Source: Desertivirga arenae (GTDB lineage: Bacteria; Bacteroidota; Bacteroidia; Sphingobacteriales; Sphingobacteriaceae). Taken from it: a DNA stretch of 64,000 nt. This document shows positions 1-64,000 of this stretch, in pieces. Position numbers and translations under genes: made by a program. The stretch lies in the NCBI RefSeq assembly GCF_017355785.1, contig NZ_JAFEWE010000001.1:186001-250000 (forward strand). Direction: 5' to 3'. Within the stretch, counting starts at the first letter, position 1. The number at the start of each line of letters is the position of its first letter. The notes under the pieces were generated by a model that saw only the letters and a list, made by a program, of their open reading frames with translations, had not been told where the DNA came from and made no database searches.

Positions 1-1662
1 GTCGGAGTAATGTTTTCTGGCTGAACCGAAATGGTAATTAGTAAAATTCCAGGCCCTGGGATAATCTGTATTGCCGAGCAGATTTGGATAGCGCTGAATT
101 GCCATAAAATTAGCATGCGTTTCCCAAAAAAATCCTGAGTGTGCGACACCAGTAAAGCCCGCACCAGGATAAAGGAGAGGAATCATGTATTGAAAGGCAT
201 GGGTGATCTCATGAGCCAGCACCCAGGCATTCTCTCTTACCGTTCTAGGGTCGATATACATAGCATTGATCACGTTGTCAAAGCCTCCCCCAAATGCCCA
301 GCCTGTATAACGATCCTGGTTCCAGGTGTTATTCATTACTACAATGGTTTTATACTTCTTTAGATTTCCGGTTTCCTCAACGTATTTCTGATCGTCGATC
401 ATAAAATCATAAAGGGCTTCCATGGAGTCAAGAACTGCCTGCGGCTTAAATACAAGGTCGGGATTGCTGGCCTTTGTTGGATCATTACCAGCCAATGGCC
501 CCCAAACTACTATAAAGTTCTCAGAAGCCAGAGAGCGATTAGTAAGATCGATCTGTTCTTTTAATGGGGATGATTTCCATTCATTTGGGATATAAACTGT
601 CTTGGTCCCAATTGAACTTATCCTACCAAACACTTTCCACTCAATAATTCCGGTAGATTGAACGTTGTTCTTCATACTCACCCGTAATTTGGTAGTAGAA
701 ATAGAGCCTAGGTCCAATGCATTGTACTTATCCCGGTCTGTACCTATATTACCTATACGCACCCAGGAATCTGTTAGTACATCATAATACTCTACATAAG
801 CCTCCGTCGGTATCATGATACCTCCGTCATCTGTAAACCAGTAGATTTCGGTACTGCTTAGTTTGGCCGGACTGCCCCACTCATACTGCACCCAACGGAA
901 TGTGTTTGGCGAATCCCAGTTCCCATATACCGTTTTGCTTCTGTCTGTGGAACTTGCGGGCTCAAATCCGTCGTTAACAGCCTCAAGCTTTTCCCAGCCC
1001 GAAACAAAGCTGGTACTTGCCGAAGCCCGCGGAGCTATATTTACAGGACTGGCATAAACCTTCCATTCAATAATACCGGTGGATTGGGTAGTATTCTTCA
1101 TGCTTACCCTGAGTTTGGTCGTTGTAATCCCACCCAGATCCAGATAGTTATACTTATTTCCATCCCTCCCAATATCACCGACCTTAACCCAGGCATTGGT
1201 AGCAGCGTTAAAATATTCAATGTAGGCTTCAGTAGGCAGAAGAATTCCACCATTATCGCTGAACCAATAAATGTCTGTTCCGGCCAGTACGATTGGAACA
1301 ACCCATTCATACTCCACCCAACGAAAAGTGTTTGGCGAGTCCCAGTTTCCATAAACGCCGTTGGTTCTGTCTTCAGAGTTTGCCGGATCAAAACCGTCAT
1401 TTACTGCTGCCAGCTTCTCCCAACTAGAAACCTTATCGGTAGTAGCGGTACCCTCAGGAGCCACATTTTCTAAACTTGGCAAAGCAGCTGCAACCGGAAC
1501 GGGCAAGGATTTAGTTATAACGGGGGAAAAATCTTTCCCTGCTTTTATTACAGCTTCGCTACCCGGCCTTTTTTCTGTTTTATCTCTCCTGAAACTCATC
1601 GTTTGGGAGATGATAGTTCCGCTCACCATGGCGGCAAAGAAAAATAGTAGAACTTTTCTCAT
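1..1662 (-). CDS. Secreted HExxH (DUF6055-like) protein with two tandem galactose-binding-like modules, 3' end outside window
   Basis: The reading frame is open from an ATG at 1662 through the left edge, so 554 N-terminal residues are visible and the C-terminus is missing. A short hydrophobic leader (residues 1-19) indicates export. Residues about 67-205 and 208-345 are two copies of one beta-sandwich-like module. Both contain the string VYGNWDSPNTFRW, an IYWF segment and an ending STGIIEWKV; these look like galactose-binding/F5-8-type carbohydrate modules. Residues from about 355 resemble the 460-residue protein at 13723-15105: both carry AHE-x-x-H-x-F-Q (here H484, E485, H488), a metallopeptidase-type zinc signature. 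I place it with DUF6055-like proteins, whose activity is unknown to me. It lies downstream of the GH43/GH127 genes on the same strand, but a terminator separates them. Binding modules plus glycan-locus context suggest a glycoprotein or cell-wall target; this is inference. Confidence 0.8.
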   Translation of the reverse strand, partial: MRKVLLFFFAAMVSGTIISQTMSFRRDKTEKRPGSEAVIKAGKDFSPVITKSLPVPVAAALPSLENVAPEGTATTDKVSSWEKLAAVNDGFDPANSEDRTNGVYGNWDSPNTFRWVEYEWVVPIVLAGTDIYWFSDNGGILLPTEAYIEYFNAATNAWVKVGDIGRDGNKYNYLDLGGITTTKLRVSMKNTTQSTGIIEWKVYASPVNIAPRASASTSFVSGWEKLEAVNDGFEPASSTDRSKTVYGNWDSPNTFRWVQYEWGSPAKLSSTEIYWFTDDGGIMIPTEAYVEYYDVLTDSWVRIGNIGTDRDKYNALDLGSISTTKLRVSMKNNVQSTGIIEWKVFGRISSIGTKTVYIPNEWKSSPLKEQIDLTNRSLASENFIVVWGPLAGNDPTKASNPDLVFKPQAVLDSMEALYDFMIDDQKYVEETGNLKKYKTIVVMNNTWNQDRYTGWAFGGGFDNVINAMYIDPRTVRENAWVLAHEITHAFQYMIPLLYPGAGFTGVAHSGFFWETHANFMAIQRYPNLLGNTDYPRAWNFTNYHFGSARKHYSD

Positions 1663-1970
1663 AGTAAAAAATTTATAAAATATCCTTTTGCTTATTAGTC
1701 ACTCAGCCAGAGTTACGATGTCCGTTACTCTTGGCCTGCCTGTATCGAATCACCCGGCAGCCCTGCGGCAAATCTGTTTTTTTGCCCTTATTGTTATCAT
1801 AAAGTTAAATTTTCGGCATATCGAATTCCCTTTGGAAATTAACCACTTCTTGCATTTTATTAACCGAATAAAGGATTGCGGCAGATCAATAAGATTAATG
1901 GTAATAAGGTTAACCAAAGGTGTATAAATAAAAAAGCCGCAAACTCGTTGCGGCTTTCATCATCCCGGTA
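1663..1970. other. Intergenic spacer with upstream terminator
   Basis: These 308 bases separate the stop of the GH43 gene (1971) from the start of the HExxH gene (1662). They hold a terminator hairpin at the high-coordinate end and presumably the promoter of the downstream gene. No coding signal or clear promoter motif was seen. Confidence 0.6.
1927..1957 (-). terminator. Rho-independent terminator after the GH43 gene
   Basis: On the minus strand a 7-bp perfect stem (GCCGCAA / TTGCGGC, 1936-1942 and 1948-1954) with a 5-nt loop is followed by a T-rich run (complement of 1927-1935). It sits 14 nt after the stop codon at 1971. Confidence 0.85.
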
Positions 1971-4900
1971 TTATTTCTTTCTCTGCAGTATCCTGAAATC
2001 TTTAAATTTCGCCCAACCTGCATTTTTCCCGTAAGTTGCATGGTACAGACCTACCCGTACTGTCGCTCCCAGATCTTTCTTTATCGCCTCTGTCGTTAAT
2101 GGCTGCCAGCTTTTGCCGTCATCGCTGCCGCGTAGATAAAAATTATCTCCATCTCGCTGGATCTGGAGAAACTTTAAATATTTCCATCCCGCCTGATTAT
2201 TCACTTGTTTTCGACCTTCTCTTCCAAGTTCAGTAATGATATTTCCCACTCCCCATCCAGGCATGATACCGCTTTGGATAAGATTTCCCTTTTTGTTTTT
2301 GGCCAAAACCATTAACCCACACTCATTAGCTCCACTCGCCTTCTTTTCCTTTAAACCAATAACATCAGCCACCTCTACCTCAGCAACAAAGTCTCCTGTT
2401 AGCTCTTTGTACAAAAAGGGGCCTTCTTGCTCGTTGCCATCCCAAAATGTATTGACTGACTCCAGCATGAGTTCCTTACCGGATATTTCTGCCCGTGCAG
2501 CCCCCCCTTGCATCCCGTCCCATCCTGCGGCCGTAGGATCTACTTTTAACAAATCTGCATTTGCAGAAAAAAGGTTTGAAACGATGCGGAAGGAACTTGC
2601 ATTCGTATTTACCGCAGCCACTTCTGAAGGTGAAGTAACATTGCCATAATTATCCCTGGCTTTAACGGTATAGGAATACGTGGTATTTGGAGTCTTGCCA
2701 TCGTCTATCGCCCGAGGATCATCTTTCCATTGTTGGCTTACGGTTGCATCTCCCGTTCTTCTGCCAACAATACAGTATTCTACGCTTTCGCCTGGCAGGT
2801 TAGGCCGTCCAGCCTCCAGCACTATCATTTCCGGACTGATGGCTACTGGCTTCCTTTTAAAGTTAATGGCCGCAGGAATGGATTTAGGAAAGGTACCTAT
2901 CCAGCTTGCATAAAGTTCTTTTATCCTTGTTTGACTAAAATTTTCTGAAAATACAGTAAGAGAAGCTACTGCACCCTTAAAACCGCCTGCATTCAGGGAG
3001 AGTCCGGTCCGCTCTAGTTGCATACTCTTAATAAGAGGTGCTGATCCCGGCATTCCATCTATATACACCTGATGGTCTTTCCCATCGAAAGTGCAAACCA
3101 GTTGATGCCATTTTCCATCGTTGAACTTTGCGGGCAAACGCATCATAAAAGTAGAGCCGCCGGCGACTGGCCAGCTAATTACGCGGTTGTCATTTCTGCC
3201 TTTATTATTTACGATGGCAACCATTGTATAAGGCAGCTTTCCGGCAAGTGATTCATTTATCTTTGATGCTGATAAGAAAGCATTATCATCAAACTGCAAG
3301 CAAATCTTTCCTTCAACATCCCTTACTATAGGAGAGACCCCATGCGCGACTAAATTTCCCCTCTCAAAACCCTCATTTTTCCACTGCGTCAATGGGCCGT
3401 AGGGAAGCTGAGCGGCATCCAAATAAACTGCCACATTGGATGTATTTTTCTCCTGGGTCTGCTGCTTAACCTCATCTTCAGAAAGTGCCACATCATAAAC
3501 TTTCAAGGAAGAAATGGCTCCGCTGAAATAAGCGTTTTTATCTGAAGTAGTTCCGATGACGAAGTTCCTTAAATTTGCAAGGAACAACATTTTCAGATCC
3601 TGCTTATCCAGGTTTCCATCAACATAGATCTTTTCATAGGTTCCGTCGAAGGTAAATGCAATATGATGCCATCTTCCCGCTTCAGGGATATTCTTAAAAC
3701 TCATATCAGGCCAGCCCCAATGCGCGGCAGCACCCCATTGCCTGTGACTGCCAAAACCGAAAGTGGCATTTGTAATATCAACGCCGCCCCTTTCTGTCCA
3801 GGATATCACAGGTTCTTCTGATTGTACTTCCGGGTTAAATAACCACATAGACACTGTGAAGCTGCTATTTCCGCTGAGAGTAGAAGGCGCCACAAAGTCA
3901 GACTGAAGTGAGATTCCACCAGGGAACACCACTGCTTTCCTTCCTTCAATAATATTTACAATAGGTTTCCTGGCAGATTCAGGGGTAAATGTTCCCTTCA
4001 GGCTGCCAGAGTTATTCCAGGAGGATACCACTGAACCAAGGGCCATTTCCTCGGCGTTCAGATGAACAAGTAATCCTTTTGCCTGCCGTTTTTCTACAGG
4101 TTTTCCAGGGACCGTCTTTGCCACAGGCTGATAAGAATCGTTATCAAAAACCCTGATGTTCCAGACTGCTTTGTTTAATCCCGGGTATTCGGTATTTACA
4201 ATCTTTAAGCGGACATATCGGGCAGATACATTACTAACATCCACCATAGGACTTCCATGGATGGTGTTTTCAGACTTATCTGCAAATACTTTCCAATCGG
4301 TACCATTCAGAGAATATTCGATGATGTACTGGTAGTACCAGGTTGCATATTCAAACTGGGTATGTACGCTTTTGACATTCTTAACAGCTCCCAGATCTAT
4401 AGAAAGCCAGGCATCACTCGTATTATTTCCCGGTTTCCACAAAGTTCCGTTGTTATTGTCAACAGCGTAGGCAGCCTTAAATTCATCACTGTAAGAAGAT
4501 GAGGCGGTTACTCTCTTACCAAAAGCCAGATCAGTGTGAGGATTTACATTCTTACCTAAATATCCTATCCCCTCATGTGAGGGGACGAGGCTTTTTATAT
4601 TACCTTCCTTATCAAATTCCAGTTTGTCTGCAGCCACCTGACGATGGTAGCCTCCATTGTTATGAGGATTATTATGCCGGTGATAGATCAAATAAAAATC
4701 CTTACCATTCTCTAATACCGATTGGTGGCCGGGACCATGAACAGAGCCATCTGAATTTGTTACCAGGATGGGGTTGTTCTTGCCCTCAACAAAAGGCCCC
4801 ATCGGTCCTGTTTTGCTCATTACATAACGGACTTTATAGCTGGCATCTTCACAGCGCTCAGAAGAATAGGTGAGGTAATAAATACCGTTCCTTTTAAACA

Positions 4901-5516
4901 TGAAGGGTGCCTCGAAAAAGTCCTTCGCTACAGTATTTGGTATCTTGTCTGTTTTTGCAAAAGATTTCATATCCGGATTCAGTAATCCTACGCCGCATCC
5001 GCTGTTCGGGTAAATACCCCAGGTCCCCCAGAACATGTAAAACTTTCCATCATCATCCCTGAACGTTTGCCCGTCCAAAGTGATCACATCAGGAACATAA
5101 TAATTGCGAATAATAGGTTGCCCTGTGGGAAGCAATGAAGTCCAGGGACCCGTTGGGGTACTGCCTGAAGCGCCAAAGATCTCGACCGGTTGACAGTAAT
5201 ACATGTAGTATTTTCCATCATTTCCCTTCGTAACGTCGGGAGCCCAGTAGTGGCGGGTTGTGGGCCAGTTCATATCATCAAGACTCCAGTTAACGAAGTC
5301 TTTAGACTTCCAGACCTGCGAAGGGCCAAACCCTCCTCCGTTACCGTCAGTAGTTGCATAGATATACCAGGTATCGCCAAATTTCTTAACCGTCGGATCA
5401 GCGAAATAACCTGGCAGAACAGGATTTCCAGCACCTGGATCAGTATGTGCTTTTCTTTGAGCAAATGCAGTGTTGAAAAGAACCAGGATAGAAACAATTA
5501 CATATCTAATACTCAT
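1971..5516 (-). CDS. Large modular secreted GH43 glycoside hydrolase
   Basis: An 1181-residue exported protein (leader ending FNTAFAQ, about residue 20). Residues about 30-320 are a GH43 five-bladed propeller. The expected acidic residues are visible: D40 in YFADP (base), D148 in the LDG segment before FRDDDG (pKa modulator) and E202 in FEAPFMF (general acid). Next come an F5/8-type discoidin module (about 335-460), two LamG-like jelly rolls (about 485-700 and 705-890), an Ig/FN3-like linker (about 895-985) and a DUF1349-like C-terminal sandwich (about 990-1180). GH43 enzymes mainly release alpha-L-arabinofuranose or beta-xylose; the subfamily cannot be decided by eye. The gene starts 15 bp after the GH127 stop, so the two are almost certainly co-transcribed, which favours an arabinose-removing role. 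A terminator follows. Confidence 0.88.
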   Translation of the reverse strand: MSIRYVIVSILVLFNTAFAQRKAHTDPGAGNPVLPGYFADPTVKKFGDTWYIYATTDGNGGGFGPSQVWKSKDFVNWSLDDMNWPTTRHYWAPDVTKGNDGKYYMYYCQPVEIFGASGSTPTGPWTSLLPTGQPIIRNYYVPDVITLDGQTFRDDDGKFYMFWGTWGIYPNSGCGVGLLNPDMKSFAKTDKIPNTVAKDFFEAPFMFKRNGIYYLTYSSERCEDASYKVRYVMSKTGPMGPFVEGKNNPILVTNSDGSVHGPGHQSVLENGKDFYLIYHRHNNPHNNGGYHRQVAADKLEFDKEGNIKSLVPSHEGIGYLGKNVNPHTDLAFGKRVTASSSYSDEFKAAYAVDNNNGTLWKPGNNTSDAWLSIDLGAVKNVKSVHTQFEYATWYYQYIIEYSLNGTDWKVFADKSENTIHGSPMVDVSNVSARYVRLKIVNTEYPGLNKAVWNIRVFDNDSYQPVAKTVPGKPVEKRQAKGLLVHLNAEEMALGSVVSSWNNSGSLKGTFTPESARKPIVNIIEGRKAVVFPGGISLQSDFVAPSTLSGNSSFTVSMWLFNPEVQSEEPVISWTERGGVDITNATFGFGSHRQWGAAAHWGWPDMSFKNIPEAGRWHHIAFTFDGTYEKIYVDGNLDKQDLKMLFLANLRNFVIGTTSDKNAYFSGAISSLKVYDVALSEDEVKQQTQEKNTSNVAVYLDAAQLPYGPLTQWKNEGFERGNLVAHGVSPIVRDVEGKICLQFDDNAFLSASKINESLAGKLPYTMVAIVNNKGRNDNRVISWPVAGGSTFMMRLPAKFNDGKWHQLVCTFDGKDHQVYIDGMPGSAPLIKSMQLERTGLSLNAGGFKGAVASLTVFSENFSQTRIKELYASWIGTFPKSIPAAINFKRKPVAISPEMIVLEAGRPNLPGESVEYCIVGRRTGDATVSQQWKDDPRAIDDGKTPNTTYSYTVKARDNYGNVTSPSEVAAVNTNASSFRIVSNLFSANADLLKVDPTAAGWDGMQGGAARAEISGKELMLESVNTFWDGNEQEGPFLYKELTGDFVAEVEVADVIGLKEKKASGANECGLMVLAKNKKGNLIQSGIMPGWGVGNIITELGREGRKQVNNQAGWKYLKFLQIQRDGDNFYLRGSDDGKSWQPLTTEAIKKDLGATVRVGLYHATYGKNAGWAKFKDFRILQRKK

Positions 5517-5531
5517 AGACCCGATCAGAAT

Positions 5532-7934
5532 TTACTGTACTATCCACTCGTGAATCCCTGAAGCATTATCAACAGGTAGTTTTAACTCCAACTTAAGAGC
5601 TTTCGTTTTCACTGGTTTAAACTTCAGAACATTGTATTTATCTTTCTCAATCCCTGAAGAACTTAGCTGACTTACAGGCTCCCATTTCCCATCTTTTAGA
5701 TACAATACCTGATAAGAATCCGGAATTCGGCAGCCACCCCAGGGACCATCATCAAACCAATAAACTTTTGATTCTGACACAGTCTCTTCCTTCTCAAAAT
5801 TATATTGCACAAATTCCCTGGTATCCTTCTTAGGCCACCAGTGGAGATAAGGATAACTAGCGTCTTTAGAATCCACCGGATCATACTGATCCTTAATTGC
5901 AGAAATCAATCTTTCATTTTTCAGCGAAGCCGAAACAGCACTTCGTGATGCAATTGTTGGAGCGGGCTGAGGTTTAGCTGCCGATTCTTCATAAGGTATC
6001 CATACTGCCATTTCGCTATGACCTCTGTTATTCCAGGCGTAATATGGAATCGCCCTAACCATTTGCTTAGTCTTTAGGATCCCGGCGCTATTCAGTTGCC
6101 TTCTGGCACTGATACCATCAATGGTTAATTCATCTATGCCATTTAACTTTTGAGACGCAAAAGAGACCTTTGCTGGCGCATCCTTTTCGATCATTATATT
6201 ATGCACCAGGCTGTCTTTGTTATCCGGTCCTTCCAGGCAGTAAACTATCGGGCCCCTTTCAAAAGCAAATTTCCCGATATCATCCTTCACCTTAGGGTTT
6301 GCCACTACTTTTTCCACTTCCATAGGTAACGTAAAGCTCACCTTGTCCCCCTTCTTCCAGGTACGGTCAAGTACGGCATAGCCTTTTCCAAGTTTATAAT
6401 CCACAGCCTTTCCATTAACTAAAATAACCACTGGACTCTTTTTTGTATCAACATAGGAATATAGGTCGCCCGGAACAACCTGTTTTTGAGCCCAGCCCGG
6501 AATTCGGATATTCAAGGAGAACTTCAGGGCCTTCTCTGGATTCACCTGCAGATCTACCTTACCGTTCCATGGATAGTCGGTGGTTTGACTAAGCTTTACT
6601 TTTCCAGCGGCTAACTCTACTTCTGCGTCATTACTCATGAAAAGGTTCACGTAGAGGTCGTTCTTATTCTGAGCATACACATACCCAGGGACAGAAGGCA
6701 TAAATCGGGTCATGTTAGAAATACAACAAGCACAGCTAAACCATGCACTTCTCTGGTGCTGGTGCATTGAAGCCAGAGGATTGGGATAAAAGAAGCGGTC
6801 GCCACTCAGAGACACACCAGAAAGCAATCCATTGTAGAGCGTCCGTTCCAGCACATCATAATATTTGGAATCCCCATGTAGTTGGAACATCCTGCTATTC
6901 CAGTAAACATTAGCTATTGCTGCACAGGTTTCAGCGTAAGCCGACATGTTAGGTAACTGATAAGCTTCACCAAAGGCTTCACCTGCTCCCGTTGCACCAA
7001 TTCCTCCTGTTATATAAAGCTTCTTATTTACCACATCCTGCCAGATAGCATCAATCGCTTTCAAATATTTCTCATCTCCCGTGAGTGCAGCTACATCGGC
7101 CATTCCCGTATACATATAAGTGGCACGTACGGCGTGCCCTACTGCTTCATGTTGATCTACCACCTTTGCATGACTTTGATGATAGGCGTCACCCTTTGGT
7201 CCTCTCACATCTAGGAAAAACTTCGCCAGATCAAGGTATTTCTTATTCCCTGTTACCCTGTATAGCTTGACCAATCCAATTTCCACTACCTGGTGACCAG
7301 GATATCTTTCTTCCTTTCCAAAACCAAAGTCTTTCACAAGCAGATCGGCATTTTTTATCGCAATGTTCAGGAAGTTCTTTTTTCCTGTTGCCAGGTAATG
7401 AGCTGTTGCCGCTTCAAATAAATGTCCAGAATTGTAAAGTTCGTGACTTAAATCTTCCTCCTTTTCCCATCTTTTACTACCGATCCAGGGATGCGGTTTT
7501 GCTGCATTAACTGTACGAAAAGTGAATAGGTACCCATCCTTTTCCTGGGCGGCCCCAATGATCGTTATCAGTGAATCAACATACCTTTCGAGCTTTGGAT
7601 CTTTCTTTACCTGCATAGCGTAAGAAGCTCCTTCTATGACTTTGTATATATCAGTATCATCAAAAGTAAACTCAGACAATTTATCTCCACTCAGCAACTT
7701 TGCTGCCCTGAGGAAGTTATCCACGCGTCCGTTCTGTTCACATTTTTGCAAGGTGTAGGGAATTGTTGTATTAACATTCACCTCCATCTTAGGTGCCCAA
7801 AATTTATCATGGACATGAACTTTAGTAAAGGGGACGGGCTGTATGGGATAATCTCGCTGTTGACCAGTCGCATTCAGAATACTTAAGCCTGAAGTGCAAA
7901 CAATGGCAACAAATCTTTTCCTGTTTAATTTCAT
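5532..7934 (-). CDS. GH127 beta-L-arabinofuranosidase (DUF1680)
   Basis: An 800-residue exported protein of the DUF1680/GH127 family, which hydrolyses terminal beta-L-arabinofuranosyl residues with a zinc-bound cysteine nucleophile. The diagnostic residues align with those of the characterised enzyme HypBA1. CACC at 401-404 supplies C403 (nucleophile, equivalent to C417) and C404. ETC at 335-337 supplies zinc ligands E335 and C337. E319, sixteen residues before E335, fits the acid/base E322. The (alpha/alpha)6 barrel spans about 30-440, followed by beta-sandwich regions; a C-terminal stretch from about 705 resembles a discoidin-like fold. The leader (residues 1-24) has no clear lipobox, so periplasmic location is likely. 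It is the promoter-proximal gene of a GH127-GH43 pair. In type II arabinogalactan loci of Bacteroides this family removes arabinose decorations. Confidence 0.93.
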   Translation of the reverse strand: MKLNRKRFVAIVCTSGLSILNATGQQRDYPIQPVPFTKVHVHDKFWAPKMEVNVNTTIPYTLQKCEQNGRVDNFLRAAKLLSGDKLSEFTFDDTDIYKVIEGASYAMQVKKDPKLERYVDSLITIIGAAQEKDGYLFTFRTVNAAKPHPWIGSKRWEKEEDLSHELYNSGHLFEAATAHYLATGKKNFLNIAIKNADLLVKDFGFGKEERYPGHQVVEIGLVKLYRVTGNKKYLDLAKFFLDVRGPKGDAYHQSHAKVVDQHEAVGHAVRATYMYTGMADVAALTGDEKYLKAIDAIWQDVVNKKLYITGGIGATGAGEAFGEAYQLPNMSAYAETCAAIANVYWNSRMFQLHGDSKYYDVLERTLYNGLLSGVSLSGDRFFYPNPLASMHQHQRSAWFSCACCISNMTRFMPSVPGYVYAQNKNDLYVNLFMSNDAEVELAAGKVKLSQTTDYPWNGKVDLQVNPEKALKFSLNIRIPGWAQKQVVPGDLYSYVDTKKSPVVILVNGKAVDYKLGKGYAVLDRTWKKGDKVSFTLPMEVEKVVANPKVKDDIGKFAFERGPIVYCLEGPDNKDSLVHNIMIEKDAPAKVSFASQKLNGIDELTIDGISARRQLNSAGILKTKQMVRAIPYYAWNNRGHSEMAVWIPYEESAAKPQPAPTIASRSAVSASLKNERLISAIKDQYDPVDSKDASYPYLHWWPKKDTREFVQYNFEKEETVSESKVYWFDDGPWGGCRIPDSYQVLYLKDGKWEPVSQLSSSGIEKDKYNVLKFKPVKTKALKLELKLPVDNASGIHEWIVQ

Positions 7935-7997
7935 AATTATATGTCAGCTAAGTTGTGTACGAATTAATTACGGTCTGAACTTCCACCTTTCGTTACT

Positions 7998-8005
7998 CAA
8001 ATATA
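7998..8005 (-). promoter_or_regulatory. Candidate Bacteroidota -7 promoter element for the GH127-GH43 operon
   Basis: On the minus strand the octamer TATATTTG matches the Bacteroidota -7 consensus TAnnTTTG and lies about 64 nt upstream of the GH127 start codon. No good -33 TTG was found at the expected spacing, so the call is weak. Confidence 0.3.
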
Positions 8006-8113
8006 TCGATGTTACAATCTTCCTATTGATCTGATCTTAGCCTTATTGCGTTAAATATTAACTTAATTCAAATCCTCGAAGAGATTGATCTCTTGATAAA
8101 ATAACCTAACGTT

Positions 8114-9064
8114 CTATTGCAAATTCCCGTCTTTTAACCTGCGATAAGCCAGGGTTGCAGCAGCCAAATCTTCTACGGCCAGCCCCATTGACTTAAATAA
8201 TGTAATTTCCTCCTTCGAGTTCCTTCCTTTATGCCTGGCACTACAGAGCTCAACAATGTCGGCCTGTACAGAATCAATGGAAATTAGGCCATTCTTCAGT
8301 GGAATAGCTAGCTCACCCGCTTCATGGAGAGCTCCATCACGAGAGTCGACGAATAAAGAAGAACGTTCTATAGCAAGGTCGTCTGCTTCCCGCATATGAG
8401 GTTTATAAGCACCAACCAGATCCAGATGCTGTCCTGGTTTAAGCCACTTTCCTTCAATTAGTGGCTCCGCTGACATTGTTGCACAGGATATCACATCTGC
8501 TTCATCAACCGCATCTTCTAAAGAATTGGCCACTTCTGTCTTAAAACCAAGGGATAGCAATTTCGCAGACATTTTGCTGGCTTTGTCGACGTTCCTCCCC
8601 CAAATGATGATCCTCCTGTAATTCCTTATTTTACAGTGAGCCTGCACCAGATGAAAGGCAACCTTACCCGTTCCAACCACTAGCAAAGTTTCTGCATCCT
8701 GCCGTGCCAGGTATTTTGCCGCCAAAGCTGAAGTACAGGCTGTTCGTACTGAAGTTAAATATGCAGCTCCCATTACTGCCAGTACCTGCCCCGTATTGGC
8801 ATCAAGCAGGGTATACTGAGCGTTTATGGACGGAAGGTTCTTAGCGGGGTTATCAGGAGCAACTACAACCTGTTTTATTCCCAAAAACTCACTAGTCCAG
8901 GAAGGCATCAGAATAAGCGTATTTTCAGTCCCTTCTCTAGAGTGGTAGAAATGGTGGTGCCTCAGCGGCATTTCAAAATCACTTACAAATACTTGTTGAA
9001 GTGCTTCTATTACTGAAGAATAATCTAAAACAGCGATAAGGGTATCGAGACTAATGTTTAACAT
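8114..9064 (-). CDS. Ornithine cyclodeaminase / mu-crystallin family NAD(P)-dependent enzyme
   Basis: A 316-residue cytoplasmic protein of the ornithine cyclodeaminase/mu-crystallin family, whose members include cyclodeaminases, alanine dehydrogenases and ketimine reductases. Visible signatures are GIKQVV near the N-terminal substrate site, LTSVRTA, the Rossmann dinucleotide loop VVGTGKVA, and FVDSRDGALHEAGEL near the C-terminus. The ATG at 9064 is preferred over an upstream TTG at 9115, because the 17 extra residues are unlike the family and the family N-terminus (MLNISLDTLI) begins at the ATG. It follows a SusD gene by 79 bp on the same strand with no obvious terminator between. It has no known part in glycan breakdown, so it may be a passenger. 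The exact substrate cannot be read from sequence. Confidence 0.85.
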   Translation of the reverse strand: MLNISLDTLIAVLDYSSVIEALQQVFVSDFEMPLRHHHFYHSREGTENTLILMPSWTSEFLGIKQVVVAPDNPAKNLPSINAQYTLLDANTGQVLAVMGAAYLTSVRTACTSALAAKYLARQDAETLLVVGTGKVAFHLVQAHCKIRNYRRIIIWGRNVDKASKMSAKLLSLGFKTEVANSLEDAVDEADVISCATMSAEPLIEGKWLKPGQHLDLVGAYKPHMREADDLAIERSSLFVDSRDGALHEAGELAIPLKNGLISIDSVQADIVELCSARHKGRNSKEEITLFKSMGLAVEDLAAATLAYRRLKDGNLQ

Positions 9065-9143
9065 AAAGACAGTGCGGCCATAAACAAGAGGAGGCGTTAC
9101 GCCCACTCCTACCAATTATACTAACAACCAATTTTTATTTTAA

Positions 9144-10529
9144 CTATTGGGCATCCCACCACACACGGTCAGTCAGCTTGGCCGAATGTTGAGGTTGCGG
9201 ATTTGTTCTCAGCTCCGTTTCAGGATACAATAAGCGTCTCGGGATAGCTGACAATGCACCATTAACTGCTGTTGTAGTGGGAAAACCTGTCCTTCTCCAG
9301 TCATTATAGTTTTCAAGGTTGAAGAAATTCGAAATACTTTTTTCTTCAATTATCCGCTGAAGACCGTTAGTTTCCGTTAAGGTACCTCTGGCAAGAAGAT
9401 AAGCTAAGATTTGTGTTTCGGGTACCCCCACCTTTAACATATGCTGCCTGATGGCGTCCTGATAGATCGGTTGCGCCGCTACAGCTCCCGACTTCCAAAA
9501 GGTAGCTTCAGCTTTTATAAAGAGTGCTTCAGTATAATTAACAAGATACGAAGCAGAGCCAACGCCGGCGTAAAATTCTGTTGGATAAGAGTATTCAGAG
9601 AGAGTTCCAGGAGCAGTACCTATTCTTCTGCCTTTGTATAATCCCGTTCCTTCAGCTGGCTGCACCAGTTTTGAAAGGCGCGGATCATTCCTGGTTTTAA
9701 AGCCTTCTACATAAGTCTCATTGAGTACGATAGTAGATACTGGGTTAAAAACTGTGAAAAGTATATTCTCTGCGCCCGCCGCACCCGTAAACTGAAATTT
9801 CAGGTCGTCATTATTTGACTGCATTCCATTGGCAAGCGCTGCAAGAGCAAGGTCAGACTGTGTCTGAGCATTGTAACCAGGAGCCTTAGTCAAATGAATA
9901 TAGAAACGGGCCTTTAAGGTATAAGCAAGCCGTAACCATTTGGCCATGTCTCCGTTATAGAAATAATCATTACCAGCGGGCTTGGTCGGAAAATTCTTAT
10001 TAATATCTGAAATGGCGTTATCAAGGAGCGATTGAAGCGTTTTATAAATATCTTCCTGCTTATCGTAGGCAGGTTTAAAATTATCAGCAGATCTGAACGC
10101 TTCCGAATATGGAATATCACCCCAGAGATCAGTGGCACAGCCCAGAGTATAGGCACTGAGGATCTTGGCAATTGCCGCATAATTCGAATTACCGCTTGCT
10201 TCTGCTTTTTCGTTCATCAGCTTTGCGTTTTTAAGAATGTTCACGTAATAATTGTACCAGTCGCCATCCACATCCCGGTTAAACATCTGGTAGTTCCAGA
10301 AACCTGGATTAGGTTGATTTGCTGCAACTTCCTGCAACCAGTACTGCAGAATAATACTTGCACTTCCTCCATAAACCTGATCTGCAATATTCAATTCGAT
10401 CGGTGGAAGAAGAAGAGACTCCTGAACATCGATTGGAGCATTAGGGTTATCGTTAATATCCAGGGTTTCCTTGCAACTGCCTAAGACGACAACAGCAAAT
10501 AATAGCATATAAAGTGTTAACTTTTTCAT
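9144..10529 (-). CDS. SusD/RagB-family nutrient-binding lipoprotein (SusD-like_2 type)
   Basis: A 461-residue outer-membrane lipoprotein with signal peptide and lipobox LGSC (Cys about 19). The N-terminal part (ETLDINDNPNAP, then QYWLQEV and LWGDIPYSEAF) is characteristic of the SusD-like_2 subgroup of TPR-containing SusD proteins. These sit as a lid on a partner SusC barrel and capture ligand at the cell surface. The gene starts 13 bp after the SusC stop, the classic susC-susD arrangement, and the C-terminal VWWD differs from the QNPGY ending of most other SusD proteins in this window. The substrate is unknown; the neighbouring GH127 and GH43 genes suggest arabinose-containing oligosaccharides, but this subgroup is also found next to peptidases, as here. 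Confidence 0.92.
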   Translation of the reverse strand: MKKLTLYMLLFAVVVLGSCKETLDINDNPNAPIDVQESLLLPPIELNIADQVYGGSASIILQYWLQEVAANQPNPGFWNYQMFNRDVDGDWYNYYVNILKNAKLMNEKAEASGNSNYAAIAKILSAYTLGCATDLWGDIPYSEAFRSADNFKPAYDKQEDIYKTLQSLLDNAISDINKNFPTKPAGNDYFYNGDMAKWLRLAYTLKARFYIHLTKAPGYNAQTQSDLALAALANGMQSNNDDLKFQFTGAAGAENILFTVFNPVSTIVLNETYVEGFKTRNDPRLSKLVQPAEGTGLYKGRRIGTAPGTLSEYSYPTEFYAGVGSASYLVNYTEALFIKAEATFWKSGAVAAQPIYQDAIRQHMLKVGVPETQILAYLLARGTLTETNGLQRIIEEKSISNFFNLENYNDWRRTGFPTTTAVNGALSAIPRRLLYPETELRTNPQPQHSAKLTDRVWWDAQ

Positions 10530-10542
10530 GGTCTTAAACTGA

Positions 10543-13500
10543 TTAGAATCCTAATTTTAAAGAGAAGCCAATGGAACGGGCCGTTGGTGTGGTAAATGAA
10601 TAGATAGCACGATCACCATTTGAGGTTCCGTAAGTACTTACCTCAGGGTCGGGACCGTTGAAATGAGGTGCATGGATCCATAAATTTCTACCCGTTACCG
10701 TTAAAGAAGCACTTTTGAACGGCGATTTTTTAAATAAGGAAGGGGAAAGATTGTAGGATAAACTTACGTTCCTTAATTTGATATAGGTGCCATCTTCAAT
10801 CGTCTCTTCATAAATACCGCTAATCCCCTGATAATATTGCTGAGCCGATATTTCCTTTGTATTAGGCAAACCTGTTGCTGCGTTAACTCCCGGAACAACT
10901 ACGGGAGCACGATTCTCTGTTTGTTTTGACGTTCCATAAAACAATGCAAGGCCTTCAAAATCATTCTGAATGTCGCCACCTTTTTTCACGTCGAAGAAGA
11001 AGCTTAAACCAAATTGCCTGTAGCGCAAGGTGTTATTAAGCCCTCCTAGCCAATCAGGGTTAGGGTCGCCCACTACACCTAATCCATCACTGTAAGGAAG
11101 TCCGATATCGTTGATAAGCAATTCACCGTTCGCATCCCTCGCATATTTCGGCCCATAGAAGACCCCTGCAGGGTACCCCACCATAAACCTTCCGACAGAT
11201 GTTATACCTTTTTCGTCATTTATTTGAAGCACTTCATTACGAATACGAGAAAAATTCAAAGAAATATCCCAGTTAAAATCCTTTGTCTTCACAGGTGTTC
11301 CTGTCAAAAAGAGTTCGATTCCCTTGTTGCGCATACTTGCTGAGTTTACTGTAGTTCCACTAAATCCGGAAGCTGCAGAGATTTCGACGCTTGGGATAAT
11401 ACCATCGGTTTGCTTCCTGTTAAAGTAAGATCCCTCAAGAGATAGACGGTTATCGAAGAACTTTAATTCCAGGCCGGTCTCAAATTCTTTAAGAGTTTCA
11501 TTCATCAGATAAGGGTTAGATAAGGTACCTCCCTGCATAAACCCGGCCTGCCCCTGAAACGGAAAATCTGTATAACCAATTGCGGTGCCTCTTCCGGGAG
11601 AATAGTAAGGAGTGGTCAAAGCGTATGGTCCAATAAGGTCATTTCCTACAGTAGCATAAGAAAACCTTAGTTTTCCAAAGTTCAATACTTTTGAAGCTTC
11701 AGGCATAAAACGAGTGAAAATAAAACCGAGTGCAGCAGACCCGTAAGGATAAAACTGTTCTTCCTTGTACAATTTTGAACTGCCATCGTATCTCCCTGTG
11801 AGAGAAAGCACTAAAAACTTATCGTACTCGAGATTACCCTGGGCATAAAAGCCAACCTTTCGTTCCAGATAATTTGCTTCAGAGCTGGTTACTGTTGAGC
11901 CGGCGCTCACATTATAAAAACCTTTTATTTGAAGGCCATTGGCATTTATGGAAGTATTTTGCGAATAAATAGAATTAAAGTTATTTCCCAATAATAAGTC
12001 TGCGTCTAGTTTTCCAAACTGCTTTCTGGCACTAACAATAAGGTCGTGGTTCAATTGACGGTAGTTAATATTCTGATCCCGGATCAGTCCAACTTTACCA
12101 ATTGCGGGACTAGGATTTTCCCAGAACTTGATTTGTTCAACCGAAACATCTGCACCTACCCTTTCTGTAATAGTAAGCCATTTAGTTGGGGTATAATTAA
12201 TTGTAGTAACTGGGAGAAAACGATTAACCAGGTCCTTATTATTCATGTTGTCGAGCGTCCACAAAGGAGCATTTCTGGAGAAGCGGAACAGCCGCATTGC
12301 CCCATTAACATCATAAATTGGATAGGGATTCCAAGAGACAGGTTGGTAAAGCACCAGGGCAATAGGCCCCTGAGAATTTCCCTCTGGTAATCGGTGCTGC
12401 GTAGAATTGCTGTAGCCCAACTGAAAGCTTGTCGTTAAGTTCTTATAAACCTTTGCACTATATTTTGCCAGGAACGAATGCCTTTTAAAATCGTTGCCGG
12501 GATTTATACCTTCCTGGTTGAAGAGGGAGTATGAAAGGTAATAAGTAGCCGTTTCTCCACCTCCACTTATGTTCAAGCTATTATTATAGGTTTTACCAGT
12601 CCTGAAGAAATCGTAGGGATCATAGGAAGGTGCAGGCGCACCGTTAATCCTTAAAGTATCCATCCTGGGACCATAGGAAGTACTGGTTTTCTGATCTTCG
12701 CCGTTAGCAAATAGCCCATTATTTCCCTGAGCATAAATAGTCTGACGTTTAGGGTTTATACTGTTTTCGAACGAGTAGTCAGACATGAAGTTAATAGACG
12801 GTCTTTTGTTTAAACCACCAGTCTTGGTAGTTATAATAACAGCGCCTCCTGCTCCTCTTGATCCGTATAATGCAGTTGCAGCAGCTCCTTTAAGCACATT
12901 TACGCTTTCCACATTGTTAGGATCGATATCAATGATACGGCTCACTCCTGATCCCGCAGGATCTCCACCTACACTAGTTTCAGAGTTATCAATTGGAACA
13001 CCGTCCAAAACATAAAGAGGATTGGAACTATTTGTCGAAATATCTCCACGGATAACAACACGGGAAGCAGAACCAGCTACACCACTTGAATTAGTTATCT
13101 GTACACCGGCAACCTTTCCCGTCAGAGAGTTCAGCAAGCTGGGTTCCTTTGCCCTGGCAATATCGTCAGCCTTCACTTCTTGCGTGCTATAAGTGAGCAG
13201 TCTTTTCTCCCGTTTTACTCCAATTGCAGTTACCACAACCTCATTGAGAGAGCGGCTTGCCTCAACCAGGGTAATGCGCAGCGAAGTTTGACCGTTGATT
13301 GAAACTTCCTGACTTTCATAGCCGATCGAAGAGACTACGAGGGTTGCCTGCCCCGTATAGGAAATATTAAAATTTCCGTTCTGATCAGTATTAGTTCCTG
13401 TATTCGTTGCTTTCAACTTAATACTGGCGCCAGGAATTGCTTGACCGTCTGATCCTATCACCTGCCCTTTTAAAAGGGTCTGGGCAGATATTGTCATGCT

Positions 13501-13557
13501 ATACAACAAGCAGAGGACGGTGAATAGAATTGTCTGAAGAGAAATTCTGCATCTCAT
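10543..13557 (-). CDS. SusC/RagA-family TonB-dependent outer-membrane transporter
   Basis: A 1004-residue TonB-dependent transporter. The order is signal peptide (to about residue 25, ISAQ), carboxypeptidase-regulatory-like domain (about 28-105), TonB-box-like segment LNEVVVTAIG (about 103-112), plug domain with SLTGKVAGVQI and VLDGVPIDN motifs (about 125-240), then a 22-strand-type barrel ending in the outer-membrane signature SIGFSLKLGF. It imports oligomers across the outer membrane with its SusD partner, 13 bp downstream. It is the first gene of its operon. The N-terminal domain and box are intact, in contrast with the SusC at 57547-60432. Confidence 0.95.
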   Translation of the reverse strand: MRCRISLQTILFTVLCLLYSMTISAQTLLKGQVIGSDGQAIPGASIKLKATNTGTNTDQNGNFNISYTGQATLVVSSIGYESQEVSINGQTSLRITLVEASRSLNEVVVTAIGVKREKRLLTYSTQEVKADDIARAKEPSLLNSLTGKVAGVQITNSSGVAGSASRVVIRGDISTNSSNPLYVLDGVPIDNSETSVGGDPAGSGVSRIIDIDPNNVESVNVLKGAAATALYGSRGAGGAVIITTKTGGLNKRPSINFMSDYSFENSINPKRQTIYAQGNNGLFANGEDQKTSTSYGPRMDTLRINGAPAPSYDPYDFFRTGKTYNNSLNISGGGETATYYLSYSLFNQEGINPGNDFKRHSFLAKYSAKVYKNLTTSFQLGYSNSTQHRLPEGNSQGPIALVLYQPVSWNPYPIYDVNGAMRLFRFSRNAPLWTLDNMNNKDLVNRFLPVTTINYTPTKWLTITERVGADVSVEQIKFWENPSPAIGKVGLIRDQNINYRQLNHDLIVSARKQFGKLDADLLLGNNFNSIYSQNTSINANGLQIKGFYNVSAGSTVTSSEANYLERKVGFYAQGNLEYDKFLVLSLTGRYDGSSKLYKEEQFYPYGSAALGFIFTRFMPEASKVLNFGKLRFSYATVGNDLIGPYALTTPYYSPGRGTAIGYTDFPFQGQAGFMQGGTLSNPYLMNETLKEFETGLELKFFDNRLSLEGSYFNRKQTDGIIPSVEISAASGFSGTTVNSASMRNKGIELFLTGTPVKTKDFNWDISLNFSRIRNEVLQINDEKGITSVGRFMVGYPAGVFYGPKYARDANGELLINDIGLPYSDGLGVVGDPNPDWLGGLNNTLRYRQFGLSFFFDVKKGGDIQNDFEGLALFYGTSKQTENRAPVVVPGVNAATGLPNTKEISAQQYYQGISGIYEETIEDGTYIKLRNVSLSYNLSPSLFKKSPFKSASLTVTGRNLWIHAPHFNGPDPEVSTYGTSNGDRAIYSFTTPTARSIGFSLKLGF

Positions 13558-13722
13558 AATAATACTGGGTTGGTTAGAAAAATGGTTGTCACCTTTGTAT
13601 AAAATTAGATGAAACTGAACTGTGGATATTCTTAGAATTTATCAATAAGGAGCCGGATATTAACCAGTATAGAAAATGCTTCCTGAAGAGACATTATTTA
13701 TAATTATAACCCGGCAAAGACT

Positions 13723-15105
13723 CTACTGGATGGGAGCTGTACCTGCTAGTTTAATTTTGTAAGGCCATTGCTCATCGTTCTCTTCTTTCCCATCGGCCAG
13801 ATGTTCCCAGTGCTGTTCAGGAGCGCCGCTAACAATCAACCATAGCCATTTGGCATCTTTCGGAACTTTAAATGAGGCATTGCCATCCTTGTCAGAAAAC
13901 ACTTTACCATACACCCGGGCTCCGTCTGCCTTCACCGCTAAGAACCCGTATCGCCATCCAGCCCTTTCCAAATGAATTTTACGAAAACCTTCAGCTCCGG
14001 GCATCCCTTCAAAACTCAGTTTCACCTTCGCACCACCCGTTGGAACCTTTAAGGAGATGGCGTTATACCCATAATTTTGAGGACAATTTACTGGAGACAC
14101 GGTGTACCAGCCCTTATCTGCAGCCACTAGAGAAGTTGAATGTTGGTTGGCATACTTACTTGCAACCTTCTCAATCCTTTTCATATCCCATGTTACAAAT
14201 CTTCTGGCAGCATCAAACATCTCATCATTAAACGCTTTCTGGGACTTCGATGTAATTCGTTTATAGGCCATTACAACGTCTTCCCCAGGCCTAGCCTGCT
14301 TCCAGAGTTTCCCTACAAAGTCTTTCCCAAATTTATTTGACCAATACTCCAGTACAAAGGGTGAGTGGTATTGATTGGTCTCATGTAAGAAAGCATAATG
14401 TGTTTTTTTCAGATAGTCTCTCAGGTGATAATTCTCAAAGGTCAGCCATTCTGGCTCCACCTGCCAGAGCATGTATTGTGAGGTCATCTCAAAAATAGTT
14501 TGACCATGCGCCCCAGCAGGAGCGGTAGAAAAGCCCCAGGGACCATCGAAGTGGACCAGAAACTGGAAAGAGTGCCCCAACTCATGAGCCAAAGCCCCAA
14601 AGGGAGGCTTAGCCACCCTTGCAGCAGGTGACCATAATACTCCCACCTTATCCTCTTCGCCGCCGCCAAAAGCAGTACCTTCGTTCCCGGGAAATATGAA
14701 GAACAATACTTTGTATTTATCGGTGAGTGAATGTCCTTTGTCAACAAACTTCAAAGTATCGACATAATAGGTATAGAACCTTTCACAATCTTTCAACAGT
14801 GCATAGACATCAAATCGAAAGCGACCATCTGCATTGCTCAAAGGATTTTCTCCAAATTCCCTCGCCCAGAATATTGCAACATTATCAGATTGCACCATTC
14901 TCTGGATACAGTACTCGCTATCTTTATTATTATAATTATTATTCTCGGGCACCCGCCATATCTTTTTTGGCAGGTACAATTCTTTCTCAGCGGCCTTCTT
15001 TAGAGAATCGTTCGGATGAATGTAACTGGCTGCTACCAGATCAGGGTTAAATTGAAGCAGAAATAGTAAGGGTAATAAAAGTCTTTGAACCTGGCTTATT
15101 GTCAT
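13723..15105 (-). CDS. Secreted HExxH protein, DUF6055-like
   Basis: A 460-residue exported protein. I choose the ATG at 15105 over a TTG at 15144, because it gives a normal signal peptide (basic start, then LLLPLLFLL). The central motif AHELGHSFQF (H174, E175, H178) is a zinc-metallopeptidase HExxH signature. Further conserved-looking blocks are GAHGQTIFEMTSQYMLW and a C-terminal beta-rich region with GMPGAEGFRKI and WLWLIVSGAP. The partial protein at 1-1662 has the same motif context (AHE-x-x-H-x-F-Q), so the locus encodes two related enzymes. I associate this architecture with DUF6055, which has no function known to me. It lies between the GH43_24-like gene and a SusC/SusD pair on one strand. 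A glycoprotein-protein-core peptidase role is attractive but unproven. Confidence 0.78.
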   Translation of the reverse strand: MTISQVQRLLLPLLFLLQFNPDLVAASYIHPNDSLKKAAEKELYLPKKIWRVPENNNYNNKDSEYCIQRMVQSDNVAIFWAREFGENPLSNADGRFRFDVYALLKDCERFYTYYVDTLKFVDKGHSLTDKYKVLFFIFPGNEGTAFGGGEEDKVGVLWSPAARVAKPPFGALAHELGHSFQFLVHFDGPWGFSTAPAGAHGQTIFEMTSQYMLWQVEPEWLTFENYHLRDYLKKTHYAFLHETNQYHSPFVLEYWSNKFGKDFVGKLWKQARPGEDVVMAYKRITSKSQKAFNDEMFDAARRFVTWDMKRIEKVASKYANQHSTSLVAADKGWYTVSPVNCPQNYGYNAISLKVPTGGAKVKLSFEGMPGAEGFRKIHLERAGWRYGFLAVKADGARVYGKVFSDKDGNASFKVPKDAKWLWLIVSGAPEQHWEHLADGKEENDEQWPYKIKLAGTAPIQ

Positions 15106-15275
15106 TGATGATTTGCTTTGAAGAGATGTCCTTCTACAAAGCAAGCAGATAAAGCCTAAGGTGTCTTCTTAGATGTTCCCAATTAGTTGCACAATTTTAA
15201 CTTAAGCTGAGATAGCCAAAACAAATGAAAGATAAAGCAGCTTGAAGATTTTGCGAGGAATTTCAATTGAAAGCA

Positions 15276-16394
15276 CTAATTAAAGACGTTCAAACCCCAT
15301 TGATCTAACCATCCTAAAACGGGTAAGCCGTTTTCAAACTTGATAGGTAACCATACATATCTTCCATCACTCGGTTTCTTTGGTTTCCATCGATCTGCCA
15401 TGAAAATAAAAGCATCCTTTTTTCCGGCTACAGGCAGAATATAGGTACTTTGAGAATTGAAAGTAAGATCGGCACCATCTCCATTGCAGGGATTCGAGTG
15501 TTGCTTCCACGGACCGAATATACTGTCGGACGTGAAAAGTCTGGCAGCGTTAGGATCCCATCCTGTGCAACCAGAGGTGATCATGAAATACGTACCCTCC
15601 TTTTTAAAAACGGACGGGGCTTCATTATGTCCACCCGGTGCCACCCGCACATATCTTCCGGTGTAGTTCAGGTAGTCGTCTGTAAGCTCAGCAATTTGCA
15701 AGGTAAGGTTATCTTCTGAAGAATAAATATGATAAGCTTTATTGTCATCATCAACAAACAGTGTCATGTCGCGACTCATTTGCCCTCCCATAAAATCGCG
15801 TCGTACAAATAAGCCATCTTCAACAGCTTTGCGCCATTCAGGCGTCCACCAATCTTTAAAGTCAGCAACGGTTGAGGTTGATTCTTTTTGTTCTTTAGTC
15901 ATGTCCAGAGGATATTTCCCCGCATTTACCCTCGAGTTTTTCAGAAAGGTGAATTTTCCTGTTGGTGAATCTGCGATAGCAATTCCTACATTAGCAGCTG
16001 CGTATCCTTTATCCAGTAGTTCCAAATGGAAGTACATCACAAATTTTCTGCTGCGCTCATTAAAGATTACTTTCGGGCGTTCAATAATACAACCCCTTAC
16101 TATCGGGCTCTCTTTACTATCCGAAACTTCCAGCGCCACACCCTCATTTTTCCAATTATACAAGTCTTGGGAGGAATAGCACATTACACCCACCAATGCA
16201 TTATTCGAGTTTTCGCTTTTGTTTTCACCATACCAATAGTAAGTCCCGTGATGGTAAAGCACCCCACCGCCATGTGCGTTAATATGAATACCCTTGTTAT
16301 CTTTCCATATTTCACCAGGATGAAATTCCTTGTACTGTGAATAAAGGCGCAGGTTAACTAGGCATAGGGCAATGAATAAAATTATCTTTTTCAA
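15276..16394 (-). CDS. GH43 subfamily 24-like exo-beta-1,3-galactanase (TTG start)
   Basis: A 372-residue exported single-domain enzyme. It lacks the N-terminal catalytic ADP motif of ordinary GH43 and instead has INAHGGG followed by YYWYGE. This is the hallmark of GH43_24 exo-beta-1,3-galactanases such as fungal Pc1,3Gal43A and Bacteroides BT3683, where a glutamine replaces the aspartate base. Matching residues are D209 (SRDMTLF), E258 (HNEAPSV, general acid) and Q315 (FNSQSTY). Such enzymes trim the beta-1,3-galactan backbone of type II arabinogalactan. The residues about 165-205 (VADFKDWWTPEW region) are an insertion absent from the paralogue at 49223. The start must be TTG at 16394: an in-frame TGA lies just upstream and no in-frame ATG is available near the signal peptide. 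It follows a SusD gene beyond a terminator hairpin. Confidence 0.82.
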   Translation of the reverse strand: MKKIILFIALCLVNLRLYSQYKEFHPGEIWKDNKGIHINAHGGGVLYHHGTYYWYGENKSENSNNALVGVMCYSSQDLYNWKNEGVALEVSDSKESPIVRGCIIERPKVIFNERSRKFVMYFHLELLDKGYAAANVGIAIADSPTGKFTFLKNSRVNAGKYPLDMTKEQKESTSTVADFKDWWTPEWRKAVEDGLFVRRDFMGGQMSRDMTLFVDDDNKAYHIYSSEDNLTLQIAELTDDYLNYTGRYVRVAPGGHNEAPSVFKKEGTYFMITSGCTGWDPNAARLFTSDSIFGPWKQHSNPCNGDGADLTFNSQSTYILPVAGKKDAFIFMADRWKPKKPSDGRYVWLPIKFENGLPVLGWLDQWGLNVFN

Positions 16395-16430
16395 ATTCCT
16401 GATCTTATTTGCATTTCATGATCTCACCAT

Positions 16431-16464
16431 AAAAAATATCAGGGACTTCCATGAGCCCCTGATA
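16431..16464 (-). terminator. Terminator hairpin after SusD, before the exo-galactanase gene
   Basis: Perfect 8-bp stem (TATCAGGG at 16437-16444, CCCTGATA at 16457-16464). On the minus strand it is followed by six Ts (complement of 16431-16436). It starts 16 nt after the SusD stop at 16480, so full expression of the galactanase needs read-through or its own promoter. Confidence 0.75.
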
Positions 16465-16479
16465 CAATGTCTCGTTTTA

Positions 16480-18480
16480 TTATTGAGTGCGGCTTTCATC
16501 TTCAACTGCCTCTTGCCAAATTTCCCATTTAGGAGTATTTGGATCATATCCGGGATATCCAAAATTCTGGCTGAGTTGACCTTTATTATTAGCTGTTATT
16601 GCAGAATTTGGAATAGGCCAGTAGAGATTCTGTTTGCCCATCGTGAAAGTATATGTCCGATTTCCAACTTTTATTTGCTTTCCGGAATTGTAAAAGCCAT
16701 TATTATTTGTGCGGACAATTCGTTGATACCAGTAACTTCCACCATCAGGATCGGTACCGGATTGCTTATCGTAAGTATTCACATTATATACATTTCCCCA
16801 CTCATCAGGTTTGCCACTAAGGGCAAGACTGTAAGAAACACGGCTCAGCTCTACGTGACGCCATTCTTCTAGATATAGCTCCCGGGCGCGCTCATTCATT
16901 ATGTCGCCTATTGTAACAGTAGTATACAGTTGCTGACACTTAGCCCTTTTTCTAACTTCATTTACATCTGTAGCCGCCCCTGCCGGATCACCCAAATAGA
17001 ATTTTGCCTCAGCCCGAAGAAGATAAGTTTCTGCTAAGCGGTAAAGGTACCAGTCGGCATTACCACCTGTAGTTGCACCATTAAACTGATTAGAGCCAGG
17101 GGTAGCTTCAGCCTGTACATCATTCAGGAAAATTTTATAATGTGGAAAATCAAACCAGGTACGAAGTGTGTCTGCAGACAACAGGGCATTGGTGGTAGGA
17201 TGATTTAATCTGAGGTTCTGACCGAAATAAGTTGATGTCTTATCGTTATACTTCAGTGAAGTCATAGAAACCCAGTTACCAACAGCACTGCTATGTCTTA
17301 AATCTCCTGCATCCATCACACCATTTACTCCCCACATTGCGTTCTGAGCAAAATAAGTTGGACGAATGGTTCCGATACCCCGCCCAATTGCCCTCACATA
17401 ATCGTATGCTTTATTGTAATTGCTATTGTTACGAGCGTAGTTATTGACTGCAGTTTTACCATCTGGGCTCTTCACATCACCACTATTCCAGAACGGACCA
17501 AATATCCGCATCGTCAAAAAGTTTGTAAAGGACTCAGAAGTACCACGATTGGGCATGCCCATAATAACTTCCTTATTTGCTGCTATCAGTTTATTTTCAG
17601 GACGATGCAGATCCCATATAACATTTCTGGTAATTGGCCAGGTTTCAGGTTCGCCACCAGGATTGAAAGTACCGAAGTTATTCTGCATCAATTGATACCC
17701 CGATTGGTTAATAAGAATATCGGCCTGATCTTTTGCTTTTTGAAATTGCCCGGTAGCGAGGTAGCATTTTATAAGTAACTGCCTGCAAGCACCTTTGTTA
17801 ACAGTCCCAATATATGGGGAGGAGCCTTGCTCTGGAACCCATTGCACTGCAAACTCCATATCTTCCGTAATCTTATTCAGGATCGCCTCTTTTTTAGTTG
17901 AACGGTAATTTTGTTTTGGCACCTCCAATAACTTAGTGATAAACGGGATATCACCAAACTGAAAAACAAGAGACAAATAGCGGAACGACCTATGAAAATA
18001 AGCCCTCCCCAAATACGCATTTTTTGTTGCTTCACTCAATCCTGCAACTTTATCTGCATAACTGATCACTGTATTGGCATACTTGATTCCGGCATATCCT
18101 TCGTCCCAGAAATAACTGATACGATTATCATCATTGTTTGCAGCTCCGCTAGTAGGAGTGAGCTCAAGATTTACATTATCTAACAAATCCATATCAGTTT
18201 TCGAACTAACTGCGAGTTCGGAAAAAGTATACTCCGTCATAATAGGAGTAGAAATGTTAGCCCCAACTGTCCAGTAGTTACGAAGATGTCTGTCAGATGT
18301 TGCCAGTGCTGCTTGCAATCCAGATTCTGAAGTAAATGTTGCAGCCGGTTCATAGAATGATAAAGGGTCGGGTTCCAAGAACTCTCTTTTACAGCCACCC
18401 AATAGCAATGAGCTCAGTAAGCCGATAGAAAGGCTTTTCACTAAAAACAGTTTATTTGACCTTGTATATATCGTTTTCAT
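16480..18480 (-). CDS. SusD/RagB-family glycan-binding lipoprotein
   Basis: A 666-residue lipoprotein, long for SusD. It has a signal peptide with lipobox LGGC (Cys about 30), an N-terminal SusD-like_3-type region, and a C-terminal RagB/SusD region containing YRLAETYLLRAEAKF, EVRKRA and LYLEEWRHVELSR. It is predicted to bind oligosaccharide at the cell surface over its SusC partner, whose stop codon is 13 bp upstream. The nearest enzymes are the GH43_24-like exo-galactanase downstream and the GH35 and DUF2264 proteins upstream, so arabinogalactan fragments are the most likely ligand (inference). A terminator hairpin follows the stop. Confidence 0.94.
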   Translation of the reverse strand: MKTIYTRSNKLFLVKSLSIGLLSSLLLGGCKREFLEPDPLSFYEPAATFTSESGLQAALATSDRHLRNYWTVGANISTPIMTEYTFSELAVSSKTDMDLLDNVNLELTPTSGAANNDDNRISYFWDEGYAGIKYANTVISYADKVAGLSEATKNAYLGRAYFHRSFRYLSLVFQFGDIPFITKLLEVPKQNYRSTKKEAILNKITEDMEFAVQWVPEQGSSPYIGTVNKGACRQLLIKCYLATGQFQKAKDQADILINQSGYQLMQNNFGTFNPGGEPETWPITRNVIWDLHRPENKLIAANKEVIMGMPNRGTSESFTNFLTMRIFGPFWNSGDVKSPDGKTAVNNYARNNSNYNKAYDYVRAIGRGIGTIRPTYFAQNAMWGVNGVMDAGDLRHSSAVGNWVSMTSLKYNDKTSTYFGQNLRLNHPTTNALLSADTLRTWFDFPHYKIFLNDVQAEATPGSNQFNGATTGGNADWYLYRLAETYLLRAEAKFYLGDPAGAATDVNEVRKRAKCQQLYTTVTIGDIMNERARELYLEEWRHVELSRVSYSLALSGKPDEWGNVYNVNTYDKQSGTDPDGGSYWYQRIVRTNNNGFYNSGKQIKVGNRTYTFTMGKQNLYWPIPNSAITANNKGQLSQNFGYPGYDPNTPKWEIWQEAVEDESRTQ

Positions 18481-18493
18481 GTTTTGATTTCTA

Positions 18494-21400
18494 TTATAAA
18501 GTGAAGTTTAGTCCCATACTGAACATTCTGGTGGCAAGTCCACCTGTTTCAGGATCCCCGTATTCCCAGTCTTTGTTCCAAACTCCTACATTTCGGATGG
18601 ACCCAAATACTTTTGCTTTATTCATATGTAATTTTGAAATTACTGACTTTGGTAAGGAGTAGCCAAAAGCTATGCTCTCAAGACGAATAAACGAGCGATC
18701 AAATAGTTTACCAGCGCCAGTTGCTCCTACCGGACCACGGGCATCCAGACGAGCATAATCATTAGTTAAATTCTCAGGAGTCCAGTATTCTTTCCTGAAA
18801 GTATTGAATCCATAAGTAATTAATGAACCACCATTATCTCCATTTAAATATCTCCCATCTATACTCTTATGTCCCATGTAAGAATAGATACTGAATGATA
18901 AGTCGAAATTTTTATAGAACGTGAAGTTGTTTCGCAATGACCAGTTTACTGGAGGAGCGGTTTGTCCTAAAAATTCTTTATCATTATTATTATATACTGG
19001 TGTTACTGTCCCGTTAGCATTTTTTATATCATCTGCAGTATAGTTATTGGCAACTTTCGGGTCTCCCGGTACTTGCCCGTATTTTTTGGCTTCCTCGATC
19101 TCAGACGGCTGCCAGATACCGGTAACGCGATAGTCCCAGATTGCACTAATGGGATGCCCAATAAACCATCCGTTGTCCCTGTCATCCATTTCCTTTGTAC
19201 CGGTAACATTTCCGTTTGCGTCAACTACATTTTCATACTGGTAGTACAAGTGTTTAATCTCGTTCTTATTGTAAGAAAAATTCAAGGTTGTACTCCAGGT
19301 AAAATTATTCCTTTGCATGTTCTGGGTCGTTAATCCAATTTCAAAACCCCGGTTTTGTACCTCCCCAAGATTTGTTGCTATAGACGTAAAACCTGAAAAT
19401 CCAGGAAGTCGTTGATTCATAATCATATCTACTGTATTGGTCTTGTAAACATCTATGCTTCCAGAGATTTTTCCATTAAGAAAACCAAAATCCAGCCCTC
19501 CGTTAATTTGATCACTCTGCTCCCATCTTAAATTCGGATTTGCCAGACGATCGATTCTTAAATAAGGAATGTCAACTAAAGTTCCTGAAGAATTAATATA
19601 CTGTTGGCTGCCGCCTTTAACCAGATTTGCCAATTGAAGATATGGATCAGCAAGGGCACGATTTCCATTCCGCCCCCAACTAAGTCGTAATTTACCATAG
19701 CTCATTGGTTTCCAATTAAAGAATTTCTCATTAGAAAAGGTCCAACCTGCACCTACTGCCGGAAATGTAGCATATGGGTTAGAAGCTCCAAAGGCCGAAT
19801 AACCATCACGTCGAACAGATACACTTGCATTGTAGCGGTCGCTAAAAGAATAAACTAGGCGTCCCATCAATCCATCTGCAGTTTGCCGAATGTCGTTAGA
19901 ACTGAAAGAACTTTCTAGTTTTCCGGCACCATTGGTTAAGTGTAAACCCAGGGCATCTGTAGGTTGAAGGTTACGAGCCTCTACCCTATCCTGCCAATAC
20001 CTGCGCTCTTCAGCTTCATAAACAGCGGTAGCGACCAAGCGATGCTTCTGAGCAAAAGTTTTCTCCCAATTAAAGGTATTATTAATTAACCAATCAAAAC
20101 GCTTTGCCTGCTCCCTGTTCACTCCCCGATTTGTAGGAAGCGTTTCAGGACGCTGTGCAGATTCGAAGTAGCGATCGTAGAAATATTGGTAACGTGGTTG
20201 CGCGTTAAATGAATAGGTAATATTGAATGGAAATTTCACCTGAGCAGTAAAAATACTGTTAAGTACCGTGTATCCCTTTTCAAGATCCAAATACTGTCGT
20301 TCGAATTCATAATTATATCCCCTCTTCACAGTATTTCCCATAGGGAACATTGCCAAATTTCCTGCATCATCTCTATAATTTGCATATGGACTATTGCGTA
20401 GTTGATTATTCTCCCAATAGTTGGTTGAGAGGCCTGGTTGTAAATCACCATCACTGCGATCCTGGAAATTAACGTTTGCTCCAAATTGAAGCCAGTCAGT
20501 TACCCTCCCGTCTACCTTCAAATTAGAACGTATCGCCCTATAAACATTTCCCTGTACAGCTCCTTCATTGCTAAGATATCCAGCAGACATATAATAATTA
20601 ATTCTGTCACTTGCACCTGATACACTGGCGTTATAATCTTTATTAAAACCCTCCCGGAATGTTTGGTCATACCAGTCAAATGTTTTGCCAGACAAATAAT
20701 TTTGAAGAACTGCATCCTCTAAACCAAGTCTTTTCGCATAAATGCTCCATTCCGATTCACCTGTAGTATTAGTAGTATAGGCTTTCCATTGATCAAGGGT
20801 TATGCCTTGCAATCTATCGGGGCGGTCAAAGTAACCAGGCTTAGTTGCCGTAGTACCAGTTTTATGAGCCTCGTAATTACCCGTGGTTGTGTTAAGCCCA
20901 TAAGTTGGTGTTTTATACCAGTCCTCACGATACTGCATGTACTGTTCAGGATTAAATGACTCTGGATAGGCGCTTTTCGTATTTAAAGAAAAATTGGAGG
21001 TAAAGTTTATTACAGGTTTCCCTTGTCGTCCTTTTTTCGTTGTAATGATAAGGACGCCATTAGCAGCCTTAGATCCATACACTGCGGCAGCGGCAGCATC
21101 CTTAAGAATGTCAATTTGACCAATATCATCGGGGTTGATCTCCGACAATTCACCAAAGAACGGCATGTTATCCACCACAATTAAGGGATCGTTATGCCCG
21201 CCTGCAGTATAAACTGAACGCTGTCCACGTAATTGAATGCTACCTCCTCCTTTTGCCGAAGGATCCATACCCACACTTACCCCAGGAGTTCCCCGAAGAA
21301 TATCCTGTACGGTAGGTGGATTTTCGTTTGCGATGTTATCCGGCCGGATTTGAACCACTGCCCCTGTCAGATCCTTCTTACGCATGGTACCATATCCAAC

Positions 21401-21763
21401 TACCACAACTTCGTTAAGGGCCTTTGAATTTGAATTAAGCTTAATCAGTAATTCAGTCTGGTTCCCGACGTTGATATTTTGAGAATCGTACCCCATATAA
21501 GAAACGATTAATACAGCCGGATCAGGCACCTGCAACCTGAATGCGCCTTTCACATCAGTGCTTGTTCCGGCAGAGGTATTCTGGATTTTTATGGCTACCC
21601 CTATAAGGGGTTCTCCGGTCTTTGCATCCGTTACCGTACCTCGTATCATCCTGCTTTGGGCAAGCCCAACTACTGGCAATAAAAGGTAACAACAGGATAT
21701 TAAAAACAGGCGTATAATTCTTGTAGCTCTGTTTTCCCTAAAAAATAAATTCTGGCTTATCAT
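18494..21763 (-). CDS. SusC/RagA-family TonB-dependent outer-membrane transporter
   Basis: A 1089-residue SusC homologue. It has a leader ending GLAQ (about residue 36), a carboxypeptidase-regulatory-like domain (about 40-112), TonB box LNEVVVVGYGTMRKKDLTGAV (VVVGYG about 118-123), a plug with ILRGTPGVSV and IVVDNMPFFG, and a long barrel ending SMGLNFTL. Together with the SusD encoded 13 bp downstream it forms an outer-membrane oligosaccharide importer. It is the first gene of its transcription unit and has a 397-bp upstream region with a perfect inverted repeat. No anti-sigma-interacting STN domain is present, in line with control by the local HTCS and not an ECF sigma/anti-sigma pair. Confidence 0.95.
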   Translation of the reverse strand: MISQNLFFRENRATRIIRLFLISCCYLLLPVVGLAQSRMIRGTVTDAKTGEPLIGVAIKIQNTSAGTSTDVKGAFRLQVPDPAVLIVSYMGYDSQNINVGNQTELLIKLNSNSKALNEVVVVGYGTMRKKDLTGAVVQIRPDNIANENPPTVQDILRGTPGVSVGMDPSAKGGGSIQLRGQRSVYTAGGHNDPLIVVDNMPFFGELSEINPDDIGQIDILKDAAAAAVYGSKAANGVLIITTKKGRQGKPVINFTSNFSLNTKSAYPESFNPEQYMQYREDWYKTPTYGLNTTTGNYEAHKTGTTATKPGYFDRPDRLQGITLDQWKAYTTNTTGESEWSIYAKRLGLEDAVLQNYLSGKTFDWYDQTFREGFNKDYNASVSGASDRINYYMSAGYLSNEGAVQGNVYRAIRSNLKVDGRVTDWLQFGANVNFQDRSDGDLQPGLSTNYWENNQLRNSPYANYRDDAGNLAMFPMGNTVKRGYNYEFERQYLDLEKGYTVLNSIFTAQVKFPFNITYSFNAQPRYQYFYDRYFESAQRPETLPTNRGVNREQAKRFDWLINNTFNWEKTFAQKHRLVATAVYEAEERRYWQDRVEARNLQPTDALGLHLTNGAGKLESSFSSNDIRQTADGLMGRLVYSFSDRYNASVSVRRDGYSAFGASNPYATFPAVGAGWTFSNEKFFNWKPMSYGKLRLSWGRNGNRALADPYLQLANLVKGGSQQYINSSGTLVDIPYLRIDRLANPNLRWEQSDQINGGLDFGFLNGKISGSIDVYKTNTVDMIMNQRLPGFSGFTSIATNLGEVQNRGFEIGLTTQNMQRNNFTWSTTLNFSYNKNEIKHLYYQYENVVDANGNVTGTKEMDDRDNGWFIGHPISAIWDYRVTGIWQPSEIEEAKKYGQVPGDPKVANNYTADDIKNANGTVTPVYNNNDKEFLGQTAPPVNWSLRNNFTFYKNFDLSFSIYSYMGHKSIDGRYLNGDNGGSLITYGFNTFRKEYWTPENLTNDYARLDARGPVGATGAGKLFDRSFIRLESIAFGYSLPKSVISKLHMNKAKVFGSIRNVGVWNKDWEYGDPETGGLATRMFSMGLNFTL

Positions 21764-22160
21764 GATCTTGTCATTAAATATTAACTTGGTTAGTGACTAA
21801 AGGATACTTCATTGGACGCTTTTCGCAATATGAATAGCATGGACTTGCCCTTGCTAACCTCAATGAGTAAAACACCGGTAATTTGAATACCGGAAAATCC
21901 AGTATAAAATGAGATCGAAACATTATCATATCAGATCCTTTTCTTAAAATTTGTACTTGGTCAAATCACAATTCCATCAGTCAAAATTGACTGAGCTCGC
22001 GCTTTAATTATAGGTTAGTAATAATTGGTTAAATGCAATATAGAATGAAGATCATCCTCCTTCTGTTGCTTATTGAAGCAATATTAGCGTCGAAATGCAT
22101 TAGGAATAGGGAGAAAATCGTCAAAGAAAGGGGATAGAATCATACGAAATACCTAATCTC
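21764..22160. other. Intergenic region upstream of SusC
   Basis: These 397 bases lie between the GH35 stop and the SusC start and must contain the SusC/SusD promoter. The only clear structure is the inverted repeat at 21977-21994. No TAnnTTTG-type -7 element, terminator or small gene was recognised. Confidence 0.55.
21977..21994. repeat. Perfect 8-bp inverted repeat, candidate operator
   Basis: TCAGTCAA and TTGACTGA are separated by two bases, giving an 18-bp palindrome centred about 222 bp upstream of the SusC start. The size suits a dimeric regulator site. There is no flanking T-run, so a terminator is less likely. Confidence 0.4.
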
Positions 22161-24512
22161 TTAGTTCTTTTTCCTGACAATCTCGTTCCCAAGAAAAATC
22201 TTGTATTCCTTTACTCTCCCGGCCGAAGAGCTTCCTGCTTTTGGAATATACTTCAACCCTGTTACTACCTCCTCTCTTCCAAGGTCTATCACCAAATAGT
22301 GAGGATAAAGCGCCTTTTTATAACTCCACTCTGAACTCCAGAAATTAAAAGTCTGTCCATCTATCGCATTTTCAGCACCACCATTCTCTTTTATCAATTC
22401 TTCACTGCTTACATATCCGATAGTCCAATTTTGATGGCTTATCGGTTTACCTGTTGCATCAAGCAAATCAAGCTCGGCAATAGTAGCTACGTCATTGCTA
22501 AAAGAACTTAAAGCAGCAAAACAGAAATAACGACCTTTTCCAGATTGAGGAAAGCTAATACTCTGCATCTTGTCTGAATCCGGGAACTTTCCCTGGTATA
22601 TAGGAAGAATATTTTCCTGGTTAAATACAACCTCAGGTCGCTTAGACCTGGTAAAATCCTTTTCAGGATGCAAGTCATTTAAAATTGGCTGCTCGAGCCC
22701 CCTTAATTCAGCAACTTCTGGTCCCAAAAGATCAAGTATTCTCACCTCATTGACTCCTTTTTTCAACCACGGTCCCGGTAAATACATCGTCTGTGTGGGC
22801 CCAATATTCCAGAAACGACCCAAGCAATGACCATTAACCCAAACAACACCTTTCCCCCATTTGCTTAGGTCCAGGTAAGTGTCACCAGTCTTACTTAAGC
22901 TGAATTCTCCCTTCCATATTCCCGGGGTAACACCCTGATCAATTTTCTTTCCGTATTTAAGGCCCTTCAGCATTTCCTCTGAATAAGAGAGATTATACAC
23001 ATTCCAATCACCTACCATCAAAACCTTTTGTTGACTATCCACAAATTGAATAGGAGATACTAACCCCTTCCGATCATGCACTTCTGGTCCAAAGTTTATC
23101 CGGCCCATAGCATGTACCAAAATATCCACCCTTGTCTCCTTAGCTCTGGCAGGAATAGTTAGCTGAAAATTTCTTTTTCTTCTGTCCATTACACCAAGGT
23201 TCTCGCCATTGATATAAATCCAGGCAAAGTCGTGAACAGCTCCGATCTTAAGGGTACAAGCAGGTCCAGAAGGTAAAGTTGTCCGATAAAGAATACTTCC
23301 TTGTGCCTGGTCATAATATTCCATGGTTTTAGGACTAGTTGTAGTTGTAGGCGCAGGAAGGTTTTCAAACAATGGTGCAAAATTCGTAAGGCTTACAGAT
23401 TTGAAAGTAATTGCAGGATCTGTAGAAGGTGGTGGTGGGAGAGCTGGTTCTCCAGGCATGAGATACCTCGAAATAAGGGCCCTCGTCTTGAAGAATTTCT
23501 CTGTCGGTAGCCCTGCTTCACTTACAGGTGCTCCATAATCATAGCTGGAGACGTCGGGTTTGAAGGGCCTGTCAGCCCCTGCCCAAAATCCAAAGGAACT
23601 GCCTCCATGGGCCATATAAATACTGAAAGAGTTACCGTTCTTTAGCATGTACTCCATATCTTTCAGATACTGGTCGATCTTTCCGTAATTATGAGGAGTA
23701 CCCCATGTGTCGAACCATCCCGAGTAAAACTCTCCGCACATTAAAGGGCCTTCAGACTGAACTTCACGCAGAGATTTAAATGCTTCCTGAGGATTTGTTC
23801 CAAAATTCACCACCTGAAACAGATCTTTTCGAAACCCTTTCTTTAGGTGATAGGGCGGATTGCATGCAAATAGTGGTACGTTGAACCCAGCATCTGAAAT
23901 GGCTTTACGCATTATACCCATATAATCGGCGTCGTCCGCATAAAATCCGTACTCATTTTCTACCTGTACCATCAATATCGGACCACCCTGAGTTATCTGC
24001 AGTGGAGCTAGTACCTTTCCAACTTGTTTAAGGTAATTTTGACAAGCGGCTATGTATCTTAGATCCTTAGACCTCAATGCGATGTCATCATATTTTAATA
24101 ACCACCAAGGCAGTCCGCCCATTTCCCACTCAGCGCAGGTGTAGGGTCCGGGACGAAGAATAACCCATAAGCCTTCTTCCTGCGCCATCTTACAAAATGC
24201 GGCAATGTCTGCTTCCTCATTCCATTTAAATGTGCCAGGGCTGCGTTCGTGAAAATTCCAAAAAAGGTAGGCACACACGGTATTCATCCCAAGAGACCTC
24301 ATCATTTTTAGCCGGTGTCGCCAGTAAGGCTTGGGGACACGAGCGAAATGAAGTTCACCACATCTTATTTGAAATGGTTTTCCATTCAACAAAAAATGTT
24401 CCTTCCCAATTTCAAAAGTTTGTCGGGCCTTATCCCCTTTAAAGGAACTGAATATAACAATCAACAAAAAACACAAGCCCAGCCTTATGGGGGCTAACTT
24501 TAGATTTAACAT
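22161..24512 (-). CDS. GH35 beta-galactosidase
   Basis: A 783-residue exported enzyme with leader residues about 1-25. Residues about 35-360 form the GH35 TIM barrel. NGKPFQIRCGELHFARVP, MNTVCAYLFWNFHE and RPGPYTCAEWEMGGLPWWL are textbook family blocks; E187 in VENEYG is the acid/base and E261 in CGEFYSGWF the nucleophile. C-terminal jelly-roll domains follow, including the LGRFWNIGPTQTMYLPGPWL block, and a final stretch from about 660 (LDLLDATGK, LVIDLGREEVVTGL) resembles an F5/8-type binding module. It would remove terminal beta-linked galactose, here most plausibly beta-1,6- or beta-1,3-galactose of arabinogalactan side chains. It lies between the DUF2264 and SusC genes on the same strand. 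Confidence 0.94.
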   Translation of the reverse strand: MLNLKLAPIRLGLCFLLIVIFSSFKGDKARQTFEIGKEHFLLNGKPFQIRCGELHFARVPKPYWRHRLKMMRSLGMNTVCAYLFWNFHERSPGTFKWNEEADIAAFCKMAQEEGLWVILRPGPYTCAEWEMGGLPWWLLKYDDIALRSKDLRYIAACQNYLKQVGKVLAPLQITQGGPILMVQVENEYGFYADDADYMGIMRKAISDAGFNVPLFACNPPYHLKKGFRKDLFQVVNFGTNPQEAFKSLREVQSEGPLMCGEFYSGWFDTWGTPHNYGKIDQYLKDMEYMLKNGNSFSIYMAHGGSSFGFWAGADRPFKPDVSSYDYGAPVSEAGLPTEKFFKTRALISRYLMPGEPALPPPPSTDPAITFKSVSLTNFAPLFENLPAPTTTTSPKTMEYYDQAQGSILYRTTLPSGPACTLKIGAVHDFAWIYINGENLGVMDRRKRNFQLTIPARAKETRVDILVHAMGRINFGPEVHDRKGLVSPIQFVDSQQKVLMVGDWNVYNLSYSEEMLKGLKYGKKIDQGVTPGIWKGEFSLSKTGDTYLDLSKWGKGVVWVNGHCLGRFWNIGPTQTMYLPGPWLKKGVNEVRILDLLGPEVAELRGLEQPILNDLHPEKDFTRSKRPEVVFNQENILPIYQGKFPDSDKMQSISFPQSGKGRYFCFAALSSFSNDVATIAELDLLDATGKPISHQNWTIGYVSSEELIKENGGAENAIDGQTFNFWSSEWSYKKALYPHYLVIDLGREEVVTGLKYIPKAGSSSAGRVKEYKIFLGNEIVRKKN

Positions 24513-24723
24513 TTAAAATTCAACTTTGGTAAAGGGTTATCTTAGGAAGGCATAGCTTGTAATGCCCAGGGCAATATTAACCCAATCCGATACAATAAAT
24601 CAGGTATCGAATCATTTCAAAGAGGGGTGATATTCGTATTTTATATAGATTGTTAGTTAATTCCCGCCTATCAGGAGATTAATTATTGCGGCTTTTGCAC
24701 AAAAAAATAAGACAAGTGTTGCC

Positions 24724-26772
24724 TTAATAATTCAATACCTGAGTCCTTCTATCACGAAATGTAATTTGAATTTTTTGATTTCCAATTTCCTGCGAACGCT
24801 CAACTTTACGAACAGGTAAAAGTTCATCTTTCTTCCACTTCTCTCCTGATCGCTTCCATAACAATAAACTTGCGTAAATAATTCCCTCATTCCTGTTTCC
24901 AGTAAACGTATCAGAAGTATTAATTACCGAACTACTATCCTTTACCGGATTCAAACCAGTTGTTTCTACAACAGCCAATTTGTTCCAACCACTTAAAGGA
25001 ATCATAGCAAGCTGGTATATCCCATTATCAACTACTTTTACTTGCCTTCGCTTAACTCGAAGTGTCTTAATGTTAATTTTACCGTTAATTGCAGGTAATG
25101 AATAATGTCCCAGCCGAAGGTCGATCGAGTCTGAGCCAATAAGCCGATCAACCCTAAGAATTCCCCCTGGTAATGGCATCTCTGCGAGATCAATTTTTAC
25201 GGTAGAATCAGAAGCCAGAACCGACTTACGAAAATAAAATCCATCCTCATACTTGGAAAAATTAAAAACGCGTAAGGCTTCCCACTCGCCTTTTCTATTT
25301 TTGAAAGTATAGTTCATTGAGACCTCCCCATTCTTTCCATCCGCTTGCCAGGGAAAAGCGCTATTATATGAAAGTCTGTTGTAGTTTTCCGTTCCCTGAT
25401 AAACTCCAACGCTTTTACTATTACACCACGCTCTTATTTCAGAAGCCCCTATTGAGGCGTAATTTGTAATGAGGATATTTGATGAAGAGGCAAACTTGTT
25501 ATAAACTTTATTTTCTTCGAATTTGCTCTCCCAAGGTCCTTCATTTTCCGTTTGGTTCCAGAAAGAACTGTTTTCCGGCACCAGAAGTCCAAGAAAAAGT
25601 TTACCAAGCCAGAAAGCACTTCCACGACAACTATAGGTTTGAACGGCAGGTTCAAAAGCACCATAAAAGCCAAGGGTAGGAATATTATTTTCTAAGAAGT
25701 CGGGATTTTGCAAAAACTGGAGGATAGAGCCAGAAGCGATACGACGCATCCATCCATAGTTAATCTCAGCTCTATTGGTAAAACCCATTAATGGAAATGG
25801 AACAGGGGCCCCCATCCGGTAAGAAATACTTCTTCCCCACATGATCATCTCTCCCTTTCTGGAGAACGTATAAGGATAGTTGTCCTGAAGATCATCAAAA
25901 TTTACAGCAAGCTGTTTCGCGTAGTCGGGATAATACTTTTGACCAAAATACTCAGACCATATCTTTCCATACATCTGAAAAGCCCACATACTATAGTAGT
26001 CGTAATAAGGGCTGTCATGATACCATCCTTGTCCCTTATACTGATCGAGCGTTTTTTGCAAAAGATCCTTCAAATAGTTTTCATTCACCTTATAGCCCTG
26101 TTTCTTAAAGAAACTGAGAATCATAATATTGAAATAACGCCAGTTCATTCCAATTGTAGGTCCTTCGCCATAGCTTAACATTGTTTTCGCAAGAGCATCT
26201 TTGGTCTTAGGTTGCAAAGGATCCCAGAAAATCTCAGGAGCAGTAAGCAATGATACAGCAAGGCCCCCAAACTCAACCAGTTTCTGGCTTGGGCCTCCTT
26301 TTGCCCCCAAAGGCTCTATGTAAATATCACTTCCCGGAACGAGCATTTTTTCTATCTGGTACCGATAGTAATCTCCAACTTTCACCCTATTTATTTCAAG
26401 ATCAGGATGTTCTTTGAGCAAGGGTCCGGCAATGAACATTGTTCGACATAAACCTTCCATATTCTCCGTAGCATTAGGTTTACCATCTCTCGGATAACTC
26501 TTGCCACTCTGCTTTGGAAATTTCATTGGATCTTCAATGCTCTCTATATAACTAAAAGCTCCATTCAGCAAATATAATCCGGCCTCTTTCCAATGCTTCC
26601 TGGTCATACCCGTAAACGGACTTAACTTGAAATCCGGATTAGATACGTTGAATATCCTGTTACCGGGTTGTTTCAAAGTGAAAATACTATCAGATGTAAG
26701 AATCTGAGAGCGTGAAATATTACAAAGTACACAAAATATCGCTGTGCACCATAGCTTGTATCCTAAATTCAT
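24724..26772 (-). CDS. DUF2264 protein, possible GH154-type exo-beta-glucuronidase
   Basis: A 682-residue exported protein with leader about 1-22. Residues about 50-400 match the DUF2264 (alpha/alpha)-barrel style: LSPFTGMTRKHW, NATENMEGLCRTMF, IGMNWRYFNIMIL and GWYHDSPYYDYYSMWAFQ. The remaining C-terminal third is beta-rich. I associate DUF2264 proteins with CAZy family GH154, which contains beta-glucuronidases found in arabinogalactan loci; I cannot confirm the family assignment here. Removing beta-glucuronic acid caps would fit the neighbouring GH35 and exo-galactanase genes. The gene begins only 43 bp after the HTCS stop, so it may share a transcript with its presumed regulator, which is unusual for HTCS genes. 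Catalytic residues were not assigned. Confidence 0.82.
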   Translation of the reverse strand: MNLGYKLWCTAIFCVLCNISRSQILTSDSIFTLKQPGNRIFNVSNPDFKLSPFTGMTRKHWKEAGLYLLNGAFSYIESIEDPMKFPKQSGKSYPRDGKPNATENMEGLCRTMFIAGPLLKEHPDLEINRVKVGDYYRYQIEKMLVPGSDIYIEPLGAKGGPSQKLVEFGGLAVSLLTAPEIFWDPLQPKTKDALAKTMLSYGEGPTIGMNWRYFNIMILSFFKKQGYKVNENYLKDLLQKTLDQYKGQGWYHDSPYYDYYSMWAFQMYGKIWSEYFGQKYYPDYAKQLAVNFDDLQDNYPYTFSRKGEMIMWGRSISYRMGAPVPFPLMGFTNRAEINYGWMRRIASGSILQFLQNPDFLENNIPTLGFYGAFEPAVQTYSCRGSAFWLGKLFLGLLVPENSSFWNQTENEGPWESKFEENKVYNKFASSSNILITNYASIGASEIRAWCNSKSVGVYQGTENYNRLSYNSAFPWQADGKNGEVSMNYTFKNRKGEWEALRVFNFSKYEDGFYFRKSVLASDSTVKIDLAEMPLPGGILRVDRLIGSDSIDLRLGHYSLPAINGKINIKTLRVKRRQVKVVDNGIYQLAMIPLSGWNKLAVVETTGLNPVKDSSSVINTSDTFTGNRNEGIIYASLLLWKRSGEKWKKDELLPVRKVERSQEIGNQKIQITFRDRRTQVLNY

Positions 26773-26815
26773 CTACTAGATCTACTAAAATTAAGGTATC
26801 TATAAATCGCTGTAA

Positions 26816-29800
26816 TCAGAGGTTCCGATTTACTTTATAAGGCTTTTTTACAGACTTCCTATAAATCTTTATATACTCAGATGGCTTCATGCCAAAAACT
26901 TTGGAGAACTGCTCCCTGAAATACTTTACATCATTAAAACCACATTGATAAGCTCCCTCACTTATATTACAGTCTGTATTTATAAAAAGCTGCGCAGCCT
27001 TTCTAAGTCGGATAAACCTGATAAACTCGTTGGCAGAGCGACCGGAGATTAGCTTTATGCGTTTATATAAAGCCGAGTGGCTCAAATGCAGCTCTTCTGC
27101 CAAGATCTTAACATTAAAGCCAGGGTCATCCAAATGATTCTCGGTTACTTCAATACATTTCTCAAGAAATTCCTTAAAATCAGGAGACACCTTAAAATCA
27201 TCAGACTTTAAGGTTATTTGATTAAAAAAGTGCTTTTGCAGGTTGTTCCTACTCTTCAATAAATTAACTACCCTTGCTATTAATATTTCCTTGTCAAAAG
27301 GTTTAGTTATAAAATCATCTGCTCCACTTTCAATTCCTTTAAGTTTGATCTCAGCAGAAGAACCAGAGGTGAGTAAAATAACAGGAATATGGGTTAAGGC
27401 AGGATCTTCCTTTATTTTCGCACACAAATCAACACCGCTCATCTCTCCCATAACCACATCAGTAATAACGATATCAGGTATTTCTATGTTGATTATTCTA
27501 AGTGCGTCTTCCCCTGAAGCGGCTTCAAAAACAACATAGCTTCCCTGAAATATTCCTTTTACATAATTCCTAATTTCAATATTGTCATCAACAACCAACA
27601 CTGAGTTTTTTTCTGTGATCACCTCCAGGGAGGGTTCAAATACGGGAACGCTTTCCTGAATTAATTTGTGTTCAGACTCCTTAATTAAGTTTCCAATAAA
27701 AACAGGAGTCTCATTTTGTTCCTGAGACAGGTGTACGGAATCGAAATGCTTGTAGCCTTGAGGCAGTTCCAATATAAATTCACTTCCCTCTCCCTTCCTA
27801 CTATTATAAAAAAGCTTCCCCTTATGAACTTGCGCAATCTCCTTGACCATGTGGAGGCCAATTCCGAAGCCAGTGTTATTGCTCTTCCCTTTTTCTGAAA
27901 TCTGGAAAAAGTTCTCAAAAATTCGATCTCCTACTCCCGCATCTATCCCTGAGCCCGTATCTTTAACCTTAATTATGATCTGCATTTCAAGATCCTCTAA
28001 TATAATTTGAACAGTACCTCCGGCAGGAGTAAACTTGAAAGCGTTTGAGATAAGATTGAAAAGAGCTATTTCTATTTTTTCCTTATCAGCCCAAAGGTCC
28101 ACCTCCTCCTTCTCGCAAATGAAGTCAAATTTGATCTCCTTTAACCTTGCCTGTTGAACGAAACAGAGGTAAACCTCTTTACAGAAGAGGGCAGCGTTAA
28201 ATTTCGATATCTTTAATTGATTAGCATCTGTCTTTCTAAAATGAAGCAGTTGGTCAACCAGACTTAGCAAACGTGTAGCATTACGGTAAACCACAATAAG
28301 TTCTTTTGTTTCAACCTGGCTGTCTGTACTATTCAGAAACTCCTTAATAGGATTGATAATTAAGGTTAAAGGAGTCCTGAACTCGTGCGATATCTGGGTA
28401 AAGAAACTAAGTTTCTTCTCATTCAGTTCTTTTTCCTGAATAACTTTTGCATCGGCAAGCTGAATCTGGTATTTCAAACGCTCCTGTTCTCGCTGATAAA
28501 CATTATAACGATGGATAATTACCAGAAAAGCTGAAAGATAGAACCCATAGGCCCACCAGGATCTCCACCAGGGAGGAAGTACAATAATCTCCAAAGATTG
28601 TGCATTGTTCACCCAGACCCCTTCAGCATTAGTAGATTTAATTCGAAGTACATAACGGCCCTCTCTTAGTTTTGTGTAATTAGCTGAGCGAAGCTTACCA
28701 CAATAATTCCATGCCTTATCCCAACCTTCAAGGAAATAGGCATAATTTATAGCTTTTGGAGATGAATATTCAAGAGCCGCAAAGTCAAAAGAAAGCATAG
28801 TTTCATCATAGGAGAGTCTCAACTTTTTAATAGAATTATCCTTTACTCCGGCCACCTCAGGTCCTTCCGTTGTCACCGGGCTTCCCATTATGCGTATGCC
28901 CGTAATAAAAAGGGGAGGAGCATTTAACCCCAGGGTAATGCTGTCGGGATGGAAAATACTAAAGCCCTTAATCCCCCCAAAAGCCATTTCTCCTGAGGGC
29001 AGACGAACCCCAGAGCGATAAAGGAATTGATTGCTCTGCAGGCCATCCTCCTGGTAAAAGTTTTTAAATTTCCTGCTCCTGGGGTTGAAAGATGAAATAC
29101 CATTGAATGTACTCATCCAAAGTATACCTTTTTTATCTTCTAAAATTGTCAGGACAGAATTGTTTGCAAGTCCATCAGAAGTAGAAAAACGTCTGATTTC
29201 CTTGCCTCTTCGCCTGTCAAATAACAAAAGCCCTCCCCCCTCAGTTCCTATCCAAAAATTCCCTTTAGTATCCTCAAGAATGGCTCGCACCGGTTTCCCA
29301 ATCTCGAAGTAAGTATGCTTTTTAGCGAACTTGTCGAGTTTAATAAGTTCGTGATAATCTCCGCCCCAAAGACTGCCCTTTCTATCCTCTGTCAACGTAT
29401 TAAGGTCATATATCTCCTGATCAAATACTTCAAACCGATCGGTCACCCGATTAAATCGATACAATTTTCCAGCAGAGAAAGTAGAGGCCCACAAAACGTT
29501 GCTCCTATCTTCATAAAGGAGCCACACATTCTTGTTTTCAAAGTGCCCTATGTCATTGTAGCAAGAGTAAAATTTAAACTTCCCTGTTGCCTCATCTAAT
29601 CTATTAATTCCACCCTCGAAAGTTGCCACCCAGATCTTTCCCTCGTGATCTTTAAGTATTGAGCTGACCCAATTACTTCTTAGCGAACCACTTTTTCCTG
29701 CTTCATGAGAGAAGGTTGAAAACCTGTTATTTCGACGATTCCAAACGCTAATTCCTCCACCGTCAGTACCAATCCAAAGATTCGCATTTTGGTCAAGGCA

Positions 29801-30931
29801 AAAAGAAGAAGCAAAATTATGAACAAGACTATTTTTGTTAAGGGGATCATGAGATATCGTACGAAACCTTGCTTTTCCGGGATTTACAATATTGAGCCCC
29901 CCATTCACTGTTCCAATCCAATTACGACCTTCACGATCTTGAAAAATTGCCGCTATATATTCACTGGACAAGGAATTTTTTATTTTCCCTGGGCGGATAT
30001 AGATAAGTTTGCCTGAAGTGAGGTTCAAAACATTTACACCTCCCCCCTTAGTACCAATCCATAAACTTCCCTGCTTGTCAAGAGAAAGACTGGAAACGAT
30101 ATTTGCAGTTAGCTTTTTGTTTTCCTCATTATAGGGACTAGACCAGGTTCCTGAAGAAATTTGATATTTATAAAGCCCGCTTATTGACCCAATCCAAAGA
30201 CCTTCATTTGAATCGGCAACAATTTCGTAAACAATTTCAGGGGAACCCGGGATTTGTCGAAAAACCTTCTTGCTTTTATCGAAAAGATATAGACCCATGC
30301 CGCTCACGAATACCCATACCCGCCCCTTTTTGTCCACACAGATCGCCCGGACATTGTAGCTTAGTAACTCTTTTCCATGTCTATCGAAAAGAGGAATATG
30401 AGAGCCGTCCTTGCTCCCTTTATATCTAACAATTAATCCCCTTCCATTGGTTCCAATAAATACATTTCCCTGTCTATCACTTGTAATTTCGCTAATGCTT
30501 ACTGATAATTTCCGACGCCCGTCCACACTTAGGTCGTAGTAATAAAAAGGAGAAAAACTATCCGAACGTTCGTTATATAAACAGGCGCCCTGCCCAGTGC
30601 CGACCCAAAGGTTTCTTTGATAGTCGGTATGTAAACAGTATATATAATTATGGGGTAATGAGCTCGAATCCTTCAGCTTATTCCGGTAAACTTTGAAATC
30701 ATACCCATCAAATCGATTTAATCCGTCATAGGTACCGAACCATAAAAAGCCTTTACTGTCCTGGGCTATGCTCTGCACAGAGTTATGGGAAAGTCCATCC
30801 TCTATTCCCAAATATGTAAGTTGAGGAGTCTCTGCTGTAAAGGCTTTAAGACCAATAACAGTTATTAACAATGTAAAAATTAACGTAAGTACTCCCCTTG
30901 AACTATTCACCTTAATGGTTTGAATTATCAT
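26816..30931 (-). CDS. Hybrid two-component system regulator (HTCS), glycan sensor
   Basis: A 1371-residue one-protein signalling system. After a membrane leader come two periplasmic seven-bladed propellers made of Reg_prop repeats (many D-x-x-G-x-LWIGT copies, about residues 35-700), a Y_Y_Y domain (about 710-780) and a transmembrane helix (about 790-808). The cytoplasmic half has HisKA with SHEFRTPLTL (H849), HATPase with NLISNAFKFTP, DTGSGID and TGFGIGL, a receiver domain (VLVVDDN, phosphoacceptor D1158 in VITDVVMGEMSG) and an AraC-type helix-turn-helix (about 1265-1365). All key motifs are intact. HTCS proteins bind oligosaccharide in the periplasm and activate the adjacent utilisation locus, so this is the probable activator of the GH2, GH35, DUF2264 and SusC/SusD genes around it. 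Confidence 0.95.
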   Translation of the reverse strand: MIIQTIKVNSSRGVLTLIFTLLITVIGLKAFTAETPQLTYLGIEDGLSHNSVQSIAQDSKGFLWFGTYDGLNRFDGYDFKVYRNKLKDSSSLPHNYIYCLHTDYQRNLWVGTGQGACLYNERSDSFSPFYYYDLSVDGRRKLSVSISEITSDRQGNVFIGTNGRGLIVRYKGSKDGSHIPLFDRHGKELLSYNVRAICVDKKGRVWVFVSGMGLYLFDKSKKVFRQIPGSPEIVYEIVADSNEGLWIGSISGLYKYQISSGTWSSPYNEENKKLTANIVSSLSLDKQGSLWIGTKGGGVNVLNLTSGKLIYIRPGKIKNSLSSEYIAAIFQDREGRNWIGTVNGGLNIVNPGKARFRTISHDPLNKNSLVHNFASSFCLDQNANLWIGTDGGGISVWNRRNNRFSTFSHEAGKSGSLRSNWVSSILKDHEGKIWVATFEGGINRLDEATGKFKFYSCYNDIGHFENKNVWLLYEDRSNVLWASTFSAGKLYRFNRVTDRFEVFDQEIYDLNTLTEDRKGSLWGGDYHELIKLDKFAKKHTYFEIGKPVRAILEDTKGNFWIGTEGGGLLLFDRRRGKEIRRFSTSDGLANNSVLTILEDKKGILWMSTFNGISSFNPRSRKFKNFYQEDGLQSNQFLYRSGVRLPSGEMAFGGIKGFSIFHPDSITLGLNAPPLFITGIRIMGSPVTTEGPEVAGVKDNSIKKLRLSYDETMLSFDFAALEYSSPKAINYAYFLEGWDKAWNYCGKLRSANYTKLREGRYVLRIKSTNAEGVWVNNAQSLEIIVLPPWWRSWWAYGFYLSAFLVIIHRYNVYQREQERLKYQIQLADAKVIQEKELNEKKLSFFTQISHEFRTPLTLIINPIKEFLNSTDSQVETKELIVVYRNATRLLSLVDQLLHFRKTDANQLKISKFNAALFCKEVYLCFVQQARLKEIKFDFICEKEEVDLWADKEKIEIALFNLISNAFKFTPAGGTVQIILEDLEMQIIIKVKDTGSGIDAGVGDRIFENFFQISEKGKSNNTGFGIGLHMVKEIAQVHKGKLFYNSRKGEGSEFILELPQGYKHFDSVHLSQEQNETPVFIGNLIKESEHKLIQESVPVFEPSLEVITEKNSVLVVDDNIEIRNYVKGIFQGSYVVFEAASGEDALRIINIEIPDIVITDVVMGEMSGVDLCAKIKEDPALTHIPVILLTSGSSAEIKLKGIESGADDFITKPFDKEILIARVVNLLKSRNNLQKHFFNQITLKSDDFKVSPDFKEFLEKCIEVTENHLDDPGFNVKILAEELHLSHSALYKRIKLISGRSANEFIRFIRLRKAAQLFINTDCNISEGAYQCGFNDVKYFREQFSKVFGMKPSEYIKIYRKSVKKPYKVNRNL

Positions 30932-31215
30932 TATCGTATAAAACCATTTGCTGCCAAAAACTGCACCTCTTATTATACTTTAATTTCCCGTCTTTTATGA
31001 CATCCTGAACTTTCCTTCCAATTAAATATCAAGGGCGAAACAAGCACTATCAGACATATGAATATGTACCGAAACAGCAATAGGAAAATCTGGAAAGTTA
31101 AAGCATTTCTTGGAGACTACTAACGCAAATTGGTTAAAGCCCGCAATTTCGAATAAAATTTTCAGATCCCCAAGGGGGGTATTAACTGTTATAGGGTGGT
31201 AAATTCATTAATATT

Positions 31216-34695
<3,480 letters not shown>

Positions 34696-35547
34696 TCATT
34701 CAATCTCCTGAAGTTTTTTTCTTGAAACAACCTGTTCTGTTACATCATGGGCAAATACCATTATGCCATCAACGTTACCCTTATAATCGAACCTGGGCTT
34801 GTAAATAAAATTCCAGTAAATATTTCCTACAGGTTCATCAGCATGGCGGGATATGCGGGTTAAGACTTCTTTTCCTTCAAAGGTTTCTTGTTTCTCATAG
34901 ACTGTTTTTAATACTTCTATGAGAGGATGTTGCCCCATTTCAGGCAAAGCTTCTAACACAGGCTTTCCCAAAAGGTCACGTCCAGGAAGAATTCCCTGGA
35001 AAGTGGGATTTACCAACTCGAATACAAATGTAGGACCGCTTAAAATACAGATAGCGCCAGGAGCTTCCATAAACAGCGTATGCAGTTCACGTCTTTTTCC
35101 CTCTGCCACCTCAAAAGAGATCCGTTCTTTTTTTGCCAGTACAATGGCTTTGGTAATATCTGTAGTTACGTGAACGATGAACTCTACTTCTCCGTCCTCA
35201 CCTAGAATTGGGGAATTACTAGCTTGCCAGTATCTAATATCAAATTCTTTAGTCCCGCGAATAGGAATATCATACTTCTGCAAAGGCAGTTCTGTTTTGT
35301 TTTTATTTAATACAGTCTCGATTAACCTATTCCTAAGCGCTTCCAGATTTTTTTTAGAATTAGAATCCTTTGGATTCTCAGGAAAGACTTCGAAAATCCC
35401 CTTTCCCAGGATATCCGAAGGTTTGGCACCGGATACCTCCAAGAACGCCCTATTGATATCGATTACAGTAAAGTCAGGTACATTTGCCCTTAGTATAACC
35501 GTTGGAGGAGCAGCATTAAAAAAGTCCTCAAAATCAAATCTATTCAA
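34696..35547 (-). CDS. Orphan double-PAS protein without output domain
   Basis: A 283-residue soluble protein made of two PAS domains: about 8-130 (VIDINRAFLEVSG, ILGKGIFEVFPENP, ending HVTTDITKAI) and about 150-275 (APGAICILSGPTFVFELVNPTFQ, LLGKPVLEALPEMG, ending VFAHDVTEQVV). In related Sphingobacteriaceae proteins this pair precedes HisKA and HATPase domains, but here a stop falls right after the second PAS linker (RKKLQEIE). The only usable start is TTG at 35547: an in-frame stop lies upstream and no ATG is available in the first domain. It may be a decayed sensor kinase or a free-standing PAS ligand or redox adaptor. It is divergent from the LytS/LytTR operon, with which it shares a 334-bp spacer. 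Both PAS domains look intact. Confidence 0.68.
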   Translation of the reverse strand: MNRFDFEDFFNAAPPTVILRANVPDFTVIDINRAFLEVSGAKPSDILGKGIFEVFPENPKDSNSKKNLEALRNRLIETVLNKNKTELPLQKYDIPIRGTKEFDIRYWQASNSPILGEDGEVEFIVHVTTDITKAIVLAKKERISFEVAEGKRRELHTLFMEAPGAICILSGPTFVFELVNPTFQGILPGRDLLGKPVLEALPEMGQHPLIEVLKTVYEKQETFEGKEVLTRISRHADEPVGNIYWNFIYKPRFDYKGNVDGIMVFAHDVTEQVVSRKKLQEIE

Positions 35548-35881
35548 AGCAAGTATATTTACGTAGGTAACAATTCTTTAGGAATCTAGTTCTTCAAAAA
35601 AAGAACTCACTCTCTTCTTAATCAATTGACCTGAACAACGAGTGAATGTGCTATGAAAACCGACGAATGGAAATAACCTTCTTTAGAACCATGTTTTTTT
35701 AGTCGTTCATGGTTTTATTCTTAAACCGGAAAGTCCTTTTAACGATATGAATCTACTGTTTAACGATAAAGTCTAAAAGGTCTTAAATTAATTACGGAGA
35801 TTTAACATGCGACAAAGATGGTTTTATGATGAAAACATTATTATATAAAGAAACTGGTTTAATAAAAGGTATCACGTAACG
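35548..35881. other. Divergent intergenic region between the PAS gene and the LytS/LytTR operon
   Basis: These 334 bases must hold promoters in both directions. They contain a perfect direct repeat (35738-35768), a 7-bp stem AGTTCTT/AAGAACT around an A-run (35588-35607) and a 7-bp stem AACCATG/CATGGTT (35687-35714). No clear -7 element was found. Confidence 0.55.
35738..35768. promoter_or_regulatory. Candidate LytTR-type direct-repeat binding site
   Basis: The 10-mer TTTAACGATA occurs perfectly at 35738-35747 and 35759-35768, a 21-bp repeat. On the other strand it reads TATCGTTAAA, resembling LytTR sites, which are GTT-containing 9-mers repeated with 12-13 bp between them. It lies 114-144 bp upstream of an operon that encodes a LytTR regulator, so autoregulation is a reasonable inference. 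Confidence 0.55.
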
Positions 35882-37027
35882 ATGATGAATATTGATTTGG
35901 CAAAGAACTCCTCTTACAGAGATAGGCTTTTTCAGGCTGCTGGCTGGACTCTGTTTTTGGCCCTTCCTCTCGCTTTCCAAAGTTCCGAAATGACTTTAAA
36001 GGAACTAGTATTAATAGCCCTGTCAATCCCCTACCTTCTATTCTGCCTTACCTACATCCTGCTTTTTTTAATTATAAAGCGTTATTTGATACCGGTTTTA
36101 TATTTCGGCAAAAAGAAAGGACTATTCTTTTCGGTTGTTTTTGTAATGCTAATTTTCGTGATCGTTTTGCGCCCCTATGATAGATTAGTACATTCGGGTT
36201 TGCGGGCAGGCCCAGGACCAGAAGTTTTAAGGCGGCCTCCGCCTCCCACAACAACAACTAACGAGCCTTCTCTATTTCAAAAACATCCTCCTAAGATTAG
36301 ACCCATCCAACACTTTGATATTATCAGCATTTATCTATTTCTCACCGTTATAGCAGGCGCTATTACCTTAAGTCTTTCAGATCGTTGGCGGGAAATTGAA
36401 AATAGAATTCTTAAAGCGGAAACTGAAAAAGCAAATGCAGAGGCAGATAAAGTAACGGCTGAACTTTCGTTTTTAAAGGCTCAGATTAACCCACACTTCT
36501 TGTTCAACACCTTAAATAACATCTATTCTCTGGCGGTTATGAGAAGTGATAAAACTGCAGAAACGGTAGTAAAGCTTTCTAATATCATGCGATATCTAAC
36601 GGAAGATGTTTCTAAAGATTTTATATCCCTGGAACAGGAACTGAAATCGGTCTCCAATTATATTGATTTACAACGGCTGCGTCTGGGTCCAAAGATCGAA
36701 ACCAGCTTTGCCGTGATCGGGCAGCCCCATGGTAAATCTATTCCCCCTCTGATATTGATGACTTTTGTAGAAAATGCTTTTAAATACGGCATAAGTAAAT
36801 CAGACCCCTATCCCATAACTATCAGGGTGACGATTAATGAGGAATCAATTTTGTTCTATAGCGAGAATAAGATTTCGGATAATCTTAAAAATATAGAACA
36901 AAGCAGTACAAGAGTTGGTGTATCAAATACGCGAAAACGATTAACACATCTCTATCTCAACAGGCATAGTCTGGAAATTAACACCGAAGATAATTTGTAT
37001 AAAGTAAATTTAGTATTGAGCGTATAA
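35882..37027 (+). CDS. LytS/YehU-type sensor histidine kinase
   Basis: A 381-residue membrane kinase. Four hydrophobic segments are visible (about 18-34, 40-66, 80-98 and 144-164), then a charged coiled-coil linker (RILKAETEKANAEADKV) and the PF06580 His_kinase domain with AQINPHFLFNTLNN (phospho-accepting H205). A divergent HATPase follows with PPLILMTFVENAFKYG as N box and a short GVSNTRKRL segment. A proline/threonine-rich loop (RRPPPPTTTTNEP, about 117-129) sits between membrane helices. Two adjacent ATG codons (35882 and 35885) are possible starts. Its stop overlaps the response-regulator start by one base (TAATG), showing translational coupling. Signal and target are unknown. Confidence 0.92.
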   Translation: MMNIDLAKNSSYRDRLFQAAGWTLFLALPLAFQSSEMTLKELVLIALSIPYLLFCLTYILLFLIIKRYLIPVLYFGKKKGLFFSVVFVMLIFVIVLRPYDRLVHSGLRAGPGPEVLRRPPPPTTTTNEPSLFQKHPPKIRPIQHFDIISIYLFLTVIAGAITLSLSDRWREIENRILKAETEKANAEADKVTAELSFLKAQINPHFLFNTLNNIYSLAVMRSDKTAETVVKLSNIMRYLTEDVSKDFISLEQELKSVSNYIDLQRLRLGPKIETSFAVIGQPHGKSIPPLILMTFVENAFKYGISKSDPYPITIRVTINEESILFYSENKISDNLKNIEQSSTRVGVSNTRKRLTHLYLNRHSLEINTEDNLYKVNLVLSV

Positions 37028-37764
37028 TGGCAGCAATAAAATGTATAGCGATAGATGATGAACCACTGGCTCTGGATTTGATAGAAGACTTTTGTTCCAA
37101 ATTTCCTGCAATCAACCTGGTAAAAACCTTTGAGGACGCATTATCGGCAAAAGAGTTCCTTAAAAGTCAAAAGGTCGACCTGATATTTCTAGATATCAAT
37201 ATGCCAGACATCAGTGGAATCGATTTTGCCTTTTCGCTTAATGATAAACCCTTGATTGTTTTTACAACCGCCTATAGGGACTATGCGGTGGAGGGTTTTG
37301 AATTAAATGCGCTTGATTATCTCGTGAAGCCATTTGAATTTGACAGATTCGCAAAAGCCATAGAAAGAGCAGTTGAGACAAAAAAGGATGCTAATTATGC
37401 AGTGGGGAAAACAGCTAATGACTTTATTTATGTTTCTTCGGAATATAAACTGGTTAAAATAGATCTTTCAGAGGTCGATTACCTGGAGAGCATGGAAGAC
37501 TATATTAAAATACACCTGCAGGGATCAAAAACCATCTTTACACTTTTAACAATGAAAGCCTTATCAGAAAAATTACCCATGGGTAGATTTATAAGGATTC
37601 ACCGTAGCTATATGGTCCCCATTGCTCATATTAAATTTATTTTCAGCAAGAGGCTTGTTTTAAATTCAGGCATAGAGCTGCCGATAGGTAAAAGCTATGT
37701 AGATTCTGTAAAAGATCTGACGAAAGTGCTTAGCTTGAAAATCTTAGACGAAGGCTGCCTTTAA
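37027..37764 (+). CDS. LytTR-family response regulator
   Basis: A 245-residue regulator: a receiver domain (about 3-120) with IDDEP, phosphoacceptor D56 in FLDINMPDISG, TTAY and LVKPF, then a LytTR DNA-binding domain (about 140-240) with VDYLESMEDYIKIHL and RFIRIHRSYMVP. It is translationally coupled to the LytS-type kinase and is its cognate partner. LytTR proteins bind paired direct repeats, and a perfect repeat with suitable spacing lies upstream of this operon. The three plus-strand genes that follow, starting about 100 bp downstream, are candidate targets. Confidence 0.94.
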   Translation: MAAIKCIAIDDEPLALDLIEDFCSKFPAINLVKTFEDALSAKEFLKSQKVDLIFLDINMPDISGIDFAFSLNDKPLIVFTTAYRDYAVEGFELNALDYLVKPFEFDRFAKAIERAVETKKDANYAVGKTANDFIYVSSEYKLVKIDLSEVDYLESMEDYIKIHLQGSKTIFTLLTMKALSEKLPMGRFIRIHRSYMVPIAHIKFIFSKRLVLNSGIELPIGKSYVDSVKDLTKVLSLKILDEGCL

Positions 37765-37864
37765 TAATCGCATTCCTTCTCCGGCGTTCTTTTAACCTTC
37801 GTCGATAAATAGATCTAAATTTCCTAAGCGATACAGACTTTTGTATCAACAAACAGATCAAAGA

Positions 37865-38596
37865 ATGGAAAGATTAGGGTTTATTAAATCATTGCTAGTT
37901 GGGGCCGTTTCAGCTCCAGTTGTGTTCGAAGCTTGTAAAAAAGATGCAGCAGCCGAATTAGCGGAGGATACCGCCTCGGCCACTAATACAGGTAGTGGAA
38001 CCAGCACTTCTTCATGTACGGTTGCCCCTACCGAAACCGAAGGTCCATTTCCTACCAAAAGTCCTTCTTCTTACCTACGCAGCGACATCACCGATGGCAA
38101 GACCGGTTACGCAATGACCGCAAAAATTACCATTGCGAATGTAAACAACAGTTGTTTGGGACTGGCTGGTGCACTGGTAGATATATGGCATTGTGATGCA
38201 GAAGGAAATTACTCAGAATACGGTGGAACTCAAATGCAGTCAACTAATTATCAATCTGTACATTTTCTTCGTGGACGTCAGGTAACTGATACGAATGGGC
38301 TGGTGACATTCAAAAGCATTTTCCCTGGCTGGTATCAAGGCAGGGCCACCCATATTCATGTGCATATTTATAAAGCTGACGGCACTTCACTAAAAGTTAC
38401 TCAAATAGCCTTCCCTGAAGGTTCTGGAAGTGCCGTTGCATTGGTGAATGGTTATTCAAAAGGAATGAGCGGATACACCTATAATAAGTCGGACAATGTG
38501 TTTAGTGATGATTCTACGGGTTTGCAAATTGCTAGTGTAACGGGCAGTAAAGCAGAGGGATTCGAACTATCAATCAGACTAAGCGTAAGCGCGTAA
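37865..38596 (+). CDS. Exported intradiol ring-cleavage dioxygenase-like protein
   Basis: A 243-residue protein with an N-terminal export signal and a Cys at 24 (VVFEAC followed by KKD), so probably a lipoprotein. I use the ATG at 37865; a TTG at 37841 would only add eight residues. After a Ser/Thr-rich linker (about 27-52) comes the intradiol dioxygenase fold with all four Fe(III) ligands of the family: Y116 (EGNYSEY), Y157 (FPGWY), H163 and H165 (ATHIHVHIY). Family members open catechol-type rings between the hydroxyls; exported versions occur in many Bacteroidota and their substrates are poorly known. The N-terminal dimerisation helices of catechol 1,2-dioxygenase are absent. It is the first of three closely spaced genes. 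Confidence 0.88.
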   Translation: MERLGFIKSLLVGAVSAPVVFEACKKDAAAELAEDTASATNTGSGTSTSSCTVAPTETEGPFPTKSPSSYLRSDITDGKTGYAMTAKITIANVNNSCLGLAGALVDIWHCDAEGNYSEYGGTQMQSTNYQSVHFLRGRQVTDTNGLVTFKSIFPGWYQGRATHIHVHIYKADGTSLKVTQIAFPEGSGSAVALVNGYSKGMSGYTYNKSDNVFSDDSTGLQIASVTGSKAEGFELSIRLSVSA

Positions 38597-38620
38597 TAAA
38601 ACTATGGGGACCAAAAATCA

Positions 38621-39112
38621 ATGAAAGTAATTACTCTCTGTTACCGAAAAGTTATAGATAGCTCTTCTGAGACCCTTTGGGAAAAAATGGTTTTTGAAGA
38701 CTCCTACGCCGAATTCAGAATGCAATCGCAATATTTTGATCAAGAGAAAAAATATCAGCACTTTGGTGAGTTAATCCAGAACGTACCAGGTGCTGAGAGA
38801 TTACACTTTTTAGTTAGCGCTTCTGTTACCGGTTATATTACCCAGCTAAACAGCCTTATTCCTGATGTTCTGGATAATCAAGGCAGGCGTTTTCTAAAAT
38901 TTCATAATTACCGTTTCGAGATCATTAATTCAAGTATGAAGGATATCTCGAAACATCAGGTGGCCATTAATTTCTTTTCTAACAAGCTGGTATGGCACGA
39001 TACTGTAGCAGATCAGCTTTTAATATCAGAAGAAATTCAACAGGACGAGAGCTTTCAAACACATCTTTTAAAGTTAATCCCTTTTTTATCTATTGACACC
39101 TTGAAAGTATGA
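38621..39112 (+). CDS. Protein of unknown function
   Basis: A 163-residue protein that I do not recognise. It has no signal peptide or membrane segment, is moderately charged, and alternates predicted beta-type stretches (RLHFLVSASVTGYI, FLKFHNYRFEIINSS, HQVAINFFSN) with helical ones. It starts 24 bp after the dioxygenase stop and its own stop overlaps the next gene in an ATGA junction, so the three genes form one operon. Conserved coupling to a pirin-like bicupin and an intradiol dioxygenase would hint at a shared small-molecule pathway, but nothing in the sequence identifies a reaction. Confidence 0.8.
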   Translation: MKVITLCYRKVIDSSSETLWEKMVFEDSYAEFRMQSQYFDQEKKYQHFGELIQNVPGAERLHFLVSASVTGYITQLNSLIPDVLDNQGRRFLKFHNYRFEIINSSMKDISKHQVAINFFSNKLVWHDTVADQLLISEEIQQDESFQTHLLKLIPFLSIDTLKV

Positions 39113-39795
39113 AAACAGCACCTGGGAGAATCTTAATTGCAGGTAACAGAAGAACTGTAGAGACCAATAGCGGCATATTTATCCATACTTTCGATTGTAC
39201 TGGAGAAAAAGATGAGGTAAATTCCTCATCTGAATTAGCGTTTTTTAGCGAGGAGATGCTGAATAGCGACGCTAACCTTGAGGTGGAATTAAATGAGTCC
39301 TGTTGGGTTCTTCTCTTACCGGTTACCGGGGATCTGGGCCTTGTACAGGAAACGACAGAAGTAAATATAGGTCCTGAAGAGATCATCATGATGTGTCTCG
39401 AAAAAGGGCAAACCTATTCCATCAGAAATAAAAATAAGCATTTAATCCATTATCTGCACGTTAGAATTAGAGCACAGGAGCCTACTCATTTCCCGCCCTC
39501 TGCCAGGAGATTTAATTTTAGTACTCCTGTTGCCTCTCCATTGGTTCAATTAAATGAAGACGCGTCAGCACCTTTTAAATTAAGTATTGGAAGTTTTGCA
39601 GGTAGGCAGGAAGTAGACTATGACCTGCAGTCTTCAAGCTCTTTGCTATTTACACATGTTCTTGCAGGCGCATTTGAGTTTGAAGGAAGATTATTAGAGG
39701 TTGGGGACGGACTTTCTCTTTGGGATTGCGAAACGGTGGAGGTGGAGGCTTTAAGTAATAACGCAGTCTTGATAATTTTAGAGCTATTTAATTGA
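39109..39795 (+). CDS. Pirin/YhaK-like bicupin protein
   Basis: A 228-residue cytoplasmic protein with two cupin-like beta barrels. The C-terminal half (VLAGAFEFEGRLLEVGDGLSLWDCETVEVEALSNNAVLIILEL) follows the ending typical of pirin and quercetinase-like bicupins. The N-terminal half has an acidic strand-rich region and IHYLHVRIRAQEP, but not the usual HTF/HPH metal-ligand cluster of canonical pirins, so metal binding is uncertain. It overlaps the preceding gene by 4 nt (ATGA) and ends the plus-strand operon, convergent with the protease gene 85 bp away. Pirin-like proteins include quercetinases and regulators; no specific role is claimed. Confidence 0.68.
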   Translation: MKTAPGRILIAGNRRTVETNSGIFIHTFDCTGEKDEVNSSSELAFFSEEMLNSDANLEVELNESCWVLLLPVTGDLGLVQETTEVNIGPEEIIMMCLEKGQTYSIRNKNKHLIHYLHVRIRAQEPTHFPPSARRFNFSTPVASPLVQLNEDASAPFKLSIGSFAGRQEVDYDLQSSSSLLFTHVLAGAFEFEGRLLEVGDGLSLWDCETVEVEALSNNAVLIILELFN

Positions 39796-39880
39796 CCAGG
39801 CAAATTTAATACTTCGTTCTGCACCAAAGGGCATGGTTGAAACAACCTGGGAAATACTAGAATTTTGCACACGGAAACCC

Positions 39881-41533
39881 TTATTCTTTTACAGAAGTTT
39901 CCAAAAAGGATTGAATATCTGATGTTTTGATCACCACAGTTGCGGTACGGGAGAACCTTGCAATATTGATGCCCATAAACTTACCCTCACTCGTAAAGAC
40001 TGGACTCCCACATTCATCCGCCCGCACTGCAATATCATGAACAAACACATTTTTGAAGCCATCACAACGTGTACTACTACCTCCGGCGAATTTGCCTGCC
40101 GGGTGCGACGTTTCAGGCACTTTTTTCATTGTTATTACTTTAACAAGGTTCGCACCATTTCTCTCCAAATTAATTTTTACATCTTCTCCTGGAATATATC
40201 CCCCTAGTGTTCTCCCATAATCGATAGGGGCAGTCATGGGAACACCCCCTATTTCCAGAATTTTATCTCCTAATTGCAGGCCTCCTGTTTCAGCCGGACT
40301 GCCCGGGTAAATACTTGACAATTCAACTTTACTGTTTCTAAAAACAGCGTTTGCTCCAAAAAATCCCCTACTAAACATTAAGGGCAGATCGAATGCTCCA
40401 CTGCTTAAAGCACCGGTCATTACCTTATGTCCTCCTACCTGAGCAGATAATGGTGCTCCGGACTTAAGCTCCACCTGTCTTAGTGCACCTGGCAGCAGGG
40501 CTGAAATAGAACGATGCAAGCTCCCCTTAACCTTTAACAGTACGAGGTCTTTATCCTTGTCCCTCGCTACGATACTAAAGTTGTTTTTTCTACCAGCGGC
40601 AAGGATATATCCCTTGTCACCCACTTCAGAACTTTTGCTTAGGACGTACAAGGATCCTTTAAATTGAATAACTGTTCCCAGAATAGCTGTCTCTTTTCCA
40701 TGGGCAACAGTACGGATACTAACCACACTGGCGGAATGCTTAAAAGCTGGTAAAGGCCCGAGCTCTGCCATGGTAAGAATCTCATCTTTCAAAGAATCCG
40801 TTCCAATGCTATCTAAGGTTGAGGGTAAAGTTTCGTAATCTTTAATTTCATTCAGGGCGGTCCAGTACTTTCTATAGAGATCCACCGGCACCTCGTAGTT
40901 ATCCTTCTCCAGAGTATCAATTCGGCTATGTAATGCAATCACCCGGCCCAAATAATCGAAAAGCGGGCCGCCGGAGTCACCAGGTTCCATTTTGCAAGTA
41001 GAACGAAGAAATCCATAATGAAGTTGAGTATCTGCAATCACGCCAAATCTTATTGTTGGAAAAAGCTGATTCAGCTTCTCCGGATAAGCAATACTTAAGC
41101 AAGGCTCATCAGGTTTAAGAGATCCGGACCAAGCCATTTCTGCAAAGGGATATGTTCCTTTCTGTTGAATTTTAATCATTCCCATATCGGGCCGGTTGGC
41201 ATCATTAGTCATACCTATTCGTCCGTGTGCCACTCCTAACACTTCCAGCCCATCCGGAAATAAAATTTTATAGGTATTCCCAGGTTTAACCGTATGTGCA
41301 ACGGTAAGAACATGGCCCTCTGGCGAAACTACTACTCCACTAAATTGAGCGCTATTCTGTTGTTTTGAAACCGTATCAAAGCCCCAAATCCTTACACTCG
41401 CAGGTCTGGCTTTTTCAATAGCTTTGTAAATTACGCTTTGAATATCACCCGTTTGTGCTTTTACAAATTCAGCATTGCCGAGTTGTAGAAAAACAAAAAC
41501 TAACGAAAAAAGAAGTTTCTTAGCAGCAAGCAT
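39881..41533 (-). CDS. Two-lobed trypsin-like serine protease with PDZ domain
   Basis: A 550-residue exported protein. The ATG at 41533 is preferred over a GTG at 41545, since it starts a good signal peptide and leaves room for a promoter. The first trypsin-like domain (about 25-235) has a complete triad: H80 (TVAHTV), D116 (RPDMGMIKI) and S187 (EPGDSGGPLF). A second protease-like region begins about 265 (SVVSIRTVAHG, KDLVLLKVKG), is interrupted by a PDZ domain (about 385-465, IYPGSPAETGGLQLGDKILEIGG), and resumes near ADECGSPVF, where the Ser position is C508 and the His position is not conserved. It therefore looks like an active HtrA/DegP-type protease fused to a degenerate copy. It lies alone, convergent with the bicupin gene; a quality-control or regulated-cleavage role is inferred. 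Confidence 0.84.
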   Translation of the reverse strand: MLAAKKLLFSLVFVFLQLGNAEFVKAQTGDIQSVIYKAIEKARPASVRIWGFDTVSKQQNSAQFSGVVVSPEGHVLTVAHTVKPGNTYKILFPDGLEVLGVAHGRIGMTNDANRPDMGMIKIQQKGTYPFAEMAWSGSLKPDEPCLSIAYPEKLNQLFPTIRFGVIADTQLHYGFLRSTCKMEPGDSGGPLFDYLGRVIALHSRIDTLEKDNYEVPVDLYRKYWTALNEIKDYETLPSTLDSIGTDSLKDEILTMAELGPLPAFKHSASVVSIRTVAHGKETAILGTVIQFKGSLYVLSKSSEVGDKGYILAAGRKNNFSIVARDKDKDLVLLKVKGSLHRSISALLPGALRQVELKSGAPLSAQVGGHKVMTGALSSGAFDLPLMFSRGFFGANAVFRNSKVELSSIYPGSPAETGGLQLGDKILEIGGVPMTAPIDYGRTLGGYIPGEDVKINLERNGANLVKVITMKKVPETSHPAGKFAGGSSTRCDGFKNVFVHDIAVRADECGSPVFTSEGKFMGINIARFSRTATVVIKTSDIQSFLETSVKE

Positions 41534-41560
41534 TAGTATAATCACAGTTTGGTCCGGTTA

Positions 41561-41568
41561 CAAACATA
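41561..41568 (-). promoter_or_regulatory. Candidate Bacteroidota -7 element for the protease gene
   Basis: The minus-strand octamer TATGTTTG fits TAnnTTTG and lies 27 nt upstream of the ATG at 41533. No -33 TTG at ideal spacing was found. Confidence 0.33.
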
Positions 41569-41803
41569 ACAACAACACTGGATTATAACTTGGACATTGC
41601 AATCATTTATGTTGCACAATTGGCTCTACCCTCCGCCCGGCACATGTTACTCATATCCTTATACGCTTAATAATCACTCGACATGTTCACTTCCAAAAGC
41701 GCATTGATATTCATTATGCTCCTAAAGTTCATTTTCTGTATCAGTCTAGCCTAAATTTGTCTTCCAAATCAGGCTTCCATTATAAAAATAACCCTTTTAT
41801 GGC

Positions 41804-41837
41804 CTTACCCTCCCGCCGAAAAAAACGGGAGGGTAAG
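41804..41837. terminator. Strong 12-bp hairpin after the SusC/SusD operon
   Basis: CTTACCCTCCCG (41804-41815) and CGGGAGGGTAAG (41826-41837) are perfect complements around a 10-nt loop rich in A (T on the minus strand). It is about 109 nt beyond the SusD stop at 41946. The usual trailing T-run is missing, so it may be a transcript-end stabiliser, an atypical terminator or another structured element. Confidence 0.5.
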
Positions 41838-41945
41838 CCTCAATTAGATTAAGAAGTGGGTATTACAAAGTAACATTACGAAACCGCATTAAATATTGAC
41901 TCTCCTCCCTAAAGTATCAGATATATGTATTCGAATCCACCTGAT

Positions 41946-43718
41946 CTACTGCCAACCCGGGTTCTGTCCGAGGTTTGGGTTTAGTTGGATCTGCCCTGTT
42001 GGGATCGGGTTCAGGTAATTCTTGTCTTTATCAAATTTCCTGTTTGCAATGGGATCCACTATTATGAATCCGTTCGCATCTACAACGGGTGTCAGCTTTT
42101 TCCTTTTTCCTGCAGCACCAGTATATGTTGTTTCAAATTCAGTTCCTTTAAACTTTACCCCCAATACAGGCTCCTTCAATTCGATATGAGCTCTAAACCA
42201 TCTTTTAAGATCGTCGAGTCTGAATCCTTCTGCATTCAGCTCCACAGTTCGCTCCCTTCTGATCTCTGTCAACATATCTAGGCCGTTCGCCACAGCAAAT
42301 GCATTGCTCAGTGCCGGCATAGTTTTGTTAACCCGATTGCGCACCAGGTTCAATGATCTGTTCAAGTCGGCATCAGCAATAGCACCGTTCTTTTCAAAAA
42401 CTGCTTCAGCGTAATTTAGAAGAACTTCAGCATAACGAATAACCGGATAATCGAACCCCTCCTGATTATCCGGAACCTGCCTTTCCGCTACAAACCTGTA
42501 GGTATTATAACCTGAAGTACTGTTGTTAAAAGGATCAAAAGGGGATTCCCGCGCATTCTGTTTATCCTGAGGGCTCCAATTCCAATTTATCTGCCAATTC
42601 GCATTACCACTCCAGTAATAGCCTCCGTCCATATGAAACTGATACTTCATTCTGTTATCACGGTTTTCATATTCGCTTTTCAAAGTACCATAGCCCTTAA
42701 AAACTGCCGATTTTTCTATGGGCAAACCATCCTGAGCAAGGAACAGGTCGGCAAATTTCTTACTTGCATCCGATCCAAAGTTGGCGAAACTTACATTCCG
42801 CCTTATCTGTCTTAAGGTCTGATCATACCGATTTGCAAGTATATACTCCTTATTAGCTGATTTTCCAATACTGGCGGGGTTTGATTTTTGATTCTCCAGT
42901 ATAAACAAATACTTCTGGGCCGAATCGCCCAAGGCAGGTGGTGCAAATAACTCGTACTCGTTACTGGCAATAACCTCAGTACTACTGGCAATTGCCTTAT
43001 CAAGTAATAAGGATACCCTTGCAGCTCCCTCAGGCTTACCCTCCTTCAGATTCCCTTCAGTATACTTCTGCCAGGTTGCTTCATATAGGGCTACCCTGCT
43101 TAGGAAGCCTTGTGCAGCTCCTTTGGTAATACGGCCTTTTTCAGTAACTTTTGATTCGACAGGCAGATCTGGAATGGCCTCCTCCAAATCTTTAATAATG
43201 AAATCTACTACTTCGCTTCTTGAATTACGACTTGCATTGAGCTCTGGCGAACCGAGATTCAAGGGTTTCTCAACAATTACGGACGGCCCATAAGCAGTTA
43301 ACAGATATTCGAAATAAACATAAGCCCTGAAAAACTTTGCTTCAGCTACATAAAGTTTTATTTCTTCACGGTTGGGATAGGCCTCAGCCTTGGCCAACAG
43401 GTAATTGATTGACCGGGTATAGGAATATGCGCTGTCGAAATTTGCATCTATAACCCCTTTTGTATTTATACCTCTGCTCACGTTATCCAGACTGGTCCCC
43501 AGGTCATTAGGGCCGTGATGTCCTTCCGTTCCAAAAGTCCTTAAATAAGTATAGAACTTGTTGGCCCCCAGCTTGAAATCGTTTGGCGATTTCCAAAAAG
43601 TAGCGTCAGAGATACGGTCCAGCGGTTCAAGCTCCAGACTTTTGTTACATGCATACTGACTTATTGCAATGAATGCTCCAGTAAGTATTATTATATGATT
43701 TAAAAGTGATTTTTTCAT
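41946..43718 (-). CDS. SusD/RagB-family glycan-binding lipoprotein
   Basis: A 590-residue lipoprotein with a signal peptide ending SQYAC (Cys about 24). The N-terminal LELEPLDRISDATFW and C-terminal blocks YAEVLLNYAEAVFEKNG, VRNRVNKTMP, EIRRERTVELNAEGFRLDDLKRW and the ending NLGQNPGWQ are typical SusD features. It starts 40 bp after its SusC partner's stop, a wider gap than in the other pairs. No enzyme lies directly downstream; the nearest upstream carbohydrate protein is the alginate-lyase-like gene at 47346, so the ligand is less certain than for the other pairs. Confidence 0.94.
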   Translation of the reverse strand: MKKSLLNHIIILTGAFIAISQYACNKSLELEPLDRISDATFWKSPNDFKLGANKFYTYLRTFGTEGHHGPNDLGTSLDNVSRGINTKGVIDANFDSAYSYTRSINYLLAKAEAYPNREEIKLYVAEAKFFRAYVYFEYLLTAYGPSVIVEKPLNLGSPELNASRNSRSEVVDFIIKDLEEAIPDLPVESKVTEKGRITKGAAQGFLSRVALYEATWQKYTEGNLKEGKPEGAARVSLLLDKAIASSTEVIASNEYELFAPPALGDSAQKYLFILENQKSNPASIGKSANKEYILANRYDQTLRQIRRNVSFANFGSDASKKFADLFLAQDGLPIEKSAVFKGYGTLKSEYENRDNRMKYQFHMDGGYYWSGNANWQINWNWSPQDKQNARESPFDPFNNSTSGYNTYRFVAERQVPDNQEGFDYPVIRYAEVLLNYAEAVFEKNGAIADADLNRSLNLVRNRVNKTMPALSNAFAVANGLDMLTEIRRERTVELNAEGFRLDDLKRWFRAHIELKEPVLGVKFKGTEFETTYTGAAGKRKKLTPVVDANGFIIVDPIANRKFDKDKNYLNPIPTGQIQLNPNLGQNPGWQ

Positions 43719-43758
43719 CTGATTTGATTCAGTAAAAGATTTGCAATTGCCTCAAACA

Positions 43759-46700
43759 CTACAATGTAAGATTAACACCTACGTTTACCAGCCGGTAAAA
43801 TGGATAACGTTGAATACCACCTGAGATAGTTCTGGTTTGTTCAGGATCCCATCCATCTTTTATCTTACTCCATTCCCAGATATCGCTTCCAGAAACATAA
43901 AGCCTCAAATTTTCAATCTTGGCTCGCTGGGTTAAAGCCTTCGGGAAGGTATATCCCAGGGAGATATTTTTCAGGCGCAAGTAAGCTCCGTTCTCCACAG
44001 ACCAGGAAGAGATCTGGTAGTTATACCCGTTATAATTCGGATTGTTAGGCGTCCCAACTGACAGTAATGGATAGTAAGCATCAGGATTTTCAGGGGTAAA
44101 TGTTTTTCCCACCCATTGGTTTGTTACGCCCTGACCAATGTTTCCAAAAGGAACTCTCCAGTTTCCATCCCTGAAAATTGTCCTTTTGCCCACTCCCTGG
44201 AAGATTGCAAGGAAATCAAACCGTCCATAACTTGCACTTAAATTTATTGCATAAGTATATCTTGGATCATTCCTTCCCAGGTAGATGATATCATCCGGGA
44301 CAGTTAAAACCCCGTCACCATTCTGATCCACGAACATGTTATCCCCTATACGCGCACCTCCCCCTGTTGTGGGTATCGGCACGGCAATATTGCTGTTTGC
44401 CTTCTGCAAACGTGTATTATATTCGGTACGCGTAGCTTCATCTTTAATACGGCCGGCATATTCCAGTCCGAAATAGGACCCTATCGGATAGCCTTCAACA
44501 TGAGGATCTGCCGCAGAGCCCGTTGTAAATCCTGCTTTGGTTAATAGCTGGCCACCGATGGAAACAAGTTTATTATCATTATCAGACAAGGTTCCTCCTA
44601 TCGAATACTTGAACTTACCAATCTTGTCCTTCCAGTTTAAAGAAAGGTCCCAACCCCATACGCGTAAATGCCCGATATTGGTTTTAGGAGCATTCGCACC
44701 GAGCAGTGCAGAAACACTGCTGTTCGTTAGCATATTGCGATTATTCTTGATAAAATAATCAAAGCTTCCTGATAGGCGGCTGTTTAACACACCAAAGTCT
44801 AGTCCTAAGTTAGTAGTTTCAACTTTTTCCCATGCCCTGTCGATACTTACCAATTCACGGTTAGGCCCAACATAAACGGCCGGACTATTGCCAAGAATAG
44901 GAAAATTAGCACTGGTTGGGCCTCCGGTTGCTGCAACGGTAAGGAGCTGAATATAGTCATAGTAACCAATTCCACTTTGATTACCGATAGTTCCGTTAGA
45001 CAATCTGAGCTTCAGATCGCTAATAAACCTAAAATTTTTCATGAAAGGCTCCTGGGTAATTCTCCAGGCAGCAGACAAGCCGTAAAATGGAGACCATCTT
45101 TTACTTGCAATAAATCTGGAAGTTCCATCATACCGGGAGTTGGCTTCGAAAAGGTACTTATTTTTATAAGCGTAGTTGAAACGGCCAAAATAAGAGCCAA
45201 TTGCCCAATGATTCTGTGATTCACCGTTAACTTTAGTAGTATTGTCTCCGATACCCAATCCTAAGGACGGTACATCATCATAAGCCTGGTAGGATGACCT
45301 GGTATTGTAGGCATTAAATTCGTCCCTTTCATAGTTTGTACCAAGAGTTAGCCCGAAATCATGTACTGCATTAAAGGTATTGGTGTAATTGAAATACGCA
45401 TTCAAATTGTAATAAGAATCTTTGACGAACCTGCGGTCATAATAACTATTTTGCTGGGAAGGGTTTGCCGCAGAAGAAATAGCTGTTTCGGCGTAATTAT
45501 ACCACTCCGTCAGTGTTTTTGATTGTTCTTTTATATCGGTCCCGTTCCAATTGTAACTGGCCTGCCCAACAAGGTCCAAATGTTTGCTGAACTTGTAAGT
45601 CGATAATACGCTCGTATAAATCCTGTTATTATACTCTTTATTTTCGCCCCCTAATTCTATTAGCCAGTTGGGCGTATACTGCGTTCCCCAACCATAAGGC
45701 TTTCCGTTGATCGTAGATGTCGGAAATCCCGGCTGGGAGAAATTACTGAGGGCATTACCCACACGAGTAGGCTGAACGATGTCGTTCTTTTCCAGTGATA
45801 TGTTCGTTTCAACCTTGAAGTTATCAGAAAAGGCGTAATCATAGTTTAAACGTGCCGTGTAACGTTTGTTGGAATTTTCACCAAATTGAAGCAAGCTATT
45901 ATCATTTAAATAGCCTAAAGACAAACGGTACCCCATTTTTTCCCCTCTGGCAGATAAGCTTAAATTATGTTGCGAGGTAGAAGCATTATCGAATAACACG
46001 TCCTGCCAATCGGTAAAGAAAAATGTGAAGTCTTTTACATCCCCAAAACCGATAGTGTTAGGCTCTTTTGTAAGATCAATATAACCACTTGCCGGGGGAT
46101 CGAGGTACTTTTCAGCCAAACGGTACCACAACCAGGTCTTATCAAGATTTACTGTAGAATTATTGACCTGCGCTTCCAATAAAAGTGGCCCCCACTGTTG
46201 TGTAGACAATAGAGAAGGCTGCAGGCCTATCCTTTTCTGGGAAAGTGAAGCATCGTATTGAATAGAAGGTTTCCCGGCTTTGGCCCGTTTAGTAGTGATA
46301 AGCACTACCCCTCCCGCAGCCCGGGATCCGTAGATCGCGGCAGAAGCATCTTTCAAAAATGACATTGATTCGATATCATTGGGGTTGATAGAATTCAAGC
46401 CTGAAGGGCTTACTAAAGGTACACCATTTACAATAATCAAGGGAGGCGCTCCATTAACCGATGAGGCACCGCGGATCTGTAAATCCCAGTCTTCCCTGCC
46501 GGGTGCGCCAGAAGAACGTGTTACTACAACTCCGGGCACCTCTCCCTGTAGGGCTGCAAGGGGATTGGCCATTGACCCACGATCTTTAAAAACTTCGGAT
46601 CCTATCTGCGCCACAGAGCCACTTAAAGTCTCCTTCTTTCTGCTTCCATAGCCCACAACCACCACCTCCTGCAAATTCCGGTTGTCTTGTTCAAGGATAA

Positions 46701-47001
46701 CCTGTATCGGCCTGCTGAAATCGGCGACAATACTAACCGTCCGATAGCCTACGCTACTTATCTCCAGCACACTTCCCTCTTCCGCATCAATTTTAAATTC
46801 ACCGTTAGGATTAGTGGCAGCCCCCTTGTTGGTGCCTTTTACTTTAACAGCTGCTCCAATTACGGGATATTTCGTTCCTGCCTCAGTTACTTTTCCAGTT
46901 ACCTGTCTGTTCTGTGCGTAACTATGACAGTAAAATAAAACACAAAAAAGAAGAGCAAGAATGCCGCTTTTCCTGTGCTCATGTAAATCATACTTTGTCA
47001 T
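43759..47001 (-). CDS. SusC/RagA-family TonB-dependent outer-membrane transporter
   Basis: A 1080-residue transporter. The ATG at 47001 is used in place of a TTG at 47016, since it begins the basic n-region before the hydrophobic leader (ILALLFCVLFYCHSYAQ). Next come the carboxypeptidase-regulatory-like domain (about 33-105), TonB box LQEVVVVGYGSRKKETLSGSV, a plug with ALQGEVPGVVV and IIVNGVPLVSPSG, and a barrel ending VGVNLTL. It forms an importer with the SusD 40 bp downstream and has its own 344-bp upstream region, so this pair is a separate transcription unit. Confidence 0.95.
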   Translation of the reverse strand: MTKYDLHEHRKSGILALLFCVLFYCHSYAQNRQVTGKVTEAGTKYPVIGAAVKVKGTNKGAATNPNGEFKIDAEEGSVLEISSVGYRTVSIVADFSRPIQVILEQDNRNLQEVVVVGYGSRKKETLSGSVAQIGSEVFKDRGSMANPLAALQGEVPGVVVTRSSGAPGREDWDLQIRGASSVNGAPPLIIVNGVPLVSPSGLNSINPNDIESMSFLKDASAAIYGSRAAGGVVLITTKRAKAGKPSIQYDASLSQKRIGLQPSLLSTQQWGPLLLEAQVNNSTVNLDKTWLWYRLAEKYLDPPASGYIDLTKEPNTIGFGDVKDFTFFFTDWQDVLFDNASTSQHNLSLSARGEKMGYRLSLGYLNDNSLLQFGENSNKRYTARLNYDYAFSDNFKVETNISLEKNDIVQPTRVGNALSNFSQPGFPTSTINGKPYGWGTQYTPNWLIELGGENKEYNNRIYTSVLSTYKFSKHLDLVGQASYNWNGTDIKEQSKTLTEWYNYAETAISSAANPSQQNSYYDRRFVKDSYYNLNAYFNYTNTFNAVHDFGLTLGTNYERDEFNAYNTRSSYQAYDDVPSLGLGIGDNTTKVNGESQNHWAIGSYFGRFNYAYKNKYLFEANSRYDGTSRFIASKRWSPFYGLSAAWRITQEPFMKNFRFISDLKLRLSNGTIGNQSGIGYYDYIQLLTVAATGGPTSANFPILGNSPAVYVGPNRELVSIDRAWEKVETTNLGLDFGVLNSRLSGSFDYFIKNNRNMLTNSSVSALLGANAPKTNIGHLRVWGWDLSLNWKDKIGKFKYSIGGTLSDNDNKLVSIGGQLLTKAGFTTGSAADPHVEGYPIGSYFGLEYAGRIKDEATRTEYNTRLQKANSNIAVPIPTTGGGARIGDNMFVDQNGDGVLTVPDDIIYLGRNDPRYTYAINLSASYGRFDFLAIFQGVGKRTIFRDGNWRVPFGNIGQGVTNQWVGKTFTPENPDAYYPLLSVGTPNNPNYNGYNYQISSWSVENGAYLRLKNISLGYTFPKALTQRAKIENLRLYVSGSDIWEWSKIKDGWDPEQTRTISGGIQRYPFYRLVNVGVNLTL

Positions 47002-47345
47002 AATGTCTGATGTCAATAAATTTTAGAAATATGTTGGTTTTAAAAGGTTAGATTCCTCATACTATTCTGTTACCTGATTTAATACGGTTCTTCCTCGTGA
47101 AGAAAGCTTATATCTTACTATTGAAAATAAGACAAACACTTATTCCTTTCATACTCACACATCTTCAACTTCGTGCTTTTTCTGGCTAACGTTGAATCAT
47201 AAATTGGTGGCAGTACCAATACTCCCCTTACAATTCTCGATTTTTCAGTAAGAGAAGGAACAACATAAGAAACGCTGAAGTGAGGCTTTCTCCCTTCAGC
47301 GTTACTCTTATCCCATCGTTTATTTGTGGTTAATAATAATTGATC
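47002..47345. other. Intergenic region upstream of SusC
   Basis: These 344 bases lie between the alginate-lyase-like gene stop and the SusC start. They contain the hairpin at 47271-47303 and presumably the SusC/SusD promoter, which I could not locate by motif. No gene was seen. Confidence 0.55.
47271..47303 (-). terminator. Hairpin terminator after the alginate-lyase-like gene
   Basis: A perfect 10-bp stem (AACGCTGAAG at 47271-47280, CTTCAGCGTT at 47294-47303) around a 13-nt loop, 43 nt after the stop at 47346. The minus-strand tail (TCTTATGTTG) is only modestly T-rich, so termination efficiency is uncertain. Confidence 0.55.
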
Positions 47346-49010
47346 TTAAGGAGCTACAAAAGCCCATTGCTGATTATTGCTCGTACCCGAATTCCAGAAT
47401 TGCATATTTGTACCATCAGCAGTACCTCCCCCGGTATCCAGGCATTTGCCATTAGCCCTGTTAAAAATTTTGAAATAGCCATTGCCCAGATCTATAATCT
47501 GCCATTGCTGATTTGGACTGCTGCCATTCGCCCATTGATGAACCGTGGAGCCGTTCGCTGTATTATTGTAACTATCCAGACATTTACCTCCGGTAACACA
47601 ACTTAATTTATAATAGCCATTGCTGTAGCTAACTGTCCATTTCTGGTTATTACTAGTCCCGTCAGGATATTGCTTAACGTTAGCACCATCTACCGTTGAA
47701 CCGGCATTATCAAGCATCTTTCCCGTAGCCCTGTTCTGCAGGCTGTAAGTTCCGTTAGCTATAGGTCTCGAGGAAGCATCGCGATAGAACGTCAGAGAAC
47801 CATAACCCGGTTGGTCGAAAGTTGTGGCGTGTCCGCCAGGACCGCCCTCAGGGCGATGGATCGCTGCTCTCTCTGCCACATTTGTAACTGTTAGACCCAT
47901 CCGGCCTGCATAATGTCCGTAAACCATTTCATAGATCGGGCGGATTTCCCCTCTGCCGGCTTCTGATACTACAGTGTGGGATTGAGGAGCACAATTCTGC
48001 CCCGAGCCCCAGTTATAGGTAGTAAAGGGAACACTGTTACCATTGTTATACCTTGCTACATATTCAGCACCTTGCATAAATCTGCTACTGCTATAACTAT
48101 AAAGATCGATTCCCTGGTTCCAGGCCATTTCGCAGATGGCGCCCATCAAGCCTACCCCTAACTGGGCATGTCCCTGATCCCGCCCGCTCTCCTGCCACTG
48201 TCCTAGCCCGCCTGCATGGACGAAGGGTACGGCTTTTAAAATTGACCCATTTCCAGCACCTGTTTTAAAATAATTGACAGCCTGGTCAATCTTTGCCTGA
48301 TCATCAGCAAAAATTCCAATAGCGAGCACCGAAGCCATATTGCAGAGGTCCCAGTTTGCCCAGTAATTTGTAATACAAGCATCGTTATGATTTACAAGGA
48401 ACTGGTTGTTCATCGGGTAAAAGATATTTACCAGCATGTTACTGAAATTAGTAACATTAAAGCCACTGTAATTGCGCATCATCTCGCCGGCATTAGCCAG
48501 CTGATAACCGAAAATACCCGCGGCCAGGAAACGGTCAGCGTTTCCACCGATCGAAGTTAATGTACTTGACCAATGGTTTAAAATATCACGTGCTTTGTTG
48601 CCATTAGCGGTATTTCCACTAACCCTGTATATCAGTGCATTCTGGTATGCTGCTGCTACGTCATTGTAAAGCAACCCTACATTATCCCCTGTTCCACCTC
48701 TGATAATTGTTGCCGTGGCCCTTGAGGTCCAGGTAGCTGATGAATGCGGACTGGCAAGCAATTTATCCCAGCTTCCTTTCCAGGGCTGCGCACCCGCATT
48801 CACTTTCACCTTCATTCGTTCAAAATCAGCGTCGGTATGTAAAATTCCACCAACATGGTAAATTGCCAGAGTTTTCGAGCTCCCTCCTTTGGCGGAATGT
48901 ATAACTTCTTCTGGTTCTTCTGCATTTAATTGTACAGTTTTCTTACATGATGTTCCTGCTAATAAAAGGAAAATGCAGGAAATTAAAATACTTAATGGTT
49001 TGTGTCTCAT
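47346..49010 (-). CDS. Alginate-lyase-superfamily lipoprotein with C-terminal ricin-type lectin
   Basis: A 554-residue lipoprotein. The ATG at 49010 is chosen over a TTG at 49115, since it directly starts a lipoprotein signal (lipobox AGTSC). Residues about 55-400 resemble the Alginate_lyase (PF05426, PL5-like) helical toroid: NYWANWDLCNMASVLAIGIF, ESGRDQGHAQLGVGLMGAICEMAW and YGHYAGRMGL. Residues about 415-554 form a ricin-type beta-trefoil with three repeats, each ending in NNQKW, NQQWQ or NNQQW and containing GKCLD or GKMLD. The lectin would tether the enzyme to a galactose- or xylose-type glycan. Lyase activity on a uronic-acid polymer is the family expectation, but the substrate is not established. 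The gene lies between two SusC/SusD systems, isolated by hairpins on both sides. Confidence 0.83.
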   Translation of the reverse strand: MRHKPLSILISCIFLLLAGTSCKKTVQLNAEEPEEVIHSAKGGSSKTLAIYHVGGILHTDADFERMKVKVNAGAQPWKGSWDKLLASPHSSATWTSRATATIIRGGTGDNVGLLYNDVAAAYQNALIYRVSGNTANGNKARDILNHWSSTLTSIGGNADRFLAAGIFGYQLANAGEMMRNYSGFNVTNFSNMLVNIFYPMNNQFLVNHNDACITNYWANWDLCNMASVLAIGIFADDQAKIDQAVNYFKTGAGNGSILKAVPFVHAGGLGQWQESGRDQGHAQLGVGLMGAICEMAWNQGIDLYSYSSSRFMQGAEYVARYNNGNSVPFTTYNWGSGQNCAPQSHTVVSEAGRGEIRPIYEMVYGHYAGRMGLTVTNVAERAAIHRPEGGPGGHATTFDQPGYGSLTFYRDASSRPIANGTYSLQNRATGKMLDNAGSTVDGANVKQYPDGTSNNQKWTVSYSNGYYKLSCVTGGKCLDSYNNTANGSTVHQWANGSSPNQQWQIIDLGNGYFKIFNRANGKCLDTGGGTADGTNMQFWNSGTSNNQQWAFVAP

Positions 49011-49045
49011 TTTGTGGTTTATATAATGATTAGATAAGAGTAGAC

Positions 49046-49062
49046 CGTACGATGTGCGTACG
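49046..49062. promoter_or_regulatory. Paired CGTACG palindromes, candidate operator
   Basis: CGTACG occurs at 49046-49051 and 49057-49062, 11 bp apart (one helical turn), and together the two form a 17-bp inverted repeat. It lies 36-52 bp upstream of the lipoprotein start at 49010, a good place for a regulator site. Confidence 0.35.
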
Positions 49063-49143
49063 TAATAAGGACACCCATCCTTAGGTTTAATACTCTTAAT
49101 CTCAAATATTTTCAAACAAACCCGATCACTAACAGCCAGTACT

Positions 49144-49185
49144 AAAAAGAAAAAGAGATCAGCCCTTTTAAGACTGACCTCTCTT
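49144..49185 (-). terminator. Rho-independent terminator at the end of the double-SusC/SusD operon
   Basis: On the minus strand an imperfect stem (arms 49154-49162 and 49174-49184, with a 2-nt bulge) is followed by a T-rich run of TTTTTCTTTTT type (complement of 49144-49153). It lies about 40 nt past the stop of the exo-galactanase gene at 49223 and separates this operon from the lyase-lectin gene. Confidence 0.75.
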
Positions 49186-49222
49186 CCAAATTTCCTAAAA
49201 TTATATTTCCTTTTACGGCCTG

Positions 49223-50218
49223 CTACTTTTTTACCTCAGCTTTCCCTGTTTTGAAGTTGACCTTCCAGGGTTTGGGCTCTGGTAATTTTAATTCACCGCC
49301 GCCTATTTCCAGTGGCATCCATAAATACCTGGAATCCCATTGGCTTGCCGGTTTCCATTGATCAGCCATAAAGATCACAGTAGTCGCCTTTGATCCTGCA
49401 ACCTTAAGCATCATAGTTGATTGTGACTGATAAGTGTTGGTTTCAGGAGGAGCAATATGTTTAAATTCTGACCAGGGACCAGAAAGCGAAGTTGCCGTAG
49501 CGTATTTATTCGGATTGGGCCGCCAACCGGTCAAAGCTGAACCTATCGCATAGTACAAACCTTTATACTGAATAATGGCCCCACCCTCCAAAGGTGCATT
49601 GATATAGGCAGTTTCCTTTTCTACATTCAGGTAATCATCAGATAGTCTGGCAATATAAAAACCTTTGGTCGGACGGCTTTCAAATATCAGGTATGCGCTT
49701 CCGTCGTCATCAATAAATTGTCCAATATCCCGGCTTTCAAGTCCTAAAGGCCTGAAACTTTTAACGAACGTATATTCACCATCTGGTTTGTCACTTACCG
49801 CGATGCCCACCCTTGCAAACCTGTATTTTGCGTCATCAAGATGCATATACATTACAAATTTCTTCGACTTCTCATTATAATATACCTTTGGCCGTTCCAA
49901 TACCCATTTCTCTCCCAAATTCTCGGGGTCGCTGAAAGGTATTTTTTTCAGGAACTTCCAGTCCGATAAGTTTTCAGAAGAATAAACGCCCACGTAACGA
50001 AAGGAAGGATCATTATCTTTAGCCCTGTATTCTCCGAACCAATAATATACCTTTCCAAGCTTGATAATACCGCCACCATGAGCTTGAATATGGTTCCCCA
50101 TGTTATCAGGCCAGACACTACCCGGTTTGATTAATCCTGATTTACCTTTTTGTGCATAGCTGCTTAATTGTAGCAGTGTAAGAATGGTTATAAGCCTGAA
50201 ATATTTGTTTAAATTCAT
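49223..50218 (-). CDS. GH43 subfamily 24-like exo-beta-1,3-galactanase
   Basis: A 331-residue exported enzyme. The ATG at 50218 gives a compact signal peptide (MNLNKYFRLITILTLLQLSSYAQ); an in-frame ATG at 50260 would add 14 residues and is possible. It carries the GH43_24 pattern: IQAHGGGI and YYWFGE in place of the standard ADP base motif, D164 (SRDIGQFIDDDG), general acid E211 (PLEGGAI) and Q266 (YQSQSTM), the glutamine proposed as base in Pc1,3Gal43A. The overall resemblance to that enzyme is closer than for the paralogue at 15276. It would release galactose, or side-chain-bearing galactose, from beta-1,3-galactan. It is the last gene of the SusC-SusD-SusC-SusD-lipoprotein operon and is followed by a terminator. 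Confidence 0.86.
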   Translation of the reverse strand: MNLNKYFRLITILTLLQLSSYAQKGKSGLIKPGSVWPDNMGNHIQAHGGGIIKLGKVYYWFGEYRAKDNDPSFRYVGVYSSENLSDWKFLKKIPFSDPENLGEKWVLERPKVYYNEKSKKFVMYMHLDDAKYRFARVGIAVSDKPDGEYTFVKSFRPLGLESRDIGQFIDDDGSAYLIFESRPTKGFYIARLSDDYLNVEKETAYINAPLEGGAIIQYKGLYYAIGSALTGWRPNPNKYATATSLSGPWSEFKHIAPPETNTYQSQSTMMLKVAGSKATTVIFMADQWKPASQWDSRYLWMPLEIGGGELKLPEPKPWKVNFKTGKAEVKK

Positions 50219-50266
50219 CAATGTAGTTTTAGAAGATGTATGTGTGACAAAACTATCCATCGGCCA

Positions 50267-50788
50267 CTAGTTTTTCACCGGAAGTAGTTGTCCGCCGGCA
50301 ATACCCAAAGGGAAACGTTTGCTTATCAGCACCACATACCACTTTCCATTTATAAAGTCGGCTTTCTCATTGGCAATGAAAGCATTACTGCCCGACAAGC
50401 CAAAGCTTAGGCTTCCTGTAACATTAGCTGCCGGATTTTTGGTAGCGTCGACAATAATAGAAAAGGGAAAGGTACGCGCTGTAGCAGCAGTTCCAATCGC
50501 AGATCTGTCTTTGTAAAAATTCAGGCCCACCAGAGTGTCTGTTTTTACAAATCTGGTGTCTTTATTATATCTTACTGTAAATGCAAGACTATTCGATTGT
50601 TCATCATACCAGCCTGAGAAACTCCCCTTGGTAGTGTCATTTGCCGGAGCGGGACTAAGTGAAGCACCGTCCAGGGCTGAAGTTACCTTATACGTGTTTT
50701 GTGAGAGACCTTCTAAGTCTCCGCCTTTTGTACAGGCCAGCAGAAGGCAGGCCGACAATAAAAATATGGACAAAATTATTCTTTTCAT
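50267..50788 (-). CDS. CHRD-like lipoprotein, candidate surface glycan-binding protein
   Basis: A 173-residue lipoprotein with lipobox LLLAC followed by TKGG (Cys about 19). I prefer the ATG at 50788; an ATG at 50815 adds nine residues. After a short linker the sequence has the feel of a CHRD domain: a strand pair around GASLSPAPANDTTKGSFSGW and LAFTVRYNK, and the ending GKWYVVLISKRFPLGIAGGQL, which parallels the usual KWYVNIHT-x-x-x-P-x-GEIRGQ. The histidine-rich centre of canonical CHRD domains is absent. It sits immediately downstream of a SusD gene, where loci of this kind encode a surface glycan-binding protein, so a binding role is inferred from position. No catalytic motif is visible. 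Confidence 0.72.
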   Translation of the reverse strand: MKRIILSIFLLSACLLLACTKGGDLEGLSQNTYKVTSALDGASLSPAPANDTTKGSFSGWYDEQSNSLAFTVRYNKDTRFVKTDTLVGLNFYKDRSAIGTAATARTFPFSIIVDATKNPAANVTGSLSFGLSGSNAFIANEKADFINGKWYVVLISKRFPLGIAGGQLLPVKN

Positions 50789-50853
50789 TTTTCGAATTTT
50801 GGACCTGATGATCATTCAAATTATTCCCATCACATTAATACTCCCCTTTACAA

Positions 50854-52656
50854 TCAATACCCTGGATTCTGCTTCAGGGCCGGAGATCTTACAATCTCGC
50901 TTTGGGGTATAGGGAAGAAGTACATGGCATCTGTGAAGGTATGTTTTCTTACCACTACACGTCTGTAAGAGTACTTTCCGGAAGCATCACGCGTGATCTC
51001 CATCCCGTGGGTTTCTCTGTTCTCTGTCTCCGGGGCTATTTTCCAACGACGTACATCCCAGAAGCGGTGCTCTTCAAAAGCGAGCTCAGTTCTACGTTCA
51101 TTTCTGATTACATCCCTCATTTCTTCTCTGGTCATGTTCGCTTTTAAACCGAATAGTCCGTTAGCTCCTGCATCGATCTTTGCCCTTTCCCTTATCTCCT
51201 TTAACCATCCGTATACTTCAGCTGATGGTCCGGAATATTCATTAGTTGCTTCTGCAGCATTTAATAATACCTCAGCATATCTCATTAATGTCCATGGCCG
51301 GTATAACTCGCTTCCAGACCCTGTACCAAAATTATTCATGCTTTTAAATCTGAAGTATCCCGTAGGCGTACCTGTTGGCCTGTACATTCCGTCATCTATA
51401 GCAGACGTAACAGAGCGGTTGGTTGAAACCGGAATCACGCCGGTATAGGTATAAACAGGCTGATCACCAAATGCCCCGCCCATGTAACGGAGAGCTCCGT
51501 TGTAGTGAACCGTAAATGTAAGCCGGGGATCTCTGTTTTTGTACATATTGTCGCCATCTGTGTATCCGGAAGCAGGATCACTAATGGGCAATCCGTTCTT
51601 CATTCCAAAGGCATCAACCAATTCTTGTGTAGGGACATATTTTGCAGAACCCTGATAGCCATTATTAGTCCCCCTTGAAACAGGGTTCGCGCTATTTTCT
51701 ACGTAGAAGTTATTCGCCGTATTCTGAGGCTGCCAATATAAGAATACTGCTTCCGGCAGGTCCTGAGGCACATTTTTCAGGAATTGCTCATAGAAGGGAG
51801 TAGCCCCGAGGGTATATAGTCTGTAAACGTTAAGACTAATAACCGCTTTCGCTGCATCTGCCGCTTTTTTCCATCGCTCATTATCTGAAGAAGGGTAAGA
51901 TACATAATGGTCAGGATCGTCAGCTCTGGCTCCTGCATTAAATAAGGGACTTGCCGCATAAAGCAGCACCCTCGATTTCACCGCTAATGCAGTACCTTTC
52001 GAAACTCTTAAATTCTCCTGACTGCCAGGCTCAAAGGTAGCTGGTAGTAGGGCTGCAGCAGCATCCAGCTCGCTTACAATATAATTAACACAATCTTCGT
52101 AAGAACTTCTCTGCACATCTATCAACTCATCTCCTTCAAATACCTTATCTCCGATCAAAGGTATCCCGCCATAATGCTTTAAGAGCGTGAAATAATACCA
52201 GGCCCTTAAAAACCTTACCTGCCCATGCCAAAAGTCTTTTGTTACATTAGTAACGGGCACCTTATCTTTGTTTTTAATATAAATGTTGGCTGCCCTGATC
52301 ATCTGAAAGCATCTCGTCCAAACATCTTTGTCGGTATTACTTGAGTTGATAGCGCCATTGGATAAGCGGTAAGTGTAAAAGGTGGCAATTGCATTATCAT
52401 AAAGATTAGGCTCTGCATCATCAGTTGCCGCATCGAGAGGGGTATTACTGTAGCGGCGCGAGTTAAACGACATGCCGATATTTGAATACAAATTATTTAA
52501 CATTCCCCTTGATCTTATACTATCACTAAACACACCTTCCTCGTCAATAGCTGATAATTTCTTTTGTTCAAGAAAATCCTTTTTACAGGCTGATAATAGA
52601 AGAGCTAATGCTAAAGGCAGCATCCAAAGTTCCTTGCTTCTATTCATGTATCTCAT
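50854..52656 (-). CDS. SusD/RagB-family glycan-binding lipoprotein
   Basis: A 600-residue lipoprotein with lipobox LLSAC followed by KKD (Cys about 24). It has TPR-type helices and the blocks LLKHYGGIPLIGDKVF, LRYAEVLLNAAEATNEYSGP-type and RNERRTELAFEEHRFWDVRRWK, and ends LKQNPGY. These blocks, and the C-terminal FTDAMYFFPIPQSEI, are closely paralleled in the SusD at 55808, so the two pairs probably arose by duplication. The gene begins 18 bp after the SusC stop. ATG codons at 52656 and 52647 are both possible starts. Position in the operon next to an exo-galactanase suggests arabinogalactan-derived ligands. Confidence 0.94.
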   Translation of the reverse strand: MRYMNRSKELWMLPLALALLLSACKKDFLEQKKLSAIDEEGVFSDSIRSRGMLNNLYSNIGMSFNSRRYSNTPLDAATDDAEPNLYDNAIATFYTYRLSNGAINSSNTDKDVWTRCFQMIRAANIYIKNKDKVPVTNVTKDFWHGQVRFLRAWYYFTLLKHYGGIPLIGDKVFEGDELIDVQRSSYEDCVNYIVSELDAAAALLPATFEPGSQENLRVSKGTALAVKSRVLLYAASPLFNAGARADDPDHYVSYPSSDNERWKKAADAAKAVISLNVYRLYTLGATPFYEQFLKNVPQDLPEAVFLYWQPQNTANNFYVENSANPVSRGTNNGYQGSAKYVPTQELVDAFGMKNGLPISDPASGYTDGDNMYKNRDPRLTFTVHYNGALRYMGGAFGDQPVYTYTGVIPVSTNRSVTSAIDDGMYRPTGTPTGYFRFKSMNNFGTGSGSELYRPWTLMRYAEVLLNAAEATNEYSGPSAEVYGWLKEIRERAKIDAGANGLFGLKANMTREEMRDVIRNERRTELAFEEHRFWDVRRWKIAPETENRETHGMEITRDASGKYSYRRVVVRKHTFTDAMYFFPIPQSEIVRSPALKQNPGY

Positions 52657-52674
52657 TACTTCCGTGATTTAAGA

Positions 52675-55600
52675 TTAAAAACCTAGTTGAACGCCAAAAT
52701 TGAAATTGGCTGTAAGCGGATAAGCTGCGCCTGTACTGCGACTAGCGATCTCCGCGTCTTGTTGAAACTTACCCATCCTATTAAGGGTAAGCAGATTGTA
52801 TCCGGAGACATATACCCTGGCATTTTGCACAGCGCGGATCTTTCTTATCCAGGATTGAGGTATCTGGTATCCCACATCCACCGATTTCAATCGAACATAC
52901 CCCGCATCTACATACCAGAAATCTGAGATCACTGCCGAGGTATTAAATGAATTACCGGCCACTCCAAGCCGCGGATAGGTGGCAGTTGAAGCTGTTTCCG
53001 GTGTCCAGCGCTCAAGGTTCCATGGGTTCAAATTCCCTACGAATGCATCGCCTGATCCTACAGATCTAACACGCAAAGAATAGTTAAAAGCGCCTTGAAC
53101 AAGGGCTCTCACACTAAAACCTTTATAAGAACCTGAAAGTTCAATACCATAAGTTGTTGTAGGAAGATTTGGCCGGGCGAGGTAAGTCATGTCGGCATCG
53201 TCAATGATACCGTCCTGATTAAAGTCCTGAAACCGAAGATCCCCCGGTTGAATGGGCACACTGGTTCCTTTCGGAGCAGCAATGCCATTTTTAAGCTTAC
53301 CAGAAGCATCGAAATCGCTCATTTGGTAAAACCCGATAAAATGATATCCTTGTTCAAGACTCAACTGTCTTCCTGTTTGTGCCTGGTAGGGATAGTTCGG
53401 TGCTTCACTTATATAGACTATCTTATTTTTAGCATAAGAGGCATTAGCACTCAATGAATACTTAAAATTACCATTGTTCTTCCTGTAGGTGATCATGCCA
53501 TCAGCCCCTCTGTTTGATGTAATTCCGATATTCTTTTTGGGCAAGGACTGGCCGATCAGGGAAGGTACACCATTTTGATCGATCAGCTGGTCGTAGCGAT
53601 AATTGTAGAAATAACTTCCGGTGATAGCGAACTTTCCATTGAACATGTTCGCGTCGATCCCAAGGTCAAACTTCCTCTCCTTCTCCCAGGTGATATTGGG
53701 ATTTACCAATGAACCTTCTACCGTAGTACCGCCATAATAGTTTGAACCTGTGGTGGTATACTGAATAACCGGATTTGCCTGACTGATGGTACTTGCCGCA
53801 CTGGTAGTATTTACATCTGTACCTACCAGTCCATAAGATCCCCTTATTTTAAACAGGTCGATAAACGGCAGTGCCTTATGGAAAAACTTCTCCTGCGACA
53901 AATTATATCCCCAGGACACAGCAGGGAAGATGCCGTAGCGTTGATCTTTCTGAAAAAGGTCATTTCCATTTCTTGCAATTGTAAAGCCGAGCAAATATTT
54001 CTGCTTGAAATCGTAATCCAACCGGCCTGTTGTTGCAAGATAATTTATGGGGATATCGAACTTGTTAATATAGTTCCGGCGGTTCAAAAGAAGAAGCGTA
54101 TTTATATGATGACCGTTAAAGCTGCGATCATAATTGAGTGAGGCCGTCACAATTGTTGTTGAATTGAAAGCATCACTAGTGTTCGATATACCATAAACGG
54201 GAAGTCGGGTGCCTCTCAGAATATAGGAATTGGTAAGAGGATCGTATTTTGCTACCGGCAAACCATTACGTGTAAGATCCCGGCTTTCATTGTTATTACC
54301 AGCATAAGAAACAAGGATCTTTGCAGAAAGTCCAGTGGTAATAAAGCCTAATCCTTGATCCGCACCAACCACTATGTTATAGTTATTCTTGATGTCCCTT
54401 TTGTATCCGCCATTAGCTAGGCGGTACATCGGATTAATAATGGCATTACTTGTAGTTGAGGCTCCGGGGTAGCTTGAATAGCTGTAAGAACCATTTGGAT
54501 TTTGTAAGGGCATGGCATAGGGAGCCAGGTAATTATAAGACCCGATCTCGTAGAACAAGCCCTCATCTTCCACAACGCCACCAGGATTATTTACCGTTTC
54601 AAAACGGCCATTGACATCAAAACGGATCTTTAGAGTTTTTGTAGGTGTGAAATCAAGGTTGGACCGATAATTATACCTCTTGTAAAAATAGTTGGTATTA
54701 ACATCCTCCCCTATCGGTTCGTATTGTTTTAAAATACCATTCTGAGAATAAGCTCCAACTGAGGTAAAATACTTTATCAAATTACTTCCTCCGCTTATAT
54801 CGATATTATATCGACCTTGGGTAGAGGAGTTATTAAGCGTGGCATCAACCCAGTTCACATTAGGGTGCCCGTAAGGGTCAGATCCTTCTTTAAATTTTTG
54901 CAGGTCATCAGCAGAAAAAGGTAGCACCGGAGCTTGCGAGCTTCCATAAGCATTATTCAACACGGCTTCATTCCGTAGCAGGGCCGTAGTATAAGCATCT
55001 AGGAACTGAGGCATCCTGATCACATTGTTAACACCGGTTTCGGCAGTAAGGTTGATTCGGGGTTTTCCTACCCGGCCTCTTCTTGTGGTGATCACCAACA
55101 CACCATTCGCTCCTTTTAACCCATAAATTGACGTGGTGGCAGCATCCTTTAAAATAGTAACAGACTCAACCTCGTTCACATTCAATTGCTGAAGCTGACT
55201 GTAGTCATATTCCACGTCGTCAACAACAATGAGAGGTTTGTTATCTCCACTTAGAGAGTTAGTGCCGCGAATATAAAAATCAGCAGCGTCCGCACCTGGC
55301 TGACCACTGGTCTGCTGAGAGAAAAAGCCTGGCAAACGGCCAACTAAAGTATTCTGGATGCTTGAAGTTGGAACAGTTTTAATCTCCTCTGCCTTAATGG
55401 TGCTGACAGCTCCTGTACTGGTAATTCTCTTTTGACGGCCAAAACCCACAATAACGACCTCTTCAAGACCTTTAACATCGGGATTGAGTTGAATAACCTG
55501 CCTTCCCTGTGCACTTACATTTACCGTTTGAGCAAGATAACCGACTGTACGGACTATAATTTGGTTTTTGGTTCCGCGAAGCTGTAAGGAGAAATTCCCG

Positions 55601-55779
55601 TTCAGGTCAGTAATTGTGGTATTCTTTTCCATTCCAACCTCTGCAATCGTTGCTCCAGGCATTGGCTGCCTTTTTTCGTCGATCACATGACCGCTTATTG
55701 CTATTTTTTGAGCATATAATGAAGTTGTCTTTCCCAAAAAGACAGACAACAGTAGTATAAAGAGTATTCTCATATCCAT
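52675..55779 (-). CDS. SusC/RagA-family TonB-dependent outer-membrane transporter
   Basis: A 1034-residue transporter with leader ending SLYAQ (about residue 23), carboxypeptidase-regulatory-like domain (about 26-100), TonB box LEEVVIVGFGRQKRITSTGAV, a plug with TLVGRLPGFFSQQ and IVVDDVEYDYSQL, and a barrel ending FNFGVQLGF. It is third in a five-protein uptake operon that reads SusC, SusD, SusC, SusD, lipoprotein, enzyme; the gap from the preceding SusD stop is 28 bp. Unlike the operon's first SusC it retains the complete N-terminal extension and TonB box. Confidence 0.95.
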   Translation of the reverse strand: MDMRILFILLLSVFLGKTTSLYAQKIAISGHVIDEKRQPMPGATIAEVGMEKNTTITDLNGNFSLQLRGTKNQIIVRTVGYLAQTVNVSAQGRQVIQLNPDVKGLEEVVIVGFGRQKRITSTGAVSTIKAEEIKTVPTSSIQNTLVGRLPGFFSQQTSGQPGADAADFYIRGTNSLSGDNKPLIVVDDVEYDYSQLQQLNVNEVESVTILKDAATTSIYGLKGANGVLVITTRRGRVGKPRINLTAETGVNNVIRMPQFLDAYTTALLRNEAVLNNAYGSSQAPVLPFSADDLQKFKEGSDPYGHPNVNWVDATLNNSSTQGRYNIDISGGSNLIKYFTSVGAYSQNGILKQYEPIGEDVNTNYFYKRYNYRSNLDFTPTKTLKIRFDVNGRFETVNNPGGVVEDEGLFYEIGSYNYLAPYAMPLQNPNGSYSYSSYPGASTTSNAIINPMYRLANGGYKRDIKNNYNIVVGADQGLGFITTGLSAKILVSYAGNNNESRDLTRNGLPVAKYDPLTNSYILRGTRLPVYGISNTSDAFNSTTIVTASLNYDRSFNGHHINTLLLLNRRNYINKFDIPINYLATTGRLDYDFKQKYLLGFTIARNGNDLFQKDQRYGIFPAVSWGYNLSQEKFFHKALPFIDLFKIRGSYGLVGTDVNTTSAASTISQANPVIQYTTTGSNYYGGTTVEGSLVNPNITWEKERKFDLGIDANMFNGKFAITGSYFYNYRYDQLIDQNGVPSLIGQSLPKKNIGITSNRGADGMITYRKNNGNFKYSLSANASYAKNKIVYISEAPNYPYQAQTGRQLSLEQGYHFIGFYQMSDFDASGKLKNGIAAPKGTSVPIQPGDLRFQDFNQDGIIDDADMTYLARPNLPTTTYGIELSGSYKGFSVRALVQGAFNYSLRVRSVGSGDAFVGNLNPWNLERWTPETASTATYPRLGVAGNSFNTSAVISDFWYVDAGYVRLKSVDVGYQIPQSWIRKIRAVQNARVYVSGYNLLTLNRMGKFQQDAEIASRSTGAAYPLTANFNFGVQLGF

Positions 55780-55807
55780 TATTGATTTTTAAATTAATGC
55801 GACCGCA

Positions 55808-57529
55808 CTAATAGCCCGGGTTTTGCTGCATTTCGGGATTAACCTGAATTTCTTTAATCGCAATGGGTAACAGATACATGGCATCTGTAAAAAATGGTTT
55901 AGCAACTTCTTTCAGCGTATAAGTAAAAGTGCCGTTTGTGTTTTTGGTAATAGTGACACCATGAAGGGTTGAACCATATACCGTTTTTGCGATCTTCCAG
56001 CGTCGTATGTCCCAGAACCGTTGTTCCTCAAAAGCCAGTTCAACGCGCCGTTCATTTCTGATCGTAGTACGCATTTCTGCTAGTGTTAAACCTGCAGGTA
56101 AAGCAGCCGGTGATAATCCAGCTCTCGTGCGTATCTGCTCAACCGCCTGATAAACTGAAACATCCGGTCCTGAATATTCATTCTTTGCCTCCGCATACAT
56201 CAGTAAAATATCGGCATATCGTATTATTCCCCAGGCTGGTGTAAATCCATTATCTTTATAGATCGTTTTGGAATAAGCCGTAGACTCATCATTATTAGCA
56301 CAAAACTTTTTTGCATAATATCCGGTGCGGGTTGCGAACAATGTTGCAACAGGCGGAATCATATCCCTGCCCCCCTCAAAAGTTTCAACAGCTCTTCTCA
56401 ACCACCTTGCACCGTTATAAAAAACGGTTTGATTAAGGCGGGGGTCACGGTTCACATAGGGATTCGCTGGATTGAATCCGGATGCAGGATCGGTTATCAT
56501 TTTACCGTTCTTCATGGGAAACGCATCTACAAATTCCTGGGTGGGACTAACCCTACCCTCACTGTTCCGTTGATTTACAGTATAGCCAATTGGTCCCATG
56601 TAGTAATTATAAAAATCCTCTGTCCGCGAGTCACTCATTCTGAAGAAGATATTTTCATTGTTAGCTCGCTCCGTAACAAGTGTGTAACGGTCTGCTTCAA
56701 GAGCAAATAAACCAAGGTCAATAACTTCCTTGGCCGCATCAGCAGCAGCTTTCCAGCGTTCCGCATTGTAGGAGGCATAGCCGGTATAAGACAATTGAGG
56801 GGTTGAAGATGGATTAAACAAAGGGCTGGCTGCCAGCAGCAATGTCTTAGATTTAATAGCCAGAGCTATACTCGGGCGCATCCTGCCAAAATTAGGATCT
56901 GTCCTTCTCTGTGAGAATGGGGCATCAGGAATTAGCGTGGTTTTAACAGCGTCAAGTTCAGACACGATGTAATTAATACACTCTTCGAAACTATTGCGCT
57001 TCAACTTAAATAGCTCCGGATCACTTGGCTTAAATACCTTATCTCCAATAAGGGGAACTCCTCCATATCGCTTAACCAATTCATAATAGAAGTAGGCTCT
57101 TAATGCTCTTGCCTCGCTGGCCCGTTGTAGCTTTATCGTTTGATTAGCCCAGGGCACCTTTTCGTAATTCTCAAGAAAAATATTCGCCATTCTTATGGCC
57201 GAGTAACTATTAACCCAGTTGTCGTCAAAAGTTAACAAAGGGTTATACCCACCTTCTACTATCTTAGAGGTATTATTCAATGGATTGGTAGGGATAGCAT
57301 CATCAGAAGCACACTCCAGCGGTACGCCGTTAATCCTCGAATAACCAGTTGGAATCCTGGAATAAATTTTTGAAACCCAGGTTTCTGCAAAGGCTCCAGA
57401 TTGGTCTGTTGCGTCCCATATATATTCTTCAGTTAAAAGATTGAGCGGTTCTTTTTCAAAGGTCCTTTCACAGGAACTTACAACTAAAAGCAGTAACAGT
57501 ATGCAGACAATGATCGAATTCTTTTTCAT
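55808..57529 (-). CDS. SusD/RagB-family glycan-binding lipoprotein
   Basis: A 573-residue lipoprotein with lipobox VVSSC (Cys about 20). It carries the SusD blocks LVKRYGGVPLIGDKVF, IRYADILLMYAEAKNEYSGP, RNERRVELAFEEQRFWDIRRWK and the terminal QQNPGY, and is a close paralogue of the SusD at 50854. The gene starts 17 bp after the SusC stop and ends 28 bp before the next SusC. It partners the SusC that lacks the N-terminal domain. Confidence 0.94.
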   Translation of the reverse strand: MKKNSIIVCILLLLLVVSSCERTFEKEPLNLLTEEYIWDATDQSGAFAETWVSKIYSRIPTGYSRINGVPLECASDDAIPTNPLNNTSKIVEGGYNPLLTFDDNWVNSYSAIRMANIFLENYEKVPWANQTIKLQRASEARALRAYFYYELVKRYGGVPLIGDKVFKPSDPELFKLKRNSFEECINYIVSELDAVKTTLIPDAPFSQRRTDPNFGRMRPSIALAIKSKTLLLAASPLFNPSSTPQLSYTGYASYNAERWKAAADAAKEVIDLGLFALEADRYTLVTERANNENIFFRMSDSRTEDFYNYYMGPIGYTVNQRNSEGRVSPTQEFVDAFPMKNGKMITDPASGFNPANPYVNRDPRLNQTVFYNGARWLRRAVETFEGGRDMIPPVATLFATRTGYYAKKFCANNDESTAYSKTIYKDNGFTPAWGIIRYADILLMYAEAKNEYSGPDVSVYQAVEQIRTRAGLSPAALPAGLTLAEMRTTIRNERRVELAFEEQRFWDIRRWKIAKTVYGSTLHGVTITKNTNGTFTYTLKEVAKPFFTDAMYLLPIAIKEIQVNPEMQQNPGY

Positions 57530-57546
57530 ATCCTTTGACCTAATTC

Positions 57547-60432
57547 TTAAAATTTGACATTAACTCCGAAATTGACCACTTTCATAATCGGATAAGCACT
57601 ACCCCAGCTTTGAGGATCCATATCATCCCGCATCTTATGAATTTCAGCGAACGTTAACAGATTTAGTCCATTACAAAACACCCTCAAGCCCTGCGCGCGG
57701 AACTTCTTGCTAATACCCTGAGGCAGGGTATAACCTATCTCGACATTTTTCAAGCGTACGAAATCGTTGTTTTTCAACCAGAAAGTTGATGTAAGCGTAT
57801 TATTGTCATTTGTGCCCAACCACACTCTCGGCTGGGTGGCAGTCTCTGAGGTTTCTGGTGTGAAGCGACCGAGATTATATTCGTAAGCCGCATTACGGTT
57901 ATTACCAAAACCATTCATAAAATCTGCAGTATTCATTGTACCTCCAGCCATATATGATTGGCGGTTCATTGTCCCCTGAATTAAGCTGCTGAAATCGAAC
58001 CCTTTTATGCTGAAACCCAGTACTAAACCGTAATAAATAGTTGGTTTTCCATTTCCAAAGGTCGACTGGTCATCAGCGTTAATTACGCCATCTGAGTTTT
58101 TATCCAGATAGCGGATATCTCCGGGTCTCAGGGCTTGTCTTGAGCCAAAAACCGCGATACTCGGGTCATTGATCTCATCATAGTTTTTAAACAAGCCTGT
58201 AGCTGTATACCCGTAAGACATGCCAGCCTGCTTACCTGCACGAAGCTGATAGTCATAGCTCTTAGGAAGTTCGCCACTTACAACTAACTCAGACTGAACC
58301 GAAGAAAAATTTCCTGAAATGTGATATTTAAAATTCCTGATTTTGCTTTGCCAGGTTGCTGTAAGATCAGCACCCCAATAATTGATGGCTTGCTGGTTCC
58401 TGACAGGAAATGTGGCACCTAAAACAGACGTTGTTATTTCGGATGTCGCAACCAGATCACTGTATTTGTTATAGAAATAATCACCAGTGAAGGTGAAGCG
58501 ATTATTGAATAAACCAAGATCTAAGCCAGCATTGAATTTCTTTGCCTTCTCAGGGCCCAGATTTGACGTTGCAAGTGCATTCTCACCCGAAGGCCGAACA
58601 AGCGAAGAACCCGGACCATACCAATAGCCAAAGGCATTGTCATTGTTCGAGTTACTACTATAGGTTTGGATATAACTGAAGTAATCTCTGCTTACCTGCC
58701 CGGTAATTCCATAATTAGCCCTTAATTTCATATTAGAGATTGCCTTAACGTTGTTGCGGAGAAAGTTCTCATTATGAAGGTTCCAGCCCAAGCCTGCAGC
58801 CCAGTACGTAGCACCACGCTTCGAAGGTTCAAGCCAGTTATAATGCCCGTAACTTAAGGCACCTTCGGCAAGGTATCTTTCATTGAAACTATAATTAAGT
58901 CTTCCGGCATAGGCGGTATAGTTTTCGGGAATATTATTAGAATTAAATAATAAGGTAGATTGCTGGTTCGCCACGGCCAAAGCATTAATACTATGCATAC
59001 CAAAGGTCCTTTCATATCCCATCGATCCTTCAAAGTAAGTAATCCTATACCGGTCTCTGGCATTTCCCGTATTGCCCTGCTCACTGGTTGTACCGAACTT
59101 GGAATACGTTCCATTAGGATTGTATTGATATACCTCAAAGTTCTTCGAACGTTCAGTAGTATAATAATTAGTGTTATTATTTGACCCGCGAACTTTAACA
59201 AACAGGCCTTTAGCAACCACATCCAATCGTTGTGTAAGTTCCAGGTCTACCGCCAGATCTCTTACATCCTGAAAGGAGTATCCCCGGCTTACCGCCTGCC
59301 CCCAGATATTGGCGTTCTGACCGAAATCGCTTGTCCCCCCGTAGGTTCCGTCAGGATTATAAACGGGATAGGCATTGCTGGGTGTTGTCAGCAATGAACT
59401 GAATATACTGCTTACGCCATTAGGCTCGGAAGCCGCAGTGCCACCGGGTTGATTGTAACGCTGCGTACGTCCCAGAACATTTAACTGGACAAATGTTGTT
59501 GGGGTAACATCAACACCTAAATTAGAACGCAATTCGTACCTGTCTAACTGGGAATTTGTATTATAAGAATTGATATCACTTGTTCTTAACAAGCCTTGTT
59601 CCGTAAGTTTATCAAGGTTGACGAAATAACGGAATCCCTTTCCGCTTCCCTGAAGATTTGCATTGTAACGGGTTATACCAGCGTTCTTTTTCAAAACCGT
59701 ACTATACCAGTTTACATCGGGATAAAGTGTGGGATCGCTCTGGTTCTTATAAGCATCTATTGCCGCCTGGGAAAACCTTGGAGTAATTTGAGTTAAACCC
59801 AGGTTGTTTTGCTGAGCTTCATTATATAACATGGCATATTGCCAGGAATTAAGCGGCTTCGGAAGTGCAGTAGGCGATTCAGAGCCCGTTTGAACGGTGA
59901 ATGAGATTCTCGGTTTCCCTATATCCCCCTTCTTAGTTACGATGGATAAAATTCCATAAGAAGAACGCTGCCCAAACATTACTGTAGAAAGGGCATCTTT
60001 AAGTACTGTAATTGATTCGATCTGCTCAGGAGAAATGGATTGATAACCCCTTTCAACCCCATCGATCAGAATCACCTGTGCCCTTGCCCCACGGATATTA
60101 AAGCTCATCCCATTTCCATCTAAGCCCGGGCCACCACTGGTAAAATTAATATTTAGTCCCGCCAATCTTCCAGGTAATGCCTGCAGGAACTGCGGACTCG
60201 GTGTTGTAGTTAATTGCTCAGTATATACCGTTGATACTGACTGTAAAAGACGGCTTCGAGCTTGAGTGCCAAACAGAACAGGTTGTAATCCCCCTTTCAA
60301 CTGTTCTGTTTCAGAAATCTGTCCGTCCCTTTTCAATGCTGAAGAGTCAGGCTCCTGTATCTGAGCAAATGACTGCTGGGCGAAACCCACTGTCAGGAAA
60401 AAGGCGGCTATTTTTGAATAAACTTGCCTCAT
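57547..60432 (-). CDS. SusC-family transporter lacking the N-terminal carboxypeptidase-like domain
   Basis: A 961-residue SusC homologue whose signal peptide (ending QQSFAQ, about residue 24) is followed by only about 25 charged residues. It then reads LQPVLFGTQARSRLLQSVST, where other SusC proteins have the TonB box EVVVVGYG and the start of the plug. The roughly 80-residue carboxypeptidase-regulatory-like domain is missing and the TonB box is degenerate. An in-frame TGA 13 codons upstream of the ATG rules out a longer protein. The plug (FLQALPGRLAGLNI, ILIDGVERGYQ) and barrel (ending NFGVNVKF) look complete. It is the first gene of the operon and pairs with the SusD 17 bp downstream. It may be a divergent transporter or a surface partner of the second SusC/SusD; not decidable here. 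Confidence 0.92.
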   Translation of the reverse strand: MRQVYSKIAAFFLTVGFAQQSFAQIQEPDSSALKRDGQISETEQLKGGLQPVLFGTQARSRLLQSVSTVYTEQLTTTPSPQFLQALPGRLAGLNINFTSGGPGLDGNGMSFNIRGARAQVILIDGVERGYQSISPEQIESITVLKDALSTVMFGQRSSYGILSIVTKKGDIGKPRISFTVQTGSESPTALPKPLNSWQYAMLYNEAQQNNLGLTQITPRFSQAAIDAYKNQSDPTLYPDVNWYSTVLKKNAGITRYNANLQGSGKGFRYFVNLDKLTEQGLLRTSDINSYNTNSQLDRYELRSNLGVDVTPTTFVQLNVLGRTQRYNQPGGTAASEPNGVSSIFSSLLTTPSNAYPVYNPDGTYGGTSDFGQNANIWGQAVSRGYSFQDVRDLAVDLELTQRLDVVAKGLFVKVRGSNNNTNYYTTERSKNFEVYQYNPNGTYSKFGTTSEQGNTGNARDRYRITYFEGSMGYERTFGMHSINALAVANQQSTLLFNSNNIPENYTAYAGRLNYSFNERYLAEGALSYGHYNWLEPSKRGATYWAAGLGWNLHNENFLRNNVKAISNMKLRANYGITGQVSRDYFSYIQTYSSNSNNDNAFGYWYGPGSSLVRPSGENALATSNLGPEKAKKFNAGLDLGLFNNRFTFTGDYFYNKYSDLVATSEITTSVLGATFPVRNQQAINYWGADLTATWQSKIRNFKYHISGNFSSVQSELVVSGELPKSYDYQLRAGKQAGMSYGYTATGLFKNYDEINDPSIAVFGSRQALRPGDIRYLDKNSDGVINADDQSTFGNGKPTIYYGLVLGFSIKGFDFSSLIQGTMNRQSYMAGGTMNTADFMNGFGNNRNAAYEYNLGRFTPETSETATQPRVWLGTNDNNTLTSTFWLKNNDFVRLKNVEIGYTLPQGISKKFRAQGLRVFCNGLNLLTFAEIHKMRDDMDPQSWGSAYPIMKVVNFGVNVKF

Positions 60433-60900
60433 ACTATTTTTAGATTTTTTGACTTCGAAATTTGAGTTTCAGACGAAGGCTCATACAATTGCCTATTGCA
60501 ATCCGCTTGTAAGAGGTCCCTATTCTCATCGATTTTTTAAAAAAGCTGGTTAGTCTGGTACTGCCTTTTTAATGGTAAAGATTTTTAAGAGCTATATTTA
60601 TGCAGCCCTGCCAAGCTTTTAAGTAAGATTCTCTCATAATTATTCTTTGGTTTATAGATCTGTGTGATTGATACTCATCAATTTATATCTATGACAGCTG
60701 CTTTTTAATTCTATACTCAGCTTTCCAAAGAATTCTAAGGATTCCTGAACAAGCAAGGATCAAAAAGAAAAATCAACATGAGCAGAAGTTCACAAACGGA
60801 GGATGAACGGAGGGCCTTCCTTCCCTAAAGAAACCATTAGACTATAAAAGCAAAATGTCCGGCTCCCACCGAACATCTTGCTTTTATAGTTTGAAACTTA
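60433..60900. other. Intergenic region upstream of the double-SusC/SusD operon
   Basis: These 468 bases hold the terminator hairpin of the T9SS protein (60841-60890) and must contain the promoter of the five-protein operon. No TAnnTTTG element, riboswitch or small gene was identified. Confidence 0.55.
60841..60890 (-). terminator. Long 22-bp hairpin terminator after the T9SS protein gene
   Basis: Arms 60841-60862 and 60869-60890 pair over 22 bp around a 6-nt loop, 10 nt after the stop at 60901. The two non-Watson-Crick positions are G-U wobbles only when transcribed from the minus strand, which supports action in that transcript. Confidence 0.8.
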
Positions 60901-63900
60901 CTAGTTAACGATCAGCTTAGCTGCGAATCGGTCATTTAACAGCAAAGTATAAACTCCTTGTGGCAGGTAGCCATTAACGCGAGCGGAAAGGCTTGCAGAG
61001 GCATTTTTATATAACTTCTGAAACCTCAACTGCCCGGACACATCCAATACTTTAAGTTCCACATCTTTGTGCAACCAATCTGCATTAAGATCTACAGTGA
61101 AGCTATTATTACTTATTGGATTAGGATAAACGATGACTTCTTTATTTCCTAATGAAGGAAAGTTCTGTTTTGGTAGATCTGTTACCATCAAGGTTCCCTG
61201 GCCGCTAACTGGTTCGATACCAAAAACTAAAGACCCTTTGTAGTACACGCAAACGTGAGCGTTCTCACTAAAACTTCCACTTTTATAAGAATAATCATTT
61301 AGCTGATTAAATATTGACCAATCAGACTTAGCTATTCTGTACTTTATTTCCCCGGAACTACTAAGAGGGTAAAGCCTTCCTGCAGCAGAGTCTAACTTAA
61401 TTTCAAAGTATTTGGAAGCGTTAAACTTCGCAGGGTAGATATCCCCAAATGTCCCTTTAACTTTAGAAGTGCCGAGCTTCGCATAATCGATCCAAAAATT
61501 TAAACTGGCGTTGCTTTCCGGCGTGAAGAAATATCTTAGCGCCATATCCTTATAATCAATAGGAACGTTTCCTGAATTTTCAAGTTTAAGAACCGTGCTG
61601 ATCGTATTACTGCCAGCGTCTTTACTCTCGGTGTAAACCTTAACCGCTCTCTGTTCCTCAACTACTCCGGGCTCCTCACCAAACAAGAGAACTCCCTTCC
61701 GGTAAAGAGTAATTCGATTGTTTAATCCCAAAACGGTATTTGGGTTGTAAGAGAAATCATTCTCTTCATTAAGACTCTCCCAATTGGTACTAGCCAACCG
61801 GGTCTCGATTGGCCCCGAATCAGATCCCGCACTCATCAACCCGGCACTGCTATCAAAACTATATTCAACATAACCCAGGGCATTGCTCCTCGGCTTACCA
61901 AGAGTAACATAGCGTGCTTTTATCTTTGCTGATCCCACCTGTGCATAATCGATCCAGGTGTTAATACCTTCAAAATTTTCAGGACTTATCCAGTATCTTA
62001 AGGTGAGCTCATTGTACGCCACGGCTAAACTATCATTGTTAGAAATTTTGAAGTAAGGCTTAATCACATTGTTACTTATCGAGTTATCACCATTTCTGTA
62101 AAGCACCTTAAGATTTAATGGTCGCACAACAAGTTCCTGCTTAGCAGTGACGGCCTTATACATGGAATTTCCCGGCTGGGTAGCAGTGATTGTAACAGTC
62201 CCAGCCCTCAGTATGCGGGCAAGGCCTCCTGATACACTTACTATTTCATTGTCGGAGCTTTGAAATGCTACATTCAACCCAGACGAAGCTGAGGCCTCCA
62301 ATATAAAATCAGCGTCTCCTGCCTTCTTAATTGTGATGGAAGGAAAGCTTATGCTCTGCTCTTTCTTCAGCACCTTTAAAAGTCTGGATACAGGGAGAGC
62401 AGCTGCAAAAAGAGCATTTCCAGTCTGTGTAGCCGTAATGATCGTTTCACCTGCAGAAAGGATACGGAGAGAATCATTAACCACAGCAGCTACAGCAGGA
62501 TCAGAGCTGGTATAAGAAACGGGTAGTCCAGATGAAGCGAGGGCGGAAAGTTTAAGATCCTGGTCGCCAATCTCCTTTTCTTGAACAAGACTAAATGTAA
62601 TAACCTGATTTTGCTTGCTGTAGATAGCGCCTATCTCTGCTGCAGAAAGGGCCTTGCTGTATATCCTGAATTCGTCCAGGGAACCTTTCAGTAATGGATC
62701 GTTGAACTGTGACTTTCCTAAGTAATTGAGCGAAGTGTTTCCGAGTGCTGAAGGTTTAAGACTCACATTGGTGTTGGTAGCTACAAGACTACCATTAATA
62801 TACATTCTGCAAGTATTGCCTGACTGAGTTATTGCAAAATGCGTCCAGGAATTCAGAGGCAGAGAGTAGTTGAAACTAAGTTGCTGCTCTGCACTATTAT
62901 TATTTTTAATCGCATACCTGATAATATTTGCTGTTCCGGCCTGTATGGTGAGGAACATAGAGGATGAAGTTCCTGTACCAAAGTCGAAAACCCTCATCCA
63001 GTTAGCTTTGGCATCCATTCTGACCCAGGTTGAGATAGTAAAATCGTTCAGCGAACTGACAATGCCAGGTGGCAAGGTTGCATAAGAATTAGTGCTGCCA
63101 TCCAGTTTAAGCGCCCTAGCAAATTTTCCGGTATCCCTTAAAGCTCCTGCAGCTAAATTAGCATGACTCGCGCCGTAGCTATCGCGTGCTTTAGATCCCG
63201 TTTCTTCGTCAAACCTATAATTCACCAGCTGACCCTGATCCGGTCGCGCTGCGACCTCTACACTTCCCGCATTCTGAATGCTATCACCGGACGCAACAAC
63301 ATAGTAATACGTGGTGCCATTTACGACATTCACATCGGTATAAGCAGGTGTAGTAACCCGTGCAACAGTGGTATAAGGACCGCCGGACGAAGTGGATCTT
63401 CCGACTACATAATCCATTTCCGGAATAGCATCCCATTCCAGGATATTTTTCCCATCTCCTTCTGCGGCAAAAACGTTGCTCACCACACTACTCATTACTG
63501 TGAGACTTAATGTTACGGTATCTGCAGTGCTCGTGTTAGAAGCAGTAAGACTAACCGGGAATACACCTTGTACCTTGGGAATTCCGGAAATTACTCCTGT
63601 AAGGCTATCAATGCTCAAACCGGCAGGAAGACCGCTTGCACTAAAACGTACAGGAGACTTAATGGCAGTTATACTGTAGGTATAAGGCTTGCCCAGGAGC
63701 GTAGTATCTGCTTGAGCACTGGTTATAATAACGGGCAATCCTCTTTCGTCTAATAGCTGAACATCGTTGCCATTGCCCCCTTTATACGTGATGCGAAAGC
63801 TATAACTACCCAGAGTAAGCAGTGACATTTCAGGAAGATCTTTAAAGATACCGGAAACCGGACTGGTACCTGTATTTTCAATAATGGTGAATATTGAACT

Positions 63901-64000
63901 TTCCGTCACTTCACCCTGCGCAAGTTTTACAGATAAACGAGGGCCATTGTTCAGCGTTACGCTTCCGCTTACCACGTTATCAGAGAGCTTAGCTGAGGGA
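60901..64000 (-). CDS. Giant multimodular T9SS-exported protein, 5' end outside window
   Basis: The frame is open to the right edge (an internal GTG near 63975 is not the start), leaving 1032 C-terminal residues visible. In order: the end of an autotransporter-type beta-strand repeat region (about 1-80, VVSGSVTLNNG, YKGGNGNDVQL), a putative Ig domain (about 85-168, GLPAGLSIDSLTGVISGIP), a fibronectin III domain (about 175-250), a LamG-type jelly roll (about 255-460), two bacterial Ig-like repeats (about 465-625, each with SSD and TITATQ-GN), two CBM3-like modules (about 628-778 and 783-938, both containing LRYW or LRYF and WIDYA) and a type IX secretion C-terminal domain (about 950-1032, VIVYPNPISNNSF to the end). 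The catalytic module is presumably upstream of the window. CBM3 modules suggest binding to plant-wall polysaccharide. Confidence 0.88.
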   Translation of the reverse strand, partial: PSAKLSDNVVSGSVTLNNGPRLSVKLAQGEVTESSIFTIIENTGTSPVSGIFKDLPEMSLLTLGSYSFRITYKGGNGNDVQLLDERGLPVIITSAQADTTLLGKPYTYSITAIKSPVRFSASGLPAGLSIDSLTGVISGIPKVQGVFPVSLTASNTSTADTVTLSLTVMSSVVSNVFAAEGDGKNILEWDAIPEMDYVVGRSTSSGGPYTTVARVTTPAYTDVNVVNGTTYYYVVASGDSIQNAGSVEVAARPDQGQLVNYRFDEETGSKARDSYGASHANLAAGALRDTGKFARALKLDGSTNSYATLPPGIVSSLNDFTISTWVRMDAKANWMRVFDFGTGTSSSMFLTIQAGTANIIRYAIKNNNSAEQQLSFNYSLPLNSWTHFAITQSGNTCRMYINGSLVATNTNVSLKPSALGNTSLNYLGKSQFNDPLLKGSLDEFRIYSKALSAAEIGAIYSKQNQVITFSLVQEKEIGDQDLKLSALASSGLPVSYTSSDPAVAAVVNDSLRILSAGETIITATQTGNALFAAALPVSRLLKVLKKEQSISFPSITIKKAGDADFILEASASSGLNVAFQSSDNEIVSVSGGLARILRAGTVTITATQPGNSMYKAVTAKQELVVRPLNLKVLYRNGDNSISNNVIKPYFKISNNDSLAVAYNELTLRYWISPENFEGINTWIDYAQVGSAKIKARYVTLGKPRSNALGYVEYSFDSSAGLMSAGSDSGPIETRLASTNWESLNEENDFSYNPNTVLGLNNRITLYRKGVLLFGEEPGVVEEQRAVKVYTESKDAGSNTISTVLKLENSGNVPIDYKDMALRYFFTPESNASLNFWIDYAKLGTSKVKGTFGDIYPAKFNASKYFEIKLDSAAGRLYPLSSSGEIKYRIAKSDWSIFNQLNDYSYKSGSFSENAHVCVYYKGSLVFGIEPVSGQGTLMVTDLPKQNFPSLGNKEVIVYPNPISNNSFTVDLNADWLHKDVELKVLDVSGQLRFQKLYKNASASLSARVNGYLPQGVYTLLLNDRFAAKLIVN

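Follow-up and report, generated by a model that had tools for sequence, protein, structure and literature searches.

The question raised by this locus is whether its substrate is a plant polysaccharide or a whole plant glycoprotein. Plant walls and gums are rich in arabinogalactan proteins (AGPs) and extensins; to our knowledge, bacterial studies have followed their sugars, and the degradation of the hydroxyproline-rich core is largely open. The window, by which we mean the whole 64,000-nucleotide stretch of Desertivirga arenae DNA analysed here (C12:186001-250000, in a genome totalling 6.19 Mb), had been read in an initial annotation as carrying a type II arabinogalactan locus at 15276-50218. 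The partner enzymes found there do fit such a substrate, but the neighbourhood is broader and also contains DUF6055 genes and a trans-4-hydroxyproline (Hyp) operon, on account of which the whole glycoprotein replaces the polysaccharide as the likely substrate. We consider it likely that the window's left half, up to about 34.3 kb, forms together with some 37 kb further to the left a locus for utilising plant hydroxyproline-rich glycoproteins (AGPs and probably extensins), and the bacterium probably eats these molecules whole, protein core included.

Layout of the window

Window coordinates given below are on the minus strand unless stated otherwise. Five SusC/D pairs lie in the window and a sixth, pair f, to its left; a hybrid two-component system regulator (HTCS) is encoded at 26816-30931, and the combination of tandem susC/susD genes, glycan-degrading enzymes and a regulator that marks a PUL is present. 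Importer a consists of a SusD-like_2 lipoprotein (9144-10529) and a SusC protein (10543-13557), and SusD/SusC pair b follows at 16480-21763. Farther to the right comes an island on the plus strand (35882-39795) that encodes a LytTR two-component system and dioxygenase-like and cupin proteins, and in which no glycan genes were found; a trypsin/PDZ gene adjoins it.

The enzymes of 15276-50218 are on the same strand, as first noted, but the island separates the two galactanase-like genes, here called P1 and P2, and the window contains at least two PULs, split by this unrelated stretch. The second PUL begins with SusD/SusC pair c (41946-47016) and continues through a protein with an Alginate_lyase domain and a ricin-B lectin (47346-49115), which adjoins P2 (49223-50218), to SusD/SusC pairs d and e (50854-60432); a small lipoprotein-like gene lies between P2 and these last pairs. 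No endo-galactanase was found within the 64-kb window, and a strong GH30_2 gene sits on another contig.

P1, P2 and their partner enzymes

P1 (15276-16394) is an open reading frame of 372 aa with a TTG start. The longest frame of P2 is 49223-50260 (345 aa), but 50218, its second ATG, is preferred as the start since the signal peptide begins there; the N-termini of both proteins are signal-peptide-like. The absence of the GH43 ADP base and the presence of AHGGG, SRD, the acid Glu and SQ, noted at the outset, are evident in both translations, together with ERPKV. Pfam GH43 scores are 70.1 bits for P1 and 53.5 for P2, against a cut-off of 32.2. In the PDB, P1 matches 6EUG/6EUH/6EUI (E=5e-149), of which 6EUI is BT3683, while the best match of P2 is Pc1,3Gal43A (7BYS, E=6e-68), with Ct1,3Gal43A next. 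These matches go far past chance, as the top ones are themselves GH43_24 enzymes, and together with the Pfam scores they rule out chance reading-frame artefacts.

In Pc1,3Gal43A, E208 is the acid and Q263 the base, and the residues E57, E102, R103, Y126, D158, E208, W229 and Q263 form subsite -1, which is reported to be fully conserved in GH43_24 (PMC7939473). By this numbering all eight are kept in P1 and all eight in P2; the set is not kept in typical GH43 proteins that this genome encodes. A GH43 phylogeny splits P1 and P2 from the genome's other GH43 proteins with a support of 1.00 and places P1 with BT3683 in a clade of support 1.00; P2 joins Pc1,3Gal43A at a node whose support is only 0.59. 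The PDB matches, the active-site residues and the tree confirm, at the level of sequence, the GH43_24-type placement that had been suggested for both, and P1 is a predicted exo-beta-1,3-galactanase of the BT3683 kind.

P2 combines the full subsite -1 with a changed subsite +1. N180, which in Pc1,3Gal43A binds O5 of the +1 galactose (PMC7939473), has become T and T226 has become L, and across the P2 clade N180 is mostly T/A/S and position 226 (T/C226) L or M. Since N180 is lost and T/C226 altered, P2 and its family-level relatives may differ from Pc1,3Gal43A in their +1 preference. That P2 is an exo-galactosidase of another linkage preference, rather than an exo-beta-1,3-galactanase, is accordingly a possibility to which these changes lend something, though a doubtful one given that its subsite -1 is complete and its top PDB matches are characterised exo-beta-1,3-galactanases.

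The GH35, GH2, GH127, modular GH43 and DUF2264 genes said to surround P1 and P2 were borne out, all on the minus strand. The predicted GH35 beta-galactosidase (22161-24512) is closest to 6EON (E=2e-227), and the GH2 gene (31216-34344) encodes a predicted beta-galactosidase of LacZ type. GH127 (5532-7934), a predicted beta-L-arabinofuranosidase with 6EX6 as its closest structural match, has its catalytic, middle and C-terminal domains all present; an aceric acid hydrolase was rejected at 492 bits against a cut-off of 950. The modular GH43 protein (GH43mod, 1971-5516) has the ADP base, with F5/8C and LamG domains. The DUF2264 gene (24724-26772; Pfam 253 bits) is present on the same strand as claimed, but is now seen as a predicted beta-glucuronate dehydratase rather than a hydrolase: it matches 9o4u (E=4e-12), its nearest solved relatives include two named dehydratases, and one report proposes that this former GH154 family, founder BT3677 included, be reclassified as glucuronate dehydratases, which require a GH88/GH105 partner (PMC12269599). 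No GH88/GH105-type partner was found within the window; such genes exist elsewhere in the genome.

Around GH43_24 genes of relatives, GH35 occurs at 9/27 loci and DUF2264 and GH2 at 4/27 each, compared with 0/20 random loci, context-map matches of GH43mod, GH35 and GH2 at 25-35% identity being at family level and not orthology. The predicted partners (GH35, GH127 and their co-occurrence with GH43_24 in relatives) support an arabinogalactan substrate, though as a reading of the locus this is incomplete, and P2 and its own PUL are consistent with one.

DUF6055 proteins and the hydroxyproline operon

Separated from P1 by a gap of 131 bp is the gene for a DUF6055 protein (13723-15144), a predicted secreted gluzincin peptidase of MEROPS M106-like, Svx-related type, that scores 487.8 bits against the Pfam DUF6055 cut-off of 27. 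Its HELGH-x27-E motif (H187, E188, H191 and E219) is invariant in 14/14 DUF6055 homologues. A second DUF6055 gene crosses the left window edge (1-1662 in the window; the whole gene runs from 1662 to -2099) and encodes F5/8-like domains, HEITH, Big_2 and a CHU_C type IX secretion signal; a PorP/SprF gene adjoins it. The first protein partially matches the Svx/AvrXca model NF040510 at 60.8 bits, below the cut-off of 625, and is therefore taken as a relative of that family and not as a member.

Assays show Svx to be a zinc gluzincin; it has the motif HExxH-x(22)-E and is presumed to cleave extensin. Its authors argue that beta-glycosylated AGPs are not accommodated and favour extensins (PMC10815107), so that extensin-type targets may also fit the DUF6055 proteins better. 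Common to both are the HExxH...E zinc site and, presumably, the extensin target, but Svx of plant-pathogenic bacteria is a lone secreted virulence factor (PMC10815107), whereas DUF6055 is here found among SusC/D genes and glycosidases.

By motif and family links, then, the DUF6055 proteins are predicted to be gluzincin peptidases. They could conceivably be binding proteins or other hydrolases that retain a metal site: a PDB search with a profile of 14 DUF6055 proteins gave no credible match, the AlphaFold model made without an alignment has a pLDDT of 36.8, and the resemblance to Svx is partial and below cut-off. We think this improbable in view of the invariance of the HExxH and distal Glu in all 14 homologues and the assignment of a fungal DUF6055 protein to MEROPS M106 (PMC11241649).

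The trans-4-hydroxyproline operon lies to the left of the window, at C12:171.6-176.5 kb. In the stretch C12:166001-186000 a DHDPS-like gene, an aldehyde dehydrogenase (ALDH), a 4-hydroxyproline epimerase and a D-amino-acid-oxidase-type gene (DAO) form one run, and the same stretch encodes an AraC regulator, an M24 peptidase resembling Xaa-Pro aminopeptidase and a DPPIV/S9 peptidase. The epimerase, the genome's only proline-racemase-family (Pfam) gene, scores 605.9 bits with the 4-hydroxyproline epimerase model, whose cut-off is 376, and has both catalytic-type cysteines (in the motifs CGHG and SPCGTG); proline racemase and trans-3-Hyp dehydratase were rejected as identities, both models falling below their own cut-offs. 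All four genes of a Hyp operon are found together, with the DAO, DHDPS and ALDH genes assigned at family level only; these three accompany the epimerase at 29, 30 and 27 of 30 epimerase loci, respectively. Still farther left, C12:146001-166000 encodes aminopeptidase P, a POT peptide transporter, a second DPPIV, M1, DUF5695, GH97 and GH127-LamG.

The other great source of 4-hydroxyproline is collagen or gelatin, for which a Hyp operon and X-Pro peptidases would be equally suited. A protein-directed part aimed at such animal material is nevertheless highly improbable, as the neighbours that are conserved act on plant glycans by family (GH127/GH146 type, GH43, GH43_24), and a scan of the available proteins turned up none of collagenase type.

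From the gene content, the motifs and the conserved co-location that are seen, we infer activities, substrates, transport and regulation for a pathway acting on plant glycoproteins. The sugars would go first, with P1, GH35, GH2, GH43, GH127 and DUF2264 dismantling the side chains and the hydroxyproline-linked arabinose. The two secreted DUF6055 gluzincin peptidases would then cleave the core once it is deglycosylated, the glycopeptides would be taken up through SusC/D pairs a and f, and the DPPIV, aminopeptidase P and M1 peptidases would free hydroxyproline, which the Hyp operon (2-epimerase, D-amino-acid oxidase, DHDPS-like deaminase and aldehyde dehydrogenase) would convert to 2-oxoglutarate. 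P2 would belong to the second, arabinogalactan-type PUL at 41.9-60.4 kb. Such a locus links the removal of glycans to a candidate core peptidase and to the catabolism of hydroxyproline in one concrete, testable pathway and offers a candidate function for DUF6055; on this reading, bacteria of this kind would be predicted to use plant glycoproteins as a source of both nitrogen and carbon.

Gene order and linkage in relatives

The adjacency of P1 and DUF6055 was seen only in the window's own genome, and we rejected it as the key link; the conserved link runs through the Hyp operon. In two relatives (G384 and G275) one block of about 45 kb each runs from SusCD, GH43_24, HTCS, DUF5695 and AraC to Hyp genes in the order DHDPS, ALDH, epimerase and DAO, then to DUF885, S9 and GH127-LamG (70%), and ends with GH43, SusCD, DUF6055 (57-58%) and, adjoining the latter, the pyrroline-2-carboxylate reductase (60%). 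This gene order ties the corresponding gene of the window, a predicted delta1-pyrroline-2-carboxylate reductase (8114-9115; 395.8 bits for NF004793 against a cut-off of 322), to the Hyp/DUF6055 system, where its role might be, for example, to return delta1-pyrroline-2-carboxylate to proline. In another relative (G161) DUF6055 is the gene directly upstream of the Hyp operon, on the same strand; in G177 and G192 the Hyp genes are adjoined by GH43_24, by a GH127-like gene and by genes of the SusCa/SusD2a type; and G256 has GH43_24, GH2 (60%), S9, M24, GH127 (68%) and Hyp genes within 26 kb. In these last three genomes and in G384 and G275, GH43_24 and GH127-like genes share single stretches of 20-50 kb with the Hyp operon.

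Other genes of the left half recur in the same way. GH127 homologues adjoin the Hyp operon in several relatives, GH43mod orthologues recur in Hyp and DUF6055 loci (71% in G014), and a SusC/SusD-like_2 pair of type a is found near Hyp operons in seven relatives (G014, G016, G051, G062, G072, G177 and G192). Compared with 20 arbitrary 20-kb stretches, the 30 epimerase loci are rich in DPPIV/S9 (14 v 0), aminopeptidase P, M1 and DUF885 (10 v 0 each), GH127-like genes (9 v 1) and DUF5695 (5 v 0).

In the discovery set of 150 relatives, on which the 40 kb threshold was also chosen, the epimerase is present in 11/11 genomes with DUF6055 over the cut-off, as against 32/150 overall. A GH43_24-like gene is found no more than 40 kb from it in 6/17 genomes (0.34 expected), and DUF6055 in 4/11 (0.23 expected); with the window's genome left out, these counts become 5/16 (simulated P about 1e-5) and 3/10 (P=9e-4). 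All linkage P values given here are too small, because the tests treat gene placement as random and the genomes, which are related, as independent. A sample of 301 genomes of the order has the epimerase in 65/65 DUF6055 genomes, compared with 174/301 (Fisher 6e-19). In replication at 40 kb on unused genomes with listed gene positions, DUF6055 was linked to the epimerase in 13/42 among the matches listed (0.74 expected, P=2e-13), in five genera, and GH43_24 in 8/74 among the matches listed (1.2 expected, P=3e-5), in six. Despite the too-small P values the direction of the linkage is clear; in many genomes DUF6055 and the epimerase are far apart.

It could be argued that there are simply two ordinary type II arabinogalactan PULs here beside an independent peptide/hydroxyproline island, with different substrates. 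The gene sets within 10 kb of GH43_24 and DUF6055 in relatives are mostly distinct: SusCf and SusCa of the DUF6055 module and close GH43mod orthologues occur within about 10 kb at 0/27 GH43_24 loci of relatives, and DUF6055 or Hyp genes at 0/80 named GH43_24 loci, gut and insect species included, where the flank covered was 10 kb and looser linkage may exist. The epimerase and GH43_24, too, are often far apart, as the replication count among the matches listed illustrates. Such separate systems are unlikely all the same, since in two separate samples GH43_24 and the epimerase are linked about 7 to 18 times more often than expected, with recurrence in six genera, and GH127-like genes, GH43mod and SusCa/SusD2a bridge the halves, which the five genomes described above unite.

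The B. thetaiotaomicron arabinogalactan PULs, which we take to include the exo-galactanase BT3683, BT3677, GH127 and GH35, are similar to the window in the BT3683-like GH43_24, 6EON-like GH35, GH127, two-domain DUF2264, SusC/D and hybrid regulator; compared with them, the window appears to add the DUF6055 genes, the pyrroline-2-carboxylate reductase and the adjoining Hyp operon and X-Pro peptidases. The HypBA cluster of Bifidobacterium longum also has GH127 and GH43 for hydroxyproline-linked arabinose, but comprises three glycosidases and an ABC sugar importer, and the accessible part of its description mentions neither a peptidase nor hydroxyproline catabolism (PMC7263609). Chondroitin PUL25 of B. 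caccae, which combines predicted peptidases with a glucuronate dehydratase of DUF2264 type, is a precedent for targeting glycan and protein together; its glycan is a different one, and the accessible part of that report mentions no hydroxyproline pathway (PMC12269599). For Latescibacteria, the breakdown of hydroxyproline-rich glycoproteins was earlier proposed in silico, with glycosidases alone (PMC4454575). Open-access full text, of which coverage was incomplete, was not found to link hydroxyproline epimerase with arabinogalactan or to tie hydroxyproline, peptidase and arabinofuranosidase to a PUL. We lean somewhat towards an undescribed kind of locus, widespread in this Bacteroidota family, in which glycosidases would expose the core for dedicated DUF6055 peptidases, with SusC/D glycopeptide import and a linked hydroxyproline-burning operon.

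For the P2 PUL (41.9-60.4 kb), no direct link to the Hyp part was found in this genome; one relative (G065) has its P2 orthologue 37 kb from the epimerase. In another (G026), a 74% orthologue of the Alginate_lyase-ricin protein adjoins P2.

A GH43_24-type enzyme and the protein beside it

In the clade of P2, the GH43_24-type enzyme encoded at 49223-50218 on the minus strand, subsite -1 is retained and N180 and T226 of subsite +1 (Pc1,3Gal43A numbering) are altered, a sequence pattern that points to a possible new specificity within GH43_24. The adjoining gene (47346-49115) encodes a protein with an Alginate_lyase domain and a ricin-B lectin; because the P2 orthologue of the relative G026 (L122) likewise lies side by side with a 74% orthologue of this protein, the latter is a possible lyase partner for P2. 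A third BT3683-like GH43_24 of the source genome is found elsewhere (C40:200735-201814; L010, L128), adjoining an HTCS gene.

Genes to the left of the window

Some 46-48 kb beyond the left edge of the window there is an additional GH127 (51%; L263:11885-13939), and the gene cluster may reach further in that direction. Behind the importer pair SusC/D f are two small proteins of 313 and 236 amino acids with no Pfam domain (L105:10565-12238), possibly surface binding lipoproteins, whose position there and near the predicted peptidase DUF6055 is kept in several relatives. The DUF5695 protein, about 900 amino acids long and of unknown function (L150:9723-12452), is a candidate for a new enzyme of glycoprotein breakdown; DUF5695 occurs repeatedly near hydroxyproline operons (L150, L108, L159, L161, L165, L166, L167, L251 and relatives G384, G275 and G161).

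Other genes of the window

The plus-strand island at 35882-39795, comprising a LytTR two-component pair and dioxygenase-like and pirin/cupin-like genes, may be a boundary between two PULs or an insertion of unrelated genes. A PAS-only protein without an output domain is encoded at 34696-35547. The gene at the right edge of the window (60901-63975) encodes a different protein, in which CBM3 domains and LamG are combined with a type IX sorting tail.
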